A program made the translations under genes and the position numbers. Shown here piece by piece: positions 1-64,000 of a DNA stretch of 64,000 nucleotides (position 1 is the stretch's first letter; the number at the start of each line of letters is the position of its first letter). The DNA is from Homoserinimonas aerilata (GTDB lineage: Bacteria > Actinomycetota > Actinomycetes > Actinomycetales > Microbacteriaceae), in the NCBI RefSeq assembly GCF_006716125.1, contig NZ_VFOM01000001.1:1612001-1676000 (forward strand), in the 5' to 3' direction. The notes under the pieces are model-generated. The model did no database searches. It had not been told where the DNA came from and saw only the letters and a program-made list of their open reading frames with translations.

Positions 1-285
1 AACCGCCAGGCTCAGGATGCCCACCGCGAGCACGCCCACGAACTCGAACACGATCGCCGCCCAGGCCACCCCATACCAGACGCGCCCCCGGCCGAGCAGG
101 GCCACCGTGGCGACGATGTACACGACAGCGGAGACGGCCGACAAGACGTAGGCCACCGGCGCCTCATCGAAGCGCTCCACGATCGTCACGACCGAACGCG
201 CCGTCGCGGCGATCGCAAGGATGCCGTACACGGCGATGAGCACGCGGCCGACGCCGACGGCACGAGAAGAGGAGTTGGAAGCCAT
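1..285 (-). CDS. small membrane protein, 3'-truncated by window edge
   Basis: The reading frame opens at an ATG (start MASNSSSRAVGVGRVLIAVY) and runs off the left edge of the window, giving 95 residues without a stop. It is very hydrophobic, with about three likely membrane helices (near residues 12-32, 45-65 and 72-95), and has no recognisable catalytic motif. It lies 52 nt downstream of another small membrane protein on the same strand and probably belongs to the truB transcription unit. Function is unknown; the call rests on hydrophobicity, frame and context only. Confidence 0.6.
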   Translation of the reverse strand, partial: MASNSSSRAVGVGRVLIAVYGILAIAATARSVVTIVERFDEAPVAYVLSAVSAVVYIVATVALLGRGRVWYGVAWAAIVFEFVGVLAVGILSLAV

Positions 286-337
286 CCCCTCAAGATTAGG
301 CGATCGGATGCCCCATCCCGCCCCCGAGGCCACGCCG

Positions 338-706
338 TCAGCCGATCTGGAAGAACCAGATCACCGACATCCGGTACAGCATGACCGCGACAGCAAGGCA
401 GACGACGCCGAGGATGACATTGCTCCAGCGGTTGCGCTCCACCAGCGCCCAGAATCCGGCGAGCGGAGGCAGGAGCACCGCGGTGACCAGATATGTCCAG
501 AACTCGAGCAGGCTGCCCGAAGAAAAATTGCCGACGAGAGGTGCGATGAGCGCCACAACCACCTGGCCGAGCAGCAGCGCGAACACGGCAGCGGTCGCGC
601 CGAGCGTGAAATCGCTCGGCAGGCGCCCGAGCAGGCCGGCGACGACACAGAACAGCCCCGCCACGACGGCGACGCCCACCTGGATCATCATGTACCACTC
701 GACCAT
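338..706 (-). CDS. four-helix small integral membrane protein, unknown function
   Basis: 122 residues, almost entirely hydrophobic, with about four predicted membrane helices (near residues 5-27, 38-60, 66-88 and 95-118) separated by short loops containing GRLPSDF and ERNRWSN. The ATG is preceded by a GGCAGGA ribosome-binding-like sequence. It starts 40 nt after the truB stop codon, so it is probably co-transcribed with truB. I recognise no family or motif; a structural membrane role is the most that can be said. Confidence 0.65.
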   Translation of the reverse strand: MVEWYMMIQVGVAVVAGLFCVVAGLLGRLPSDFTLGATAAVFALLLGQVVVALIAPLVGNFSSGSLLEFWTYLVTAVLLPPLAGFWALVERNRWSNVILGVVCLAVAVMLYRMSVIWFFQIG

Positions 707-746
707 GCAGACAATCCTGCCAGCATCAGACGTCTCCGCCGCGCGC

Positions 747-1670
747 TCAGGCCCCCGTCGGGAAATTCACGAGCACCTTCGCGCGCACGCCGTCGTACTG
801 CACGAGCCCCACCAGGCGGCCATCCGGCGCGAGCGCCGCAACAGGGGCCTCGGATGCCGCCACCCCGTCGAGCGGGATGCGCTTGCCGTTCTCGAGATCC
901 ACGACAGCGGCGGCATCCAGCTGTGCCGTCGCGAACAGGCGGCCGGCGACCGAGGCCGGGTGCAGCATCCGCTCCTCCACCTCGAAGCCTGCAGGCTGAT
1001 CGCGATCTGCGGGCAGCGGCACCGCATCCTCGACCGAGAAGGGCCCGATGCGCGTGCGCCGCAACGCCGTCAGATGCCCGCCCACACCCAGCGCGGCCCC
1101 CACATCGCGCGCGAGGGCACGAATGTACGTGCCAGACGAGCAGACCACCCGCACATCCACATCGAAGAAGCCGCCATCACGACGCGGCGGGCCCACGATC
1201 TCGAACTCCGAGACGGTCACGCGGCGAGACTTCAACTCGACCTGCTCCCCCGCCCGCACCAGCGCGTAGGCGCGCCGCCCGCCGACCTTGATCGCGCTCA
1301 CAGTGCTCGGAACCTGCTCGATCTCGCCCGTGAGGCTCGCGATCTCCCGCTCGACCGCAGCACGATCCACTGCGGAGGCGTCGACCGTCTCGACCGCCTC
1401 GCCCTCAGCGTCATCCGTCGTCGTCGAACGGCCGAGACGGATCGTCGCCAGATACTCCTTGTCGAGACCCACCAGATAGGTCAGCAGCCGCGTCGAACTG
1501 TTCACACCCAGCAACAGCAGGCCCGTCGCCATCGGGTCAAGCGTTCCCGCATGCCCCACCTTGCGTGTCTGCGCGAGGCGCCGCGTGCGGGAGACCACGT
1601 CATGACTCGTCAACCCCTGAGGCTTGTCGATCAACAGAATGCCGCTGCGCTCGCCGATGTCTGCCGTCAC
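747..1670 (-). CDS. truB: tRNA pseudouridine(55) synthase TruB
   Basis: 307 residues, the usual size for TruB, which makes pseudouridine 55 in the T-loop of tRNAs. The N-terminus GILLIDKPQGLTSHDVV and the catalytic-aspartate motif AGTLDPMATG are canonical, and the C-terminal part resembles a PUA-like domain. The GTG at 1668-1670 is the chosen start: the frame stays open upstream, but the TruB homology begins here, and a TAGCGT hexamer (1678-1683) ends seven nt before it, as at the other apparently leaderless genes in this window. rbfA, the usual direct neighbour, is separated from it by mutY, a kinase-like gene and a reductase gene. Confidence 0.95.
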   Translation of the reverse strand: MTADIGERSGILLIDKPQGLTSHDVVSRTRRLAQTRKVGHAGTLDPMATGLLLLGVNSSTRLLTYLVGLDKEYLATIRLGRSTTTDDAEGEAVETVDASAVDRAAVEREIASLTGEIEQVPSTVSAIKVGGRRAYALVRAGEQVELKSRRVTVSEFEIVGPPRRDGGFFDVDVRVVCSSGTYIRALARDVGAALGVGGHLTALRRTRIGPFSVEDAVPLPADRDQPAGFEVEERMLHPASVAGRLFATAQLDAAAVVDLENGKRIPLDGVAASEAPVAALAPDGRLVGLVQYDGVRAKVLVNFPTGA

Positions 1671-1738
1671 CCCACCAACGCTACCGTGCGGATGCGGGCA
1701 GGCCGGCCCGTCTGACGGAACGCGCGAGCACATGGCTA

Positions 1739-1808
1739 GACAGGAGATCCTCGCCGACACGCCGACCACGGCATCCGGTACCCGGCGCGCCGGGCAGAAT
1801 CTCCTGTC
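1739..1808. repeat. inverted repeat in the truB/reductase divergent region
   Basis: Two perfect 10-bp arms, GACAGGAGAT at 1739-1748 and ATCTCCTGTC at 1799-1808, flank 50 nt that contain the perfect 14-bp palindrome CCCGGCGCGCCGGG (1781-1794). The element lies between the divergent truB and reductase genes, where regulatory sites are expected. No T-run follows it, so a terminator role is not supported. Confidence 0.5.
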
Positions 1809-1841
1809 GACCACACGCAGTGCGACGCACCACGGCCCGCC

Positions 1842-1901
1842 TAGGCTGGCCCCATGACGATCGAGGCGCGACGCAGGCGGGAAACAGCGCCATGCGGATA
1901 G
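1842..1901 (+). promoter_or_regulatory. candidate leaderless promoter and 15-codon leader ORF before panE
   Basis: TAGGCT (1842-1847), a spacer of six nt and an ATG at 1854 match the arrangement seen directly upstream of mutY, the OsmC-like gene and the FHA gene. This ATG opens a 15-residue frame (MTIEARRRRETAPCG) that ends at TAG 1899-1901, ten nt past the ATG of the reductase gene at 1892, in another frame. Translation of the mini-ORF would carry ribosomes onto the reductase start. This is inferred from motif spacing only. Confidence 0.35.
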
Positions 1902-2902
1902 CGGTGATCGGGGCGGGCGCGATGGGCGGCACCATCGCCGCACTGCTCGCGGTGGCCGGACACGACGTCGAGGTGACCGCCCGCCGGGCCGGCCTCGCCG
2001 CAATCCGGGCCCACGGCATCCGACTCAGCGGTGCATGGGGAGAACACACTGCGGCCGTGCGGGTGAACGGCGAGCTCGAGGCCACCCCCGAACTCGCCAT
2101 CATCGCGACGAAGGCGATGGATGCTGCGGCCGTCGCCACCGAGAACGCGCAGCTGCTGCGCGGTGTGCCCGTCATCGTGCTGCAGAACGGACTCGGTGGG
2201 CTCGAGGCCGTCGCCGACGCCCTGCCCGACTCCCCTGTCATCGGCGCGCTCGCCCTCTACGCCGCCTCCTATGTGGCGCCCGGAGAGTTCACGGTCACCG
2301 CCGCCGCACCCACCTATCTCGGCATGCTGCGCGACGGCGCCGACCCCGCACCCGCGCGCGCAGCCGCAGAGATCCTCGGCGCCGCGCTGCCCGTGAGCGT
2401 CGTCGACAACTTCTCCGGAGCCCGCTGGACCAAACTCGTCATCAACCAGGTCAACGCGCTGCCCGCCGTGACAGGGCTCAGCGTGCAGGATGTCATCGCC
2501 CACGGTGGCCTGCGCCGGCTCATGACCCGCAGCATCCGCGAGGCTGTGCGGGTCGCTCTCGCCCAGGGCGTGCGCTTCGAAACCGTCAACGGCGTCACCG
2601 ATCGCGTGCTGCGCCTCGTCGCCCGTGCGCCCGTGCTCCTCGGGCAACTGCTGCCGCTGCGACTGGCCGCCTACCTCGGAGACGTGCCCAATCCGGGGTC
2701 GACGCTGCAGAGCATCCGGCGTGGGCAGGCCAGCGAGATCGACTACCTCAACGGGGCCGTTGTCGAAGCCGGCAAGACATCAGCGGTGCCGACGCCCGTC
2801 AACGCCCAGCTGACCGCCCTCGTGCACGAGGTCGAGCGCACCGGGCGACACCTCACGCCCGACGAGGTGCTCGCGCGGATGCGCAGCCACGCCGCGGGCT
2901 GA
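1892..2902 (+). CDS. panE: ketopantoate reductase family (ApbA/PanE) oxidoreductase
   Basis: 336 residues. The N-terminal Rossmann fingerprint GAGAMGG begins at residue 7, followed by an NADP-binding fold, and the C-terminal helical half carries RWTKLVINQVNALPAVTG, the conserved lysine/asparagine region of this family. The reference reaction is NADPH-dependent reduction of 2-dehydropantoate to pantoate for CoA synthesis. Actinobacteria carry several paralogues of this fold, so the substrate is not certain. The ATG at 1892 puts the glycine-rich loop at its normal position; the only in-frame sequence upstream lacks family similarity. It is divergent from truB and convergent with the kinase-like gene. 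Confidence 0.8.
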   Translation: MRIAVIGAGAMGGTIAALLAVAGHDVEVTARRAGLAAIRAHGIRLSGAWGEHTAAVRVNGELEATPELAIIATKAMDAAAVATENAQLLRGVPVIVLQNGLGGLEAVADALPDSPVIGALALYAASYVAPGEFTVTAAAPTYLGMLRDGADPAPARAAAEILGAALPVSVVDNFSGARWTKLVINQVNALPAVTGLSVQDVIAHGGLRRLMTRSIREAVRVALAQGVRFETVNGVTDRVLRLVARAPVLLGQLLPLRLAAYLGDVPNPGSTLQSIRRGQASEIDYLNGAVVEAGKTSAVPTPVNAQLTALVHEVERTGRHLTPDEVLARMRSHAAG

Positions 2903-2926
2903 TCCCTCAGCGCGGGACTGGCTCCG

Positions 2927-2964
2927 CTGGTCGAGGTATCGCGAAGCGACAGTCTCGAGACCAG
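2927..2964. repeat. family A intergenic repeat at a convergent junction
   Basis: A 38-bp element with imperfect dyad symmetry begins CTGGTCGAGG and ends CTCGAGACCAG. The same boundary sequences recur at 5061-5096 and three times in 25117-25250. It fills the gap between the convergent reductase and kinase-like genes and could fold as a hairpin in either transcript. Confidence 0.6.
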
Positions 2965-2974
2965 GACACAGGCA

Positions 2975-3565
2975 TCAGCAGGAGTCGGCGAAGATGCGAC
3001 GCGGATGCTCCGGGTCGGTGTTGTCGTAGATGGCCGTCGCGAGGACGCTCGGCGTCTCCGCCGCGATGTAGGCCGCGTCGGCCTCGTCACCCGTCGCGGC
3101 GGGCGTCTCCACCCAGGCCGAGTAGTTCCAGATGCCGCGCAGCTCCGGCCGGTGCAGGAACACGCCGTCGACGATGAGGATCGCGTCGTGCCCAGCGCTC
3201 TGCCATTTCGGCTGGAACACGGGCTCATCGCGCTCGGCGTCGAACCCGGCGAGCACGAAGCCTGTGCTGCCAGCCGTTCGGAACGGGTCTACGAGCACCC
3301 TGCGGAACAGCGAATAGTCGAAACCGTCACTGAACAGGCCCCGGGCACGGCGCTCACGCGGATGCCGGAAACCGTCAAGGGAGGCACGGAACGCCTGATG
3401 CCCGGTCTCCTTCAGCGCCACGGCGAGGTCATCGGCGAAGCCGGCGGCACCCGAGCCGCTGCGCCCGTCGACACCGACGATGACGCGACCGTGCGCGTAG
3501 TTGTGCAGGATCTCATTTGCGAGAGCCTCCATGGTGTCCTTCTTCTGCGGTGCCCAGCGTTCCAT
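2975..3565 (-). CDS. uridine-kinase-like P-loop protein with degenerate Walker A
   Basis: 196 residues with the layout of uridine/phosphoribulokinase-like P-loop kinases: a beta strand VIVGVDGRSGSG followed by helix FADDLAVAL, then SLDGFRHPRERR, the substrate region of that family, and ILIVDGVFLHRPEL downstream. The nucleotide loop reads GRSGSGAAGF at residues 34-43, so the invariant Lys and the following Ser/Thr are both Ala (positions 40 and 41). Canonical phosphate binding is therefore unlikely, and the protein may be a pseudo-kinase or nucleotide-binding scaffold. A TATGGT hexamer ends six nt before the ATG and GGAGG lies between them. It is divergent from mutY. Confidence 0.7.
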   Translation of the reverse strand: MERWAPQKKDTMEALANEILHNYAHGRVIVGVDGRSGSGAAGFADDLAVALKETGHQAFRASLDGFRHPRERRARGLFSDGFDYSLFRRVLVDPFRTAGSTGFVLAGFDAERDEPVFQPKWQSAGHDAILIVDGVFLHRPELRGIWNYSAWVETPAATGDEADAAYIAAETPSVLATAIYDNTDPEHPRRIFADSC

Positions 3566-3601
3566 GCCTCCACCATACGACCGATCGGCGGCGCTGCCCG
3601 G

Positions 3602-3658
3602 TGAGTTGCCCCGAAGTGCTCTCCAACAGCCCGCCGAGGAGCACTTCGGGGCAACTCA
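3602..3658. repeat. family B element: perfect 20-bp inverted repeat
   Basis: The left arm 3602-3621 and right arm 3639-3658 are perfect reverse complements separated by 17 nt. The ends read TGAGTTGCCC and GGGCAACTCA. It lies between the divergent kinase-like gene and mutY, directly upstream of the mutY -10 hexamer. A related inverted repeat with the same GAGTTGCCC ends sits at 49746-49806. Confidence 0.75.
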
Positions 3659-3675
3659 TCGGCAGACTGCGCCCA

Positions 3676-3681
3676 TAGGCT
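3676..3681 (+). promoter_or_regulatory. mutY -10 hexamer for a leaderless transcript
   Basis: TAGGCT ends six nt before the GTG start of mutY. The same hexamer with the same spacing precedes the OsmC-like gene and the FHA gene, and no ribosome-binding site precedes the mutY start, so a leaderless mRNA is likely. Confidence 0.5.
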
Positions 3682-3687
3682 GGTGCC

Positions 3688-4551
3688 GTGAGGATCGCAC
3701 GGCTCGTGAACGCGTGGTTTGCGCTCGAAGGGCGCGACCTCCCGTGGCGACGGCCCGGCTTCACCGCGTGGGGCACCCTCGTCAGCGAGATCATGCTGCA
3801 GCAGACGCCCGTCGCCCGCGTCGTGCCGCGCCTGGAGGCCTGGCTGGAACGCTGGCCCACCCCGGCGGCGCTCGCCTCGGAGCCGCCCGGCGAGGCCGTG
3901 CGGGCCTGGGATCGCCTCGGCTACCCGCGCCGCGCCCTCGCACTGCACGCCGCCGCAACGCAGATCGCCGAACGGCACGGCAATGTCGTGCCGGAGGATG
4001 TCGACGCCCTGCTGGCGCTGCCCGGCATCGGCGACTACACGGCGCGTGCCGTCGCCGTCTTCGCGTACGGCCACCGGCATCCGGTCGTCGACACGAATGT
4101 GCGCCGCGTCATCGCCCGCGCCCTGCTCGGCCGGGGCGAGGCCGGCCCGCCGTCAACCCGGCGCGACCTGGCCGCGATGGAAGCGCTGCTGCCCGCCGAC
4201 CCAGCTGAGGCGCGCGTGACGAACGCCGCCGTCATGGAGCTGGGCGCAATCGTGTGCACCGCCCGGGCGCCGCGCTGTGACGTGTGCCCGCTCGCCGAGC
4301 TGTGCGCGTGGCGAGCGGCAGGGTATCCGGCCTACGACGGGCCGAAGGCGGCCGTGCAGAAGAAGTTCGAAGGCAGCGACAGGCAGGTGCGCGGCCTCAT
4401 CATGGCCGAACTGCGGGCGGCGGATGTTCCCGTCACGGCCGCAGAGATCGAGACGGTGTGGCCGGATGCTGCGCAGCGCGCGCGGGCAGTGGACGGCCTG
4501 CTGCGCGACGGTCTGGCCGTGCAGGTCGACGGCGGCTACACGCTGCCGTAG
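3688..4551 (+). CDS. mutY: A/G-specific adenine DNA glycosylase MutY
   Basis: 287 residues. MutY removes adenine mispaired with 8-oxoguanine in base-excision repair. The sequence shows the catalytic-glutamate helix SEIMLQQT, the helix-hairpin-helix LPGIGDYTARAV, the VDTNVRRV segment with the second catalytic Asp, and four iron-sulfur cysteines spaced C-X6-C-X2-C-X5-C (starting CTARAPRCDVC). The C-terminal 8-oxoG-recognition NUDIX-like domain of longer MutYs is mostly absent, as in many short actinobacterial forms. The GTG at 3688 has no Shine-Dalgarno and is probably translated from a leaderless mRNA. Confidence 0.95.
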   Translation: MRIARLVNAWFALEGRDLPWRRPGFTAWGTLVSEIMLQQTPVARVVPRLEAWLERWPTPAALASEPPGEAVRAWDRLGYPRRALALHAAATQIAERHGNVVPEDVDALLALPGIGDYTARAVAVFAYGHRHPVVDTNVRRVIARALLGRGEAGPPSTRRDLAAMEALLPADPAEARVTNAAVMELGAIVCTARAPRCDVCPLAELCAWRAAGYPAYDGPKAAVQKKFEGSDRQVRGLIMAELRAADVPVTAAEIETVWPDAAQRARAVDGLLRDGLAVQVDGGYTLP

Positions 4552-4591
4552 CGCGCCATCGATGGAGCGTATCGAAACGCCGCTGGGAAGC

Positions 4592-5026
4592 TCAGCCCTC
4601 GTCGTCGGTGCGGGGCTTGACGTAGGGGTCTTCGTCGCCGGCGTACTGTGCCGTGCTCTTCTGCTCCTCGGTCTGCGAGTCGCGCGTGCGAGCCTCCGCG
4701 AGGAGATCCTCGATGTGCTTCGCATTCTCGGGCACCGCATCCGCAATGAACTCGATGGTCGGGGTGAGCCGGGAGGTGAGGTTCTTGCCCACCTCGCTGC
4801 GCAGCATCCCTGTTGCCGATTTGAGGGCGGCGGCCGAGTCGGTGCGCTCTTCGTCGCTGCCGTACACGGTGTAGTAGATGGACGCGTGCTGGAGGTCGCC
4901 GGTCACCCGCACATCGGTGATGGTGACGAAGCCGAGGCGCGGGTCCTTGAGGCCGCGCTCGAGCCTGCGCGCAATGATCTGCTTGATGTGGTCGGCCATG
5001 CGTGCCGCCCGTGTCGGATCAACCAT
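4592..5026 (-). CDS. rbfA: 30S ribosome-binding factor RbfA
   Basis: 144 residues. RbfA binds 16S rRNA and assists late maturation of the 30S subunit, particularly in the cold. The N-terminal helix MADHIKQIIARRLE, the core DPRLGFVTITDVRVTGDLQHA and RLTPTIEFIAD are the RbfA KH-type fold; the last ~30 residues are a charged, disordered tail common in actinobacteria. GGGAGA precedes the ATG. It follows infB in the usual order, but 194 bp of repeat-rich DNA separate the two. It is convergent with mutY, with a 40-nt gap. Confidence 0.95.
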   Translation of the reverse strand: MVDPTRAARMADHIKQIIARRLERGLKDPRLGFVTITDVRVTGDLQHASIYYTVYGSDEERTDSAAALKSATGMLRSEVGKNLTSRLTPTIEFIADAVPENAKHIEDLLAEARTRDSQTEEQKSTAQYAGDEDPYVKPRTDDEG

Positions 5027-5060
5027 GGTGCGTCTCCCTGCCTATGCCAGTCCTGGGTCT

Positions 5061-5096
5061 GGTCTCGATACGCTTGCTGGCGCTCGCCACCCGACC
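5061..5096. repeat. family A intergenic repeat between infB and rbfA
   Basis: 36 bp beginning GGTCTCGATACGC and ending CACCCGACC, related to the dyad repeats at 2927-2964 and 25117-25250. A short remnant of the same family (GGAGCGTATCGAAACGCC) lies at 4564-4581 between mutY and rbfA. This copy lies within one operon, so it is not restricted to convergent gaps. Confidence 0.5.
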
Positions 5097-5137
5097 CGCT
5101 TAACTCGGCTCACCCCGCCGCCGGGATGAAACCTTGA

Positions 5138-5211
5138 GGCGGATGATGTCCTCCGGCTAAGGCAAGTCGGGGTAGGGGCCCCTTGTGCCGTGCCGGAGGA
5201 CATCATCCGCC
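5138..5211. repeat. long hairpin element between infB and rbfA
   Basis: Perfect 20-bp inverted arms (5138-5157 and 5192-5211) flank 34 nt, which themselves contain GGGGCCCC and a weaker GGCAAG/CTTGTGCC pairing. In the infB-rbfA transcript this would form a very stable stem-loop 9 nt after the infB stop codon. There is no T-run, so it is better described as an RNA-stability or attenuation element, or a mobile palindromic repeat, than a simple terminator. Confidence 0.7.
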
Positions 5212-5220
5212 GAACCCCGA

Positions 5221-7905
5221 TCAACCCCGGGGCTTCTCCTTCATTTCGATCGTCTCGATCTCGTCGCCGAGCTGGATGTCGTTGAACTTGCCGAGGCCGA
5301 TTCCGGCTTCGAAGTCCGTCTTGACCTCGGTGACGTCATCCTTGAAGCGACGCAGCGATTCGATGGCGAGGTTGTCGCCGACGACGACGCCTTCGCGGAT
5401 GACGCGCGCCTTGGCGTTGCGCGTGATCGTTCCCGACCGCACGATGACACCGGCGATGTTGCCGAACTTCGAGGAGCGGAAGATCTCGCGGATCTCGGCG
5501 ACACCCGACTGGACCTCTTCGTATTCCGGCTTGAGCATGCCCTTGAGCGAGCTCTCGACGTCTTCGAGGGCGTTGTAGATGACCGAGTAGAACCGCACGT
5601 CGACGCCTTCGCGCGCCGCACGCTCGCGGGCCTTCGGGTCGGGGCGAACGTTGAACCCGATGATGATCGCGTTGTCGATCGTCGCCAGGTTGACGTCGCT
5701 CTCGGTGACGGCACCGACGCCGCGGTGGATGATCCGCAGCTGCACGGAGTCGTCGACCTCGATGTCCATGAGCGATTCCTCGAGCGCCTCGACGGCACCC
5801 GACACGTCACCCTTGATGATGAGGTTGAGCGATTCGACCTTGCCGTCTTCGAGGGCCTTCGTGAAGTCCTCGAGGCTGATGCGCTTGCGGCTGCGAGCCA
5901 GCGTCGCGTTACGCTCGACGGCTTCGCGCTTCTCGGCGATCTGGCGGGCGGTGCGGTCATCGTCGGTGACGAGGAACGTGTCGCCGGCGCGGGGCACGGA
6001 GGTGAGTCCGAGCACTGCGACGGGGCGTGCCGGTGTGGCCGCCTCGACGGTGTCGCCGTTCTCGTCGAACATGGCGCGCACACGGCCGTAGGCGGTGCCT
6101 GCGACGATCGGGTCTCCGACCTTCAGCGTTCCCGACTGGATGAGCACGGTCGCAACCGCACCACGGCCCTTGTCGAGCTTCGCCTCGATGGCGACACCAC
6201 GGGCATCCTTGTTCGGGTTCGCCCGCAGGTCGAGGCCGGCGTCTGCCGTGAGCAGGACCGCGTCGAGCAGCTGGTCGATGCCCATGCGTTGCAGGGCCGA
6301 GACGTCGACGAACATGGTGTCGCCGCCGTACTCCTCTGCGACGAGGCCGAACTCGGTGAGCTGCTGGCGCACCTTCGCCGGGTTGGCGCCCTCCTTGTCG
6401 ACCTTGTTGACCGCGACCACGATCGGCACGTTCGCCGACTGGGCGTGGTTGAGCGCCTCGACCGTCTGCGGCATGATGCCGTCGTCGGCCGCGACAACGA
6501 GGATCGCGATGTCGGTGACCTGCGCACCGCGGGCACGCATGGCGGTGAACGCCTCATGGCCCGGGGTGTCGATGAAGGTGATGCGACGCTCTTTGCCCTC
6601 GTGCTCCGCCATGACCTGGTAGGCACCGATGTGCTGGGTGATGCCGCCGGCTTCGCCCGCGCCGACGCTCGTGTTGCGGATGGCGTCGAGCAGCTTGGTC
6701 TTACCGTGGTCGACGTGACCCATGACGGTGACGACGGGCGGGCGTGCAGCCAGGTCGGAGTCGTCTTCGTCTTCGAGCTCCTGATCGAGGTCGATGTCGA
6801 AGCCCTCGAGCAGCTCGCGGTCTTCATCTTCGGGCGACACGATCTGGATCTTGTAGCCGAGTTCGTCGCCGAGCACCTCGAAGGTGGCTTCGTCGAGCGA
6901 CTCGGTCGCCGTTGCCATCTCACCGAGGTGGAACAGCACGGTCACCAGGTTGCCGGGGCTCGCATCGATCTTGTCGGCGAAGTCGGTGATGGATGCTCCG
7001 CGACGCAGACGGACGACGGTGGAACCGTCTCCGCGGGGTACGCTGACGCCGCCCAGCGAGGGGGCTTCGCGCAGTTCGAACTCTGCCCGCTTCGTGCGCT
7101 TCGACTTGCGCGCCTTGCTCTTGCCGCCACCGCGACCGAACGCTCCTGCAGTTCCTCCGCCGGGGCCACGACCGCGACCGCCGCCACCCGCAGGCCTGTT
7201 GGGCCCGAAGTTGGAACCCGGGGCACCCGCGGGGGCGCCACCGGGACGGAACCCGCCAGCACCTGCCGGACGACCCGGCCCGCCGGCTCCGCCGGGACGG
7301 AACCCGCCAGCGCCTGCCGGACGACCGGGGCCGCCGGGACGCGGAGCACCCGGGCGCGGGGCACCGGGACGCGGTGCCGCAGGACGCGGGATGTTGCTGG
7401 GTGTGGGGCGCGTGCCCATCCCCTGGCCACTGGCGTAGGGGTTGTTGCCGGGACGCGGGGTTCCCGGGCGCGGGGCGCCGGGACGCTGCATTCCCTGGGT
7501 GCTCGCATAGGGGTTGTTGCCGGGGCGAGCCGCTCCGGGACGCGGGGCGTCACCCTCCGCTGCAGGGGCAGCCGGGGCTGCCGGTGCGGCGGGCTCAGCC
7601 GGCTTCTCCACCGCAGGCGCAGCGGGCGCCTCAGCGGCCGCAGGCGCAGGAGCGGGGGTCTCGGCCGCAGGCTTGGGCGCCGCAGGCTTCTCGGCGGCAG
7701 GCTTCGCCGCCGCCTTCGGCTCCTCCTTGGGTGCGGGCTTGATGCCCTCCGCCTCGAAGGCAGCGCGAAGCTTACGCGCCACCGGCGGTTCGATGCTGGA
7801 AGACGGGCCCTTGACGAATTCGCCCAATTCCTTGAGCTTCTCGAGGGCCTGCTTGCTTTCAATGCCGAGCTCTGCTGCGATCTCGTGCACGCGTGGTTTA
7901 GCCAC
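5221..7905 (-). CDS. infB: translation initiation factor IF-2
   Basis: 894 residues. IF-2 is the GTPase that brings initiator fMet-tRNA to the 30S subunit and promotes subunit joining. Visible domains are an N-terminal IF2_N helix module ([20 protein letters not shown]), a long Ala/Pro/Glu- and then Gly/Pro/Arg-rich linker to about residue 275 with near-duplicate [10 protein letters not shown] and AGGFRPGGA units, a second IF2_N region, and a G domain with GHVDHGKT (~394), DTPGH (~445) and NKVD (~500), then domains II-IV. The GTG start is preceded by AGGAGA. It sits in the nusA-ylxR-infB-rbfA order. The linker carries internal DNA repeats. Confidence 0.97.
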
Positions 7906-8021
7906 AATTCTCCTGTCTGGGGCCCACCCTCACAGGAGCAGGCCATTACTTACGGACGGGTCTCATTTCGAGCCGCTCATTAGTTGTCACGCATTTTTTG
8001 TCACTGTTTCGTTCAGCCATT
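7906..8021 (-). promoter_or_regulatory. AT-richer infB leader region
   Basis: The 116 nt between ylxR and infB are noticeably AT-richer than their surroundings and contain, on the minus strand, a GTGACA motif twice, 15 nt apart (around 7987-8008). This is a plausible place for an internal promoter or leader control of infB, but I cannot identify a convincing -10/-35 pair. An AGGAGA ribosome-binding site occupies 7910-7915. Confidence 0.3.
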
Positions 8022-8303
8022 TCATCGGGGCGCCTCATCTGGAGACACCGACTGGTTGAGTGAGAGAACATACTGCTGCAGCCCAGAGGTATCGAGCACG
8101 CCGTTCTCCCTGAGCGCCCGGCCGAAGGCCCGACGCCTGAGAGAACTCTCGACGCATTCGACTGTGGGATGCACCCAGGCGCCTCGCCCTGTCATGGCAC
8201 CGGAAGCATCCGGAACCACTCTGCCGTCGCGCCCGACAAACCTCACAAGGGAGGATGCGGGGGCACGCCTTCGACAGCCGAGGCACGTTCTTACTGGATC
8301 CAT
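8022..8303 (-). CDS. ylxR: YlxR family (DUF448) RNA-binding protein
   Basis: 93 residues. It carries the family signature: RTCLGCRRRAP at the N-terminus, LVRFVGRDGRVVPD, and GRGAWVHPTVECVE. YlxR proteins are small nucleic-acid-binding proteins encoded between nusA and infB; in Firmicutes the homologue (RnpM) modulates RNase P. Here it occupies exactly that position. The ATG directly follows GGGGGCGTGTAAG, which could act as a weak ribosome-binding site. Confidence 0.9.
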   Translation of the reverse strand: MDPVRTCLGCRRRAPASSLVRFVGRDGRVVPDASGAMTGRGAWVHPTVECVESSLRRRAFGRALRENGVLDTSGLQQYVLSLNQSVSPDEAPR

Positions 8304-8344
8304 CTTACACGCCCCCTGTCGGGCGACCGCCCAGAAAATAGGAG

Positions 8345-8482
8345 CATCCGGTCACTCTTCGAGGATGCTGTCCGGCTGGATGCTGCCTGCCACGTCCAGC
8401 CGGCCGAACGCTGGCGCGTCCGTCCGTGCTGCGCACGCATCGACATCCGGTCACTCTTCGAGGATGCTGTCCGGCTGGATGT
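8345..8482. repeat. 38-bp direct repeat duplicating the nusA 3' end
   Basis: The sequence at 8444-8481, which encodes the last ten codons and stop of nusA plus a few nt, is repeated exactly at 8345-8382, 99 bp further on in the nusA-ylxR gap. The 61 nt between the copies are unrelated apart from the inverted arm listed separately. The extra copy lies outside any coding frame I can support. Confidence 0.85.
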
Positions 8483-8494
8483 CGATGCGTGCGC
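8431..8494 (-). promoter_or_regulatory. 18-bp inverted repeat enclosing the nusA stop codon
   Basis: Perfect 18-nt arms at 8431-8448 and 8477-8494 flank 28 nt holding the last codons and TGA of nusA. In the mRNA this gives a strong stem-loop whose ascending arm is coding sequence (residues ARIDI) and whose loop holds the stop codon. No T-run follows. It could slow 3' decay, or act as an attenuator between nusA and ylxR-infB. Confidence 0.6.
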
Positions 8495-9452
8495 CCGTCA
8501 GCTTCGCGGCGAGGCGGGCGTTCTGCCCCTCCTTGCCGATCGCGAGCGAGAGCTGGTAGTCGGGCACAAGCGCGCGCACCGACTTCGTCGCCTCATCGAT
8601 GACGAACGCGGAACTCACCTTCGCCGGCGACAGCGCGTTCGCCACGAACGTCGACAGGTCAGAGGAGAAGTCGACGATGTCGATCTTCTCGTTGTTCAGC
8701 TCAGAGGTGACCGCGCGCACGCGCTGCCCCAGCTCACCGATGCAGGCACCCTTCGCGTTGATGCCCGGCTCATTGGCGCGCACGGCGATCTTCGTGCGGT
8801 GGCCGGCCTCACGGGCCAGCGAGACGATCTCGACGAGGCCGCTCGCGATCTCGGGGACCTCGAGGGCGAAGAGCTTGCGCACGAGCGACGGGTGCGTACG
8901 AGACACCGTGATCTGCGGCCCCTTCAGCCCCTTCGAGACACTCGTCACATAGACGCGGATGCGCGAACCATGCGCGTAGTCCTCACCAGGAACCTGCTCC
9001 TCAGGAGGCAGGATCGCCTCGATCGAGCCCAGGTCGACGTGGATCATGCGCGGATTGGGGCCCTGCTGGATGACGCCGGCGACGATGTCGCCCTCGCGCC
9101 CCTTGAACTCGCCCAGCACGGCATCGTCGGCGATGTCGCGCAGACGCTGATTGATGACCTGCTTCGCCGCAAACGCTGCGATGCGCCCGAAGTCGCTGGG
9201 GCTGTCGACAGCCTCGCCGACGACATTGCCCTCCTCGTCGAGCTCGGGGACGAAGACGGTGACATGACCGGTCTTGCGATCCAACTCCACGCGCGCCTCG
9301 ACAGGCTCGGCATCCGCAGCACGCTGCTCGCCGGGAGACGTGTGCTTGATGTAGGCCGTGAGGATGGCCTGCTCGATGATCTGCACAAGCTCCTCGAACG
9401 GAATCTCGCGCTCGCGCTCCATGAGACGCAGCACTCCCAGATCAATGTCCAT
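8451..9452 (-). CDS. nusA: transcription termination/antitermination factor NusA
   Basis: 333 residues, a short actinobacterial NusA without the C-terminal acidic repeats of E. coli. It binds RNA polymerase and nascent RNA, modulating pausing, termination and antitermination. Visible parts are the N-terminal polymerase-binding domain ([20 protein letters not shown]), an S1 domain around residues 115-180 ([20 protein letters not shown]), then two KH domains with [17 protein letters not shown] and [27 protein letters not shown] precedes the ATG. rimP, which often sits directly upstream, is absent here: only 108 nt separate nusA from proS. Confidence 0.96.
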
Positions 9453-9478
9453 CGAGGGCCTCCACTATTCAGGTTATG

Positions 9479-9501
9479 GTCGGTGCACGCTTCGCACCGA
9501 C
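9479..9501 (-). promoter_or_regulatory. hairpin in the proS-nusA gap
   Basis: An 8-bp stem (GTCGGTGC / GCACCGAC) with a 7-nt loop lies 27 nt upstream of the nusA start. It has no T-run. It could end proS transcripts inefficiently or act in the nusA leader. Confidence 0.35.
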
Positions 9502-9560
9502 GGTCTCTCTACGGTACCCGAGTCGCGAGGGTGATGCGTGCGCACAGCACGACGTTCGGG

Positions 9561-11330
9561 TCAGACGAGCGCCCGGTAGGCGTCGACGAGCCCGTCGATC
9601 GCAACAGGGGTCTTCACGCCCGTGCGCCGATCCCACAGCTCGACCGTGCCATCCGCCGCGCCCTTGCCGACGATGACGATGATCGGCACACCGATGAGCT
9701 CTGCGTCACCGAACTTCACACCGGGCGAGACCTTCAGGCGGTCGTCGTACAGCACATCGGCGCCCGTCGACTCGAGATCTGCGACCAGCCGATCGGCGAC
9801 AGCGTAGACGGTCTCATCCTTCGTGGCGGCCACGACGTGGACGTCGAACGGGGCAACGCTGCGCGGCCAGATGAGTCCGCGCTCGTCGTTGCCGAGCTCG
9901 GCGATCGCCGCCATGACGCGGGTCACACCGATGCCGTACGACCCCATCGTGACGGTGACGAGCTTGCCGTTCTCGTCGAGAACCTTGAGCCCGAGCGCCT
10001 CCGCATACTTGCGGCCCAGCTGGAACACATGCCCCAGCTCCATGCCCCTTGCCAGCTCGACCGGGCCTGAGCCGTCGGGCGCAGGATCACCGGCACGAAC
10101 CTCGGCGATATCCGCGGTGCCATCCGAGAAGAAGTCGCGACCGGCGACAAGGCCGAGCACATGCTTCTCGTCGGCGTTGGCGCCCGTGACCCAGGAACTG
10201 CCGTCGACGACGCGGGGGTCGAGAAGATAGCGGATACTCGTGGCCGACTCCTCGCCGAGCACGGGGCCCTGCGCAGACCACGGCCCGATGTAGCCCTTCA
10301 CGAGGCCCGGGTTCTTGGCGAAATCGGCATCCGTCGCGGGCTCGACCTCCGCCGGTGCGAAGGCGACCTCGGCGCGCTTCATGTCGACCTCACGGTCGCC
10401 GGGCAGCCCGACCACCACGATGTCGCGCGTTCCATCGAGATGCTTCAGGGCGAGCACGACGTTCTTGAGCGTGTCGGCCGCAGCCCACGGCCTGTCGGCG
10501 CGGGCGTGACGGTCGTTGGCGAGAGCGACGAGAGTGTCGATCGTCGGGGTCTCGGGTGAGTCGAAGACAACCGGCTCGGGAAGCCCGTCGAAAGGAATGG
10601 CATCCGGTGCCGTCGCCGTGAACGCCTCCACATTGGCGGCGTAGCCACCCGCCGACCGCACGAACGTGTCCTCGCCGACCGGCGTCGGGTGCAGGAACTC
10701 CTCGCTGCGGGAGCCGCCCATGGCGCCGGCATCGGCCTTCACGATCACATACTCGAGACCAAGACGCGTGAAGATGCGCTCGTAGGCGTCACGCTGCGCC
10801 TGATAGCTCGCATCCAGACCCGCGTCGGTGTGGTCGAAGGAGTAGGCATCCTTCATCGAGAACTCGCGGCCGCGCAGAAGGCCGGCACGCGGCCGCGCCT
10901 CATCACGGTACTTGTCCTGGATCTGAAAAATTGTGAGCGGCAGATCCTTGTAGCTCGAGTACAGGTCCTTCACGAGAAGCGTGAAAACCTCCTCATGCGT
11001 GGGGGCGAGCAGCATGTCGCTGCCCTTGCGATCCTGCAGCCTGAACAGGTTGTCGCCGTACTCCTCCCAGCGGCCCGTCGTCTCGTAGGGCTCGCGGGGC
11101 AGAAGTGCGGGGAACAGCACCTCCTGGGCGCCAGCGCGCTCCATCTCGTCACGCACGACCGCCTCAACCCTGCGGCGAACCTTCAACCCGAGCGGAAGCC
11201 ACGCGAAGACACCCGGGGCCTGACGTCGGATGTAACCGGCCCGCACAAGAAGGCGGTGGCTGGTGACCTCCGCATCGGAAGGGTCATCGCGGAGCGTGCG
11301 GACAAAGAGCTGAGAGAGGCGTGTAGACAC
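9561..11330 (-). CDS. proS: prolyl-tRNA synthetase
   Basis: 589 residues, a class II synthetase that charges tRNA-Pro. The N-terminus [21 protein letters not shown], motif 1 region [20 protein letters not shown], motif 2 with [22 protein letters not shown] and the C-terminal anticodon-binding domain ([17 protein letters not shown]) are typical of the bacterial-type ProRS, which carries an editing insertion between motifs 2 and 3. The GTG at 11328-11330 is preferred over the in-frame TTG three codons upstream: it begins the conserved N-terminus and lies seven nt after the TAAGTT hexamer at 11338-11343, suggesting a leaderless mRNA. Confidence 0.95.
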
Positions 11331-11366
11331 GGGTACCAACTTACCGCTGCCGGTGGGCGGTCAGCG

Positions 11367-12515
11367 TCAGGCGGTGACGACCTGCGGCGTGCCCGTCTCG
11401 CCCGCAGGCATCTCGGCGGCCAGACGGTTCGCCTCCTCGATGAGCGTCTTGACGATGTCCGCCTCAGGCACGGTCTTGATGACCTCGCCCTTGACGAAGA
11501 TCTGGCCCTTGCCATTGCCGGATGCGACACCCAGGTCGGCCTCGCGGGCCTCGCCAGGTCCGTTGACGACGCAGCCCATGACGGCAACCCGCAGCGGAAC
11601 GCTCATGCCCTCGAGACCCGCAGTGACCTCATCGGCCAGCTTGTAGACATCCACCTGGGCGCGTCCGCAGCTGGGGCAGGAGACGATCTCGAGCTTGCGT
11701 TCGCGCAGATTCAGCGACTGCAGGATCTGCAGACCCACCTTGATCTCCTCGACCGGCGGCGCCGAGAGGGAGACGCGGATGGTGTCGCCGATGCCCTCCG
11801 ACAGGAGGATGCCGAAGGCCGTCGCCGACTTGATGGTGCCCTGGAACGCCGGGCCAGCCTCGGTGACGCCGAGATGCAGCGGCCAGTCGCCGCGCTCCGC
11901 CAACAGCCGGTACGCCTTCACCATGACGATGGGGTCGTTGTGCTTGACCGAGATCTTGAAATCGTGGAAGTCGTGCTCCTCGAAGAGGCTCGCCTCCCAG
12001 ACCGCGCTCTCCACGAGAGCCTCCGCGGTGGCCTTGCCATACTTCTGCAGAAGAGACGGCTCGAGCGAGCCCGCATTCACACCGATGCGGATGCTCGTAC
12101 CCGCAGCCTTGGCGGCAGCCGCGATCTTGCCGACCTGGTCGTCGAACTTTCTGATGTTGCCCGGGTTCACACGCACAGCGCCGACGCCGGCGTCGATCGC
12201 CGAGAACACGTAGCGCGGCTGAAAATGGATGTCGGCGATGACCGGAATCTGGCTCTTCGCCGCGATGATGTGCAGCACATCGGCGTCGTCCTGATGCGGA
12301 ACCGCGACGCGCACGATGTCGCATCCGGATGCCGTCAGCTCGGCGATCTGCTGAAGCGTCGCATTGATATTGGTTGTCTGCGTCGTCGTCATCGACTGCA
12401 CGCTGACCTGGGAGTCACTGCCGACGCCGACCTTGCCGACCTTGATCTGCCGGGTCTTACGACGGGGCGCCAGAATGGGGGGCGTTGAGGGGATTCCGAG
12501 ATTGATTGCAGCCAC
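11367..12515 (-). CDS. ispG: 4-hydroxy-3-methylbut-2-en-1-yl diphosphate synthase IspG (GcpE)
   Basis: 382 residues. IspG is the [4Fe-4S] enzyme that converts methylerythritol cyclodiphosphate to HMBPP in the non-mevalonate isoprenoid pathway. The TIM-barrel half begins with [12 protein letters not shown] and [11 protein letters not shown]. The C-terminal half carries the cluster cysteines in CPSCGR and GCVVNGPGE. The GTG start lies six nt after a near-consensus TAGAAT (12522-12527), so the mRNA is probably leaderless. In many actinobacteria ispG follows dxr and rseP directly; here a 12.6-kb catabolic island lies between. Confidence 0.97.
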
Positions 12516-12581
12516 GCGTTGATTCTACGCGGCGGTGCTGGGCGCACGGTCAGAACGGCGCGACATCCGCACCGTCCAGCC

Positions 12582-13634
12582 TCAGCCGAGCTGGGTGGTG
12601 AGCTCAGCCAGGAAGCGTTCGGGATGCTCGAGGTGGGCCGAATGACCGCACTCCTCGAACACGACCTCGCGATAGGTGCCGCCGTTCGCCGCATAGCGGT
12701 CGAGGACGGCGCGGGTCTGACTGAGCATCGGCTGCGCCGGGGCCACCTGCTCGCCGGGCCAGCCGGGGATGTAGCCGAGGCTGCCGAGGTGATTGATGTC
12801 GAGCCCCGACGGCTCGCCCACGATGACATCGTCGGCGCCGCGAATCCACAGCACGGGCGGCTTCGCCTCAAGCCCGACGATCGCAGAGACATTGAAGTTG
12901 GTGGGCGCCATCGTGTTCAGCACGCCCCGGGCACCCGGCGCGAAACCGGGCCACGATTCAGACGCCGAAGAGTCGCCCGGATAGTTGCCCTCCCGTGTGA
13001 CGGTGCTCAGCATCGACTCCACCCACACGTCCTCATACGGCAGGCCGACGGCATTCTTGACGTAGGAGCTCCTGAAGACGTTGCGAGGCGAGAACGGCGA
13101 CTCGTCTGAGGTGTCGCCGGCCGCGATCCTTGCCACCACCTCGGGGTTGGCGCCACCGCCGCCCGTTCCGGCGCCATCTGCCGTGAGCATCCGCCCGTCT
13201 GCGCCCACCGTGCCGCCGTAGCCGTACGGCGACACAGGAGAGACGAAAGTCGCCGAACGCACCAGCTCGCCGCGGTCGAGCATGAGCTGCATGACGACGC
13301 CACCGCCCATGCTCCAGCCCACGAAGTCGGCAGCGCCGATGCCGAGCTCGTCGACGACCGACGCCACATCATCAGAGAAGTCACGCACCCCGCGCAGGGC
13401 GTCGACCGCAAGCGCCTCGCTGCCGCCGAAGCCGCGCAGATCCACGGCGACGGCGCGCACGTCTGCGGGCAGCGCGAGCATCGTCGGCTGCCAGAACAGC
13501 GACGACGACACATTGCCGTGCACGAACACGACCGTGCGCCGCGGATGCTCCGAAGCCCGCTCGAGCACATTGGCCGCCAAGCGCGAGGTGCGGACGGTGC
13601 GCGCCGTGATGCCGTCGAACAGAGTGTCAACCAC
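12582..13634 (-). CDS. alpha/beta hydrolase (serine hydrolase)
   Basis: 350 residues. It has the oxyanion/strand motif VVFVHGNVSSS, the nucleophile elbow GWSMGG with Ser108, a late acid-bearing segment LWIRGADDVI and the catalytic-histidine motif EECGHSAHLEHPERF. A large cap region (residues ~135-235) contains a Gly-rich loop and GYGGTVGAD. The GTG start is preceded by AAGGAG. It lies 42 nt downstream of the CoA-transferase beta gene and is probably the last gene of the catabolic operon. In that context an ester, lactone or hydroxyalkanoate-oligomer hydrolase is plausible, but the substrate is not shown by the sequence. Confidence 0.8.
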   Translation of the reverse strand: MVDTLFDGITARTVRTSRLAANVLERASEHPRRTVVFVHGNVSSSLFWQPTMLALPADVRAVAVDLRGFGGSEALAVDALRGVRDFSDDVASVVDELGIGAADFVGWSMGGGVVMQLMLDRGELVRSATFVSPVSPYGYGGTVGADGRMLTADGAGTGGGGANPEVVARIAAGDTSDESPFSPRNVFRSSYVKNAVGLPYEDVWVESMLSTVTREGNYPGDSSASESWPGFAPGARGVLNTMAPTNFNVSAIVGLEAKPPVLWIRGADDVIVGEPSGLDINHLGSLGYIPGWPGEQVAPAQPMLSQTRAVLDRYAANGGTYREVVFEECGHSAHLEHPERFLAELTTQLG

Positions 13635-13676
13635 GTGATGCTCCTTTGCGTCTGCGGTGGGTCGAGCGGGTCGGCC

Positions 13677-14318
13677 CTACGTTGCGAGGGCGATGGTGAG
13701 GGGCGGCTCCGTGGCCGCCACCACCTCATCGACCGTGATGCCGGGGGCGAGCTCGCGAAGCACGAGCCCGTCATCGGTGACATCGATGACGGCCAGATCG
13801 GTGATGATGCGGTGCACGACCCTCTTGCCCGTCAGCGGCAGCGAGCACTCGTTCACGATCTTGGCGCTGCCATCCTTCGCCACATGCTCCATGAGGATGA
13901 TCACGCGACCCGCGCCGTGCACGAGGTCCATGGCACCGCCCGGCCCCTTCACCATCTTGCCGGGGATCATCCAGTTGGCGAGGTCGCCCGTGACCGACAC
14001 CTGCATGGCGCCCAGGATGGCGGCATCGATCTTGCCGCCGCGGATCATGCCGAAACTCAGCGCAGAGTCGAAATAGGAGGACCCCGGCAGAACCGTCACC
14101 GTCTCCTTGCCCGCGTTGATCAGATCGGGGTCGACCGCGTGCTCCGTCGGATACGGGCCGACGCCGAGGATGCCGTTCTCCGACTGCAGAACGACCGTGA
14201 CATCATCCGGAACATGGTTCGGCACCAGCGTGGGGAGCCCTATTCCAAGATTGACATATGAGCCGTCGACGAGTTCGAGCGCCGCCCTGGCCGCCATCTC
14301 GTTGCGTGTGAGGGCCAT
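13677..14318 (-). CDS. scoB: 3-oxoacid CoA-transferase, subunit B
   Basis: 213 residues, family I CoA-transferase beta chain. The catalytic glutamate is Glu47 in the SENGILG motif, following [10 protein letters not shown]. The complex moves CoA from a donor, usually succinyl-CoA, to a 3-oxoacid such as acetoacetate. GGAGGCGAGG precedes the ATG. The alpha subunit gene ends two nt upstream. A second, separate pair (pcaI/pcaJ) occurs at 57 kb. Its neighbours 3-hydroxybutyrate dehydrogenase and thiolase argue that acetoacetate is the substrate. Confidence 0.9.
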
Positions 14319-14320
14319 CG

Positions 14321-15106
14321 CTACCTCGCCTCCCCTGTGCCTGTCGAACTGACGGTTCGCTTCTCGATGCGCTTCTCGATGCCCGTGCCGACCTCGAAGA
14401 TGCGATGGACGTAGACGCCGGGCAGATGAACCGCGTCGGGGTCGATCTGGCCCGGCTCGACAAGCTCCTCGACCTGCACGATCGTGACCTTCGCTGCCAT
14501 CGCCGCCAGCGGGTTGAAGTTACGAGCCGCCTTGTTGAACACGAGGTTGCCGTGCCGATCGCCGCGCAGCGCATGAACGAGGGCGAAGTCCGTTGTGATC
14601 GACTCCTCGAGCACGAAGTCACGGACGCGACCCCGGAACTCGAACTCGCGAACCTCTTTGGGCTCGGATGCCTTCGCGACGCCGCCAGAACCGTCATAGC
14701 GAACCGGCAGGCCGCCATCGGCCATCTGGGTGCCGACCCCCGTGGGGGTGAAGAACGCGGCGACACCCGCGCCGCCGGCCCGAAGCTTCTCGGCCAGCGT
14801 GCCCTGAGGCGTCAACTGCACCTCGAGCTCACCCGACAGGAACTGCCGCTCGAACTCCTTGTTCTCGCCGACATACGACGCCGTCATCCGGCTGATGCGC
14901 CGCGACTGCAACAGCAGCCCCAGCCCCCAGTCATCGACGCCACAGTTGTTGCTCACAACCTTCAGATCATCCGAACCCAGTTCGTGAAGCGCCTCGATCA
15001 GCGCCATCGGGTTACCCGACAGCCCAAAACCGCCCACAGCAAGCGACGAGCCGCTCGCGATGTCTGCGACAGCATCCGCCGCCGATCCGACAACCTTGTC
15101 GATCAT
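14321..15106 (-). CDS. scoA: 3-oxoacid CoA-transferase, subunit A
   Basis: 261 residues, family I CoA-transferase alpha chain. The CoA-binding region [16 protein letters not shown] near residue 27 and the segment [15 protein letters not shown] are characteristic. It forms a heterotetramer with the beta chain encoded two nt downstream. Its ATG overlaps the stop codon of the upstream hydrolase gene by four nt. The acetoacetate assignment is inferred from the neighbouring 3-hydroxybutyrate dehydrogenase. Confidence 0.9.
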
Positions 15107-16038
15107 GCCTTCTCCGCCTCTGTCGTCAGTGACCCCGTCGTGACTGGGCCAGGGGTCACACCTTCGAACGCCGCACGCACCGGTGCCGCGACCAACTCTG
15201 CGCCCCGCCTCGACAGGACGATCGTATAGTGGTTGACCCCCTCAGCCTCGATGACATCGAGGCCCGGTATGCGCTCGTTCCATTCAATGACAGTGGAGCC
15301 CGGGTAGAGCGGCGGCACCTGGTTCAGCAGGCCACGCTCGGCGTGGACGAAGCTGATGGGAATGCGAAGCGCGAGGAGGGCGTCCTCATACCCCGTGTCG
15401 CCGTTGAGCTGCAGGGAGTCCTGCGCGACCGCCTCGTAGACGCCCGACGGGGTCAGCTTCGGCGCGACACCGTCGAGGTCGTAGTCGACATAGTTCTGGA
15501 TGGCGTCGTTCCAGTCATCCGCGAAGGCCGGATGCTCGTGCCAGAACGCGCGATAGTCGTCGACGGCCGCGAAGGTCATCGAGAGCCGCTCGGCGGCGGG
15601 CCCGATGAGGAAGGCGGGGATGTCCTCGCTCGCCAAGCCCTCCGGCAGCGGGATGGGCAGGCCCCCATCGACGAGAACGAGCGACGAGACGCGTTCCGGG
15701 AAGAAGCGGGCGAGGGATGCGACGACGAAGCCGCCCATGGAGTGGCCGACGGCGGGCACTCGGCCGAGCCCGAAATGATCGAGCACCGCGGCCATGTCCT
15801 CGGCATGGGAGGGCATGCCCCAGGGACCCGGAAGGGAATTGCTGCGCCCGCGACCCCTCAGATCGGGCGCGATGATGCGCACATCGGGCAGAGCCTCGGC
15901 GACGAGGGCCCACGACACATGGGACGCCGTGATGCCATGGACGGCGAGGATCGCGGGGCCGTCCTCTGGCCCCCAGACGCCGACCGTCATCTCGCCGCCG
16001 CGCACGGGGACGCGTTCGACGCGGTAGTCACTTGTCAT
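15103..16038 (-). CDS. alpha/beta hydrolase, probably esterase-like
   Basis: 311 residues from the ATG at 16036-16038, chosen because it makes an ATGA overlap with the dehydrogenase stop codon; the frame extends four codons further upstream. It shows ILAVHGITASH, APDLRGRGRS, the nucleophile GHSMGG (Ser100) and the late histidine in EGVNHYTIV. The family includes esterases, lactonases and C-C hydrolases. Because it sits between 3-hydroxybutyrate dehydrogenase and the CoA-transferase, it may release 3-hydroxybutyrate or a related acid from an ester or dimer; this is inferred from position only. Confidence 0.8.
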   Translation of the reverse strand: MTSDYRVERVPVRGGEMTVGVWGPEDGPAILAVHGITASHVSWALVAEALPDVRIIAPDLRGRGRSNSLPGPWGMPSHAEDMAAVLDHFGLGRVPAVGHSMGGFVVASLARFFPERVSSLVLVDGGLPIPLPEGLASEDIPAFLIGPAAERLSMTFAAVDDYRAFWHEHPAFADDWNDAIQNYVDYDLDGVAPKLTPSGVYEAVAQDSLQLNGDTGYEDALLALRIPISFVHAERGLLNQVPPLYPGSTVIEWNERIPGLDVIEAEGVNHYTIVLSRRGAELVAAPVRAAFEGVTPGPVTTGSLTTEAEKA

Positions 16039-16784
16039 CGCGCAGACCACCCGCCATCCATCGTGTAGGAGGCGCCCGTGACCATGCCGGCCCTGTCGCC
16101 GGCAAGCCAGAGCACGAGCGAGGCGACCTCCTCGGGCTCGACCATGCGCTTGACCGCACTCTCGGTGAGCATGATCTTCTCGACGACCTCCGACTCGGGG
16201 ATACCGTGCACGCGCGCCTGGTCGGCGATCTGCTTCTCGACGAGGGCGGTGCGCACATAGCCGGGATTGATGCAGTTGCTCGTGACGCCGTGCGGGCCGC
16301 CCTCGAGCGCCGTCACCTTCGACAGCCCCTCCAGACCGTGCTTCGCCGTGACGTAGGCCACCTTGAACGGGCTCGCCCGCAGGCCATGAACGCTGCTGAG
16401 ATTGATCACGCGCCCGAACCCGCCCGCGTACATGTGCGGGAGGGCAGCCCTGACCAGCAGAAAAGGCGCCTCGAGCATGAGCCTCTGAATGAAGCGGAAC
16501 CTCTCGACATCAAAATCCTCGATCGGACTCACATGCTGGATGCCGGCATTGTTGACGAGGATGTCGACGTCGAGCGACACGTCCTCGAGGGCGACGGTGT
16601 CGCTCAGATCGACCCTCCACGCCTCCCCGCCGATCGACGATGCGACCGCCTCTGCGGCGTCACCGTTCAGATCGGCGACGATGACATGCGCGCCGGCGGC
16701 GGCGAGCGCCCTCGCGGTCGCCTCGCCGATGCCGCTCGCTCCGCCCGTGACGAGCGCCCTGCGACCCTGCAGCTCCTGCGTCAT
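16035..16784 (-). CDS. bdhA: 3-hydroxybutyrate dehydrogenase (SDR family)
   Basis: 249 residues. A classical short-chain dehydrogenase: NAD-binding TGGASGIG at residues 13-20, NNAG, and a catalytic Ser-Tyr-Lys with YVTAKHG near residue 150. Segments closely matching D-3-hydroxybutyrate dehydrogenases are VDILVNNAGIQHVSPIEDF, SSVHGLRASPFK and NCINPGYVRTALVEKQI. It oxidises 3-hydroxybutyrate to acetoacetate with NAD. It overlaps both neighbours by four nt (TetR upstream, hydrolase downstream). Confidence 0.9.
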   Translation of the reverse strand: MTQELQGRRALVTGGASGIGEATARALAAAGAHVIVADLNGDAAEAVASSIGGEAWRVDLSDTVALEDVSLDVDILVNNAGIQHVSPIEDFDVERFRFIQRLMLEAPFLLVRAALPHMYAGGFGRVINLSSVHGLRASPFKVAYVTAKHGLEGLSKVTALEGGPHGVTSNCINPGYVRTALVEKQIADQARVHGIPESEVVEKIMLTESAVKRMVEPEEVASLVLWLAGDRAGMVTGASYTMDGGWSAR

Positions 16785-17473
16785 GGCTGGTCCTCCCTGT
16801 CGTCCGGTGCCGCAGCACCGCGCGAGCCGAGCCCGCGTTGAATGAAGCGCATCATCTCGTCGAGGACCTCTGTGGGCATCTGCGAGGTCTCGCCCGCGAG
16901 GGGGCCGACGTCACCCGAGTCGGCGCGGTCGCCCCACAGCACCCAGCGCATGCCGAGCATCTCGCCGATGCCCATGAGCGCCCACGCGGCGACGGTGGGG
17001 TCGGTGTCGATCTCCCCTGCATCCCTCGCCTTCGTGAGGCCGTCGACGTAGCCGTCGACGATGCGCGAGTAGTGCAGCTTGAGGGCCCGCGGAGACACGA
17101 ATTCGGCCTCGCGGATGATGCGGTAGAGCGCCGGATGTTCGGCCGTGAACGCAAAGAAGCCTTCGAAGCCGAGGCGCTCGGCCTCGATACGGTTGCGGCC
17201 CTTCGCTGCTGCCGTGCTCATCGCGTGGCGCACCCGACGGTTGAGGTCTTCGACGGTCTCCTCGAAGACCTGCAGTTTGCTCTCGAAGTACAGGTAGAAG
17301 GTGCCCTGCCCGACACCCGCCTCCTCCGTGATGCGCACGATGGAGGCCTCGGTGTAGCCCAGCTGGGCGAAGACGCTCTCGGCCGCCCGCAGGATCTTCT
17401 CGCGGGTGCGGGTGCCCCTCGCCGTGCGCGGGGTGCGGTCGACGCCCTTCGTCTCGTTCGCAGTGCCGGTCAT
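16781..17473 (-). CDS. TetR family transcriptional regulator of the catabolic island
   Basis: 230 residues from an ATG preceded by AGGAGG and overlapping the ligase stop by four nt; the frame stays open upstream but without similarity. The N-terminal helix-turn-helix is TREKILRAAESVF...VRITEEAGVGQGTFYLYFESK. The C-terminal domain would bind a ligand, perhaps an acyl-CoA given the neighbours. It lies inside the operon between the ligase and dehydrogenase genes, so it is co-expressed with its probable targets. The 22-bp palindrome at 23822-23843 between livK and the thiolase gene is its most likely operator. Confidence 0.88.
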   Translation of the reverse strand: MTGTANETKGVDRTPRTARGTRTREKILRAAESVFAQLGYTEASIVRITEEAGVGQGTFYLYFESKLQVFEETVEDLNRRVRHAMSTAAAKGRNRIEAERLGFEGFFAFTAEHPALYRIIREAEFVSPRALKLHYSRIVDGYVDGLTKARDAGEIDTDPTVAAWALMGIGEMLGMRWVLWGDRADSGDVGPLAGETSQMPTEVLDEMMRFIQRGLGSRGAAAPDDREDQP

Positions 17474-19044
17474 CGTGCCTCCTCCTGTGCCGCGGGCGTC
17501 GCCATCGACTCGCTCGTCCAGCGCTTCGCGAGAGCCCTGCGCATGACCTTTGCTGTCGACGAGCGCGGAATCTCCGAGACGAAACGGATGGCCCGGGGCA
17601 CCTTGAAACCCGCCAGCCGTCCCCGACACCACTCGATCAGGTCCTGCTCGTCTGTCGAGACGCCGGCACGGGTCACGACCCACGCAACCCCCCGCTCGCC
17701 CCAGCGTTCGTCGGGCACCCCGGCGACCGCGGCATCCGCAACGGCAGGGTGGCCGAAGAGCACGCCCTCGATCTCGACCGGTGAGACGCTCTCTCCGCCC
17801 GAGATGAAGATGTCCTTGATGCGGTCGACGACACGGTAGTAGCCGTCGGCGTCGCGGCTCACCAGGTCACCCGTGTGCAGCCAGCCGTCGATGAGTGTCT
17901 CACTGGTAGACGCCGGGTCGCGGAAGTAGCCGGGAAAGACGCTCGGGCCGCGCACGAGCAGTTCACCCGTCGCCGCACCCTCGAGTCGCTCCCCCGTGAC
18001 ATGGTCGGCGAGGGCGACCTCGACGTGCGGATACGGCTTGCCTGCCATGCCGACGCGCGTTCGCGCATCCTCGTCGGGGAGACACAGGACGTTGGGCGAG
18101 GCCTCCGTCAGCCCGTAACCCTGCGTGAGGGCGACGCCGCGGGCGTGCCACGTTCGCAGGAGGGGCTCCGGCATGGGCGCTCCCCCGACGATCGCGTGCT
18201 GCAGGCTCGACAGATCGCTGCGCTCGAAGGCGGGATGCTCGGCCAGGAAGAGATAGTTCGCCGGCACGCCCATCGTCGTCGTGATGCGGCGCTCCTGGAC
18301 GAGCTTGAGAACGCGCCCCGGGTCGAAGGTGCGCTCGAGAACCACGGTCGCGCCCGTCCACCACGCGAGGAGGGGCTGAACGTTCCACCCACCGACGTGG
18401 TACTGCGGCATGACCGCGAGAACGATGTCGCCAGCACGGATCTCGGCCGTGCGAGACAGCGCCAGGTTGGTCCAGAAACAGTTCGCGTGCGTGAGAACGG
18501 CGCCCTTGGCCTGGCCGACCGTGCCGGAGGTGAAGATTATGAGGATCGGGTCGTCGTCACGCACGGCGCGGTGCTCGGCCGGCTCGTCGAGGGCGCGCTT
18601 GGGGTCAGGAACCCGCGACTCGATGCCCCGGGTTCCGAGCGCACCCCACGGGATCGGCTCGACCAGAAGAGCGGATGCCTCGCCGCCGAGAGAGAGGAAC
18701 TCCTCCTCGACGAGCAGAACGGCAGGGTCGGCCTGCTGCAGCTGCTCGGCGAGTTCGCGCGGCGACAGCCGCCACGACAGCGGCACGAGCACGAGCCCGG
18801 CCTTGGCGCACGCGAAGAACAGCACGACCTGGTCGGCACTGTTGCCGGTGAGCGTCGCGATGCGATCGCCGACGCCGTAGCCGGCGGCCCGCAGCCGTGC
18901 CGCGAGCGCCTCCGCGCGCTCATCGAGTTCACGATAGGTGACGACGACGCCGCGATCGTCGACGGCGACCCTCGCGGGCGTCGCGATGGCCCTATCGCTC
19001 GTCCAGCGGCCCAGAGTGTGCAGCCCATCCATCGTGTTCGTCAT
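17470..19044 (-). CDS. AMP-dependent acyl-CoA synthetase (fatty-acid/aryl-CoA ligase family)
   Basis: 524 residues, ANL superfamily. The phosphate-binding motif FTSGTVGQAKG is at 171-181, followed by YGLTEASPN, the hinge segment DGWLHTGDLVSRD and a C-terminal STAKVMRR where the adenylation lysine is expected. It activates a carboxylic acid to its CoA thioester through an acyl-AMP. It is sandwiched by four-nt overlaps between livM and the TetR gene. Candidate substrates are acetoacetate, 3-hydroxybutyrate or a short/medium-chain acid; the sequence does not decide. Confidence 0.85.
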   Translation of the reverse strand: MTNTMDGLHTLGRWTSDRAIATPARVAVDDRGVVVTYRELDERAEALAARLRAAGYGVGDRIATLTGNSADQVVLFFACAKAGLVLVPLSWRLSPRELAEQLQQADPAVLLVEEEFLSLGGEASALLVEPIPWGALGTRGIESRVPDPKRALDEPAEHRAVRDDDPILIIFTSGTVGQAKGAVLTHANCFWTNLALSRTAEIRAGDIVLAVMPQYHVGGWNVQPLLAWWTGATVVLERTFDPGRVLKLVQERRITTTMGVPANYLFLAEHPAFERSDLSSLQHAIVGGAPMPEPLLRTWHARGVALTQGYGLTEASPNVLCLPDEDARTRVGMAGKPYPHVEVALADHVTGERLEGAATGELLVRGPSVFPGYFRDPASTSETLIDGWLHTGDLVSRDADGYYRVVDRIKDIFISGGESVSPVEIEGVLFGHPAVADAAVAGVPDERWGERGVAWVVTRAGVSTDEQDLIEWCRGRLAGFKVPRAIRFVSEIPRSSTAKVMRRALAKRWTSESMATPAAQEEAR

Positions 19045-20150
19045 ACCGTCTCCTCGAGGACGTCCCGCTCGGCGGTCCGCGACTGGCGTCGCGGGGCCGT
19101 TGCCCTTCGGGCGAGCCCGGCGAGGCCGCCCGGGAGGAACAGTACGACAAGGATAAACAGGGTGCCGAGAATGAACAGCGGCTCCGAGAGCGGGATCCGC
19201 AGCACCTCGGGTAGCCCCTGGATGGCGTCAGAGCTCGCCAACGCGGTGAGTCGCTGGTCGAGGAGCGTGTACACGACGCCCCCGACCACGGCGCCCCAGC
19301 GCGAACCGACGCCGCCGAGCACGACGATCACGAGGATCGTGAGCGTGAAATCGGCGGAGGTGGCACGCGGCGTGGCGCCGCTCTGCAACAGCAGGTAGAG
19401 CATCCCGACCAGAACGGCGAGCGCCGAACCGACGACGAGCGCGAGGTGCTTGACGACGAACGGCCTCGTGCCGAGCACCCGCACCCGCAGCTCGTTCTCG
19501 CGCACGGCGGCGGCGACATGGCCCGCCCGCGAACGCTCGAACCAGGCGACGACGAGGAACACGAGCACGAGCAGCGCGAGCGCCACCCAGTAGAGGTTGC
19601 GGGTGTTGAGCACACCGACGAGCATCTCCGGAACGTTCTCCGTCGCGAGCGACAGCCCCTCCTCGCCGCCCGTCAGCTGCGGGTTGCGGCGGATGAGCAC
19701 CGAACCGGCCTGGGCGAACGCGAGCGTCACCATCGCGAAGGAGATTCCCGTCACCCTGAGGCTGATCGCGCCGAGCACCGCGGCCGCCACGATGCCGCCC
19801 GCGAGGGTCAGCACGACCGCCACGGCGAGCGGCAGATCGGTGTCGCGCAGCACGATTCCGAGCCCATAGGCGCCGACCGCGAACCAGAGCGCATGCCCGA
19901 AGGAGAGCAGGCCCGCCACCCCGAAGATGAGGTGGTAGCTGAGCGCGAGCGCCGCGTAGAGCAGGCACAGCGCGAGCAGCTGCAGCGTGCCCGGCATGTA
20001 CGTCGGGCCGGGGAACAGGCCCGGAATGCTGATGTTCAGAAGCGGCAGCACCGCGAACACCGCCACGAGCACCACCCCCACGATCCACGGTGTGAAGCGG
20101 CTGCCCATGATCGCCCGCATGCCCCTGCCCTTCTCCTGCGTGTTCGTCAT
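19041..20150 (-). CDS. livM: branched-chain amino acid-type ABC transporter permease (LivM family)
   Basis: 369 residues from the ATG at 20148-20150, which overlaps the livH stop by four nt. About nine to ten membrane helices are visible. The family signature region SYHLIFGVAGLLSFGHALWFAVGAYG lies early and GGVGSRWGAVVGGVVYTLLDQ late. With LivH it forms the membrane channel of a HAAT-family importer. The family transports branched-chain amino acids but also amides, urea and carboxylates; the catabolic genes fused downstream by overlaps suggest a hydroxyacid or ester substrate. Confidence 0.9.
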   Translation of the reverse strand: MTNTQEKGRGMRAIMGSRFTPWIVGVVLVAVFAVLPLLNISIPGLFPGPTYMPGTLQLLALCLLYAALALSYHLIFGVAGLLSFGHALWFAVGAYGLGIVLRDTDLPLAVAVVLTLAGGIVAAAVLGAISLRVTGISFAMVTLAFAQAGSVLIRRNPQLTGGEEGLSLATENVPEMLVGVLNTRNLYWVALALLVLVFLVVAWFERSRAGHVAAAVRENELRVRVLGTRPFVVKHLALVVGSALAVLVGMLYLLLQSGATPRATSADFTLTILVIVVLGGVGSRWGAVVGGVVYTLLDQRLTALASSDAIQGLPEVLRIPLSEPLFILGTLFILVVLFLPGGLAGLARRATAPRRQSRTAERDVLEETV

Positions 20151-21022
20151 GCGCGTGCCCCCAACAGTCCCGACGGCTTCACCAGAAGCACGACCGCGAG
20201 CAGCACCACGACGACGAGGTCGCCCGTGCCGCCCAGATAGAAGTTCGCGAACTGCTGCAGAACCGCCACGACGACGGATGCGATGGCGGCGCCCGCGAGG
20301 GACCCCAGACCGCCGATGACGGTCACGATGAACGCGAAGATCAGCAGCGTGCCACCGAGATGCGGCGACGCGTAGCCGAAGTAGTGCGAGGCGAGCACGC
20401 CGCCGAGCCCCGCCGCGGCGCCGCCGATCGCGAAGACGAGCGTGAAGGCCTTGCGGACGTCGATTCCGAGCGCCGTCACCATGGAACGATTCTCCACACC
20501 GGCCCGGATGATGAGCCCGTAGCGCGTGAAGCGCAGGAACAGCACAAGGCCCAGAAGCACGAGCGCCGCCGCGATGATGAGCATGAAACGGTCGTTGGGG
20601 ATGCTCGCGCCCAGGATGACCGTCGTCTGGTCGAGCCAGGCCGGCGCCGCCGTGTAGAGCGGGTCGGTACCCCAGACACCCTCGAACAGCGCGACGGAGG
20701 CCAACGACAACCCGACCGTCACGAGCACCTGCTCGATGTGACGGTTGTAGAGCGGCCTGATCAGCAGCAGCTCCGTCGCGGCCGCAACGACCCCACCGAC
20801 CGCGGCGCCCAGTATGAGGGAGGCGACGAGCGTGACCCAACTGTCGCCTCCGAGCATCCGACTCAGCTCATAACCGGCGAACGCGCCGATCGTGAGGAAG
20901 GAGCCGTGCGCGAAGTTCAGGACGCCCATGAGCCCGTAGATGAGCGACAGGCCGGATGCGACGAGAAAGTAGAGCGCCCCCAGGCCGAGGCCCGTGATCA
21001 GCAGCAGGATGACCGTACTCAC
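20147..21022 (-). CDS. livH: branched-chain amino acid-type ABC transporter permease (LivH family)
   Basis: 291 residues with about eight membrane helices. The N-terminal LGALYFLVASGLSLIYGLMGVLNFAHGSF and the segment GGLGSLAGAAIASVVVAVLQQF are the LivH signature. The GTG start overlaps the livF stop (GTGA) and its stop overlaps the livM start (ATGA), so translation is coupled on both sides. It pairs with LivM in the importer. Confidence 0.92.
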   Translation of the reverse strand: MSTVILLLITGLGLGALYFLVASGLSLIYGLMGVLNFAHGSFLTIGAFAGYELSRMLGGDSWVTLVASLILGAAVGGVVAAATELLLIRPLYNRHIEQVLVTVGLSLASVALFEGVWGTDPLYTAAPAWLDQTTVILGASIPNDRFMLIIAAALVLLGLVLFLRFTRYGLIIRAGVENRSMVTALGIDVRKAFTLVFAIGGAAAGLGGVLASHYFGYASPHLGGTLLIFAFIVTVIGGLGSLAGAAIASVVVAVLQQFANFYLGGTGDLVVVVLLAVVLLVKPSGLLGARA

Positions 21023-21762
21023 AGCGTCTCGCCCTTCGTCGACTCGCTCGGCTGCTGCGGAGCATCCGCCCCATGCACCCCCAGGAGCCTCGTCGTCAGC
21101 TCGTCATCGTCGAGCAGTTCGGCCGCGCCGCCCTCCCACACCGTGCGGCCGCCCTCGACCACGACGGCCGTGTCGGCCAGCCGGCGCACGACCTGCAGAT
21201 TCTGCTCGACCAACAGGATCGGAACCGTCTTCGCGGCGAGCGCGAGCGCCTCCGCCACCTCACCCACGATCTTGGGGGCGAGGCCCTTCGTCGGCTCGTC
21301 CACAAGAAGCAGCCGGTTGTCGTTGAGGAGCGCCCTCGCGAGCGACACCATCTGCTGCTGGCCACCCGAGAGCGTGCCAGCCTGCTGGCCCGCCCGCTGC
21401 ACGAGGTCGGGGAACAGCTGCTCCACCAGCTCGCGGTTCGGATTCGGCTGGCGCTCCGCAAGCCGCAGGTTCTCGGCGACAGTGAGCTTCGAGAAGACCT
21501 CCCGATCCTCCGGCACATAACCGACCCCGCCACGCACGATGCGATGCGTTCGCTCCGAATCGATCCGCACGCCGTCGAAGATCACCTTCCCCTGGCGCTC
21601 GATGAGACCCAGGATGCCGCGGATCGTCGACGTCTTGCCGACACCGTTGCGGCCCAGCAGAGCGGTGACACCCGTCGCAGGAACATCGAAGCCGACATCC
21701 TCCACGACCTGCTGGCCGTCGATCCGCGCAGAAAGACCGCGCACGGTCAGGATCGCGTTCAT
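21019..21762 (-). CDS. livF: ABC transporter ATP-binding protein (LivF family)
   Basis: 247 residues. Walker A GRNGVGKTS, signature LSGGQQQMVSLARAL and Walker B LLLVDEPTKGLAP are intact, and GYVPEDREVFSKLTV matches LivF proteins. It energises the importer together with LivG. Four-nt overlaps join it to livG upstream and livH downstream. Confidence 0.93.
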   Translation of the reverse strand: MNAILTVRGLSARIDGQQVVEDVGFDVPATGVTALLGRNGVGKTSTIRGILGLIERQGKVIFDGVRIDSERTHRIVRGGVGYVPEDREVFSKLTVAENLRLAERQPNPNRELVEQLFPDLVQRAGQQAGTLSGGQQQMVSLARALLNDNRLLLVDEPTKGLAPKIVGEVAEALALAAKTVPILLVEQNLQVVRRLADTAVVVEGGRTVWEGGAAELLDDDELTTRLLGVHGADAPQQPSESTKGETL

Positions 21763-22514
21763 ACCGTCTCCCCCAGGTAGGCGCTCTGCACGAGCGGATT
21801 CGCCATGACAGCGGCGGGCGTGTCGCAGGCGAGCAGCTGACCGTGATGCATGACCGCGACCCGGTCGACAAGGCCGAGCACGACATCCATGTGATGCTCC
21901 ACCATCAGCACGGTGCGACCGGAGCGGTGCACAGAACGGATGACCTCCATGAGGCCCGGAACATCGGCCGAGCCGACACCCGCCATGGGCTCATCGAGCA
22001 GGATCACGCGAGGCTCCCCCGCCAACAGCATCGCGATCTCCAGCTTGCGCTTGTCGCCGTGCGAGAGCAGGCCGGCCTCAGTGTCGAGGTGATGGGCGAG
22101 CCCCACCTCGTCGAGGCGATCCCTGGCGACCCGGCTGGCATCATCCGTGCCCCGCGGGAAGCGGAACAACGACACCTCATGACCGAGCGCCACCTGCGCC
22201 GCCAGCCGCACATTCTCGAACGCCGACAGCGCCGGAAAGAGACTCGACGTCTGGAACGTGCGGCCCAGACCAGCCCGCGCACGCCGATGGATCGGCATCG
22301 CGGTCACATCCCTGCCCTCGAGAACGACGGTGCCCTCCGTGGGGGTGAGCACGCCGGAGACGAGATTGAACAGGGTCGTCTTGCCCGCCCCATTGGGGCC
22401 GATCACGCCGAGCAACTCGCCGGGGGCGATCGAGAGCGTCACGTCATCGATGATGCGCGCGCCCCCGATGCTGAGGCCGAGGTGCTCGACGGTGAGCACG
22501 GGCTGGTCTGCCAT
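21759..22514 (-). CDS. livG: ABC transporter ATP-binding protein (LivG family)
   Basis: 251 residues. Walker A GPNGAGKTTLFNLVSG, the LivG-typical GLGRTFQTSSLFPALSAFENV, a signature region reading LLSHGDKRKLEIAMLL and Walker B VILLDEPMAG are visible. The signature SHGDKRK is the usual LivG variant of LSGGQ. It starts 60 nt after livK. It is the first gene of a chain of eight consecutive four-nt overlaps reaching down to the CoA-transferase alpha gene. Confidence 0.93.
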   Translation of the reverse strand: MADQPVLTVEHLGLSIGGARIIDDVTLSIAPGELLGVIGPNGAGKTTLFNLVSGVLTPTEGTVVLEGRDVTAMPIHRRARAGLGRTFQTSSLFPALSAFENVRLAAQVALGHEVSLFRFPRGTDDASRVARDRLDEVGLAHHLDTEAGLLSHGDKRKLEIAMLLAGEPRVILLDEPMAGVGSADVPGLMEVIRSVHRSGRTVLMVEHHMDVVLGLVDRVAVMHHGQLLACDTPAAVMANPLVQSAYLGETV

Positions 22515-22551
22515 TGTCGCTACATTCCTGTCGTCGGTTCGAATTCAGCCG

Positions 22552-22588
22552 TCGAGATCACTCGGCAATCGAGATCACTCGGCAATCG
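22552..22588. repeat. 17-bp tandem repeat duplicating the livK 3' end
   Basis: The unit CGAGATCACTCGGCAAT occurs twice in direct tandem (22553-22569 and 22570-22586), with period-17 identity from 22552 to 22588. On the minus strand it carries the last livK codons and the TGA, so the stop codon is duplicated just downstream in the same frame offset. Confidence 0.85.
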
Positions 22589-23780
22589 GCGGGGCGACGA
22601 GCTCGGCGTCGGCGACGGCGATGAGCTCGGGCTTCCAGCTGTCACCATCGGCGACGAGCGCCACCTGGAACATCGGCTGGATGACCGCGTGGTCCTCCGC
22701 ACGGATCGTCATCTCACCCTTGGGGCCGTTGAACGACCAGCCCTCGAGCGAGGCGACCATGTCGTCGACGTTGTCGCCGCCACCCTCACGGACCGCCTGA
22801 ACGATCATGAGCGCGGCGTTGAAGCCATCAGGCGAGAAGAGGTCGGCCTCATGTCCGTTGGCCTCGAGATACGAGATCATCGCCTTGTTCTCGGCATTGT
22901 CGGTCGCACCCGCGAAGTAGTGGTTGAGGAACTTGATCTGCCCGCTCTGCGCGCCATAGGCACCGTAGGTCGCGACATCGCCGAGACCCGTCACGATGGG
23001 GGCCGCGTCGAAGACCGACTGCTGCTCCATCGCCTGCCACATGGCGGCCGAGGATGCTCCGGCCCAGGCCACGAAGACCAGATCGGGGCTCGCCTGCACG
23101 ATCTGCTGGGCGAAGGGGGTGAACTCGGTCGCATCCTCAGGAACCAGGATGTTGACGACATTCGCCCCCTTGGCGCCGAGCACTGCGGCGACGCCGGCGG
23201 CGTTGCCCTGGCCGAAGGCGTTGTCCTGCGCGTACACGACGACCGTCTGACCCTTCGGATCGTCGAGGAAGGTGCCCGCGGTCGCGATGTCCTGGTAGGT
23301 CTGGCGGCCGGAGCGGAACGTGTAGTCGTTGATGCCCGTGATCGCGTCAGCCGCTGCGGGGCCCGAGATGTAGAGGATCTTGTTCTGCGCCGCCTGCTCG
23401 GCGACCGCGAGCGCAATGCCCGAGGATGCCGTGCCCGCGACGATCTTGAAGCCCTGGCCGATGAAATCCTTGACCGCCGTGACGGCCTTGTCGGCGTCAC
23501 CGGCGTCGTCGGCGCGCTGGATGTTCAGCTCGCGGCCGTCGACCGCGCCGGTTCCGTCCGTGGCGTAGTCGAGGCCGGCCTCGAAGCCGTTGATGTAGGC
23601 CTCGCCGTATGCGGCGAGTGCGCCCGTCTGTGAGTAGACGAGGGCGATGTCGACGGGAGCCGCAGCGTCGCCGCCGCCATTGCCATTGCCGCCCGTTCCG
23701 GGATCGCTCGGCGCGCAGCCGGCGAGCGCGAGGCCGACGGTCGCGAGGAGCGCCGGGATGATGAGGACCTTCTTGTGCAT
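22575..23780 (-). CDS. livK: extracellular substrate-binding lipoprotein of the Liv-type importer
   Basis: 401 residues. The signal peptide ends in a lipobox LALAGC with the lipidated cysteine at residue 22, followed by a Gly/Asn-rich linker. The mature part is a type I periplasmic-binding fold (VDIALVYSQTGALAAYGE; GTASSGIALAVAEQAAQNK). It captures the substrate outside the membrane and hands it to LivHM. AGGAAAGG precedes the ATG. As the first gene of the operon it lies opposite the thiolase gene across a 137-bp divergent promoter region. Ligand identity is not readable from the sequence. Confidence 0.93.
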   Translation of the reverse strand: MHKKVLIIPALLATVGLALAGCAPSDPGTGGNGNGGGDAAAPVDIALVYSQTGALAAYGEAYINGFEAGLDYATDGTGAVDGRELNIQRADDAGDADKAVTAVKDFIGQGFKIVAGTASSGIALAVAEQAAQNKILYISGPAAADAITGINDYTFRSGRQTYQDIATAGTFLDDPKGQTVVVYAQDNAFGQGNAAGVAAVLGAKGANVVNILVPEDATEFTPFAQQIVQASPDLVFVAWAGASSAAMWQAMEQQSVFDAAPIVTGLGDVATYGAYGAQSGQIKFLNHYFAGATDNAENKAMISYLEANGHEADLFSPDGFNAALMIVQAVREGGGDNVDDMVASLEGWSFNGPKGEMTIRAEDHAVIQPMFQVALVADGDSWKPELIAVADAELVAPPIAE

Positions 23781-23821
23781 GGTCGTGCCTTTCCTGCTGC
23801 CATAGGAGGATTCGCTGTTGT

Positions 23822-23843
23822 AACCTGACAGTTGATTCAGGTT
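23822..23843. promoter_or_regulatory. candidate TetR operator, divergent livK/thiolase promoter
   Basis: AACCTGA at 23822-23828 and TCAGGTT at 23837-23843 are perfect 7-bp half sites separated by eight nt. The palindrome overlaps the -35 of the plus-strand promoter and the probable start site of the minus-strand one, so a bound dimer would block both. The operon-encoded TetR protein (16781-17473) is the natural candidate binder. Confidence 0.55.
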
Positions 23844-23860
23844 TCAGTACACAGTAGACA
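23832..23860 (+). promoter_or_regulatory. promoter of the thiolase gene
   Basis: On the plus strand TTGATT (23832-23837), a 17-nt spacer and TAGACA (23855-23860) form a reasonable promoter 57 nt before the thiolase ATG. It overlaps the livK promoter and the candidate operator. Confidence 0.4.
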
Positions 23861-23880
23861 CGACACCTTGGTACTGTCAA
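23851..23880 (-). promoter_or_regulatory. promoter of the livK operon
   Basis: On the minus strand a consensus TTGACA (23875-23880) is followed after 16 nt by TCTACT (23853-23858) or after 18 nt by TACTGT (23851-23856). Transcription would start near the candidate operator at 23822-23843. Confidence 0.5.
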
Positions 23881-23917
23881 ACACATCCCCGAACGCAGCA
23901 GGCAAAGGAGCCCCGCC

Positions 23918-25108
23918 ATGGCCGGAACAACGCCCGAAGTCGTCATCGTCGCAGCAGCGCGCACACCGCAGGGACGCATCCTCGGCCAACTCGCCACACT
24001 CAGCGCCGTCGAACTCGGCACCGCCGCAGTGAAAGCCGCCCTCGAACGCTCCGGAGTCACCCCCGACGACGTCAACGCCGTCATCATCGGCCAAGTGCTT
24101 CAGGCCGGAGCAGGCCAGAACCCCGCCCGCCAGACCTCCATCGCCGCCGGCATCGGCTGGGACGTTCCCGCCGTCACCATCAACAAGGTGTGCCTCTCCG
24201 GGCTCGCCGCCATCATCGACGCGGCCCGCCTCATCAGACTCGGCGAAGCATCCGTCGTCGTCGCCGGCGGTCAGGAATCGATGACCAACGCGCCGCACAT
24301 CCTGCCCGGCTCACGCCGCGGCTGGAAATACGGCAGCTTCGAAGCCATCGACGTCGCCGCCAACGACGGCCTCGTCGACAGCTTCGACAAGATCTCCATG
24401 GGCGAATCCACCGAACGCCACAACAACAGATTCGGCATCACCCGCGCAGAGCAGGACGACGTGGCCGCCGCATCCCACCAGCGCGCCGCCCAGGCCGCAG
24501 CCGACGGCAGATTCGCCGACGAGATCGCCCCCATCGAACTGACCGGACGCAAAGGAGAGACAAGCACCATCGACAGCGACGAAGGCGTACGGCCCGACAG
24601 CACCGTCGAAACCCTCGGCCGGCTGCGCCCCGCCTTCGTCACCGACGGCACCATAACGGCAGGCAACTCCTCACCACTCAGCGACGGGGCCGCAGCAGTC
24701 GTGCTCACGAGCCGCGACTACGCCGACGCGCACGGGCTCACCGTGCTCGCCGTCGTCGGCGCATCAGGCCAGACCGCAGGGCCCGACAACTCGCTGCACT
24801 CCCAACCCTCGAAAGCGATCGCCGCGGCGCTCGGCAGCGTCGGCTGGAACGCATCCGACCTCGACCTCATCGAGATCAACGAAGCCTTCGCCGCCGTCGC
24901 CGTACAGTCGACGCGCGACCTCGGAGTCTCAGCAGACGTGGTCAACGTGCACGGAGGCGCCATCGCCCTCGGCCACCCCATCGGCGCATCCGGCGCACGC
25001 CTCGTCGTACACGCCGCGCACGAACTCGCGCGGCGCGGCGGCGGCCGGGCAGCCGTCGCACTGTGCGGCGGCGGCGGACAGGGAGACGCGCTGCTGCTGA
25101 GCCTGTAG
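23918..25108 (+). CDS. acetyl-CoA C-acetyltransferase (thiolase)
   Basis: 396 residues. The acyl-accepting cysteine is Cys92 in NKVCLSG; NEAFA, GHPIGASGAR and the C-terminal CGGGGQGD carry the other active-site residues. It would cleave acetoacetyl-CoA to two acetyl-CoA, completing the route from 3-hydroxybutyrate through dehydrogenase and CoA-transferase. AAGGAG precedes the ATG. It is divergent from livK and shares a candidate operator with it. It is convergent with rseP across 152 bp of repeats. Confidence 0.93.
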   Translation: MAGTTPEVVIVAAARTPQGRILGQLATLSAVELGTAAVKAALERSGVTPDDVNAVIIGQVLQAGAGQNPARQTSIAAGIGWDVPAVTINKVCLSGLAAIIDAARLIRLGEASVVVAGGQESMTNAPHILPGSRRGWKYGSFEAIDVAANDGLVDSFDKISMGESTERHNNRFGITRAEQDDVAAASHQRAAQAAADGRFADEIAPIELTGRKGETSTIDSDEGVRPDSTVETLGRLRPAFVTDGTITAGNSSPLSDGAAAVVLTSRDYADAHGLTVLAVVGASGQTAGPDNSLHSQPSKAIAAALGSVGWNASDLDLIEINEAFAAVAVQSTRDLGVSADVVNVHGGAIALGHPIGASGARLVVHAAHELARRGGGRAAVALCGGGGQGDALLLSL

Positions 25109-25116
25109 CGGGGGCG

Positions 25117-25250
25117 CCGGTCTCGAGACGGCACTCCGTGCCCCTCGACCAGCGGGAAACTTGCTGGTTGAGGAGCGAGGAACGAGCGTCTCGAAACCTC
25201 ACCCGCGAGCAACCCGGTCTCGAGACGGCACTCCGTGCCCCTCGACCAGC
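25117..25250. repeat. triple family A repeat at the thiolase/rseP junction
   Basis: Two identical 37-bp units (25117-25153 and 25214-25250), beginning CCGGTCTCGAGACGG and ending CTCGACCAGC, flank a third, inverted and diverged unit (25163-25198) beginning GCTGGTTGAGG and ending GTCTCGAAACC. Each has dyad symmetry. Together they fill the 152-bp gap between convergent genes at the right edge of the catabolic island. Confidence 0.85.
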
Positions 25251-25260
25251 AGGGACGGGC

Positions 25261-26589
25261 CTACAGGATCGAGATCGGCTTGACGATGTCGGCGTAGATG
25301 AGCAGCGCGCTCATGCCGCCGAGCAGCACCACGACAGTGAGCGTCAACGGGATCAGCTTCGCCGTGTCGACAGGCCCCGGATCGGGCCGCTTGAACAGCT
25401 TGGCGAGGCGACGGCGCAGGCCCTCCCACAGGGCGCCGGCGATGTGCCCGCCATCGAGTGGCATCAGCGGCACCAGGTTGAACACGAGAAGCGCCACGTT
25501 CACGGATGCGACGAGGCCCACCAGATAGCTGGCACGCTCGAGCGCGGGGATCGTGTCGATGCTCGTGATCTCACCCGCGATGCGGCCGACGCCGACGACA
25601 CTGATCGGACCGTTCGGGTCGCGCTCGCCCGGGCCGAACGCCGCCGTGGCGACATCCACAAGCCTCTGCGGCAGGTTCACGATGATGCCGACGACCGCGC
25701 CGATGTTCTCTCCGACGTGCGGCAGCACACTCGTCACCGGTTGCTGCTTCATCTCGTAGGCGGCCGTGATGCCCAGCATCCCGACCTCCTCCGTGACAGG
25801 CTTGCCGTCGGCGCCGGTCAGCGCCGTTCCGTCCTCGCCGTAGGCGTAGCGTTCGGTCAGATGGGGCGTCGCGACCAGGTCGAGCTGTGCGCCGTCGCGC
25901 TCGACGACGAAGTCCAGCGCCGTTCCCGGCGACTCGCGGATGAACCCTGTCGCCTGCTCCCAGGTGTCGATCGGCGTGCCGTTGATGCTGACGATCCGGT
26001 CACCCGGCAGGATTCCGGCCTGCGCGCCCGGCGCCTCCGCATCCGTCGGAGCGCACTCCTGACGTTCACTCGTCGCCGGCAGCACGCATTCGCTCACCGC
26101 GCCGATCGTCGTACTCACCTGCTGCACGCCGAAACCGCACAGCACGACCGCGAACAGCACGACCGCGATGACCAGGTTCATGAAGGGGCCGCCCGCCATG
26201 ACGATGATGCGCTTCCAGATCGGCAACCGGTAGAAGGTTCGCTCCTCCTCGCCCGTCTTGACGGTGCCCGCATTCACCTCACGGGCATCCTGCACGAGCG
26301 TCTGGAAGAAACCGGTGCTCGCCTCTCTGGCTTTGCCGCCCTCCTTCGCCGGCGGGTACATGCCCGACATGGAGATGTAGCCGCCCAGCGGGATCGCCTT
26401 GACGCCGTACTCCGTCTCGCCGCGCTTACGCGACCACAGCGTCGGGCCGAAACCGATCATGTACTGGCCCACACGCACACCGAACAGCTTCGCCGGCAGC
26501 AGGTGGCCGAGTTCGTGCAGTGCGATCGACACAGCAAGCCCGATGACGACGATCAGGATGCCCAGGATGTACAGCAGCACGGATTCCAC
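25261..26589 (-). CDS. rseP: site-2 protease, RIP metalloprotease RseP/Rip1 family
   Basis: 442 residues. This is an intramembrane zinc protease that cuts membrane-anchored regulators such as anti-sigma factors. The zinc motif HELGH is at residues 25-29 in the first helix, a PDZ domain occupies roughly 180-260 (GILPGDRIVSINGTPID), and the second metal site is LMPLDGGH. The GTG at 26587-26589 is chosen over one two codons upstream: MESVLLYILG is the usual start, and TAGTCT (26596-26601) lies six nt before it, implying a leaderless mRNA. It follows dxr by 40 nt. Confidence 0.95.
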   Translation of the reverse strand: MESVLLYILGILIVVIGLAVSIALHELGHLLPAKLFGVRVGQYMIGFGPTLWSRKRGETEYGVKAIPLGGYISMSGMYPPAKEGGKAREASTGFFQTLVQDAREVNAGTVKTGEEERTFYRLPIWKRIIVMAGGPFMNLVIAVVLFAVVLCGFGVQQVSTTIGAVSECVLPATSERQECAPTDAEAPGAQAGILPGDRIVSINGTPIDTWEQATGFIRESPGTALDFVVERDGAQLDLVATPHLTERYAYGEDGTALTGADGKPVTEEVGMLGITAAYEMKQQPVTSVLPHVGENIGAVVGIIVNLPQRLVDVATAAFGPGERDPNGPISVVGVGRIAGEITSIDTIPALERASYLVGLVASVNVALLVFNLVPLMPLDGGHIAGALWEGLRRRLAKLFKRPDPGPVDTAKLIPLTLTVVVLLGGMSALLIYADIVKPISIL

Positions 26590-26629
26590 TGCCACAGACT
26601 ACCGGCGCGAAGCTCGGAGCAGGCTGCGC

Positions 26630-27712
26630 CTATCCCGCCGAGGCGATGAGGGCATCCGCGGTCGCCCTCGCCTCCCGCTCGGCCTCGAGCACGCCCCCCA
26701 GTGAAAGCTCGCCGGGCACATGCTCGTCGACGACACGGGTGACCACGTCGAGGATGTCGAGATAGCCGATGGCGCCCGCGTGGAAGGCGAGGACGGCCTG
26801 CTCATTGGCCGCGTTGAAGGCGGCCGGATACGTCAACCCGGCCAGGCCGACCCGCTTGGCCAGGCCCACCGCCGGGAACGCCTCCCCGTCGAGCGGTTCG
26901 AAGGTCCACTGCTGCGCCGTCGTCCAGTCGAGCGGCGCCCCGACGCCCGGAACCCTGTTCGGCCAGTCCAACCCGAGTGAGATGGGCAGGCGCATGTCGG
27001 GCGGGCTGGCCTGCGCGATCGTGGAGCCGTCGACGAACTCGACCATGGAGTGCACGATCGACTGCGGATGCACGGCCACGTCGATGCGCTCATAGGGCAC
27101 CCCGAAGAGCAGGTGCGCCTCGATGACCTCGAGCCCCTTGTTGACGAGCGTCGATGAGTTCGTCGTGACGACGAGGCCCATGTCCCAGGTCGGATGCGCG
27201 AGAGCCTCCTGCGGTGTGACATCCGCGAGCGAGTCACGACTGCGCCCACGGAACGGGCCTCCGGATGCTGTCAGCACGAGGCGTCGCACCTCCGCCGCTG
27301 TGCCGGAGCGCAGCGCCTGCGCGATCGCCGAGTGCTCCGAGTCGACGGGGACGATCTGGCCGGGGGCCGCCGCACCCGTCACGAGCTCGCCTCCGACGAT
27401 GAGGCTCTCCTTGTTGGCGAGGGCGAGGGTCGCGCCGCTCTCGAGCGCAGCGAGTGTCGGGCCGAGACCGACGGAACCCGTTATGCCGTTCAGCACGACA
27501 TCCGCCTCGACGGTGCGAACGAGCCGCTCGGAGTCGGCCGCGCCGAAAGCCGTGTCGGCGACGCCGAAGCGCGCCGCCTGCTCCGCGACGAGCTCGCGGT
27601 TGCTGCCCGCCGACAGGCCGACCACCTCGAAGCGCCCCGGATTGGCGGCGACGACGTCGAGAGCCTGGGTGCCGATGGAACCGGTCGATCCGAGGATGAT
27701 GATGCGGCGCAC
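26630..27712 (-). CDS. dxr: 1-deoxy-D-xylulose 5-phosphate reductoisomerase
   Basis: 360 residues. It performs the first committed step of the MEP isoprenoid pathway, turning DXP into MEP with NADPH. The N-terminal [14 protein letters not shown] binds [24 protein letters not shown] and [18 protein letters not shown] carry the metal and substrate ligands; NAANEQAV lies in the C-terminal domain. The GTG start is preceded by AGGAGG. It acts in the same pathway as ispG. Confidence 0.96.
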
Positions 27713-27758
27713 TGTGAACCTCCTGCTTGGCGTTGCTGTGGGGTTGGCGGCGGTGCGC

Positions 27759-28739
27759 CTATGTCGTGGCGAGGATGTCGATCACGTAGACGAGGGTGTC
27801 GGTTCCCGTGATCGAGCCGCTGCTGTCGCCATCCGGCCCGTAACCGTCCTCCGGGGGCACCACGACGAGCATGCGTGAGCCGACCTCCTGGCCGACGATC
27901 GCCGCAGTGAACCCGGGCAGGAAGTCGAGACTCGACTGCATCTCAGGGGCGCGATTGCTCCAGTTCTCCTCGAAGAGGAGGCCGTTGCGCCAGAGCAGAC
28001 CCACGAACTTGACGGCGACATCAGCGCCCTCACGCACCGTGAGCCCGTCGCCCTGCCGCACGGCCGCGATCTGGAGCGTCGACGGTGCTTCGGAGCTGGG
28101 AATCGTGACCACCGGCCGCCCGTCGGTGTCATCGACCGCCGGGAGACCCTCTGGCACGGGCTGGGCCGCGCCATCGGCGTAGTCGGATGCCACGGCGACG
28201 ACATCGAACACGAAGACGATGGCGTCGTCATCGGCCATGCCCCGCGAGTCGACCACCAGCGCCGAGGCCTCAGCGGCGGGAACGACAGCCGCGACGCGAG
28301 ACCCTGCGGTGCTGCACACGAGCGCCCGCCTCAGACCGAGGACGGCGTCGCCTGCCGCGAGACGGAACACCGTGTTGCCGATCCCCTCCGCCCCGTAGGC
28401 GGTCGCCTCGAGCTGCTCCGAAGTGCGGGCGTCGTAGGCCACATAGTCGACGGTGACGAGCGATCCGGCCTCCGCCTCCGGCCCCTCCCCCTCGACGAGC
28501 ACCGAACGCTCCGTCGTGCCGACGGACAGGCCAGCAGGAAAATCCACCTGAGGCTGCTGGAACAGTTCGGACTCCGCCGTGACCTGCTTCGACGCCGCGC
28601 CCTCTGCCGCGCAGACCGGAGCACTGTCGAGGTCCGGCGCCGGCGGGGTCTGGCAGGCCGCGAGCACAGGCGCCAGCATGAGCACCGCAGCAGCGACGGC
28701 GAGCGCCCTGCGCACGGGCGTCTTCGTGCCGGCGCTCAT
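27759..28739 (-). CDS. FKBP-type peptidyl-prolyl isomerase lipoprotein
   Basis: 326 residues. A signal peptide ends in LAAC with the probable lipidated cysteine at residue 29, placing the protein outside the membrane. Two FKBP-like domains follow: a first, divergent one (roughly 85-195) and a second (roughly 215-325) with the recognisable core [20 protein letters not shown] and PPEDGYG. It probably helps folding of exported proteins by proline isomerisation. Its start overlaps the stop of the OsmC-like gene by four nt. Confidence 0.85.
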
Positions 28740-29212
28740 CCTTCTTCCACGACGACGCGCGGAACGTGCAGGACAGGAAAGTTAACGGAGGATGCGATGA
28801 AGCATTTGCCGCTCGCCTCGCGGTGCGCATCCGTGGCGGCCTCGACCATGCCTTCGTCTGCGACGGTGACGACGGGCCGCAGGGTGACGGAGGTGAAATG
28901 CCCGCCGCCGTCGGCGGTCTGCCTCATGGTGCCGACTGCGGCATCCGCATAATCGGTGACGATGATGCCGCGACTGGCGGCGACATGCAGGTAGCTCAGC
29001 ATGTGGCACTGGCTGAGCGCCGCAAGGAGAAGCTCTTCGGGGTTCCACCGATCCGCATCACCGTGGAAGGTGCGATCAGCAGACCCCTCGATGGGATGCT
29101 TGCCGTCGGTCGACAGGGTGTGGTCGCGCCCGTAGGCGCGGTAGTCGCTGGTGCCGGTGCCCCGGTTGCCGGTCCACTGCAGGCTGACCGCATAGTTGTG
29201 TTCGAGGTTCAC
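28736..29212 (-). CDS. OsmC/Ohr family protein
   Basis: 158 residues of the OsmC fold, a family that includes thiol peroxidases reducing organic hydroperoxides. The first family cysteine is in LLLAALSQCHMLSYLH and the second in SGKCFIASS. NPEELLLAALS is the conserved central helix. The GTG at 29210-29212 lies six nt after TAGGCT (29219-29224), the recurrent leaderless-promoter arrangement. It is coupled to the FKBP gene downstream by a four-nt overlap. Confidence 0.88.
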   Translation of the reverse strand: MNLEHNYAVSLQWTGNRGTGTSDYRAYGRDHTLSTDGKHPIEGSADRTFHGDADRWNPEELLLAALSQCHMLSYLHVAASRGIIVTDYADAAVGTMRQTADGGGHFTSVTLRPVVTVADEGMVEAATDAHREASGKCFIASSVNFPVLHVPRVVVEEG

Positions 29213-29235
29213 CCCCCAAGCCTACGGCTTCGACG

Positions 29236-32200
29236 CTAGAACCCCCGCGGCAGCTGGATGCGCTTGACGAGCCCCTGATCGCCCAGCAGCCATGCCCCGC
29301 CCGGCTCCCGGCCGAGGGGCGGCGGCACCAGACCCGACCCGGAGAGAGAACGGAATTCGGATGCCGTGCAGCGGTCGAAGAGCAGGGGGGACCTGCGCCG
29401 CAGGGTCGCCAGCGCCGCCCAGTGGAGCTGCCACTCCTGTGGATCGGCGACGACGATGCGGGCAGCCTGCTCAGCATCCGGGGAATTCGGCATGGCGGCG
29501 GGTACCGCATCCGGGCCTGTGACGCGGCCGGGCGCGACGTGCTCCAGGAGGACGCGTATGGCCTGTGCCCTGGTGCTGATGACGACGAGCGGCCCCTGCG
29601 CGAGCGCGCCGAACGGGCACCGCGTGGCGGAGGCGACAGGCAGCATCCGCTCTGCTTCGGGGATCCAGGCGATCTGCAGGCGCCTGCCGCGCCATTGGCC
29701 ACCACCGGGAGGCAGCTGCGGGTCGTGATCGGCGCCCTCGCCTCCGGCCATGACGTGGTCCTGCCTACTGGGCATCCGCAGAAGGATGCGCGAATCGCAC
29801 AGGCCGGAGAGCGAGTGCACCGCGGAGGTGAGGCGTCGTGCCGTCATCGCGACGCGGATGCCCCGGCCCCCGCCGTCACGCAGCAACGCCGTGAGCATCT
29901 CCATGACGAGCGGCCGCTGCGCGTCGCCGAAGCGCCCGATGAGCGCATCGACGTCGTCGACCAGCAGCACATCGGGCGCGGCGGATTCAGGAGCCGCGCC
30001 GGTGAGGCCAGCCAGGGCATCCCACGCCCCCTCGACGTCACCCGGGAGCAGCATCGCTCTCTCCCCGGCAACACCGTGCAGCGCCGCCAGGAGCGAGCTC
30101 TTGCCCGAGGACTGCCCGCCGACTGCGAGGAGGTTGCCCTCCGTCGCAGGATGCCAGGCGGCCACCGGCTGGGACTGCTCCTGCGGAAGGTCGCGCAGAC
30201 CGAACGCGAGGGCGCCCTCGGGAACCTCGGCACCGGCAGCGCGGAATGCCGGATGAGAAGCAGGCAGCACGGCGGGAAGGGGGGCCAGCCACGGCCTGCG
30301 AGCCGGCGCGGAGTCTGCCCAGCGCGCGGAGACTGCCGCGGCGTCGGCTGCTGTCGCAATGGCCAGTTGAGCGAGACGAGGCGGGCCGCCCGCGGAGCTC
30401 AGATAGGCGCGCCCGATCGGGTGCGGAGGAAGCGCCGCCGCATCCGGAACACCGATGACGGCGGTGCTGTCGGCACCGTTGTTGACGCGCAGGGAGAGCC
30501 GCAGGGTGCAGTTGGCCATGACGTTGTCGCGCAGCGCCCCCGCCGGCCTCTGCGTGCAGAGGATGAGATGGACGCCGAGCGAACGCCCCCGGGCGGCCAC
30601 GTCAGCGAAGAGCGCGTGCAGTTCGGGGAAGTCCGCGACCATGGCCGCGAACTCATCGACGACGACCACGAGCCTCGGCAACGCAGGCCTGCTGCCGGAC
30701 GCCTCCGCGGCCGCCATGAGCTCGTCGATCGACCGGGCCCCGCGACGCGCGAACACCTGCTCGCGATGGCGCAGCTCGGCGCGCAGGCTCTCGAGGGCTC
30801 GCCGCGCCGAGAACGGGTCGAGGTCTGTGATGAGGCCGACACTGTGCGGCAGGGCCTCGACCGCACCGAAGGAGGAGCCGCCCTTGAAGTCGACGAGCAG
30901 GAAGGTCACGCGCTCAGGCGGATGCGCCGCAGCCATGCCCAGCACCCAGCTGATGAGCAGCTCACTCTTTCCGCTGCCCGTCGTGCCCCCGACGATCGCA
31001 TGCGGCCCCTCTGTCACCAGGTCGAGCTGCACCGCGCCATCCGCGGACGCCGCGAACACCGCAGGCAGGCCCGTCACGGGCACGCCACCGGGCGGAGACG
31101 GATGCTCAAGGGAGGCGAACGCCACCGAGGCGGGAGGCTGCGGTGCCGCCGCCCCGAGCCCCTCAATCTGCGCCGCTTCGCGGAGCACGCTCGCGAAACG
31201 GGCCGCATCGCCCGCCGAGACCAACTCGCCGCGGAGGACGCGAGGGAAGCCAGCCGAGCCCCGCTCAGCAGATTCCATCGACGGATGCCTGAGCAGCGCG
31301 ATCTCGCCGCCCGCAACGGCCAAGCCCACACGGCAGTCGCGGGGAAGCAGCTCGACACTCTCAGCCAGCGCCACGACGATGCGCAGCCCCGCCCGATCCA
31401 GGCGATCCGCTCTCTCCCGCTGCGAGGACAGGAACTCCATACGCCCAGGCTCAGCCACGGAACCGCGATTGTGCGGCAGCGCGTGCGCCCACTCGCCGAA
31501 ACCCTCCCCGACCCGCAACTCCACGACATCCGGAGACAGCGCCGCCGCCAGCTGCATGATCAGGCCGCGCGCATACGACGATGCCGCGACGCCCCGCCCG
31601 CACACGCCGAGCCCGAGCCGGGCATCGAGCAGCACAGGGGCGTCATCGATCGTCGACGCATCCCTCCGAAGCGCCTCAACAACCTCAGTCGCCGCAGCCG
31701 GAAGCTGCCCACTGCCATCCTGTCCGCCGCTCAGGGTGATTCCGCTGGGCAGCGTGCCGCGGCCCACGAGCACCGGCAGCGGGCCCGAATCGTGGCGCCA
31801 TCGCTCAGGGTCGTGCACATGCGCCGCGAGAAGCCCCCGCGGCGACCGCACCGCAGCCGAGAGCCCGACGACGACCGCTTCCTTTGCCCCGGCGATCTGC
31901 TCGCGGGTGCCCTCCGCGTCGAGAAGGAAACGCGCGAGCTCGCGTCGGCTCGTACGTCGGGCCTGGAGGCGCGAATCGACGAGACTGCCGATGGCGATCA
32001 CGGGCCCCAGCACAGCGAACATGAGGGCGAACGGCGAGTGGGTGATCGCCCACATCGCGAGCGAGACGACAACGGGGGCGAGCGTCGCAACGATCGGAAA
32101 ACGGAACGGCGGTGTCGTCTCGATGCCGCGCGGGAGCGGGATCGAGATGCCACCGCCCGAGTCGAGGCCCACGGCACCGGCGCCCACCATCGCAGGCGAT

Positions 32201-32301
32201 CGTTCGGAAAGGGGTCTGGCCAACTGAGAGGAGATCGTCACGAGACAAGCCCACAGCATCGGGAGCTCACGACACAGCAGCGGCAGGCGAACTGTGGACA
32301 C
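29236..32301 (-). CDS. FtsK/SpoIIIE (EccC-like) tandem-ATPase membrane protein
   Basis: About 1021 residues; the GTG start is uncertain, as several in-frame alternatives lie within the next 40 codons. Two membrane helices (roughly residues 70-110) precede an FtsK/SpoIIIE ATPase with Walker A GGTTGSGKS (~437) and Walker B LVVVVDEFAA (~545), then a second P-loop domain with GGQSSGKSS (~732) and VLLVDDVDA (~780). This layout resembles EccC, the motor of type VII secretion, which has three such domains. No WXG100 substrate or other Ecc gene is present nearby. It is the last gene of the kinase operon, 34 nt after the zinc-ribbon/FHA gene. It may move a protein or act on DNA; this is unresolved. 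Confidence 0.85.
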   Translation of the reverse strand: MSTVRLPLLCRELPMLWACLVTISSQLARPLSERSPAMVGAGAVGLDSGGGISIPLPRGIETTPPFRFPIVATLAPVVVSLAMWAITHSPFALMFAVLGPVIAIGSLVDSRLQARRTSRRELARFLLDAEGTREQIAGAKEAVVVGLSAAVRSPRGLLAAHVHDPERWRHDSGPLPVLVGRGTLPSGITLSGGQDGSGQLPAAATEVVEALRRDASTIDDAPVLLDARLGLGVCGRGVAASSYARGLIMQLAAALSPDVVELRVGEGFGEWAHALPHNRGSVAEPGRMEFLSSQRERADRLDRAGLRIVVALAESVELLPRDCRVGLAVAGGEIALLRHPSMESAERGSAGFPRVLRGELVSAGDAARFASVLREAAQIEGLGAAAPQPPASVAFASLEHPSPPGGVPVTGLPAVFAASADGAVQLDLVTEGPHAIVGGTTGSGKSELLISWVLGMAAAHPPERVTFLLVDFKGGSSFGAVEALPHSVGLITDLDPFSARRALESLRAELRHREQVFARRGARSIDELMAAAEASGSRPALPRLVVVVDEFAAMVADFPELHALFADVAARGRSLGVHLILCTQRPAGALRDNVMANCTLRLSLRVNNGADSTAVIGVPDAAALPPHPIGRAYLSSAGGPPRLAQLAIATAADAAAVSARWADSAPARRPWLAPLPAVLPASHPAFRAAGAEVPEGALAFGLRDLPQEQSQPVAAWHPATEGNLLAVGGQSSGKSSLLAALHGVAGERAMLLPGDVEGAWDALAGLTGAAPESAAPDVLLVDDVDALIGRFGDAQRPLVMEMLTALLRDGGGRGIRVAMTARRLTSAVHSLSGLCDSRILLRMPSRQDHVMAGGEGADHDPQLPPGGGQWRGRRLQIAWIPEAERMLPVASATRCPFGALAQGPLVVISTRAQAIRVLLEHVAPGRVTGPDAVPAAMPNSPDAEQAARIVVADPQEWQLHWAALATLRRRSPLLFDRCTASEFRSLSGSGLVPPPLGREPGGAWLLGDQGLVKRIQLPRGF

Positions 32302-32335
32302 TTTGCTCAGTGACTGCCCCGCGCGGAGGGGACGA

Positions 32336-33496
32336 TCAGCTGACGATGAAGAACTGCTCGCCGATCTCGACCCTGCTGCCCCGCACCACGCTGTAGCGTC
32401 GCTCGGCCTCGCAGCGCTGCGGCTCCGACTCGGGCGCGCGGACGATCGTGCCGTTGCCCGAGAAACGATCCTTCACCCAGAAAACACCGCCCTGCTGGCC
32501 GAACTCGAGGTGCGTCTTCGACACGGAGCGGCCCGTGTCGAGCACGCGCACGAGCTGGTCGAAAACCTCACCCGGCTCGGGCCGCGGGTTGCGACCAATG
32601 AGGCCCGTGCCGTACACCGTCACACTCTCGCCCGTACTGAACTGCAACACGAAACGTTCGGCACCCCTCCGGCGCACGATGCGCGTCTCCTCGAGGTCAG
32701 CGGCGAGATCGTCAGTAACCTCTGGCGTACTGAGAGGCACGGATGCTCGGGCAGGCTTCGTCTGCGGCGGCGGGATGAGCGCCTCCGGCAGCATCGGAAC
32801 GGGCAGGCCGGGCGCCGGCAGGAGCGGAACAGCGGCGGCCGCCGGGGGCTCCGGCGCGATCAGCCCGACAGGCGGGAGGAACGGAACGGAGGGCGACGGC
32901 GGCAGGGGCGCTATCGACTCACCATCGGAATCATCAGCCCCAGGATCGACCTCGGCAGGCGCATCCGCCATCTCATCGTCCATCTCATCGGCCGCGCCGC
33001 GCACCGGGGGCTCCGAGATCGAGGGAGCCGAAGGGATCCGCTCGATGGGCATCGTGAACGCCTGCGTCACAGCGCGCGACACGAAGCCGCATTCGCCGCA
33101 GAAGATGTCGCCGGGGCCCAGCAGGTTGCCGCACTGCTCGCAGCGCAGCGGCCAGACGGCCGTGCCGGCGGGGGCGTCGTCGGAGCTTTCGGGCGAGGCA
33201 TCCGACACTGCCGGCTCCGGCTCGCCCGTGAGATCCAGTTCGTCGTCGAAGTCGCTCAGTACCCAGGAGCTCGAGCCGGCGGGTGAGCCCGGCACGACAG
33301 GGGCCGGATGCGCACGCTCAGCAGGAGGAGGGGCGATGAACGGCTGCGAGTCATCAGGGCGGATGCTGCGGGAGGCGGGGCCCGTCTCCTCATCGGCCGG
33401 ATGCCCGCCAGCAGGGCCAGCCTCGATGCGACGGCCGCATTCCCCACAGAAGAGCGCCCCGCGCGGCAGTCTCGTACCGCAATGACTGCAATTCAT
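32336..33496 (-). CDS. double zinc-ribbon protein with C-terminal FHA domain
   Basis: 386 residues. Two CxxC...CxxC ribbons are visible: CSHCGTRLPRGALFCGECG at residue 3 and CEQCGNLLGPGDIFCGECG near residue 120. A long acidic/Pro-rich linker follows. The C-terminal FHA domain (residues ~280-385) carries LIGRNPRPEPG, SVSKTHLEF and DRFSGNGT and should bind phosphothreonine. Just before it lies LEETRIVRRR with Thr271, placed like the regulatory phosphothreonine of mycobacterial GarA. Its ATG overlaps the transglutaminase-like stop by four nt. It is a likely reader of the operon's kinase. Confidence 0.88.
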   Translation of the reverse strand: MNCSHCGTRLPRGALFCGECGRRIEAGPAGGHPADEETGPASRSIRPDDSQPFIAPPPAERAHPAPVVPGSPAGSSSWVLSDFDDELDLTGEPEPAVSDASPESSDDAPAGTAVWPLRCEQCGNLLGPGDIFCGECGFVSRAVTQAFTMPIERIPSAPSISEPPVRGAADEMDDEMADAPAEVDPGADDSDGESIAPLPPSPSVPFLPPVGLIAPEPPAAAAVPLLPAPGLPVPMLPEALIPPPQTKPARASVPLSTPEVTDDLAADLEETRIVRRRGAERFVLQFSTGESVTVYGTGLIGRNPRPEPGEVFDQLVRVLDTGRSVSKTHLEFGQQGGVFWVKDRFSGNGTIVRAPESEPQRCEAERRYSVVRGSRVEIGEQFFIVS

Positions 33497-35823
33497 GGGA
33501 GCCGTCTCTCTCGTGCGAACAACTCCTTGACACTATATCCACCGAGAGATCGGAGCGAGACGAGTGCCTTGAGCCGCTGCCAGCGGGTGCGCCCCTCCCC
33601 GAGGCCGGCGCCCAGTTCCCGCACCGCCGTCCACACCTGGATGGCCTCTTCCTCCCTGACCTGCTCGGGAGCGAAGGTGGCACGATCGGCGACGGATGCG
33701 AGCACGAGTGGCTGGATGCCGCCCACCGTCTCCGCCACCTCACTGCGGGTCGGCGACGCCGGCGGCGTGTAGCCGTAGTCGATGATGGCATCCTCGAATT
33801 CCCGCCAGCCCCCGCTGATCCGCTGGGCCGGACTCGACGCCCTCTGCCGCAGGTGACGTCGCCTCAGCTTCGCGGCGACGATCGCGATGAACGGCGAGAG
33901 CAGCACCGCGATCACAAGCAGCGTCACCCCCAGCCCGACGAGGGCCGCCAGCAGGATGGCGAGGAAGGGGTCTTCGACGGGGTCCTCCTCCTGCGAGCTG
34001 TCGAGCGGGATCTGGTCGGTGTTGCCGTCGGGCTCCGTCGCCCGGGGCGGCACGGGGGTCTGCGGGCGGGCCACCTGGGCGGGCTCCTCCGGTTCGGCCA
34101 ACGGGATCTCGCGGACTGGCGGCGTCGGGTCGACCGCAACCCAGCCCTGCCGCAGCGTGTTGACCTCGATCCAGGCGGAAGCATCCGAGCCTCGCACGAC
34201 GGTCGCATCGCCTGCCGACGAGACAGAGTCGGGAACGAAGCCGACGACGACCCGCGAGGGAAATCCGATGGCCCTGGCCATGAGCGCCGCCGTCACGGCG
34301 TACTGCTCCTGGTCGCCGATCATGATCGGATCGGTCAGCAGTTGCGCGATCCGATCCGCCCCGTGGCCGGATCGACTCGGCGGCTCGTCCGCTCCACCGT
34401 GACTGATGTAGCCCTCCGTGGCGATGCCTGCGAGCATCGCGCGCAGCCGCTCGCCCGGTGTCGTCGCATCCCGCACCCAGCCGTCGAGGGTCACCGCGAG
34501 ATCGTCGGGCACGGCGCTCGCCACGGGCACTGTCGCGGTTCCCGGCGCGAGAGAGGCGAGCTGCGAGTCGGCGACCATCGGAGTGACGACAGCGTCGAGC
34601 TCATAGCCGCTGCCTTCGCCGAGCCCGTCGAGCGCAACGGCGGTGCCGCTCACGTCGTTGTAGAAGAACGAGTTCTTCAGCCCCGAGGCATCCGCCCCGA
34701 CGAAGTCGATCGTCTGCAGCTTTCCTGCCGTGGGCACCCAGATGCCCTTGTAGCCGGTGATGACGATGTCGAGTGTGACGTGCTCCCCGTCGATCGCAGA
34801 CTGGTCGATGCTCGTCGGAACCCGAGTGAACGAGCCAGACTCGCTGCTCGTCTGCTCGCTCCCGACCGAGAACACGACACCGTTGTAGGTGTCGAGCGTC
34901 GCGATGCGCAGCCGCCCTCCCTCAGGAAGGCCGCTTGCGGTGAGCATGGCGGCATCGGCCGTGCCGGGCTGCAGGTACCGTCTGAACGCACTGAGGGGGC
35001 TCGCATATTCCTGCGGGTCGAACGGCCGCTCGACGGTGTCGCGCAGCACGACGCGCTCCCTGCTCGGCGGGGCCAGGCTGACGGCGGCCGAGCCGGTGCC
35101 GACGGCGATGGCGAGAATGACGACGGCGGATGCGACGGCACGAATCCCGCCGGAGCGCTCCGCGGTCTCGAGGGGGGCGGCGCCGGTTCCGGGCGTCGTC
35201 GCAGCGAGCGCCCTGATGGCATCCCGTCTGCGCTGCCACCGCCACCAGGCGAGCGTGCCGAGCACGGCGACGAGAAAGCCCAGCACGAGCGGCATGGCGA
35301 AGGGGAGCTCCTTCGGGCCGAAGAGCAGGCCGACCAGAAGCACGGCGCTCGGAAACAGGGCCGAGAGTTCGCCGAATCGCGCTCGCAATGCTGTGGAGAG
35401 TCCGCCGACTGTGGCGACGAGGATGAGCAGGAACGCCGGGACCAGCAGTCCCTGGTACGTGCCCACGGGCAGCGTTATCGTGAGCAGCTGCTTCCAGCCG
35501 AGCGCCGCTCCCGTGACCAGCTCGAGCAGGCCGTCGAGCGTGGGAAGCACGCCGTAGAGCGCGAGCTCTGGAACGGCGAAGGGAACGCCGAACACGGCGA
35601 AGACGATGAGCGTCAGAAGGAGAACCACAGGGCTCGGCCACCGGAAGACGGCACCGAGCAGAGCAATCGCGCTGCCCAGCACGATCGTTCCGACCGCCAT
35701 GATGATGAACTGCGGATGCTCATAGATCGGCCAGAATGCGGTGACCGCGATGGCCAGGCCCACCCAGAACGTCGCCGTCGCCACGACGACGAACGCAGCC
35801 CTCTGCCGTCTCGGCCGCCTCAT
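33493..35823 (-). CDS. transglutaminase-like membrane protein with degenerate catalytic triad
   Basis: 776 residues from an ATG that overlaps the DUF58 stop by four nt. About seven membrane helices occupy residues 8-255 including one near 235-255, an extracytoplasmic domain follows, and a further helix lies near 630-650 with a cytoplasmic tail. The transglutaminase core is recognisable: GDQEQYAVTAALMARAIGFP, SDASAWIEV, VDPTPP. Where active enzymes have Cys it has Gln505 and where they have His it has Ser549; only Asp565 remains. It therefore cannot be a classical cysteine transglutaminase or protease. MoxR-DUF58-transglutaminase neighbours are a common trio. It may be a binding or structural partner of the large surface protein. 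Confidence 0.88.
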   Translation of the reverse strand: MRRPRRQRAAFVVVATATFWVGLAIAVTAFWPIYEHPQFIIMAVGTIVLGSAIALLGAVFRWPSPVVLLLTLIVFAVFGVPFAVPELALYGVLPTLDGLLELVTGAALGWKQLLTITLPVGTYQGLLVPAFLLILVATVGGLSTALRARFGELSALFPSAVLLVGLLFGPKELPFAMPLVLGFLVAVLGTLAWWRWQRRRDAIRALAATTPGTGAAPLETAERSGGIRAVASAVVILAIAVGTGSAAVSLAPPSRERVVLRDTVERPFDPQEYASPLSAFRRYLQPGTADAAMLTASGLPEGGRLRIATLDTYNGVVFSVGSEQTSSESGSFTRVPTSIDQSAIDGEHVTLDIVITGYKGIWVPTAGKLQTIDFVGADASGLKNSFFYNDVSGTAVALDGLGEGSGYELDAVVTPMVADSQLASLAPGTATVPVASAVPDDLAVTLDGWVRDATTPGERLRAMLAGIATEGYISHGGADEPPSRSGHGADRIAQLLTDPIMIGDQEQYAVTAALMARAIGFPSRVVVGFVPDSVSSAGDATVVRGSDASAWIEVNTLRQGWVAVDPTPPVREIPLAEPEEPAQVARPQTPVPPRATEPDGNTDQIPLDSSQEEDPVEDPFLAILLAALVGLGVTLLVIAVLLSPFIAIVAAKLRRRHLRQRASSPAQRISGGWREFEDAIIDYGYTPPASPTRSEVAETVGGIQPLVLASVADRATFAPEQVREEEAIQVWTAVRELGAGLGEGRTRWQRLKALVSLRSLGGYSVKELFARERRLP

Positions 35824-37262
35824 GAGGTCGCCGCTTTCGCGAGGCTCTTCTGGAGGTCCTCGAGGAACCCGATGGTGAGCACACTGAGGCCGGTCACCCG
35901 GCGAAGCCCGGGGACGGTGTCCGGATCGCATACGACCGCAACAACCTCGACCCCGGCCGGGAATCTGGTCGATGCCGCGCGCAGCTCTCCCGGGGTAGGC
36001 ATCGAGCCGCAGACGAGGAACGCCACGGAGATGCCGCTCACCTGCTCTGCGGCGACCCTGGCGACATCGGTGAGCCCGAGCGCAGACTCCTCGTGGTCAA
36101 CGATGGAGAGGTCGTCGAGGAGCCGTGAGGGGCTGAGGGTGCTGAGCGAGCGCACCGCGAAGACTTTGCGCTTGGCGAACTCTGGCGTCGTCGCGCTCGT
36201 GACGACCGAGAGGTTGCGCACATCCCTGATGGCCCGGATGCCGAGCGATCCCGCGACGCTGACGGCCATCTCGAACTCGGCGTCGTCGGCGTAGTCGGAA
36301 CTGGCCCGGCTGAGCGCGATGACGAGGTGGCTGCGCCTCGTCTCCTCGAACTGCCGCACCATGTAGGTGCCCGTCTTGGCCGTGCTCTTCCAATGGATGT
36401 TGCGGCGCTCGTCGCCACGCGCATACTCGCGCAGGGCGTGGAAGGCGACGTCGCTGCTGGTGATGTCTCGGGTCGGGTTCCCTTCGAGGTCGCGGATGAA
36501 CCCTGTGCTGGTGCTGGGGATGGCGATTGTGCGCGGATGCACGAACATCTCGTGCTGATCGGTCCAGGCAAGCTCGCGGCGGACGAGCCCGATCGGGTCG
36601 GCCCGCACCGTCCTGACGGGGCCGACGACGAGCATCCCGCGCCGGCCTGTGGGAATGGCGAACTGGTGTTCGACGGATGCGCCGGCGGCGAGACCGGGGA
36701 GTGCCAACTCGGCGATGCCCGGCCCGATGGGCACCTCGGCCTTGGCCCCAAAGATACGGTGGCGGCTCGGGTTCGCGATCGAGACGACCCCGGATGCCTC
36801 CTCCCCCACCGCGACGCGGCTGTGGGGGAGCTCGAGCGTGATCGTGAATGCGTTGCGTCCGACGAGGTAGACGATGGCGACGAGCAGCAGCACGAGGCCC
36901 GTGTAGCCCACGGCGACGAGCTCCGACCAGCCCGCCGTGTATCCCCAGACGAGGCTGAGGGTGACGACCGCGGCCATGACCCAGCCGAGCGTCGTGACGA
37001 CGGAGCCCACCCTGCCCGCGACGGTCCGGATGACGGCGCTGATGCCGCGGGCGGAGCGCACGACGGCCACGATGACGTCGGCGAGCATCCCGTCGCGGTT
37101 GCCGACGATGCGGGTACGGGCGTTGCTGAGGCCGACCGTCGAGGTGTCGAAGAGGGTGTCGGAGCGCAGCGACGTCGTCGAACCGTGCACTCGGGAGTGC
37201 TGCCGCGAGTTCGTCGTGCCGGCGCCGTGCGTCCTCGTCGGCGGCGTCGACCTGGGCGTCAC
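35820..37262 (-). CDS. DUF58 domain protein
   Basis: 480 residues. Two adjacent membrane helices (~85-135) are followed by an Ig-like segment and the DUF58 core, with DVAFHALREYARGDERRNIHW and KSTAKTGTYMVRQFEETR, which precedes a von Willebrand A-like fold. DUF58 proteins are regularly encoded beside MoxR ATPases and are thought to be their clients. The GTG start is preceded by GAGAAGG and overlaps the stop of a 12-codon mini-ORF (37259-37297) as GTGA. Exact role unknown. Confidence 0.88.
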   Translation of the reverse strand: MTPRSTPPTRTHGAGTTNSRQHSRVHGSTTSLRSDTLFDTSTVGLSNARTRIVGNRDGMLADVIVAVVRSARGISAVIRTVAGRVGSVVTTLGWVMAAVVTLSLVWGYTAGWSELVAVGYTGLVLLLVAIVYLVGRNAFTITLELPHSRVAVGEEASGVVSIANPSRHRIFGAKAEVPIGPGIAELALPGLAAGASVEHQFAIPTGRRGMLVVGPVRTVRADPIGLVRRELAWTDQHEMFVHPRTIAIPSTSTGFIRDLEGNPTRDITSSDVAFHALREYARGDERRNIHWKSTAKTGTYMVRQFEETRRSHLVIALSRASSDYADDAEFEMAVSVAGSLGIRAIRDVRNLSVVTSATTPEFAKRKVFAVRSLSTLSPSRLLDDLSIVDHEESALGLTDVARVAAEQVSGISVAFLVCGSMPTPGELRAASTRFPAGVEVVAVVCDPDTVPGLRRVTGLSVLTIGFLEDLQKSLAKAATS

Positions 37263-37297
37263 AGCGCCTTCTCGGTCATGAAGGGCCGTTCGGTCAT
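37259..37297 (-). other. 12-codon mini-ORF coupled to the DUF58 start
   Basis: ATG at 37295-37297 opens MTERPFMTEKAL, whose TGA overlaps the GTG of the DUF58 gene (GTGA). The gap holds three near-copies of TGACCG(A/G), the first at the moxR stop codon, so the mini-ORF may have arisen by local duplication. It could couple DUF58 translation to moxR. Coding status is not proven. Confidence 0.3.
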
Positions 37298-37310
37298 GCG
37301 TTCCGTCCGG

Positions 37311-38282
<972 letters not shown>

Positions 38283-38316
38283 TCGTTCGTCTCTCCTGAT
38301 CGGTAGTTCATTCGTC

Positions 38317-41300
38317 TCAGCCGCCCGGCGTCGCCCCCGGGGTGGCCCCGGGCGGCGGTGTCGGTGTCGGTTCCGGTGTCGGTTCCGGGGTCGGCTCAGG
38401 TGTCGGTTCCGGTGCCGGCTGGCACTGGGTCTGACCCCATTGTGGGTCCTGATACACCGAAGTGCCGGCAGTGACTGTCGCCTTGATGCGGACTCCCGAG
38501 GCGGTGAGCGGGACTGTCTCGCCCTCATGCCACGTATGGAAGACGCCGGAGTAGACGCCCAGCAGGCCGTAGTCGACCGCGTAACCGACGGTGATCTTCG
38601 GAGATCCGTTGTTGTTCGGCGGAGCAGCAATGAAGGGCTGCCCGGCCAGGCAGCTGGGAACGGATGCCCGCGTCGCCACGGGCGTCGCCGTCAGGGTCAC
38701 GGAGGGCCCGCAGAAGTCGGTGCTGGTGTCCCGGCAGCCGCGCACCTGCAGTGACACGGGCGTGCCGTAGACCGCGCTGTTGGCCGCAGAAGTGACGAAT
38801 CCGGAGGTGGGAACGGCCTGCCATGCTGCGGAGCCCAGACGGTATTCGTAGCGTGTGGCGACGCCGGATACGACGCCGAGGCCGCCGATGCGCACGTCCC
38901 AGTTGCCGGACGACTGGTGTTGGACCGTGGGAAACTCGGGATCGACGGTCGCCTTTCCGGGCGCCTTCCGGCTCTCGACCTGGCCGGAGACCGCCACCGA
39001 GCAGAAGTAGCCATTGTCGGAATAGACGGCGTAGACGTATTTTCCGCCGTCGGCGGCGTCGGTGTCGATCCAGCCGCTTGCCGTGGCTCCCGCGATCGCA
39101 CCGGGCTTGCTCCCCGTCTCACAGGATGCGGGAATTTCGCCGCCCGCGGCGAAGCGCGCGATGCTGTAGCTTCCGGTTGCTGCGCCGTTCCAGGTCGAGG
39201 CGCCCGTCCAGGAGACCTGGATTCGGCCATCCGATCCGAGAAGCACGCCGCCGAGGCCCGTGACGGGGGTCGGATGTCCGACAGCACGGACGATCGCCAC
39301 CCCTGACCTGTTCCACCCCTCGGCGTCGACCTGCGCCGAGTTCATGGCAACGACAGTCACCTGGTATTCCTCGCCAGGCTGGATCAGCCCGTCCGCCGTC
39401 GTCTGCAGGCGACTCGCCCCCCTGCCCACCGGGATGTCCCGCTGGCCGACACCCGGTCCGACGATGCGCACGGTGTACCCGGCGACCTCCGTTCCGGGAT
39501 TCGGATCGGCGACAGGGGTCCAGGAGATGACGATCTCGCCGGGCCTTCCTGTGGACGGCACCGCGTTGACGCCGGTCGGAGCGGCCGGGAGATAGTCCGC
39601 TCGAAGCGGCTGGCTCGCCATTCCCGGCGCCGATGAGCCGATCGAGTTGCTCGCGATGACGCTGAACTCGTACACGGCCCCGATTGTCAGGTCGTCGAGC
39701 CTGCACAGCTGCTGCGTGCCGCAGTCCTTGCGGTAGTCCCCCGCGCTGCTGACAATCTCGTAGCGTGTGATCGGCGAGTTGTTGAAGGCCGGCGGCGTGA
39801 TCCTGAGGGTGATGGCGCCATTCGTGTGGCCCTCGGTCTTGACGGGCGCGATGGGCGCATCCGGAACATCCTGCACCGAGATCGTGACCCTGCCCCAGAC
39901 GTAACGATCCGGGTCGCCCGTCGCGTCCGCGACCTGGTACTGGAGCTGCGTGTCTGCAGGAACGGCATTGGATGCCACCGCGACGGAGAGCCTGCTCCTG
40001 TCGGTGCTCGGCACGATGGTGACGCCGTCGGGCAGTGCGCCTCCGTCGATACCGCGGATCGCGACGACCGTGAGCGGCTTATTCGGGAAGGGGTTGGTCG
40101 CGCTGTCGTTGCTGAGCACGTCGATGACGGTCGACGAGCCCCTGGGAGTGACCGAAGCGTCGGGCGCCGGCCTCGCGAGAGGTCTCGTGGAGGCGACGAC
40201 GCGCAGCGCGATCGTGCCCGCTCGGCCTTCGCTGAGGTCATCCCTCACACCGAGCGCGATCGTCGTCTCGGAGCCCTTGACCGTGCCGACATCGGCCTTC
40301 AGGGTCAGCGTGCTCCCCCGCAGCGTGTAGCTGAAGCCCGTCGGCAATGGTTCGAGGACCCGGTAGGCGAGCTCGTCGAGGTCGTCGGGGTACGGGTAGC
40401 TCGTGAGCCTGAGCAGGTCGAGCTCCTTCTCCTCGCCCGGCTCGAACTCGATGCTGCCACCGGTGAAGGCCGGCGGCTGGTTCTCGCGGGGCGTCACCGT
40501 TATGGGCAGCACGAGCGTCGCCGTGTGCGCCCCCGGCTCATCCGCATTCGCACCATCCGTGACCTCGAACGAGATCGAGGCAGGCCCGAAGTACCTGTCG
40601 GCAGAGGTGAAGACGAGGGTGTCGGAGTCAAGAACCAGGCTGTCACCGTTCGAGTGCGTGGCCCGCACGGTCGTGGTGTCGGTGAGCCGCACCTTCCGCC
40701 CGCCGACGGCGACGACATGGTCGTTGATGTCGATCCTCAGCTGCGACTCGCTGGCGACCGTCAGCCGTGGCGCGCGGCGGTCGAGCTGCGGGAGCGCGTC
40801 GTCGTGACCGGGCACCCGGATGAAGGCGTACGAGACCACCTGCGCGTCGTCGGGGTGCACGATCGCGAAGGGGATGATCTGGCTCCTGTCGCCGATCTGC
40901 ACCGTCACCCGCTTGTCGCGCTCGACGGTGGCGGATGCCCGATAGCCGTCGAGCAGGCGGATGCCGAGACTCGAGACCGGTCCGTCGGCGAAGAACACCC
41001 GCTCGAGCACGTCGATCGTGATGGAGTCGCGGTCGAGGATGTCCGACAGCGTGAGTACGGTGTCGGATGCGATCGGATACGCGAGCGGCGCATCCGGGTC
41101 GACGACGACGGTCACGAAGTTGGAGCTGCTCCCTCCGAACTCGTTCTCGATCGTGTACACGAGCCCGTAGCGGCCCGCGAGAGCCGGCGGGGTCACCTCG
41201 ACGACCTCGCCCACGATCTCCGCGCTCGTCTCGGCGTCGTTGGGCTCGACGGAGACGACGCTGAGTGCGCTGCCGTCCGGGTCGGAGTCGTTCAGCAGAA

Positions 41301-44274
41301 CCTGGACCCGCACCGCGCCGCCGGGCCTCGTGACGACCTCGTCGGCGGTCGCCACAGGGTTGCGGGCGCCCTCGATGGGCGGGCTGATGCCCACGCGCAC
41401 CCGGCCGGTCGCTCGGGCGCCGAGCGCGTCGATGACGGTATAGCTGAAGCTGTCGGTTCCTGCCGAGTAGCCGCCCGCCTCGTATTCGATGAAGTCGCTG
41501 CCGACCTCGGTGACGGCGCCCTTCTCCGGGTTGCTCTCCTGCCCGAGCAGTTGCACCGAGTCGCCGTCGGGGTCGATGCCGCTGAGTGGGATGCGGATGC
41601 TCACCCGTTCACCCGCAACGACCCGTGCAACCGTGGTCACCGGCGCGGGCGGATTGTTGGTGGCCTCGACGGCCTCACGCACGGCGATCCGCACCTGCGC
41701 CTGCGCCGCCTGCCCGTCGGGCCCGAATATCTCGTAGACGGCCGTGAAGTTTCCGGTCTGGTTCGACGCGAGATAGCGCAGCTTGTTTCCGGATGCGAAC
41801 AGCAGGCCGGCCCCGCTCTTCACCTTCGCCGAGAGCACCGGGTTGAGTTTCAGTTCCTCGCCGTCGGGGTGCAGGTCGTTCGCCAGCACCGGGATGTCGA
41901 TGGTGTCGCCGACGCGAACCGTGATGCTGTCGTCGGTCGCGACGGGCGCCTGCAGTTGCTCCGGCTGCGCGATCTCGATGACGGTGACGAGACCCTCCGC
42001 CTCGGCCAGGCCGTTGGTCACGCGATAGCCGAACGACACCGGCCCGGAGTCGAGCGGCGCGACAAGGGTAATTCGGATCGACTTCTGGTCGAGAACATCG
42101 GCGCGCACTCCCGCCGCAGGGTCGAGCCCCGTCAGACCCGTGACCATCAGCACGCCGCCGGCGGGGTCACTGTCGGTGAGGGTGACGTCGATCGTCTCGC
42201 TGCTCAGCGTCTTGACGAAGACCGTCTTGGGGATCGTGACCGGCTTGCTGCTCGCATCCGGTGGCGTCTCGACGTCGATGCGCACGAGACCCGTCACCGT
42301 CTGCGAGCCATCGGTGACGACATATTCGGCGTAGAAGCTGCGAACCTGGGTGCTCGAGAAGCGGAAGGTGCCCCTGTCGTAGTTGGGCACGATCGTCGCC
42401 CCCGTCTTGGCGGGCACCCCCGTGAGCCTGAGCGTGCCAGAGCCACCGCGCACATGATCGAGCGGCGACACACGAACCTCACTGCCCGCGTACGCTCGCA
42501 CCACGAAGGGGTCGGCGATGAGCGGCACCTCGCCCTGAGGGCTGACCGTGATCGACAGACTGCCGGATGCCTCCGCCATTCCGTCGGAGACCTGCAGCGC
42601 GACGGAGCGAAGCGAACCGGCCGCGCCGCCCTCCTGGAAGACCACGGCCCCCTCCGGCTTGTGGCTGACCAGATCCGGGCTCGCCGTCGTCGCCGATGTC
42701 AGGTAGAAGGCGTCGCCATCCGGGTCGATCCAGTCGCCGAGCACATTGCTGGTGACGCGCCCGCTCTCGGCGACGAGCGTGCGGCTACGACGCAGCTGTA
42801 CGGGCGCGGAGTTCTCGGCAGGGCTGCGCACCGTCACCGTCACCGTCGTCGAAGCGGAACCACCACGACCGTCGGTCACCGTGTAGCCGAAACCGAACGA
42901 GCCGGATGCCGTGTCAGCGAGTGTGAGCTGAATCTCCTGCCGGTCGCGCACCAGCTCGAGACGGCCGAGCTCCTCGTCGATCTCGGTGACCTCAGAAATG
43001 ACGAGCACGTCGCCGTTCGGGTCGTAGTCATTCAGGAGGACAGGCAGAACTGTCGCGCGGCCGGGCCGGGCGCCGAAGTCATCGGCCACCGCGACCGGCG
43101 GCATCTGCACCTTCTCGTATTCGGGCACGCTGTCGACGTCGTTCTGCTGAACCTGCTGCTGGTCCTCCTCGACCGTGATCAGCTCGTCCCAGTTGTCGAT
43201 CGACTCGCCACCCTGCTGCACCGCCCAGGTGGCACCGGTGGCGGGCTCGTTGAGCAGAACCCTGTCGCCGTTCATGGCGAAGGCGAGACGAGCTCCGGAT
43301 GTTCCGCCGAGTTCGAGAGTCACGGGAGCCTGCCCGGGGCAGTCACGCCAGGCGGTCCCGTCTCCCCAGGCCGCGTACGTGCATCCGTCAAGCACCACCG
43401 GCTGGGCGACGGCGCTGCTGCGGCCCTCGAGAAGCCTCACCGGGTCGGAGCCGTCGAGCGGCACGGAGAGCAGACCGCTCGTGTAGGCGATCACGACGGC
43501 GCTCGCGTCGGGTCCGGGCTGCTGCAGCACGGGGCTCTGGCCTGCATCGATCAGCCCGTCGAGCGGCACGAGCTCGCCGTCGATCCAGGCGTGCCGGGAG
43601 GAGCTGTCGAAGAGGATGACATGATCGCCCACCGCGGTCAGCTGCACACCGGCGCCGGTGTCGCCGAAGGCGAGTTGCTGCGTCTGGGTTCCCGAGCCGA
43701 CCCCAAGAGCGTAGAGCTGGCCCGTATCGGGCGAGTAGGCGTGGATGACTCCGTCGACCCCCACCGCGAGCGTCGAATTGCGGCCGAGGCTGAGTGTCGC
43801 CTCCCCTGAGACGTCGAAGGAGGAGAGATCCTGAGCGGGCATCATCCACACCTCGCCGGTGCCCTCGGCATGGATGACAGCGCTGTCGCCCGCGAGATAC
43901 ACCTTCGGAGACTCGGTGGGCAGTGCGGCGCTGTCGAGCACCTCAGACGTCGCCGGGTCGACGATGTCGACGCGCGTGTTCGCCAGGTCAAGCAGAAGCA
44001 CTGTCTCGCCGCGCTGCACGACATCGAGATCACTGCCGGCGCTCTGCACGACCGTGTTGAGCTGCATGATCTCGGTGTTTGCGCGCCCGATGACCTGGCT
44101 TTCGCCGTTCGCCACCCAGACGGATGCGTCACCCAGGTCGAGCCGTTGCGCCCGGTAGCCGCCCGACGCGACGGCGACGGCGGCGATGAGCGCCACGATG
44201 ACGACAATGCTGCCCGTCGTCATGGCCAGCGATCTGTGGCCGAGTATCCAGCGCCAGGTCTTCGAGAACGTCAT
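38317..44274 (-). CDS. giant membrane-anchored Ig-like/cadherin-like and FN3 surface protein
   Basis: 1985 residues from an ATG overlapping the kinase stop by four nt. One membrane helix (~18-40) follows a short cytoplasmic N-terminus. Residues ~45-375 look like a beta-propeller-type region. Then come about eleven ~95-residue Ig/cadherin-like repeats, several with PVLxND.DPDGD (examples VLPVLLNDYDPNGD, IDIPVLANDLHPDGE), three or four FN3-like domains (LPAAPTGVNAVP; SWTP), and a Pro-Thr tail of PEPT repeats ending GATPGATPGG. There is no LPXTG signal or second helix. The protein would reach from the membrane through the cell wall. It corresponds in position to the FN3 gene of the bifidobacterial PFNA cluster; ligand unknown. 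Confidence 0.9.
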   Translation of the reverse strand: MTFSKTWRWILGHRSLAMTTGSIVVIVALIAAVAVASGGYRAQRLDLGDASVWVANGESQVIGRANTEIMQLNTVVQSAGSDLDVVQRGETVLLLDLANTRVDIVDPATSEVLDSAALPTESPKVYLAGDSAVIHAEGTGEVWMMPAQDLSSFDVSGEATLSLGRNSTLAVGVDGVIHAYSPDTGQLYALGVGSGTQTQQLAFGDTGAGVQLTAVGDHVILFDSSSRHAWIDGELVPLDGLIDAGQSPVLQQPGPDASAVVIAYTSGLLSVPLDGSDPVRLLEGRSSAVAQPVVLDGCTYAAWGDGTAWRDCPGQAPVTLELGGTSGARLAFAMNGDRVLLNEPATGATWAVQQGGESIDNWDELITVEEDQQQVQQNDVDSVPEYEKVQMPPVAVADDFGARPGRATVLPVLLNDYDPNGDVLVISEVTEIDEELGRLELVRDRQEIQLTLADTASGSFGFGYTVTDGRGGSASTTVTVTVRSPAENSAPVQLRRSRTLVAESGRVTSNVLGDWIDPDGDAFYLTSATTASPDLVSHKPEGAVVFQEGGAAGSLRSVALQVSDGMAEASGSLSITVSPQGEVPLIADPFVVRAYAGSEVRVSPLDHVRGGSGTLRLTGVPAKTGATIVPNYDRGTFRFSSTQVRSFYAEYVVTDGSQTVTGLVRIDVETPPDASSKPVTIPKTVFVKTLSSETIDVTLTDSDPAGGVLMVTGLTGLDPAAGVRADVLDQKSIRITLVAPLDSGPVSFGYRVTNGLAEAEGLVTVIEIAQPEQLQAPVATDDSITVRVGDTIDIPVLANDLHPDGEELKLNPVLSAKVKSGAGLLFASGNKLRYLASNQTGNFTAVYEIFGPDGQAAQAQVRIAVREAVEATNNPPAPVTTVARVVAGERVSIRIPLSGIDPDGDSVQLLGQESNPEKGAVTEVGSDFIEYEAGGYSAGTDSFSYTVIDALGARATGRVRVGISPPIEGARNPVATADEVVTRPGGAVRVQVLLNDSDPDGSALSVVSVEPNDAETSAEIVGEVVEVTPPALAGRYGLVYTIENEFGGSSSNFVTVVVDPDAPLAYPIASDTVLTLSDILDRDSITIDVLERVFFADGPVSSLGIRLLDGYRASATVERDKRVTVQIGDRSQIIPFAIVHPDDAQVVSYAFIRVPGHDDALPQLDRRAPRLTVASESQLRIDINDHVVAVGGRKVRLTDTTTVRATHSNGDSLVLDSDTLVFTSADRYFGPASISFEVTDGANADEPGAHTATLVLPITVTPRENQPPAFTGGSIEFEPGEEKELDLLRLTSYPYPDDLDELAYRVLEPLPTGFSYTLRGSTLTLKADVGTVKGSETTIALGVRDDLSEGRAGTIALRVVASTRPLARPAPDASVTPRGSSTVIDVLSNDSATNPFPNKPLTVVAIRGIDGGALPDGVTIVPSTDRSRLSVAVASNAVPADTQLQYQVADATGDPDRYVWGRVTISVQDVPDAPIAPVKTEGHTNGAITLRITPPAFNNSPITRYEIVSSAGDYRKDCGTQQLCRLDDLTIGAVYEFSVIASNSIGSSAPGMASQPLRADYLPAAPTGVNAVPSTGRPGEIVISWTPVADPNPGTEVAGYTVRIVGPGVGQRDIPVGRGASRLQTTADGLIQPGEEYQVTVVAMNSAQVDAEGWNRSGVAIVRAVGHPTPVTGLGGVLLGSDGRIQVSWTGASTWNGAATGSYSIARFAAGGEIPASCETGSKPGAIAGATASGWIDTDAADGGKYVYAVYSDNGYFCSVAVSGQVESRKAPGKATVDPEFPTVQHQSSGNWDVRIGGLGVVSGVATRYEYRLGSAAWQAVPTSGFVTSAANSAVYGTPVSLQVRGCRDTSTDFCGPSVTLTATPVATRASVPSCLAGQPFIAAPPNNNGSPKITVGYAVDYGLLGVYSGVFHTWHEGETVPLTASGVRIKATVTAGTSVYQDPQWGQTQCQPAPEPTPEPTPEPTPEPTPTPPPGATPGATPGG
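38340..38415 (-). repeat. tandem 12-bp repeats encoding the PEPT tail
   Basis: Degenerate 12-bp units related to GGTTCCGGTGTC repeat about five times and encode the (Glu-Pro-Thr-Pro) C-terminal tail of the surface protein. Such a tract can change length by slippage without shifting the frame. Confidence 0.7.
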
Positions 44275-45677
44275 GGCAGGAACGATGCGCACTTCTGGTT
44301 GCTGAGCGGGCCGTTCACTCCTGCACGGTTGACCGAGACCGTAATGCACACGAGATCACCGGGGTTGCCGTCAACGGCGAAACGCGGCGCCCGCTGGATG
44401 CTGCGCTCACCGTCTGCCGTCTCGATCTGGTAGGAGTCGCCATCCTGCAGGCCCGGATCGGGCCAGTTGAACTCCATCCGGCCCTGCCGCTCATCGGCCT
44501 GGATGTCGGTGACGGTGGGGATCGAGGAGGTGTTCGTCTTGATGAGCACATAGGTTGCCGTCGCGGCGAGCGCGATCACCAGAACGGCGGATGCCACGAG
44601 GATCCAGGCGAGCGTCTGCATCCGCCCGCTCGGGGGCGTGGGCGCCGCGGTGCCGGTGCTGCTGCGCGGCCCTCCGTCGTCGAGGCGCGGGGTCACGGTT
44701 GAGGCTGTTCCCCGCCTGCGCCGCCGTCCGGGCGAATCAGGAACGGCGGCAAGCCCTCGCACCCGCGTGCGATCCTCCAGATCGGAGACAGTGGCGAGCG
44801 CCCAGTCATCCATGGCGACCTCGATGGGCGTCTGCGGCAGGCCGAGTTCTGACTCGATCGCCTGGAACTCGTGCACGAGTTCCAGCACCGAGCCCGGCCG
44901 GTGCTCAGGATTGCGCGACATGCCACGCCTGAGCGCCTCCTCAAGCCCGCGCGGCACATCGGAGCGCCCGATCGGCTGCACCTTGCCCTTGCTGATGCGC
45001 CCGATCAGGTCGGCCGACTTGTTCGACTGCCCCGCCAGCTCGAACGGCGAGCGCCCCGCCAGCAGCGAATACACGGTTGCGGAGAACGACCACACCTCGG
45101 CGGCGATGGAGCCGGAGCTCTCATCGAGCAGCACCTCGGGAGCCGACCACGGGATCGACATCCCCACAGCATCCTGCGATTGCGTTCCGCCGAGGGTCGA
45201 GGCGATACCGAAATCGGAGAGAACCGGATGCCCGTAGGCGGTCAGCAGGATGTTCGACGGCTTGATGTCGCGGTGCAGAACGCCGGCACGGTGCGCCGTC
45301 TCGATGGCGCTGCCGATACGCACGGCGATGCGCAGAACCTCGGCGACGGGGATGCGCTCGCGCCGGTAACGCTCACTGAGCGCTGAGGAACACATCTCCA
45401 TGACCAGATACGGCCGGCCATCCGAGGAGACGCTCGCCTGGTAGACCGTGAGGATCGACGGATGCGAGCTGAGCTGCGCCATGAGATTGGCCTCGGCCTG
45501 GAACATCTGACGCACATGATCGTTGACGACCTCGCTGAGCAGAACCTTCACCGCCACCTGGCGGCGCGGCATGTTCTGCTCGAAGAGGAAGACATCGGCG
45601 AAGCCGCCGGAACCGAGGATGTGCATGTGACTGAAGCCGGGCAGCACGGGCGGCTGAGACGGCAAGCGTCGCGCCAT
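44271..45677 (-). CDS. transmembrane serine/threonine protein kinase with FN3-like ectodomain
   Basis: 468 residues. The Hanks-type kinase domain is complete: GSGGFADVF, VAVKV, HRDIKPSN (~135), DFGIA (~157), SAPEVLL and an EVWSFSATVYSLLAG helix F region. A juxtamembrane stretch contains LEDRTRVRG and TASTVTPR, possible autophosphorylation sites. One helix (~352-378) leads to an ~85-residue ectodomain with an FN3-like strand pattern and two cysteines (DLVCITV, NQKCASF) that may form a disulfide. PASTA repeats are absent. It matches the Pkb2 kinase position of the bifidobacterial PFNA cluster and should phosphorylate the FHA proteins and others in the operon. Confidence 0.93.
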   Translation of the reverse strand: MARRLPSQPPVLPGFSHMHILGSGGFADVFLFEQNMPRRQVAVKVLLSEVVNDHVRQMFQAEANLMAQLSSHPSILTVYQASVSSDGRPYLVMEMCSSALSERYRRERIPVAEVLRIAVRIGSAIETAHRAGVLHRDIKPSNILLTAYGHPVLSDFGIASTLGGTQSQDAVGMSIPWSAPEVLLDESSGSIAAEVWSFSATVYSLLAGRSPFELAGQSNKSADLIGRISKGKVQPIGRSDVPRGLEEALRRGMSRNPEHRPGSVLELVHEFQAIESELGLPQTPIEVAMDDWALATVSDLEDRTRVRGLAAVPDSPGRRRRRGTASTVTPRLDDGGPRSSTGTAAPTPPSGRMQTLAWILVASAVLVIALAATATYVLIKTNTSSIPTVTDIQADERQGRMEFNWPDPGLQDGDSYQIETADGERSIQRAPRFAVDGNPGDLVCITVSVNRAGVNGPLSNQKCASFLP

Positions 45678-45771
45678 TTCTGCCCCCTAAGCCGATTCGA
45701 TCGTCATCTCACCCGCGAGCGACCGCTCCGTCATTGTCGGCGATCGCTTCGCTCTCGTGGTGCGAATAATC

Positions 45772-45777
45772 ATTGTA
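45772..45777 (-). promoter_or_regulatory. candidate internal promoter -10 before the kinase gene
   Basis: On the minus strand TACAAT, close to the -10 consensus, lies 95 nt upstream of the kinase ATG. The hexamer 17 nt further upstream (GGAAAG) is a poor -35. It would let the kinase and the genes downstream be transcribed separately from the FHA/phosphatase pair. Confidence 0.35.
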
Positions 45778-45830
45778 GGCCAGCAGCTATCGGGCTTTCC
45801 GGGCAGAACTCCCGATCAGCGCACGCATTC

Positions 45831-45847
45831 ACCCCCCGTTCGGGGGT
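45831..45847 (-). terminator. hairpin at the PP2C stop codon
   Basis: A six-bp G/C stem (ACCCCC/GGGGGT) with a five-nt loop overlaps the phosphatase stop codon. No T-run follows, so it is at best a weak terminator or an RNA-processing element between the phosphatase and kinase genes. Confidence 0.35.
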
Positions 45848-46770
45848 CAGGTGTTCGGCTCCTCCTGGTGCTCGGCGCCAGACGCCGGGCGACGGGGAAT
45901 GGTGTCCCCCTCCTCGTCGGCCTCCTCATCACTGTCAGCCTGAGCGTCGTCCGCGACGTTCGCCGACTCCGCCCCCGGCTCAGGCTGCGGCGCCGCGACA
46001 ACCTCGATGACGACGACCGTCACATTGTCGCGGCCCCCCGCATCCAGTGCTCGCAGCACGAGCTCCTCTGCGACCTGCGCGACGGTGCCGTCGCCGCAGA
46101 GGATCTCACGGATGCGTGCAGAGTCGAGCTCCTTGCTGAGACCGTCGGAGCACAGCAGCAGACGCATTCCGGTGCGCAGGGGCAGCAACCAGTAGTCGGG
46201 AACCGCATCCGCGTTGAAGCCGACGGCCCGCGTGATGATGTTGCTGTCCGGGTGGTGCTCGGCGGCCTCAGCCGTGATCATCCCCGCGTCGACCAGCTCC
46301 TGCACGACCGAATGATCGACCGTGACCTGACTCAGCTCTCCGCCCTCCGCGAGGTACACGCGCGAGTCGCCCACATTGAACACCGACCAGAACGGCTGGC
46401 CGTCGATGACCCTGAGGCTCGCCCCCGTCGCGGTCGTGCCGACGCCGAGGTGGGCCTCATCCGCGACACGCGTGATGTCCTTGGTCGCCTTCCTGAGCGC
46501 CCGCTCGATGACATCCTCCTCGGCGAAGTCGCCCGTCGCCGCCTCGGCGATGCGCGTCACAACGGCATCGCTCGCCAGGTCTCCGGCCGAATGCCCGCCC
46601 ATGCCGTCGGCGACGGCGAAGAGGGGAGGGCTCACGACATAGCTGTCCTCGTTGTGCTGACGTCGGTGGCCCGTGTCCGTCTCTGCAGCCCAGGCAAGCT
46701 CGATGACCTCGCCGTCCCTGCCGGGCAGGGCCACGCTGTGGCCTGTGGTGTTCTCGCCGATCGCCGTCAC
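45847..46770 (-). CDS. PP2C-family serine/threonine phosphatase
   Basis: 307 residues. The metal-binding motifs HNEDSY, FAVADGMGGH (residues 51-60), NVGDSRVYL, LLLCSDGL and GRDNVTVVV are all intact, so it should be an active Mn/Mg-dependent phosphatase that reverses the operon's kinase. An acidic tail (~260-307) has no counterpart in the core enzyme and carries GDTIPRRP around Thr290, similar to motifs in the FHA partner. The GTG start overlaps the FHA gene stop as GTGA. It has no membrane helix. Confidence 0.94.
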   Translation of the reverse strand: MTAIGENTTGHSVALPGRDGEVIELAWAAETDTGHRRQHNEDSYVVSPPLFAVADGMGGHSAGDLASDAVVTRIAEAATGDFAEEDVIERALRKATKDITRVADEAHLGVGTTATGASLRVIDGQPFWSVFNVGDSRVYLAEGGELSQVTVDHSVVQELVDAGMITAEAAEHHPDSNIITRAVGFNADAVPDYWLLPLRTGMRLLLCSDGLSKELDSARIREILCGDGTVAQVAEELVLRALDAGGRDNVTVVVIEVVAAPQPEPGAESANVADDAQADSDEEADEEGDTIPRRPASGAEHQEEPNT

Positions 46771-47393
46771 AGTGTCGGCCTCTCATTCATGGTGACCGCG
46801 CTCGACGGCCATCCGGTGATCTGTACTGGCAGGATCTCGATCCGGTTCCCGTCACCGATGTCGATGACCGATCCGGGTGTCGCCACGATCGACTCGCCCG
46901 GCCGCAGCTTACGCGGGAGCGACCCCGGCAGCACCACGACGGTGCCATTGGTGGAACGGTAATCGGTGACCACGACCGAGGAGCCCTTCTGGCGCAGCTC
47001 CAGGTGGGTGCCCGAGACCTCCTGCAACGGCGACGGCACCCGCACGAGGCGCGGACGCGCCACAAGGGGGACGCGCGGCAGGCTCGGGCGACGACCGATC
47101 AACGCCGGGCGGTCGAGCCCGATCGGCTCATGGCTGTTCACGGTGAAGCGATACCAGTTCGGCACGATGGGCGGCGGCTCGGGCGGAGCCTCGACCAGCG
47201 CGGGCGGCTCCACCGGGGGCGGTTCCAGCGCGGGCGGCGCCAGCACAGGCGGCTGCTCCGCCGCGATCGTGCGCGGCAGCGTCGATCCGGGCGCCTGGCG
47301 CGGTCGGATGACGGTGTCGTCGTCGAGCAGCGCACGCACGCCCTCTTCACCCCTCGCGGGGCGGATGATGGTGTCCTCTGTGTCGTGCTCCAC
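46767..47393 (-). CDS. FHA domain protein with tandem DT(I/V)IRP motifs
   Basis: 208 residues. The FHA domain in the second half shows ALIGRRPS, VSGTHLEL and DYRSTNGT, a phosphothreonine-binding fold. The N-terminal tail carries EDTIIRP (residues 6-12) and DDTVIRP (25-31), each an acidic-Thr-hydrophobic motif suited to phosphorylation, and then a Pro-rich linker. The GTG lies six nt after TAGGCT (47400-47405), indicating a leaderless transcript and making this the promoter-proximal gene of the operon. It probably links the kinase to downstream partners. Confidence 0.9.
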   Translation of the reverse strand: MEHDTEDTIIRPARGEEGVRALLDDDTVIRPRQAPGSTLPRTIAAEQPPVLAPPALEPPPVEPPALVEAPPEPPPIVPNWYRFTVNSHEPIGLDRPALIGRRPSLPRVPLVARPRLVRVPSPLQEVSGTHLELRQKGSSVVVTDYRSTNGTVVVLPGSLPRKLRPGESIVATPGSVIDIGDGNRIEILPVQITGWPSSAVTMNERPTL

Positions 47394-47399
47394 CCGTCA

Positions 47400-47405
47400 A
47401 GCCTA
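47400..47405 (-). promoter_or_regulatory. -10 hexamer of the kinase/FHA operon
   Basis: TAGGCT on the minus strand ends six nt before the GTG of the FHA gene, the same spacing and hexamer as at mutY and the OsmC-like gene. It probably drives the nine-gene operon as a leaderless mRNA. Confidence 0.5.
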
Positions 47406-47434
47406 AGCGCCGGGCGCCACGTACGATCGACGGC

Positions 47435-48433
47435 TCACGCGAAGATCCGAGAGATCTCCGCGACCTGCTCGGCGGAGGGGCGCCAGGCGGAGGCCGCGTG
47501 CGCGTTCCTCCAGACCTGCTCCGGCGTCGTCGCGCCCGCGATGACGCTGCTCAGCCCCGGCTGCGCGAGGAGCCATCCGAAGGTGCCCTCCAGCATGCCG
47601 ACGCCGTAACCGTCGAGCAGCGCCTCATACTCCTCGATCGCATCCCAGGGGGCGCCCTCCAGCAGATGCGGACGCTGCCTCATGATGCGGCTGTCCGCCG
47701 GGCCGCCGCTCCTGCTGAACTTGCCCGTGAACAGGCCGTTGTAGAGCGGGAAGAACGGAAGGAATCCGAGCCCGTAGGCGTTGACCGCCGGCAGCACCTC
47801 CCGCTCGACGTCGCGCGTCAACAGGTTGTACTCGTTCTGCGCGGAGACGAACCGCGGATGCCCGTGCAGGCGGGCCGTGAACTCGGCCTCGGCGATCTGC
47901 CATCCGGCGAGATTCGAATGCCCGATGTACAGCACCTTGCCCTCGCGGATGAGCTCGTCGAGAGCGTCGAGGGTCTCCTCGACGGGCGTCAGCGGGTCGG
48001 GCGTGTGCAGCTGGTAGAGATCGATGCGGTCGGTCTGCAGACGGCGCAGTGAGCCCTCGACCGCCTGCCTGATGTAGCGGCGCGAGCCTTTCGCACCCCA
48101 GTGCGTGATCGGCGAGTCGTAGTCGGCGTTGCCGAACTTCGTCGCGAGCACGATCTCATCCCTGTGGCCCTTCAGGGCGTGACCCATCATCTCCTCGCTG
48201 CGCCCGTACGAGTAGCCGTACATGTCGGCCGTGTCGAACAGCGTCACCCCCGCGTCGATCGCGGCGTGGATGACAGCGGTCGTGCCCACCTGACCCTCCG
48301 TCGCGCTGCCCGGCCTGCCGAAGTTGTTGCAGCCGAGCCCGATGGTGCTGACGCGGAGGCCCGACGGGCCCAGGTTGCGATATTCGATGGCGGGCGCGTC
48401 GGATGGGGCGAATTCTGATGTCATGCCTCCCAT
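47435..48433 (-). CDS. aldo/keto reductase
   Basis: 332 residues. The (beta/alpha)8 fold of the aldo/keto reductase superfamily is clear: STIGLGCNNFG, FDTADMYGYSYGRSEEMMG with the catalytic Asp and Tyr, the conserved Lys in VLATKFG, DLYQLHTPD with the catalytic His, and IAGATTPEQV near the NADPH site. It probably reduces a carbonyl with NADPH; the substrate is unknown. An ATG three codons in (48422-48424) is an alternative start, but GGGAGG is then only one nt away. It is transcribed divergently from the zincin-like gene. Confidence 0.9.
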   Translation of the reverse strand: MGGMTSEFAPSDAPAIEYRNLGPSGLRVSTIGLGCNNFGRPGSATEGQVGTTAVIHAAIDAGVTLFDTADMYGYSYGRSEEMMGHALKGHRDEIVLATKFGNADYDSPITHWGAKGSRRYIRQAVEGSLRRLQTDRIDLYQLHTPDPLTPVEETLDALDELIREGKVLYIGHSNLAGWQIAEAEFTARLHGHPRFVSAQNEYNLLTRDVEREVLPAVNAYGLGFLPFFPLYNGLFTGKFSRSGGPADSRIMRQRPHLLEGAPWDAIEEYEALLDGYGVGMLEGTFGWLLAQPGLSSVIAGATTPEQVWRNAHAASAWRPSAEQVAEISRIFA

Positions 48434-48651
48434 TGTGCTGTGTGCCGCTGGGCGACGGCCACATCGGAGCCTCGGGGCGCGACTCCGGCATCCGTCTCCT
48501 GCCTGTCTCGATTGTTACCCTCTGCGGCTGCCCGCCCAGATCCGCCTGTTATTCTGTGCTGGTTACTCTGCGCCGGCCTCGGGGGCCGCGTCGGCGGAGG
48601 CAGGCGGGCGCCGATCGGCAGACGGCGAGCATCGGCAGGCAGGGAGCATCA

Positions 48652-49713
48652 GTGGCGTTGTACGACGAGGGCGATTCGCCGCGCCGACCGCGACGCACCC
48701 GCTCACGCGCCCGCACCGTCGTCTCCAGCCTCGTCGGCACGGCCATCATCGCTGCTGTGGCATTCGCCGGAATCTGGGTCGTCAACAACCCGCAGCCGCT
48801 CATCGATCAGGTGACGGTGTGGCAGTTCGAGCCGGATGCCGTCATCGCCGGCCATGCGGAACGCCTGCAATTGAGCGACCACGGCCGCTTCCTCTACTAC
48901 GCCAGCAACCCCGTCGTGAGCGGCGCGGATGCCTTCGCCACCGAATGCCCCAAGAATGACGACGAGCAGGAGTTCGGCATCCTGGGCTGCTACCTGCCCA
49001 AGGACAAGACGATCTTCCTCTTCGACGTCACCGATGAGCGGCTCGACGGACGCGAGGAGGTCGTCGCGGCCCACGAGATGCTGCACGCCGCCTGGGATCG
49101 CCTCAGCGACGACGAGCGCGAGCACCTCGGCACCCTGCTGGAGGCCGAGTCCGCCAAGCACATGGGCGACGAGGAGTTCGCGAAGCGCATGGACTTCTAC
49201 GCGCGGATCGAGCCGGGTCAGCGTCACAACGAGCTGCACTCCATCATCGGCACGGAGATCGCGGATGTCTCCCCCGAGCTTGAGAAGTACTACTCGCAGT
49301 ATTTCGTCGACCGCGACGTGGTGACGGGCCTGCACGCAGCATCCAACGCCGTCTTCGTCGAGCTGCAGAGACAGTCGGATGCCCTGGTCCAGCAGATGAC
49401 GGCGCTACGGCAGTCCACCGAGGCCGACTATGCGAGCTATGTCTCGGGTTACGACGAGCTCAACAGCGACATCCGCACCTTCAACAGGCGCGCCGACAGC
49501 AGCTTCTTCGCCTCGGAGGCCGCGTTCACCACCGCCAGGACGTCACTGATGGAGCGCAGGGACGAGCTGGATGCCCTCTACGCCTCGGTTCTGGAGCGTC
49601 AGGACCAGTACGACGCGCTCGCGTCGCAGCTCGGGCAGCTCAACGCGACCTCCGCCGAACTGCAGCGCGGCCTCAACATCGGCGGCGCGGCCGGCACCGA
49701 GGCGCCGCAGTAG
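48652..49713 (+). CDS. membrane-anchored zincin-like protein (HEMLH), unknown function
   Basis: 353 residues from a GTG preceded by AGGGAG. A basic N-terminus and one helix (~22-44) anchor an external domain. HEMLH at residues 141-145, in a VVAAHEMLHAAWD context, is a zinc-metallopeptidase-type HExxH helix, and a later HNELHSIIGTEI could supply further ligands. Residues ~235-340 are rich in Gln, Glu, Ala and Leu and look alpha-helical or coiled-coil. I do not recognise a named family. The preceding 218 bp are non-coding and hold a TATTCT (48550-48555) but no convincing -35. Confidence 0.75.
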   Translation: MALYDEGDSPRRPRRTRSRARTVVSSLVGTAIIAAVAFAGIWVVNNPQPLIDQVTVWQFEPDAVIAGHAERLQLSDHGRFLYYASNPVVSGADAFATECPKNDDEQEFGILGCYLPKDKTIFLFDVTDERLDGREEVVAAHEMLHAAWDRLSDDEREHLGTLLEAESAKHMGDEEFAKRMDFYARIEPGQRHNELHSIIGTEIADVSPELEKYYSQYFVDRDVVTGLHAASNAVFVELQRQSDALVQQMTALRQSTEADYASYVSGYDELNSDIRTFNRRADSSFFASEAAFTTARTSLMERRDELDALYASVLERQDQYDALASQLGQLNATSAELQRGLNIGGAAGTEAPQ

Positions 49714-49745
49714 CCCCTCCCGCACTTCTCTGCGCTCGTGAGATC

Positions 49746-49806
49746 TCGAGTTGCCCACTTTCGGCCCCGAATCTCTGCGAAAAGAGGGCGAAAGCGGGCA
49801 ACTCGA
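49746..49806. repeat. family B inverted repeat at a convergent junction
   Basis: Arms 49746-49767 and 49786-49806 pair over ~21 bp with one mismatch and one bulge, around an 18-nt loop. The ends TCGAGTTGCCC and GGGCAACTCGA match the GAGTTGCCC ends of the element at 3602-3658. It lies between the convergent zincin-like and ABC exporter genes and could act as a bidirectional terminator. Confidence 0.7.
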
Positions 49807-49817
49807 CGGCTGGAGCC

Positions 49818-51830
49818 TCAGTACCCTTCGGTGACCGGGCCCGCGAACTGGGCGTTGTACAGCCTGAAGTAGGCGCCCTCCGCGGCGAGCAGCTCGCCGT
49901 GGTTGCCCTGCTCCACGATCGTGCCGTTCTCCATCACGAGGATGAGGTCCGCATCGCGGATCGTCGACAGCCTGTGCGCGATCACGAAGCTCGTGCGGTC
50001 GGAGCGCAGCGCCTTCATGGCGTGCTGCACGAGCACCTCGGTGCGCGTGTCGACCGAGCTCGTCGCCTCGTCGAGGATGAGCACGCTCGGGCGGGCGAGG
50101 AACGCACGCGCGATGGTCAGCAGCTGCTTCTCTCCCGCGCTCACGTTGCTCGCCTCGTCGTCGAGCACCGTGTCGTAGCCGTCGGGCAGGGTGTGCACGA
50201 AGCGGTCGACGTAGGTGGCCTTCGCGGCGTCCATGATCTCGTCCTCCGTGGCATCCGGACGGCCGTAGGCGATGTTGTCGCGGATGGTGCCGCCGAACAG
50301 CCAGGTGTCCTGCAGCACCATGCCCATGCGCGAGCGCAGGCCGTCGCGCGACATGGTCGCGATGTCGACGCCGTCGAGCGTGATGCGCCCCGAGTTCAGT
50401 TCGTAGAAGCGCATCATGAGGTTCACGAGCGTCGTCTTGCCCGCGCCCGTCGGCCCGACGATCGCGACCGTCTGGCCCGGCTCGACCGACAGGTTCAGGC
50501 CCTCGATGAGGGGCTTCTCCGGGCTGTAGCTGAACGTGACGTCCTCGAACGCGAGGCGGCCCTTCTTCTCGGCCGGCACGGCGGGCGTTGCGGGGTCCTC
50601 CGACTGCTCCTCCGCGTCGAGCAGTTCGAAGACGCGTTCGGCGGATGCGACGCCCGACTGCAGCAGGTTGGCCATGCTGCCCAGCTGCGTGAGCGGCTGC
50701 GTGAACTGGCGCGAGTACTGGATGAACGCCTGCACGTCGCCGAGGCGCATAGACCCGTTCGCGACCTGCAGCCCGCCGACGACGGCGATGACGACGTAGA
50801 CCAGGTTTCCGACGAACATCATGGCCGGCATGATGATGCCTGACACGAACTGGGCGCCGAAGCTCGCCTTGAAGAGCTCCTCGTTCTTGCGGTCGAAGAC
50901 CTCCTGCACTTCGCGCTGGCGGCCGAACACCTTGACGAGCGAGTGGCCGGTAAAGCCCTCCTCGATCTGCGCGTTGAGCTCGCCCGTGTGCTTCCACTGC
51001 GCCACGAACAGAGGCTGCGAGCGCTTCGCGATCAGGGCGGTGATGAGCACGGTCAGCGGAATCGTGACCAGCGAGATGGCTGCCAGCAGCGGTGACACGA
51101 CGAACATCATGACGAGCACACCGATGACCGACAGCAGCGAGTTGAGCAGTTGGCTCATCGTCTGCTGCAGGGTCTGCGAGATGTTGTCGATGTCGTTCGT
51201 GACCCGGCTGAGCAGTTCACCGCGCGGCATGCGGTCGAAGTAGCTGAGTGGCAGCCTGTTGATCTTCGTCTCGACGTCTTCACGCAGCCTGTAGATGGTG
51301 CGCTGGGTGACGACGTTGAGCACGAGCGCCTGCAGCCAGCCGAAGATCGAGGACAGGCAGTAGAGCGCGAGAACCCAGAACAGCACGGTGCTGAGGGTGC
51401 CGAAGTCGATTCCGACGCCCGGCGTGAGGTGCATTCCGCTGAGCAGGTCGGCCTGCGAGTCCTCGCCCTTGGCCCGCAGCCCGTCGATGATCTGCTGCTG
51501 GGTGGCGCCCTTCGGCAGCGACTTCGAGATGACGCCCTCGAAGATGAGGGTCGTGCCCTGGCCGAGGATCTTGGGGCCGAGCACCGTGAACACGACGCTC
51601 ACGATCGACAGCACGAAGACCCAGACGATCTTGAAGGCCTCCGGGCGGAGACGCCCGACGAGACGCTTGGCGGATGTTCCGAAGTTCTTCGACTTCTCGG
51701 CCGGCATTCCGCCGCCGCCGAAGGGGCCGCCTCCGGGGCGCGGCCTTGCGACCGTCGTGATGGCACCGGTCTCGGGTTCGGGCTTCTCGTCGTCCAGGGG
51801 GCCGCCCGGGTTCTGTGTCTCGGTGCTCAT
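49818..51830 (-). CDS. ABC exporter subunit with catalytic ATP site (fused TMD-NBD)
   Basis: 670 residues. A long Pro/Gly-rich N-terminal extension precedes six membrane helices and an ATPase domain with Walker A GPTGAGKTT, signature VSAGEKQLLTIARA and Walker B VLILDEATSSVD, followed by an H-loop in SFVIAHRLS. The signature is unusual (SAGEK instead of SGGQ), while the catalytic Glu is intact. It is coupled by a four-nt overlap to the second exporter gene, and the two should form a heterodimeric drug- or lipid-type exporter. An insertion of about 45 residues after the first helix (SKSLPKGATQQQIIDGLRAK) is extracytoplasmic. Confidence 0.92.
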   Translation of the reverse strand: MSTETQNPGGPLDDEKPEPETGAITTVARPRPGGGPFGGGGMPAEKSKNFGTSAKRLVGRLRPEAFKIVWVFVLSIVSVVFTVLGPKILGQGTTLIFEGVISKSLPKGATQQQIIDGLRAKGEDSQADLLSGMHLTPGVGIDFGTLSTVLFWVLALYCLSSIFGWLQALVLNVVTQRTIYRLREDVETKINRLPLSYFDRMPRGELLSRVTNDIDNISQTLQQTMSQLLNSLLSVIGVLVMMFVVSPLLAAISLVTIPLTVLITALIAKRSQPLFVAQWKHTGELNAQIEEGFTGHSLVKVFGRQREVQEVFDRKNEELFKASFGAQFVSGIIMPAMMFVGNLVYVVIAVVGGLQVANGSMRLGDVQAFIQYSRQFTQPLTQLGSMANLLQSGVASAERVFELLDAEEQSEDPATPAVPAEKKGRLAFEDVTFSYSPEKPLIEGLNLSVEPGQTVAIVGPTGAGKTTLVNLMMRFYELNSGRITLDGVDIATMSRDGLRSRMGMVLQDTWLFGGTIRDNIAYGRPDATEDEIMDAAKATYVDRFVHTLPDGYDTVLDDEASNVSAGEKQLLTIARAFLARPSVLILDEATSSVDTRTEVLVQHAMKALRSDRTSFVIAHRLSTIRDADLILVMENGTIVEQGNHGELLAAEGAYFRLYNAQFAGPVTEGY

Positions 51831-53560
51831 GCTGCTTCCTCCGCCGTCAGCTGGGACGACACGATCTCTGCGTAGGTCTCCGACGTCTCGAGCAGCTCGT
51901 CGTGGGTTCCCATCCCCACGATGCGGCCGTGCTCGAGCACGATGATCTGGTCTGCGTCGATGATCGACGACACGCGCTGGGCGACGATGATGCGCGTCGC
52001 ATCCGCCCGCTCGGATGTGAGGGCGGCCCGCAGTCGGGCGTCCGTCGCCGAGTCGAGGGCCGAGAAGGAGTCGTCGAAGACGTAGATCTCGGGGCGCTTC
52101 ACGAGCGCCCTCGCGATGGCGAGGCGCTGGCGCTGGCCGCCCGAGACGTTGGTGCCGCCCTGGGCGATCGATGACTCGAGCCCGTCCTCCATGCGGCGCA
52201 CGAATCCGGCCGCCTGGGCGACCTCAAGGGCCTCCCACAGCTCCTCGTCGGTGGCCTCCGGCCGCCCGTAGCGGAGGTTGCTCGCGACGGTGCCCGAGAA
52301 CAGGTATGGCTTCTGCGGAACGATTCCGATGCGGCTCCACAGCAGATCGGGGTCGAGTTCGCGCACGTCGACGCCGTCGACCAGAACAGAGCCGCCCGTC
52401 GCATCGAAGAGGCGCGGCAGCATGTTGACGAGGGTCGTCTTGCCGGAGCCCGTGCTGCCGATGATCGCGGTCGTCGTGCCCGGCTGCACCCTGAAGCTGA
52501 TGTTGTGCAGCACCGACTCCTCGGCGCCGGGGTAGGCGAAACTCGTGTCGAGCAGTTCGACCGTTCCGCTTTCGTGCAGTTCGGTGACCGGGTTGCTCGG
52601 CGGCACGACGGAGGACTCGGTCTCGAGAACCTCGCCGATGCGGTCGGCGCTGACGGCGGCGCGCGGCAGCATGACGGCCATGAAGGTGGCCATCATGACG
52701 GCCATCAGGATCTGCATGAGGTACTGCAGGAACGCCATGAGGGTTCCCACCTCGATCTCGCCCGAGTCGACCCGCAGCCCGCCGAACCAGATCACGGCGA
52801 CGCTCGACACGTTGAGCACGAGCATGACCATGGGGAACATGAGGGCGAAGAGCTTGCCCACCTTGAGCGCGACGTCGGTGAGTTCGGCGTTGGCGTCGGC
52901 GAAACGCTTCGTCTCGACATCTTCACGCACGAAGGCGCGCACGACGCGAATGCCCGTGAGCTGCTCGCGCAGCACCCGGTTGACGTTGTCGATGCGCTTC
53001 TGCATCGACTGGAAGAGTGGCATCATCCGCACGATGATGAGGCCGAGGCCGACGAGCAGGATCGGGATGCTGACGCCCATGAGCCACGACAGCCCCGGGT
53101 CTTCGCGGAGGGCCATGATGACGCCGCCGACCGCGAGGATGGGGGCGGAGACGAAGAGCGTGCACATCATGAGCACGACCATCTGCACCTGCTGCACATC
53201 GTTGGTCGAGCGGGTGATGAGCGAGGGTGCGCCGAACTTCGACACCTCGCGCTCCGAGAACTCGCTCACCTTGCCGAACACCGCGCCGCGCAGGTCGCGG
53301 CCGAGCAGCATCGCCGAGCGGGCCCCGAAGTACACGGCCGAGATGGCGCACACGACCTGGATGAGCGTCACGCCGAGCATCATGGCGCCCGTCGAGAAGA
53401 TGTAGTCGATGTCGCCCTTGGCCACGCCCTGGTCGATGATGTCGGCGTTGAGGCTCGGCAGGTAGAGGGATGCCAGCGACTGTGCGAGCTGGAATATGCC
53501 GACCGCGACGAGGAGCGGCCAGTGCGGCCTGAGGTAGCGGCCTAGGAGTCGTGCGAGCAT
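51827..53560 (-). CDS. ABC exporter subunit with degenerate ATP site (fused TMD-NBD)
   Basis: 577 residues, six membrane helices followed by an ATPase domain with Walker A GSTGSGKTT and canonical signature VSGGQRQRLAIARAL. Walker B reads IYVFDDSFSALD, so Asp replaces the catalytic Glu; the H-loop position reads IIVAQRVS, with Gln for His. One of the two ATP sites of the heterodimer is thus non-hydrolysing, as in TM287/288-type exporters. Its ATG overlaps the 3' end of the upstream TetR gene by 19 nt. Confidence 0.93.
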   Translation of the reverse strand: MLARLLGRYLRPHWPLLVAVGIFQLAQSLASLYLPSLNADIIDQGVAKGDIDYIFSTGAMMLGVTLIQVVCAISAVYFGARSAMLLGRDLRGAVFGKVSEFSEREVSKFGAPSLITRSTNDVQQVQMVVLMMCTLFVSAPILAVGGVIMALREDPGLSWLMGVSIPILLVGLGLIIVRMMPLFQSMQKRIDNVNRVLREQLTGIRVVRAFVREDVETKRFADANAELTDVALKVGKLFALMFPMVMLVLNVSSVAVIWFGGLRVDSGEIEVGTLMAFLQYLMQILMAVMMATFMAVMLPRAAVSADRIGEVLETESSVVPPSNPVTELHESGTVELLDTSFAYPGAEESVLHNISFRVQPGTTTAIIGSTGSGKTTLVNMLPRLFDATGGSVLVDGVDVRELDPDLLWSRIGIVPQKPYLFSGTVASNLRYGRPEATDEELWEALEVAQAAGFVRRMEDGLESSIAQGGTNVSGGQRQRLAIARALVKRPEIYVFDDSFSALDSATDARLRAALTSERADATRIIVAQRVSSIIDADQIIVLEHGRIVGMGTHDELLETSETYAEIVSSQLTAEEAA

Positions 53561-54165
53561 CGGTTTCCTTGGGATGGTGTGGGCGGCGTGCGCATGATGC
53601 CATGCAGCACGAGGTGGGTGAGCTCCTCCGGTGTGAACTCGATCCCGTGGTTGAGCTGCGGGAACGCCGTGGAGAAGGTGATCATGCGGATGATGTGGGC
53701 AACCCGATCGGGCGCCCAGCCGAGGGCGTCGAGCTCGGGCTCGAGCACCTCCGAGACGATGCGGGCGAAATCCTCGCGCTGCGATCGCTCGGGTGGCCTC
53801 CTGTGGCCTACTGCGGTCAGGATGCGGAAGACATGGCCGAAGCGCTCCTGCATGATCGTGATGAGCAGCAGGAGCTTCTCCTCGATCGGTTTGCCGACGT
53901 CGATCATCCGCAGCTCGCGTTTCATCGGCTCGGGGTCGAGATACCGTTCGATCGCCGCGTCGATGAGCGAGTCCTTGTCGCCGAAGGCCCTGAAGATGGT
54001 GCCTTCGGCGATTCCGGCGGCCTCGGCGATCTGCCTGCTCGTGACGTCACGGCCGTGTTCGATGAGGAGCGGCATGATGGCGTCGATGATCATCGACTGG
54101 CGCTCTTCGACCGCGAGAGGGCTGGCACGCCTGCTCGGGGCGTCGGGTTCTGCTGTCGAGGTCAC
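53542..54165 (-). CDS. TetR family repressor of the ABC exporter
   Basis: 207 residues. The helix-turn-helix is VTSRQIAEAAGIAEGTIFRAFGDKDSLIDAAI near the N-terminus; the C-terminal ligand domain is not assignable. The GTG start lies six nt after TAGAGT, so the mRNA is probably leaderless. A perfect 16-bp palindrome sits exactly between its -35 and -10, indicating autorepression. Its overlap with the exporter genes makes them its obvious targets. Confidence 0.92.
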   Translation of the reverse strand: MTSTAEPDAPSRRASPLAVEERQSMIIDAIMPLLIEHGRDVTSRQIAEAAGIAEGTIFRAFGDKDSLIDAAIERYLDPEPMKRELRMIDVGKPIEEKLLLLITIMQERFGHVFRILTAVGHRRPPERSQREDFARIVSEVLEPELDALGWAPDRVAHIIRMITFSTAFPQLNHGIEFTPEELTHLVLHGIMRTPPTPSQGNRCSHDS

Positions 54166-54171
54166 CGGAAG

Positions 54172-54200
54172 ACTCTAGTTGAGTGAGTACTCACTCACAA
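54172..54200 (-). promoter_or_regulatory. TetR/ABC exporter promoter with 16-bp palindromic operator
   Basis: On the minus strand TTGTGA (54195-54200), 17 nt and TAGAGT (54172-54177) form the promoter. GAGTGAGTACTCACTC (54181-54196) is a perfect palindrome occupying the spacer, the classical position for a TetR-type repressor to block polymerase. Confidence 0.75.
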
Positions 54201-54255
54201 CTCCGAACGACCTCGTTCGCCGACGGCGAAACACCGCTGAGCGAGAGACGACGAC

Positions 54256-55101
54256 TCAGTTCGGCAGGAACAGACTCGACACGGGCTTCGCCCGCCGTAG
54301 ATCGGCGACTATCGCCTCCGTCGCGGTGCGCAGCGGCGCCTCGACGCGCTCGGTGAACTCCTCGAGAGTGCCGTCGGCGGCATGCCCTGAGACGTTGATC
54401 GCCGCGAGCGTGCGACCCTGCCCGTCCCTGATCGGCATCGCCATCGACCGCAGGCCCGCTTCGAGCTCCTGGTCGGTGACGGCGAAACCCTGTGACCTCA
54501 CCCTGCGAAGCTCGTCCTCCAGCACCGCGACGGTGTTGATGGTGCGCTCCGTGCGCAACGGCAGCTCGAGGCCGTCGAGCCTGGCCTCAAGCTCCTGCTG
54601 CGGCAACGCCGCCAGAAGCACGCGCCCCATCGAGGTCGCATAGGCGGGAAAGCGCGTGCCGATCGAGATGCCGACACTCATGATGCGCCGCCTCGTGGGC
54701 ACGCGGGCGACGTAGACGATGTCGGTGCCGTCGAGAACGGACGCCGAGGTCGACTCCCCCACCGCGGTGCTCAGCCACTCCAGATGGGGCTGGGCGAGAT
54801 CGGGCAGCGACATGCCCGAGAGATAGCTGTAGCCGAGGTCGAGCACGCGCGCCGTCAGCGCGAAGGACTTGCCATCGGTGCGCACGTAGCCGACCTCGAT
54901 GAGCGTCAACAGGAACCTGCGCGCCGTCGCCCGCGTCAGGCCCGTCTTGCGCGCCACGTCGCTGAGCGTCATCTCCGGCTGCTCCGCATCGAATGCGCGG
55001 ATCACCGACAGGCCGCGCACGAGGGACTGAACCGACGCTGTCGCGCTTGTGCTCACAGGCTCGCCGCCTGCTGTGCTGAGCTCAGCATCCGTCATCGACA
55101 T
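54256..55101 (-). CDS. IclR family regulator at the end of the pca operon (PcaR-like)
   Basis: 281 residues from an ATG preceded by GGGAGGA; the frame continues upstream without similarity. The winged helix-turn-helix (SVQSLVRGLSVIRAFDAEQPEMTLSDVARKTGLTRATARRFL, residues ~25-70) and ligand domain (SMGRVLLAALP, INVSGHA) match PcaR-type members. It follows pcaF by 33 nt, a position seen for pcaR in other actinobacteria. It probably senses a pathway intermediate such as beta-ketoadipate. A second IclR gene lies at the other end of the cluster. Confidence 0.88.
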   Translation of the reverse strand: MSMTDAELSTAGGEPVSTSATASVQSLVRGLSVIRAFDAEQPEMTLSDVARKTGLTRATARRFLLTLIEVGYVRTDGKSFALTARVLDLGYSYLSGMSLPDLAQPHLEWLSTAVGESTSASVLDGTDIVYVARVPTRRRIMSVGISIGTRFPAYATSMGRVLLAALPQQELEARLDGLELPLRTERTINTVAVLEDELRRVRSQGFAVTDQELEAGLRSMAMPIRDGQGRTLAAINVSGHAADGTLEEFTERVEAPLRTATEAIVADLRRAKPVSSLFLPN

Positions 55102-55134
55102 CGTCGTTCCTCCCTCAGAACCGCCCATCGAGGC

Positions 55135-56307
55135 TCACGCCTCGAGCACGACCGCGAGCCCCTGCCCGACGCCGATGCAGATCGCCGCGACACCGATTCC
55201 ACCGCCGCGACGCTTGAGCGCATGCGCGAGGTGACCGATGATGCGGCCGCCCGAGGCGCCCAGCGGATGGCCGATCGCGATCGCTCCGCCGTCCACGTTG
55301 ACTTTAGCGGGGTCGAGCTCCGGCCACAGCTTCAGGCAGGCGAGGCTCTGCGCGGCGAACGCCTCGTTCAGCTCGACGAGGTCGACATCCGCCCAGGTGC
55401 GGCCGGCTCGCGCAAGCGCCCGGTTGGCCGCCTCGACAGGGGCGATACCGAAGATGTTCGGGTCATTGGCGAACACGCCCCGACCCGTGATGCGCGCGAG
55501 CGGTTCCACACCGGAAATCGCGTTCTCGGCGCCGATGAGGAGAGCGGATGCTCCGTCGTTGAGCGGCGAGGAGTTGCCGGCGGTGACGGTACCCCCCTCG
55601 CGGCGGAACGCGGGCTTCAACGCCGCGAGCGCCTCCGCATTCGTGTCGTCTCGGATTCCCTCGTCGCGGGTCAGCTCGACGCCGTCGACCGCGACGATCT
55701 CGTCGTCATATCGGCCGTCGGCCCACGCTGCGGCAGCATTGCGGTGGCTGCGCACCGCGAACTCGTCCTGCTCCTCACGGCTGATGCCGTAGCGATCGGC
55801 CAGGATCTCGGCGGTCTCGCCGAGCGACACCGTCCACTCCTTCGGCATCGCCGGGTTGACGAGTCTCCACCCGAGCGTCGTCGAGACGAGGGTCACGTTA
55901 CCGGCCGGGAACGTGCGCGACGGCTTCGGCAGAACCCAGGGGGCGCGACTCATCGACTCGACACCGCCGGCCAGGATCAGCTCGGCATCGCCGGCCTCGA
56001 TGGCGCGGCTGCCCTGGATGACCGCCTCGACGCCAGAACCGCAGAGGCGGTTCACGGTCGCGCCGGGAACCGAGGTCGGGAACCCCGCGAGGATGGCCGA
56101 CATCCGGGCCACATTGCGGTTCTCCTCGCCGGCGCCGTTGGCGTTGCCGAACAGCACATCGTCGATCCGCGCCGGGTCGAGGCCCTCGTTGCGCTCGATG
56201 AGCGCCTTCATCACTGTCGCGCCCAGGTCGTCGGGGCGCACCTCGGCAAGCGCTTTGCCGTAGCGGCCGAACGGGGTCCTCACCGCATCGAAGACATAGC
56301 TGGTCAT
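55135..56307 (-). CDS. pcaF: beta-ketoadipyl-CoA thiolase
   Basis: 390 residues. The last step of the beta-ketoadipate pathway: beta-ketoadipyl-CoA to succinyl-CoA and acetyl-CoA. The nucleophile is Cys89 in NRLCGSG; NEAFAAQSLA, GHPLGASGGR and C-terminal AICIGVGQG complete the site. The ATG at 56305-56307 is chosen because AAGGAG lies eight nt upstream; a GTG two codons earlier overlaps the pcaJ stop but is too close to that site. It is clearly distinct from the thiolase at 24-25 kb. Confidence 0.93.
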   Translation of the reverse strand: MTSYVFDAVRTPFGRYGKALAEVRPDDLGATVMKALIERNEGLDPARIDDVLFGNANGAGEENRNVARMSAILAGFPTSVPGATVNRLCGSGVEAVIQGSRAIEAGDAELILAGGVESMSRAPWVLPKPSRTFPAGNVTLVSTTLGWRLVNPAMPKEWTVSLGETAEILADRYGISREEQDEFAVRSHRNAAAAWADGRYDDEIVAVDGVELTRDEGIRDDTNAEALAALKPAFRREGGTVTAGNSSPLNDGASALLIGAENAISGVEPLARITGRGVFANDPNIFGIAPVEAANRALARAGRTWADVDLVELNEAFAAQSLACLKLWPELDPAKVNVDGGAIAIGHPLGASGGRIIGHLAHALKRRGGGIGVAAICIGVGQGLAVVLEA

Positions 56308-56309
56308 CG

Positions 56310-56960
56310 TCACTGCTCCTTCAGGTCGAGGCCGGTAAGTTCGCGCAGCTCGTCGATCGTCGTGCCGCCGAACGTCTCGATGACGGATGCCCCGTCGGCG
56401 CCGAGCTCGAACACCGCACGATCCGTGTACAGCCGCGTGACGCATCCGAGGCCCGTCGCCGGGTACGTCAGCTCCTTGACGAGCTTCGCCGCGCCGTCGC
56501 GGGTGGTCAGCTCCATGAGCACGAACACCTGCTTCGCACCGATCGCGAGGTCCATGGCTCCGCCGACCGCGGGGATCGCATCCGGCGCCCCCGTGTGCCA
56601 GTTGGCGAGATCGCCCTTCTCTGACACTTGGAACGCGCCGAGCACGCAGATGTCGAGGTGGCCGCCGCGCATCATGCCGAACGAGTCGGCGTGGTGGAAG
56701 TAGCTGGCGCCGGGCAGCTCGGTGACCGGGATCTTGCCCGCGTTGATGAGATCCGGGTCGACCTCGTCGCCGACAGCGACAGGACCCATGCCGAGCATGC
56801 CGTTCTCGGTGTGCAGGATCACCTCGCGGTCGCTCGGCAGGTAGTCCGAGATCTTCGTCGGCAGGCCGATTCCGAGGTTCACGTAGGCACCCTCGGGGAT
56901 GTCCTGGGCGACACGTGCCGCCATCTGGTTGCGGTCGAGACCCGCACGAACGTCGCTCAC
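56310..56960 (-). CDS. pcaJ: 3-oxoadipate CoA-transferase subunit B
   Basis: 216 residues. The catalytic Glu52 lies in HTENGMLGMG after [10 protein letters not shown]. With PcaI it transfers CoA from succinyl-CoA to beta-ketoadipate. The GTG start overlaps the pcaI stop as GTGA. Assignment to 3-oxoadipate rather than acetoacetate rests on its place in the pca cluster. Confidence 0.92.
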   Translation of the reverse strand: MSDVRAGLDRNQMAARVAQDIPEGAYVNLGIGLPTKISDYLPSDREVILHTENGMLGMGPVAVGDEVDPDLINAGKIPVTELPGASYFHHADSFGMMRGGHLDICVLGAFQVSEKGDLANWHTGAPDAIPAVGGAMDLAIGAKQVFVLMELTTRDGAAKLVKELTYPATGLGCVTRLYTDRAVFELGADGASVIETFGGTTIDELRELTGLDLKEQ

Positions 56961-57652
56961 TGGCCCGCCCCTTCCATCATCTGGGTGTTCGAGTCGAGCT
57001 GCACGACCCTGCTGACGTGAATGCCCGAGGTCACCACCGCCTCAGGGTCGAGTTCGCCGGCCTCGACGACGCGGTCGACCTGTGCGACCGTCACCGCTGC
57101 CGCCGTCGCCATGATCGGCCCGAAGTTGCGGGCCGTCTTGCGGTAGACGAGATTGCCGAGGCGGTCTCCCGCGACGGCCTTGATGAGCGCGAAGTCGGCC
57201 TTCAGCGGCGTCTCGAAGACGTAGTCGCGCCCGTCGATGCGCCGGGTCTCCTTGCCCTCGGCAAGTGTGGTGCCGAAGCCGGTCGGGGTGAAGAAGCCGC
57301 CGATGCCGGCGCCGGCCGCCCTGATGCGCTCAGCGAGGTTGCCCTGCGGCACGAGCTCGAGCTCGATCCTGCCCGCGCGGTACAGGCCGTCGAACACCTG
57401 CGAGTCTGCCTGCCGGGGGAACGAGCAGATGATCTTGCGCACCCGCCCCGCTGCGAGCAGCGCAGCGAGACCGATCTCGCCGTTGCCCGCATTGTTGTTG
57501 ATGATGGTGAGGTCTGTCGCGCTCTGCTCGAGCAGCGCATCAATGAGTTCGACGGGCTGACCAGCGCTGCCGAAGCCACCGATCATCACTGTCGCCCCAT
57601 CGGGGATACCGTGCACCGCCTCTGCGGCACTGTCGACGATCTTGGAGATCAT
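56957..57652 (-). CDS. pcaI: 3-oxoadipate CoA-transferase subunit A
   Basis: 231 residues. The family motif GGFGSAGQPVELIDAL is near residue 24 and FFTPTGFGTTLAEGKE near 115. It forms the 3-oxoadipate CoA-transferase with PcaJ. The ATG at 57650-57652 begins at the conserved N-terminus; AGGAG lies 12 nt upstream. A 171-nt gap with a palindrome separates it from pcaC, so pcaIJF may have its own promoter. Confidence 0.92.
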   Translation of the reverse strand: MISKIVDSAAEAVHGIPDGATVMIGGFGSAGQPVELIDALLEQSATDLTIINNNAGNGEIGLAALLAAGRVRKIICSFPRQADSQVFDGLYRAGRIELELVPQGNLAERIRAAGAGIGGFFTPTGFGTTLAEGKETRRIDGRDYVFETPLKADFALIKAVAGDRLGNLVYRKTARNFGPIMATAAAVTVAQVDRVVEAGELDPEAVVTSGIHVSRVVQLDSNTQMMEGAGQ

Positions 57653-57737
57653 TGCGGAGATGGCTCCTGTCCCTGTTGCCTCGCGGGGGCGAGGGGCTTT
57701 CCGGCGCTGGTGACGCGCTTTAGACCCATGATGCTGC

Positions 57738-57752
57738 GTTCGCAAGGCGAAC
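57738..57752. promoter_or_regulatory. candidate operator upstream of pcaIJF
   Basis: A perfect 15-bp palindrome (GTTCGC-N3-GCGAAC) lies in the pcaC-pcaI gap. On the minus strand it falls within the spacer of a possible promoter TTGTGT-N17-CATCAT. It is a candidate site for one of the two IclR proteins. Confidence 0.45.
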
Positions 57753-57823
57753 ACAAGTTCTTTCTGCAAACATCCGCTGCCGGAGTCGTCATCACCGGGC
57801 ACAGAAGACCGCCGCGAGAGGCC

Positions 57824-58225
57824 TCAGTCGGTCGGAGGCGCCTCGGCGAAGACCGCCTGTGCGACCTTGAATGCGGAGTTCGCGGCGGGCACGCCACAGT
57901 AGATCGCCGATTGCAGCAGCACCTCGCTGATCTCGGCGCGGCTCAGCCCGTTGCGCTGCGCCGCACGCAGGTGCATGGCGAGTTCGTCGTAGTGGCCGTG
58001 CGCGATCAGCGCCGTGATCGTCGCAACGCTGCGCAAACGCCGGTCGAGCCCGGGGCGCGTCCAGATCTCGCCCCACGCGTAGCGGGTGATGAGGTCCTGG
58101 TAGTCGGCGGTGGTCTCGTCGATCGACGCCGTGGCGCGATCCACATGGGTCGCCCCGAGCACCTCGCGGCGCACCCCCATGCCCTCGTCGTAGCTCTGCT
58201 GGTTGCTGCGGCCGTCGTCACGCAT
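57824..58225 (-). CDS. pcaC: 4-carboxymuconolactone decarboxylase
   Basis: 133 residues, the normal size for stand-alone PcaC. The segments YAWGEIWTRPGLDRRLRS, ALIAHGHYDELAMHLRAAQRNG and EVLLQSAIYCGVPAANSAF are the family core with its catalytic His and Glu region. It decarboxylates 4-carboxymuconolactone to beta-ketoadipate enol-lactone. It is a separate gene overlapping pcaD by eight nt, whereas several other actinobacteria encode a fused PcaL. GGAAGG precedes the ATG. Confidence 0.93.
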   Translation of the reverse strand: MRDDGRSNQQSYDEGMGVRREVLGATHVDRATASIDETTADYQDLITRYAWGEIWTRPGLDRRLRSVATITALIAHGHYDELAMHLRAAQRNGLSRAEISEVLLQSAIYCGVPAANSAFKVAQAVFAEAPPTD

Positions 58226-59003
58226 CCGTCGTTCCCTTCCTGAAGAATCCGAGCAGCGCATCCGCGACCGCCTCGGGTCGCTCGATCGGCGCCAGGTGGG
58301 CGGCGCCCGCGATCTCGATCCCTGTGCCCTGCTGCACGCCCTCGGCGACCGCACGCGCCTCGACGGGCGGGATGACGCCGTCGAGCTCGCCCCAGAGCGC
58401 GAGCGTGGGCACGGCGAGCTGCGGCAGGCGGTCACGGATGTCGCTCGCGGCCAGCGCCTCGCAGCACAGCGCGTAACTGTTGTCGTCGGCATGGGCGAGC
58501 GAGTTCAGCAGGGCCCCAGCATGCTCCGGCTGCTCCTCGATGAAACCGGGCGCGAACCAGCGGCTCGCCGAGCCCGCGACCATCACGGCGCTGCCCTGGG
58601 CGCGCACGGTCGCCGCCCGCTCGTGCCATGCATCCGCCTGCCCGACCTTCGCCGAGGAGCAGATGATCGAAACGGCATCGACGCGCTCCGGATGCCGCAG
58701 CGCCAGCTCGAGGGCGATCTGGCCGCCGAGCGAAACCCCGGCATAGAAGAAATGCTCGAAGCCCGCATCCGCTGCCGTCGCAACGACCGCATCCGCGAGC
58801 TCGCCGACCGTGAACGACTCGGTCGCGGCAGGCGACTCTCCATGCCCGGGGATGTCGACGCTGAGGATGCTGAAATGCGGTGCCAGAAGCGCGACCGCCC
58901 TGGCCCACAGCACGGTTGACGAGGTTCCGAGCGAGGGGCCGAGCACCAGTGCGGGGCCCGAACTGTTCTCGATGCGGACTCCTGTGAGGCGGGGAACAGT
59001 CAC
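58218..59003 (-). CDS. pcaD: 3-oxoadipate enol-lactonase
   Basis: 261 residues of the alpha/beta hydrolase fold. The motifs LVLGPSLGTSS, VDIPGHGESP, the nucleophile elbow GVSLGG and the catalytic-His region AGAAHLAPIERPE are those of PcaD. It hydrolyses beta-ketoadipate enol-lactone to beta-ketoadipate. The GTG start overlaps the pcaB stop as GTGA. Confidence 0.93.
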   Translation of the reverse strand: MTVPRLTGVRIENSSGPALVLGPSLGTSSTVLWARAVALLAPHFSILSVDIPGHGESPAATESFTVGELADAVVATAADAGFEHFFYAGVSLGGQIALELALRHPERVDAVSIICSSAKVGQADAWHERAATVRAQGSAVMVAGSASRWFAPGFIEEQPEHAGALLNSLAHADDNSYALCCEALAASDIRDRLPQLAVPTLALWGELDGVIPPVEARAVAEGVQQGTGIEIAGAAHLAPIERPEAVADALLGFFRKGTTDA

Positions 59004-60397
59004 TGGCCCTCCCGGGCGGCGAATTCGGCGTGCCGTGCGAGCACGCGGTCGATGATGGCGTCGCTCTCCCCCACATAGCCTGCGGGGTCGAGCATGGCTG
59101 CGAGGCGGCCTTCACCGAGCTCAGCGAGGGCGGGCTCAGCGCGCAGCAGACCGAAGAGGTCTCGCTCGGGGTCTGCGACGACGGCCGACACGAGTTCCTG
59201 CAGCCGCTCCCGGCCCAGCAGCGGCGCCAGCTCGATCATGAGCCGTTCGCCGACGACGAGCGGGCCACTCAGTTCGAGGTTGCGACGCATCGCCTCGGGG
59301 TGCACGACGAGCCCGGCCGCCAGCTCTGCGGCGAGCTCGGATGCGCCGCCCACGAAGCGGAGCAGCTCGCGCAGGGCGCTCCACTCGGAGTGCCAGGCAC
59401 CGTCCGGGCGTTCATCGACGGCGACGGCGCTGCGGTGAAGTTCCGCGGCAAGGCCGGGCGCCCGCTGTGCAGAGGAGTGGATGAGCACGCTCAGCACGGG
59501 GTTCTGCTTCTGCGGCATCGCCGAGGAGCCTCCCCGGCCGGCCTCGCTCGGTTCGCCCAGCTCGCCCAGTTCGGGGCGGGCGGATGCGAGCACGTCGACG
59601 GCGATCTTGCCGAGAGCACCGCTCGCCTGCGCGAGAGCGTCGCCCAGAATCGTGACGGGAGCCCGCTGCGTCTGCCACGGGGTCGACGGTGCGAGGCCCA
59701 GGCTGTCGGCCAGGGCATCCGCGATCCGCAGGCCCGTTCCCGGTCCGGCGATGACGGCGAAGGAGGCGAGCGTGCCCCCGGCCCCGCCCCACTGCACGGG
59801 GAGCCCGGCGCGCGCCTCGCGCAGCCGCACGGCCGCTGCGACGACTCCGTCGAGCCAGCCCGCCGCCTTCAGCCCGAAGGTGCTCGGGACGCCGTGCTGG
59901 GTGAGCGTGCGGGAGACCATGAGGGTCGAGCGGTGGGACTCTGCGAGGGCGGCCAGCGATGTGGCGACCGCCTCGAGATCGGCCTCGATGAGAGCGAGGG
60001 TACGATGCGCGACCAGCATGAGGGCGGTGTCGAGCACATCTTGGCTGGTCGCGCCGCGGTGCACCCAGGTGGCGACCTTCTCGTCACCCTTCGCGACGGC
60101 CTCCCTGAGACGCTTCACGAGCGGGATGATCGGGTTGCCCCCGGCTCGGCTCTGCGCGGCGAGCGCGGACACGTCGATTCCCGGACCCTCGATGCCGGCC
60201 CCGTCGAGCGCCGAGCGCACCGTCGCGGCGGCGTTCTCGGGCGCGAGCCCAAGCCCCTGCCACGCTTCGACGAGCGCCACCTCGACGTCGAGTATCGCCA
60301 GCAGCACTGCGGCGTCGGAGGTCGCGGATGCGACATCCGAGCCCGCCCACTGCGGAGAGAGCAGCCCGAAGTCACCGGAGTCGACGTGCCCCGTCAT
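59000..60397 (-). CDS. pcaB: 3-carboxy-cis,cis-muconate cycloisomerase
   Basis: 465 residues, fumarase/aspartase superfamily. The signature loop SSAMPQKQNPV is intact, as are HRGATSQDVLDTALML and SRTLTQHGVPSTFG. It converts 3-carboxymuconate to 4-carboxymuconolactone. Its ATG directly follows the pcaG stop codon without a gap. Confidence 0.94.
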   Translation of the reverse strand: MTGHVDSGDFGLLSPQWAGSDVASATSDAAVLLAILDVEVALVEAWQGLGLAPENAAATVRSALDGAGIEGPGIDVSALAAQSRAGGNPIIPLVKRLREAVAKGDEKVATWVHRGATSQDVLDTALMLVAHRTLALIEADLEAVATSLAALAESHRSTLMVSRTLTQHGVPSTFGLKAAGWLDGVVAAAVRLREARAGLPVQWGGAGGTLASFAVIAGPGTGLRIADALADSLGLAPSTPWQTQRAPVTILGDALAQASGALGKIAVDVLASARPELGELGEPSEAGRGGSSAMPQKQNPVLSVLIHSSAQRAPGLAAELHRSAVAVDERPDGAWHSEWSALRELLRFVGGASELAAELAAGLVVHPEAMRRNLELSGPLVVGERLMIELAPLLGRERLQELVSAVVADPERDLFGLLRAEPALAELGEGRLAAMLDPAGYVGESDAIIDRVLARHAEFAAREGQ

Positions 60398-60952
60398 CTA
60401 GGCCCCGAAGTCGAGGAAGACGGTCTCCTGATCGCCCTGCAGGCGGATGTCGAACAGCAGGCTGCCCTCACCATCCCGCGTCGCGATGAGAGTCCTAACC
60501 CGGTCAGGCGCAAGCGCAGACAGCACAGCGTCGCCGCCCTGCGCCGCCGCCTCCGGGAGATACGCCCGCGTGTGCAGCTTGTCGAGCAGACCGCGCGCGA
60601 ACACCGTGATCATGAAGAACGGCGGCCTGCCCGCATCCGTCGCCCCCGGCTCCACCGTCGTGAACTGGTAGTGGCCGGTGTCGTCGACGGCGGCTCGACC
60701 GAAGCCTGTGAAGGTGTAGCCGTCACGGCGGAGGGAACCCGGCTCGTGCGGGATGTTCCCCTGCTCGTCGGCCTGCCACAGCTCGACGAGAGCGTCAGGG
60801 ATGGCCGCGCCTGCCCCATCCGTGACCCTGCCGTGCAGGCGCACCGCGTGCGGATGCGTGCGGTCGACCAGATCCTCACCGCCGGCGTACGGCAGCGCGT
60901 AGCCGAAGAACGGCCCGACGGTCTGGCCGGGGGTCGCCACGAGTTTCGCCAT
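60398..60952 (-). CDS. pcaG: protocatechuate 3,4-dioxygenase alpha subunit
   Basis: 184 residues. The N-terminus ATPGQTVGPFFGYALPY, the ELWQADEQGNIPH segment and FTTVEPGA are typical of the alpha chain, which lacks iron ligands but completes the active site. Its ATG overlaps the pcaH stop by one nt (TGATG), so the two chains are translated in step. With PcaH it opens protocatechuate to 3-carboxymuconate. Confidence 0.93.
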   Translation of the reverse strand: MAKLVATPGQTVGPFFGYALPYAGGEDLVDRTHPHAVRLHGRVTDGAGAAIPDALVELWQADEQGNIPHEPGSLRRDGYTFTGFGRAAVDDTGHYQFTTVEPGATDAGRPPFFMITVFARGLLDKLHTRAYLPEAAAQGGDAVLSALAPDRVRTLIATRDGEGSLLFDIRLQGDQETVFLDFGA

Positions 60953-61776
60953 CAGTGGTCTCCATCCTCGGGCTCGGTCCAGGTTCGCTTCGACCCTGTC
61001 AACACGATGTCCCAACGGTACCCCAGCGCGTACTCCGGGCTGGTGAGGTCGTGGTCGTAGTTGGCGATCAGGCGGTCGCGCGCATCCTGGTCGACGATCG
61101 ACTGATAGATGGGGTCGAGTGCGAACAGCGGGTCACTCGGAAAGTACATCTGGGTGACCATGCGCTGCGTGAACTCGGTGCCGAACAGCGAGAAGTGGAT
61201 GTGCGCGGGGCGCCACGCGTTCGTGTGGTTGCGCCACGGGTACGGCCCCGGCTTGATCGTCTGGAACCGGTACACGCCGTCGTCGTCGGTGAGGCAGCGG
61301 CCCGTGCCCGTGAAGTTCGGGTCGAGGGGTGCCGGATGCTGGTCGCGCTTGTGCACATAGCGTCCGGCCGAGTTCGCCTGCCAGATCTCGACGAGCTGGT
61401 TGCGCACGGGGCGGCCGTCGCCGTCCATGACCCGCCCGGTCACGATCATCCGCTCGCCCAGGGGTTCACCGTTGTGCTGGATGGTCAGGTCGGCCTCGAC
61501 CCACGACACGTCGCGATGGCCGAAGGCCGGCGAATGCAGCTCGATCGTCTCGGGGTCGGCGAGGTGCAGGCTCTTGGTGGGGTGGCGGAGCAGGCTGCTG
61601 CGGTAGGGCGCGTAGTCGATACGCGTCTTGTCTTCGCGCGCCCCGCCCGCGGCGACGCCCTCTTGGTAGCGGCGCCCGAGGTCCTGGATCTCGGCGCTGA
61701 TGTCGGCCTGTGTCGCGGTCGTCGCCAGTGGGTCTGTGCCCTGCGACGGTGCTGGGGTGGGGGTTGAATCGGTCAC
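60952..61776 (-). CDS. pcaH: protocatechuate 3,4-dioxygenase beta subunit
   Basis: 274 residues. The beta chain carries the non-heme Fe(III): Tyr in GRYVHKRDQHPAP, Tyr in GPYPWRNHTNAWRP and the two His of AHIHFSLFG (~190-195). The N-terminus is a ~35-residue Thr/Ala-rich extension. The GTG start has no clear ribosome-binding site. It is the first structural gene of the pca operon, preceded by a palindrome at 61819-61835. Confidence 0.94.
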   Translation of the reverse strand: MTDSTPTPAPSQGTDPLATTATQADISAEIQDLGRRYQEGVAAGGAREDKTRIDYAPYRSSLLRHPTKSLHLADPETIELHSPAFGHRDVSWVEADLTIQHNGEPLGERMIVTGRVMDGDGRPVRNQLVEIWQANSAGRYVHKRDQHPAPLDPNFTGTGRCLTDDDGVYRFQTIKPGPYPWRNHTNAWRPAHIHFSLFGTEFTQRMVTQMYFPSDPLFALDPIYQSIVDQDARDRLIANYDHDLTSPEYALGYRWDIVLTGSKRTWTEPEDGDH

Positions 61777-61818
61777 GGGGACAGGCTCGCAGGCTCAGGG
61801 CCGAGCGACAAGCCCCCG

Positions 61819-61837
61819 TTCTCAGTCAGTGAGAATA
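61819..61837 (-). promoter_or_regulatory. candidate pca operator and promoter
   Basis: TTCTCA-N5-TGAGAA (61819-61835) is a perfect palindrome upstream of pcaH. On the minus strand it overlaps a TATTCT -10 (61832-61837), so a protein bound here would cover the start site. It is the best candidate target for the adjacent IclR regulators. Confidence 0.5.
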
Positions 61838-61857
61838 TGCTCCGGATGCTGCGCCGT

Positions 61858-62658
61858 TCAGTGCAGCAGGTCCCTCCAGCGCCGCCGCCCACCGTCGAGA
61901 CTCACGCCGAGCGCATCCGAGATCCCTGTCGCCGCCTCCTTCAACAGCGGAACACTGCGCCGCTGATCGGAGCGGTTCAGATGAGTGACGAGCCCGACCG
62001 CGGCATAGGGCGGGCCGTCCTCCGTGAAGATGGGAACCGCGATGGAGGCATTGCCGAGCGTCATCTCCTGGTTCGTCATGCTGAACCCGGATGCCCGAAT
62101 CGCCTCGAGCTCCTCCCGCAGCCCGGCCTCGCCCACCCGCGAGTGCAGGGTCGCGCGGTGCAGCGGCTTCGCAAAGAAATCGGCCAGGAACGCCTCATCC
62201 TGGAACGCGAGCAGCGCCTTGCCCACCCCCGTCGTGTGCAGCGGCAGCCGCCCGCCCATGCGGCTGATCGTCGGCACCGAGCGGTGCCCGATGAGGCGTG
62301 CAACGTACAGCGCCTCCTGCCCGTCGAGGATCGCGAGGTGCACGTTCTCCGCCGTCACCTCGTACAGCGAGAGCAGGAACGGCAGCGCTATCTCGCGAAA
62401 GCGCAGGCTGACGGCGGCGAGCTCGCCCCTCTCCCAGAGGCCCGTGCCGATCGAGTACAGGCGGCCGTCGCGATCGAGCAGCCCCTCAGCGACCATCTCG
62501 CCCGCGATGCGATGCGCGGTCGCCACCGGAAGCCCCGTGCGCTCGGCGAGTTCTGAGGCCGAGAGGGTGTCGTGGTCCTCATCGAAGGCGCGCAGGATCG
62601 TGGCGATGCGGGCCACCATCGACCCGCCCGGCGCATCCGGGGCAGCGTCCACCATCAT
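61858..62658 (-). CDS. IclR family regulator upstream of the pca operon
   Basis: 266 residues. The N-terminal winged helix (ASELAERTGLPVATAHRIAGEMV, ~33-55) and the IclR ligand domain (TTGVGKALLAF, FSMTNQEMTLGNASIAVPI) are intact. The ATG at 62658 lies six nt after TAGCAT (62665-62670) and has no Shine-Dalgarno, so its mRNA is probably leaderless. It precedes pcaH on the same strand with an 81-nt gap containing a candidate operator. It and the IclR gene at 54.3 kb bracket the pca genes. Confidence 0.9.
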   Translation of the reverse strand: MMVDAAPDAPGGSMVARIATILRAFDEDHDTLSASELAERTGLPVATAHRIAGEMVAEGLLDRDGRLYSIGTGLWERGELAAVSLRFREIALPFLLSLYEVTAENVHLAILDGQEALYVARLIGHRSVPTISRMGGRLPLHTTGVGKALLAFQDEAFLADFFAKPLHRATLHSRVGEAGLREELEAIRASGFSMTNQEMTLGNASIAVPIFTEDGPPYAAVGLVTHLNRSDQRRSVPLLKEAATGISDALGVSLDGGRRRWRDLLH

Positions 62659-62664
62659 CGGGCC

Positions 62665-62670
62665 ATGCTA
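62665..62670 (-). promoter_or_regulatory. -10 hexamer of the upstream IclR gene
   Basis: TAGCAT on the minus strand ends six nt before the ATG at 62658, consistent with leaderless initiation. Confidence 0.45.
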
Positions 62671-62707
62671 TCGAGCGGGCGGCTGCACCGAAGCCGCCGA
62701 TCGGCAG

Positions 62708-63472
62708 TCATGCCGCAACGCTGTTGGCGACGACGAGTTCGAGTTCGCCGGGGCGTCCGTGACCGAGGTCGAAGCCGACGGATGCCGCCCAGTCGACGAG
62801 CGATGCGGCATCCGGATGCTCGATGCCGGCCTCGATGACGGCCCGCGCGAACTCGCCCTTGCCCTTCTTGTTGAAATGATTGAGCGCCCGGATGCGACCA
62901 TCGGCTCCCTGCGCCACCACCCGCAGGTAGAGCGAGCCGTCGCGCTGCGGCGCTGGTCCGAGCGTGGCGTAGGCCTCCGAGCGAAGGTCGAGAAGGAGGC
63001 CGGGCTGCTGCGCGAGCACGGAGGCGATCGGCTTCGACCAGGCCTTCTTGAGCGAGAGGCCCGGCAGACGGGAGTCATGCGAGAGCCTGTATGCCGGGAT
63101 CGGGTCGAGCGCCCCCACAAGCCCGAACAGCGCGGAATGAATCGCTATGGTGCGGGCGGCGAAGGTGCGTGCCTGCTCGGAGAGGCTCCCCGCGTCGAGG
63201 GCGTCGAAGAGCACGCCCGTGAATCGGTCGATTGCTGGCATGACCGGCGATGTGGTGATCTCGCGGTTGCGCTGCAGCTCGTGTTGCAGACTCGGGCCGA
63301 TCTTGAGCGCCGCCGCCATCGTGCTGAGGTTACGCGCGAGCGCCTTCGTCGCCCTCAGAACCTCACGCCGTGGCACTGCGAGCTCCGGAAAACTCAAACG
63401 CCCCGGGTCGAGCGCTGTGCCCTCCTCGCCTCCGGTCCGCTTGGACTCGGAGGGAGGAAGGATCAGCAGCAT
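62708..63472 (-). CDS. yaaA: peroxide stress protein YaaA (DUF328 family)
   Basis: 254 residues. The N-terminal LLILPPSESKR is the family hallmark; TGVLFDALDAG, RIRALNHFNKKGKGEFAR and the spacing fit YaaA. In E. coli YaaA limits DNA and protein damage during hydrogen peroxide stress by lowering free iron, and a DNA-binding fold has been reported. It starts 28 nt after atpC and may be co-transcribed with the ATP synthase operon. Confidence 0.9.
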   Translation of the reverse strand: MLLILPPSESKRTGGEEGTALDPGRLSFPELAVPRREVLRATKALARNLSTMAAALKIGPSLQHELQRNREITTSPVMPAIDRFTGVLFDALDAGSLSEQARTFAARTIAIHSALFGLVGALDPIPAYRLSHDSRLPGLSLKKAWSKPIASVLAQQPGLLLDLRSEAYATLGPAPQRDGSLYLRVVAQGADGRIRALNHFNKKGKGEFARAVIEAGIEHPDAASLVDWAASVGFDLGHGRPGELELVVANSVAA

Positions 63473-63500
63473 CGACGCCGGGGCGTTCGGTGTTGGTTGT

Positions 63501-63767
63501 TCAGGCGTTCACGAGCGCCGCGTGACGCGCGACGATCGTGATCGTGTCGTGCTCAACGGAGAGGAAGCCCTCGGCCGCATCGGCGACCACGGCTGCTCCG
63601 TCGGTGAGCGTGATGCGCACCTCGCCGGCTCCGAGGATGGCAAGCATCGGCTCGTGGCCGGGGAGCAGGCCGATCTCACCCTCGGTCGTGCGGGCGACCA
63701 CCATCTTCGCCTCGCCCGACCAGACCTCCTGGTCGGCCGAGACGAGGCTGACGTTGAGTACGGCCAT
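63501..63767 (-). CDS. atpC: F1F0 ATP synthase epsilon subunit
   Basis: 88 residues, a short epsilon chain with the N-terminal beta-sandwich (LNVSLVSADQEVWSGEA, GEIGLLPGHEPMLA) and apparently without the C-terminal helical hairpin that inhibits ATP hydrolysis in other bacteria. Short forms are known in actinobacteria. The ATG lies two nt after the atpD stop codon. Confidence 0.94.
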   Translation of the reverse strand: MAVLNVSLVSADQEVWSGEAKMVVARTTEGEIGLLPGHEPMLAILGAGEVRITLTDGAAVVADAAEGFLSVEHDTITIVARHAALVNA

Positions 63768-63769
63768 GA

Positions 63770-64000
63770 TCAGCCGTTCTCCTTCTGGATCTTCGCCCAC
63801 TGCTCTTCGACGTCGCTGATGCCACCGACGTTGAAGAACGCCTGCTCAGCCACGTGGTCGAACTCACCCTTGGCGATCGCGTCGAACGACTCGATCGTGT
63901 CCTTGAGCGGGACGGTCGATCCCTCGACGCCGGTGAACTTCTTCGCCATGTAGGTGTTCTGCGAGAGGAACTGCTGGATGCGACGTGCCCGCGAGACGGT
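63770..64000 (-). CDS. atpD: F1F0 ATP synthase beta subunit, 5'-truncated by window edge
   Basis: Only the last 76 residues and the stop are inside the window. The C-terminal segments [24 protein letters not shown] and [11 protein letters not shown] are characteristic of the catalytic beta subunit. The gene continues beyond the right edge. Confidence 0.95.

Follow-up and report, generated by a model that had tools for sequence, protein, structure and literature searches.

A reduced EccC/EssC-type ATPase beside a PFNA-like gene module in Homoserinimonas aerilata: a possible sibling, lacking Esx, of a type VII secretion gene cluster

The PFNA operon of bifidobacteria has been studied as a host-cytokine sensor, cytokine binding being an experimental property of the FN3 protein of Bifidobacterium longum. 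In type VII secretion systems (T7SSs), the D3 domain of EccC binds the Esx signal. According to two papers (PMC8430577, PMC6803598), the PFNA genes are pkb2-fn3-aaa-atp-duf58-tgm, with prpC, a hypothetical gene and fha added in some species, and in a third the mycobacterial moxR operon is compared with PFNA (PMC12067865). The T7SSd subtype (TsdA, C, D, H and I; Garrett, Higginson and Palmer, 2024, PMC11217815) is compared with the window below, and the words MoxR, DUF58 and transglutaminase are absent from the main text of that paper. No paper joining the PFNA operon with T7SS diversity was found in mostly open literature; PMC8191103 contains the words type VII secretion once, MoxR twice and DUF58 once.

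The window, that is, the whole stretch of 64,000 nucleotides analyzed here, comes from Homoserinimonas aerilata (Microbacteriaceae). An earlier note had described in it nine minus-strand genes as a PFNA-like operon extended by an FtsK/EccC-like ATPase, and open reading frames and Pfam matches bear out this run of nine genes in one direction (29236-47393), in the order and with the domains given there. The run, all on the minus strand, begins with an FHA-domain protein (208 aa, 46767-47393; Pfam FHA, E 9.6e-6; matched in another gene cluster of this genome, called cluster 2 below), a PP2C-type Ser/Thr phosphatase (307 aa, 45847-46770; PP2C_2 match, and 213 bits with the Stp1 model, of which the cut-off is 230) and a membrane Ser/Thr kinase (468 aa, 44271-45677; Pkinase, E 4e-40, with HRD and DFG motifs). 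Then come an Ig/FN3 surface protein (1985 aa, 38317-44274, ATG at 44274) with six Big_9, cadherin-like and two fn3 domain matches, a MoxR-family AAA+ ATPase (323 aa, 37311-38282; AAA_3, E 8.6e-62, plus lid) and a DUF58 protein (35820-37262; DUF58, E 6e-10), the start of which is uncertain (e.g., 37262 or 37088). The last three genes encode a membrane protein with TgpA_N and Transglut_core domains (TGM; 776 aa, 33493-35823), a protein with two zinc ribbons and an FHA domain (ZnFHA; 386 aa, 32336-33496) and the FtsK/EccC-type ATPase, hereafter the motor (29236-32301), which has at most 1021 aa and an uncertain start, candidates lying from 32301 downwards.

Four-nucleotide overlaps, formerly counted at five junctions, are present at four of the eight: FHA/PP2C, kinase/Ig, DUF58/TGM and TGM/ZnFHA. 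Gaps are 169 nt for PP2C/kinase, 34 nt for Ig/MoxR, at least 48 nt for MoxR/DUF58 and at least 34 nt for ZnFHA/motor, and neither of two terminator-like sites found is inside an operon gap. The downstream flank (27759-29212, minus strand) consists of an OsmC-like gene (28736-29212) and a gene at 27759-28739, which we take to encode an FKBP-type lipoprotein; these two also overlap by 4 nt (28736-28739), outside the nine genes. Upstream, on the same strand, lies a gene at 47435-48433, presumably of the aldo/keto-reductase (AKR) family, and the flank genes on both sides are found near the motor in relatives. The identical nine-gene order was found in 18 of 20 relatives (L089-L106), and this is not chance, though the sample was picked for closeness of the motor and TGM genes.

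Homology of the module with bifidobacterial PFNA, which the earlier note had assumed, is well founded. The core order kinase-Ig/FN3-MoxR-DUF58-TGM is complete in 39 of the 41 loci labelled Bifidobacterium, contig ends truncating the remaining two, and the N-terminal domain profile of the Ig protein matches 19 of 19 genomes of one family (f43), tied to Bifidobacterium via two genomes, one of them with 100% query identity. Thus, PFNA and the window have in common the five co-directional core genes in the same order (STPK, FN3/Ig, AAA+ MoxR, DUF58 and TGM), a homologous Ig/FN3 protein, with two fn3 domains in the window, PP2C and FHA genes, and a TGM without the catalytic Cys. In PFNA, however, the PP2C and FHA genes follow TGM, whereas in the window they stand in front, and ZnFHA and the short motor, with which the window operon ends, are not listed for PFNA; the motor is absent from view in the 39 loci. 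EccC-D1-like proteins of 575-684 aa in Bifidobacteriaceae were considered as a motor of PFNA itself and rejected, lying at least 290 kb off in three of seven genomes and on another contig in four.

The window TGM does not have the Cys-His-Asp triad of a TgpA-like transglutaminase, its Cys and His being replaced. In motif columns, the catalytic Cys was found in 0 of 68 and 0 of 64 sequences, and the His in 6 of 68 and 10 of 64, of two sets that have at least three loci in common (L211/L226, L207/L253 and L218/L278). MoxR-DUF58-TgpA triads, with the solved relative TgpA (6g49, E 3.4e-9), resemble the module in gene order and domain content and differ in that its TGM has the Cys and, mostly, the His of the transglutaminase core replaced. 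Absence of this cysteine from all sequences of both sets, as read from the motif columns, is a new finding for the transglutaminase of this module.

The motor has a two-helix membrane region, a D0-like region and a D1 fold, in common with EccC of T7SSa/ESX and EssC of T7SSb, but only one intact ATPase domain and about 1000 residues against the 1300-1500 of EccC/EssC. In D1 (residues 409-660; 30322-31077) the Walker A Lys and the Walker B Asp-Glu are present in 100% of 41 orthologues. D2 (residues about 684-884; 29650-30252), shortened in comparison with a 1501-aa motor, is degenerate, the Walker A Lys being kept in 63% of the 41. D3 (residues about 899-1021; 29239-29607) is vestigial and has no P-loop consensus across these orthologues: the first half of its P-loop region is gapped in 93-100%, the remainder is without a G-K/R-S consensus, and the Walker B columns are gapped in 98-100%. 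The former term tandem ATPase is thus generous, D1 being the one intact domain. Assignment to the type VII (EccC/EssC) kind has been upheld by profile models and by the best structure match, EccC of T. curvata, and no greater similarity to FtsK DNA translocase than to EccC/EssC was found; the scores lie beneath the curated cut-offs of the NCBIfam EccC/EssC equivalog models. In the D1 tree the branch to true FtsK has about 8 changes per column, and outgroup rooting failed. In alignment, the window motor has almost nothing that corresponds to residues 1-215 of the full-length motor; residues 1-90 of the latter may form a ubiquitin-like fold, which the strand/helix order of the model fits. Judged from these alignments, the gene called FtsK-like codes for an EccC/EssC that has eroded. 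Other known membrane components of T7SSa/b were not found by Pfam among the nine genes.

With T7SSd (PMC11217815), the window has in common a membrane Ser/Thr kinase (like TsdD, judged by domain and motifs), a very large Ig-like surface protein, an EssC/EccC-type membrane ATPase and an FHA link to phosphorylation. It differs in the absence of a WXG100 (EsxA/TsxA) gene, in the eroded D2/D3, and in the motor being without the N-terminal FHA domain of TsdC, a separate ZnFHA gene adjoining instead. The Ig protein has Ig domains and an N-terminal TM segment but not the C-terminal TM helix of TsdI, and PP2C, FHA, MoxR, DUF58 and TGM genes are additional.

Cluster 2 of the same genome contains a match for all nine window proteins. 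There the module leads on to a full-length motor of FHA-EssC type and to small WXG100-like genes, and this layout is also seen in further families of the order. In the window, the module is followed by the eroded motor and no Esx gene. In the Pfam genome search, WXG100 (PF06013) had no match in the window and a single match elsewhere in the genome, with a sensitivity limited enough that a weak WXG100-like gene of cluster 2 went unlisted; the previous remark that no Esx substrate is nearby is thus correct for Pfam matches within the window, by a model that can miss weak members. Since a paralogous full cluster is present in the same genome, the motor fits an older layout of module plus T7SS, and it need not be a PFNA extension; nor is it an isolated addition. 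Our preferred reading of the window operon is that of an Esx-less sibling of a T7SS gene cluster, to which we assign a probability of roughly 0.55.

The opposite course, acquisition of an EccC-type ATPase by a PFNA-type module within Microbacteriaceae, would suit the strong short-motor matches (E 1e-92 or better), which among those listed from a 296-genome class sample are all from this family, and the module tree (drawn without 14 named loci and another two that lack MoxR), which does not place the window clade inside a T7SS-linked clade. We think such a gain improbable, because the motor resembles a full-length architecture cut short, its D3 vestigial, and the same module adjoins the full motor in several families. 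The truncation, rather than a rooted tree, suggests that the operon was trimmed from a T7SS and not built towards one.

Among Microbacteriaceae genomes having the motor, at least 75 of 124 have it beside the module, on the strand of TGM and no more than 4.4 kb downstream of that gene (one row per genome, motor match E 4.6e-77 or better; weaker rows, namely G052, G146 and motors of 1500-1700 aa, were left out, and at most four motor and five TGM candidates were scored per genome). Two genomes (G137 and G149) contain the module with no EccC-level match among the scored candidates. At loci where the two are apart, the motor keeps PP2C without the rest of the module in 18 of 20, five of the 18 having ZnFHA and three FHA as well. 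Conservation of the motor beside the other eight genes, on which the earlier note had staked its proposal, therefore holds in part only, and the module, though commonly accompanied by the motor, can do without it. PP2C and the short ATPase might be a functional pair of their own at an ancestral site, with kinase-Ig-MoxR-DUF58-TGM as an independent neighbor: PP2C is closely upstream of the motor in those 18 loci and AKR, OsmC and FKBP matches are still in the order of the window in 13 of the 20, which suggests that the pair remained in place when the module departed. Matches to OsmC and FKBP are present, wherever they lie relative to the module, also in 11 of 20 no-motor loci, and TGM matches are absent or weak among the scored candidates in 7 of the 124 motor genomes. 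Nevertheless, we regard this as rather unlikely, in view of the close same-strand linkage in at least 75 genomes and of the linkage of the full-length motor to the same module in other families.

If the window operon is an Esx-less sibling of a T7SS cluster, its phospho-switch (kinase, PP2C and two FHA proteins), the Ig/FN3 protein of about 2000 residues and the MoxR/DUF58/pseudo-transglutaminase trio would build and gate a wall-spanning Ig-protein complex. The kinase would be an envelope sensor, whose marks the FHA proteins would read and PP2C would remove; MoxR would load or remodel the complex, and DUF58 and the catalytically dead transglutaminase would provide a membrane scaffold. With its single certain ATPase and its vestigial D3, the EccC-like protein would have ceased Esx export and would act on the envelope complex as a PP2C-linked accessory motor. 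The Ig protein, which by hydropathy has one N-terminal TM segment and no C-terminal one, would get to the surface via Sec. The previous suggestion, in which the motor would power the assembly or the export of an adhesin, is not supported, since the motor is dispensable, the Bifidobacterium homologue is in a cluster without a motor in view, the two genomes mentioned above carry the module without an EccC-level match among scored candidates, and the Ig protein carries an N-terminal TM of its own.

For similar reasons, we think it improbable that the short ATPase works as a minimal type VII-like exporter, whether its cargo is the Ig protein or a WXG100 protein encoded elsewhere. D1 is intact, exactly one WXG100 gene is present in 20 of 20 genomes picked for a short motor with few further matches (13 of them shared with another WXG100 sample), and a groEL piece accompanies 21 of the best 30 WXG100 loci (28 genomes, as in one comparison behind the linkage of full-length motor and module). 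WXG100 genes are, however, also carried by 11 of 15 genomes in which an EccC-type match is absent or weak, indicating no dependence on the motor, and D3 is vestigial. An orphan Esx forming a motor/substrate pair was dropped as a candidate, those 11 genomes carrying at least one WXG100 gene.

A wider and tentative idea, which we hold at clearly less than even odds, is that an undescribed T7SS subtype of Actinomycetales has the MoxR-DUF58-pseudo-transglutaminase-Ig/FN3-kinase module as its envelope and gating half, that PFNA and the window operon are this half, surviving without Esx export, reused as a phospho-gated surface signalling machine, and that the bifidobacterial immunomodulatory FN3 protein derives from a T7SS envelope component. 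This would join two lines studied separately, the PFNA operon and T7SS diversity. For the PFNA field there is also a caution, as its "transglutaminase" is, on the motif columns, unlikely to be a Cys-dependent enzyme. If the idea is true, MoxR, DUF58 and the dead transglutaminase would become candidate T7SS envelope factors, DUF58 would acquire a testable role, and the bifidobacterial FN3 protein would merit study as a relative of a secretion-channel component.

The nine minus-strand genes of the window operon (29236..47393 of the window, C1:1612001-1676000, in a genome of 2.84 Mb in six contigs) encode an FHA protein, PP2C, a kinase, a 1985-aa Ig/FN3 surface protein (Ig), MoxR, DUF58, a TgpA_N/transglutaminase-like protein (TGM), a zinc-ribbon/FHA protein (ZnFHA), and a short FtsK/EccC-like motor. 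ORF listing, translation, and Pfam/NCBIfam scans agree with the earlier note on these genes and their order, while start-codon inspection gave four-nucleotide overlaps at four of the eight junctions, not at five. The OsmC-like and FKBP-like genes downstream are also joined by such an overlap, and neither of the two terminator-like sites found falls in a gap of the operon. The same order is present in two labelled loci, L300 ('Leifsonia sp. SCN 70-46') and L299 ('Microbacteriaceae bacterium').

The key to the finding is the pairing of the window proteins with a second cluster of the same genome (cluster 2, C1:628263-654036). Cluster 2 contains PP2C, an FHA protein, a kinase, another FHA protein, an 1855-aa Ig protein, MoxR, DUF58, TGM, and a 1501-aa motor that carries an FHA domain and three ATPase domains, followed by small genes and a last FHA protein. 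Its 88-aa protein has weak matches to EspC (E 1.5e-4) and WXG100 (E 9e-4), both under cut-off, and a second small protein, unmatched in Pfam, contains a W-x-G motif. Each window protein has a counterpart there by blastp, with identities of 43% (PP2C), 48% (kinase), 34% (Ig), 59% (MoxR), 35% (DUF58), 35% (TGM), and 33% over D1-D2 of the motor; for the two window FHA proteins, the alignments run along the FHA regions (103 residues at 40% and 115 residues at 35%). Downstream of this motor, one of the small genes (L019:14093-14812) encodes a protein with a GPP34 (Golgi phosphoprotein 3-like) domain (E 9.8e-15) in cluster 2.

Homology was searched by tblastn and phmmer with window and cluster 2 queries, which may miss diverged genes, so each absence holds at that sensitivity in that stretch; the sampled genomes are samples and no census, and every functional statement is inferred. 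The earlier note had tied the FtsK-like gene to the module, and this association is frequent and not constant. The short motor was found at E 4.6e-77 or better in 124 of 199 Microbacteriaceae genomes, with a TGM homologue upstream on the same strand within 4.4 kb in at least 75 of them and a TGM match absent or weak in seven (G014, G089, G091, G105, G145, G156, and G189). Three sets of 20 loci each were then fetched, classed as 'adjacent', 'apart', and 'TGM without adjacent short motor'. The complete window order is present in 18 adjacent loci (L089-L106), a set picked for TGM-motor closeness; the other two have diverged or cut versions. PP2C is kept upstream of the motor in 18 apart loci, together with ZnFHA in five and FHA in three, and the remaining two (L060 and L061) in fact adjoin a diverged module; a diverged module with short motor and weak Ig and TGM similarity was seen in three genomes (L108, L060, and L061). 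AKR, OsmC, and FKBP matches flank the PP2C-motor pair in the window's order in 13 of 20 apart loci, and OsmC and FKBP matches are present somewhere in the fetched stretch in 11 of 20 no-motor loci. These flanks suggest a single ancestral location; the module may have departed from it in certain lineages, the motor in different ones. In two genomes of the no-motor set (G137 and G149), the four candidates scored per genome reached no more than the level of ordinary FtsK (E 1.3e-14 and 9.4e-16), so the module does not appear to depend on such a motor.

That bifidobacteria carry the PFNA cluster, as the earlier note stated, was clear in the labelled genomes, where a scan gave 80 of 311 qualifying loci and 41 of the 80 were Bifidobacterium (L226-L266): kinase-Ig/FN3-MoxR-DUF58-TGM is present in the 39 whose view reaches TGM, views stopping at or just past it. 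The published PFNA layout (PMC8430577) agrees with these loci. Eight more loci of the Bifidobacterium family, were viewed 2-5 kb further: PP2C matches were seen in four of them and FHA matches in four (two of these on the opposite strand), with no motor in any. EccC-like D1-only proteins of Bifidobacteriaceae are located elsewhere or on other contigs than PFNA; those seen (L156-L162) are 575-684 aa long and have one EccC-type D1 domain each, and none was beside PFNA. Invariant W, C, and G columns are common to the aligned PFNA, T7SS-linked, and window Ig proteins.

When the window TGM was compared with TgpA structure 6g49 (E 3.4e-9), the 'GFC' cysteine faces Gln and the 'DAHAW' histidine faces Ser; we take these two TgpA residues to be catalytic. 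Among 68 module TGMs, these columns hold no Cys and six His; the 64 labelled-genome TGMs (39 Bifidobacterium and 25 others) likewise lack Cys there and have ten His, the two sets overlapping by at least three loci. Papers on PFNA describe this protein as a putative transglutaminase or as a presumed cysteine protease.

Among the matches listed for the 296-genome class sample, strong short-motor matches (E 1e-92 or better) are all Microbacteriaceae, and full-length FHA-EssC-type motors occur in many families of the 396-genome order sample. A profile of the N-terminal part of the Ig protein detected this protein in 57 of 79 selected genomes, and within 25 kb of the full-length motor in 22 of 28 genomes having one (not in G505, G511, G529, G533, G798, and G821). 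In all four chosen full-motor controls (G002, G175, G131, and G195), a WXG100 gene above Pfam cut-off adjoins the motor or lies within 4 kb. One locus (L223) has Ig-MoxR-DUF58-TGM-FHA-PP2C-FHA-kinase-FHA-motor in one run, the motor immediately follows TGM in five Georgenia/Oceanitalea loci (L277, L283, L284, L288, and L294), and none is in view beside the module in L214, L215, L222, L224, and L225. Four Arthrobacter/Micrococcaceae loci (L292, L297, L272, and L280) have two large Ig proteins in tandem, with module and motor not in view. An orphan WXG100 protein (L130:7738-8079, C1:105737-106078) lies beside groEL and a two-component system; a groEL piece is present in 21 of the best 30 WXG100 loci, some in genomes with no strong EccC-type match.

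In an unrooted quick-search tree of MoxR, DUF58, and TGM (52 rows), modules from the window's family, both of window type and without motor, are intermixed in one clade (support 100), which also holds three loci of another sampled family (f45), one T7SS-linked. Bifidobacterium forms a single clade (100), T7SS-linked modules are scattered, and motor adjacency switches several times. In the D1 tree (83 rows; a quick tree whose careful search did not finish), the full-length motors are grouped with other motors at support 99, opposite the true FtsK, the short motors, and L116, another motor, on a long branch; a Bifidobacteriaceae full-length motor (L166) is outside the main motor clade. Both trees support a pairing of motor and module that appears labile, and leave its direction unfixed.

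The nearest described system to the window operon is T7SSd, whose components include a kinase, Ig-like TsdI, FHA-bearing TsdC, and WXG100 (PMC11217815); MoxR, DUF58, and transglutaminase are unmentioned in the main text of that paper, whereas the window operon has all three. No ubiquitin-like protein is reported at T7SSd loci in the same text (PMC11217815), so a ubiquitin-like element could be fused onto the cluster 2 motor. Residues 1-90 of that motor (L019:7150-7420) are predicted as strand-strand-helix-strands, ubiquitin-type beta-grasp-like, ahead of FHA. Cluster 2 may be T7SSd or an undescribed subtype. The motor of the window operon is trimmed, with only one secure ATPase domain left, and, as the earlier note said, no Esx lies nearby; the operon was not classed as T7SS, because no Esx gene was found in it by the Pfam WXG100 model and its motor has no FHA domain. 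The economical reading is that the module would belong to T7SS-type clusters in the order, yet would also live without them.
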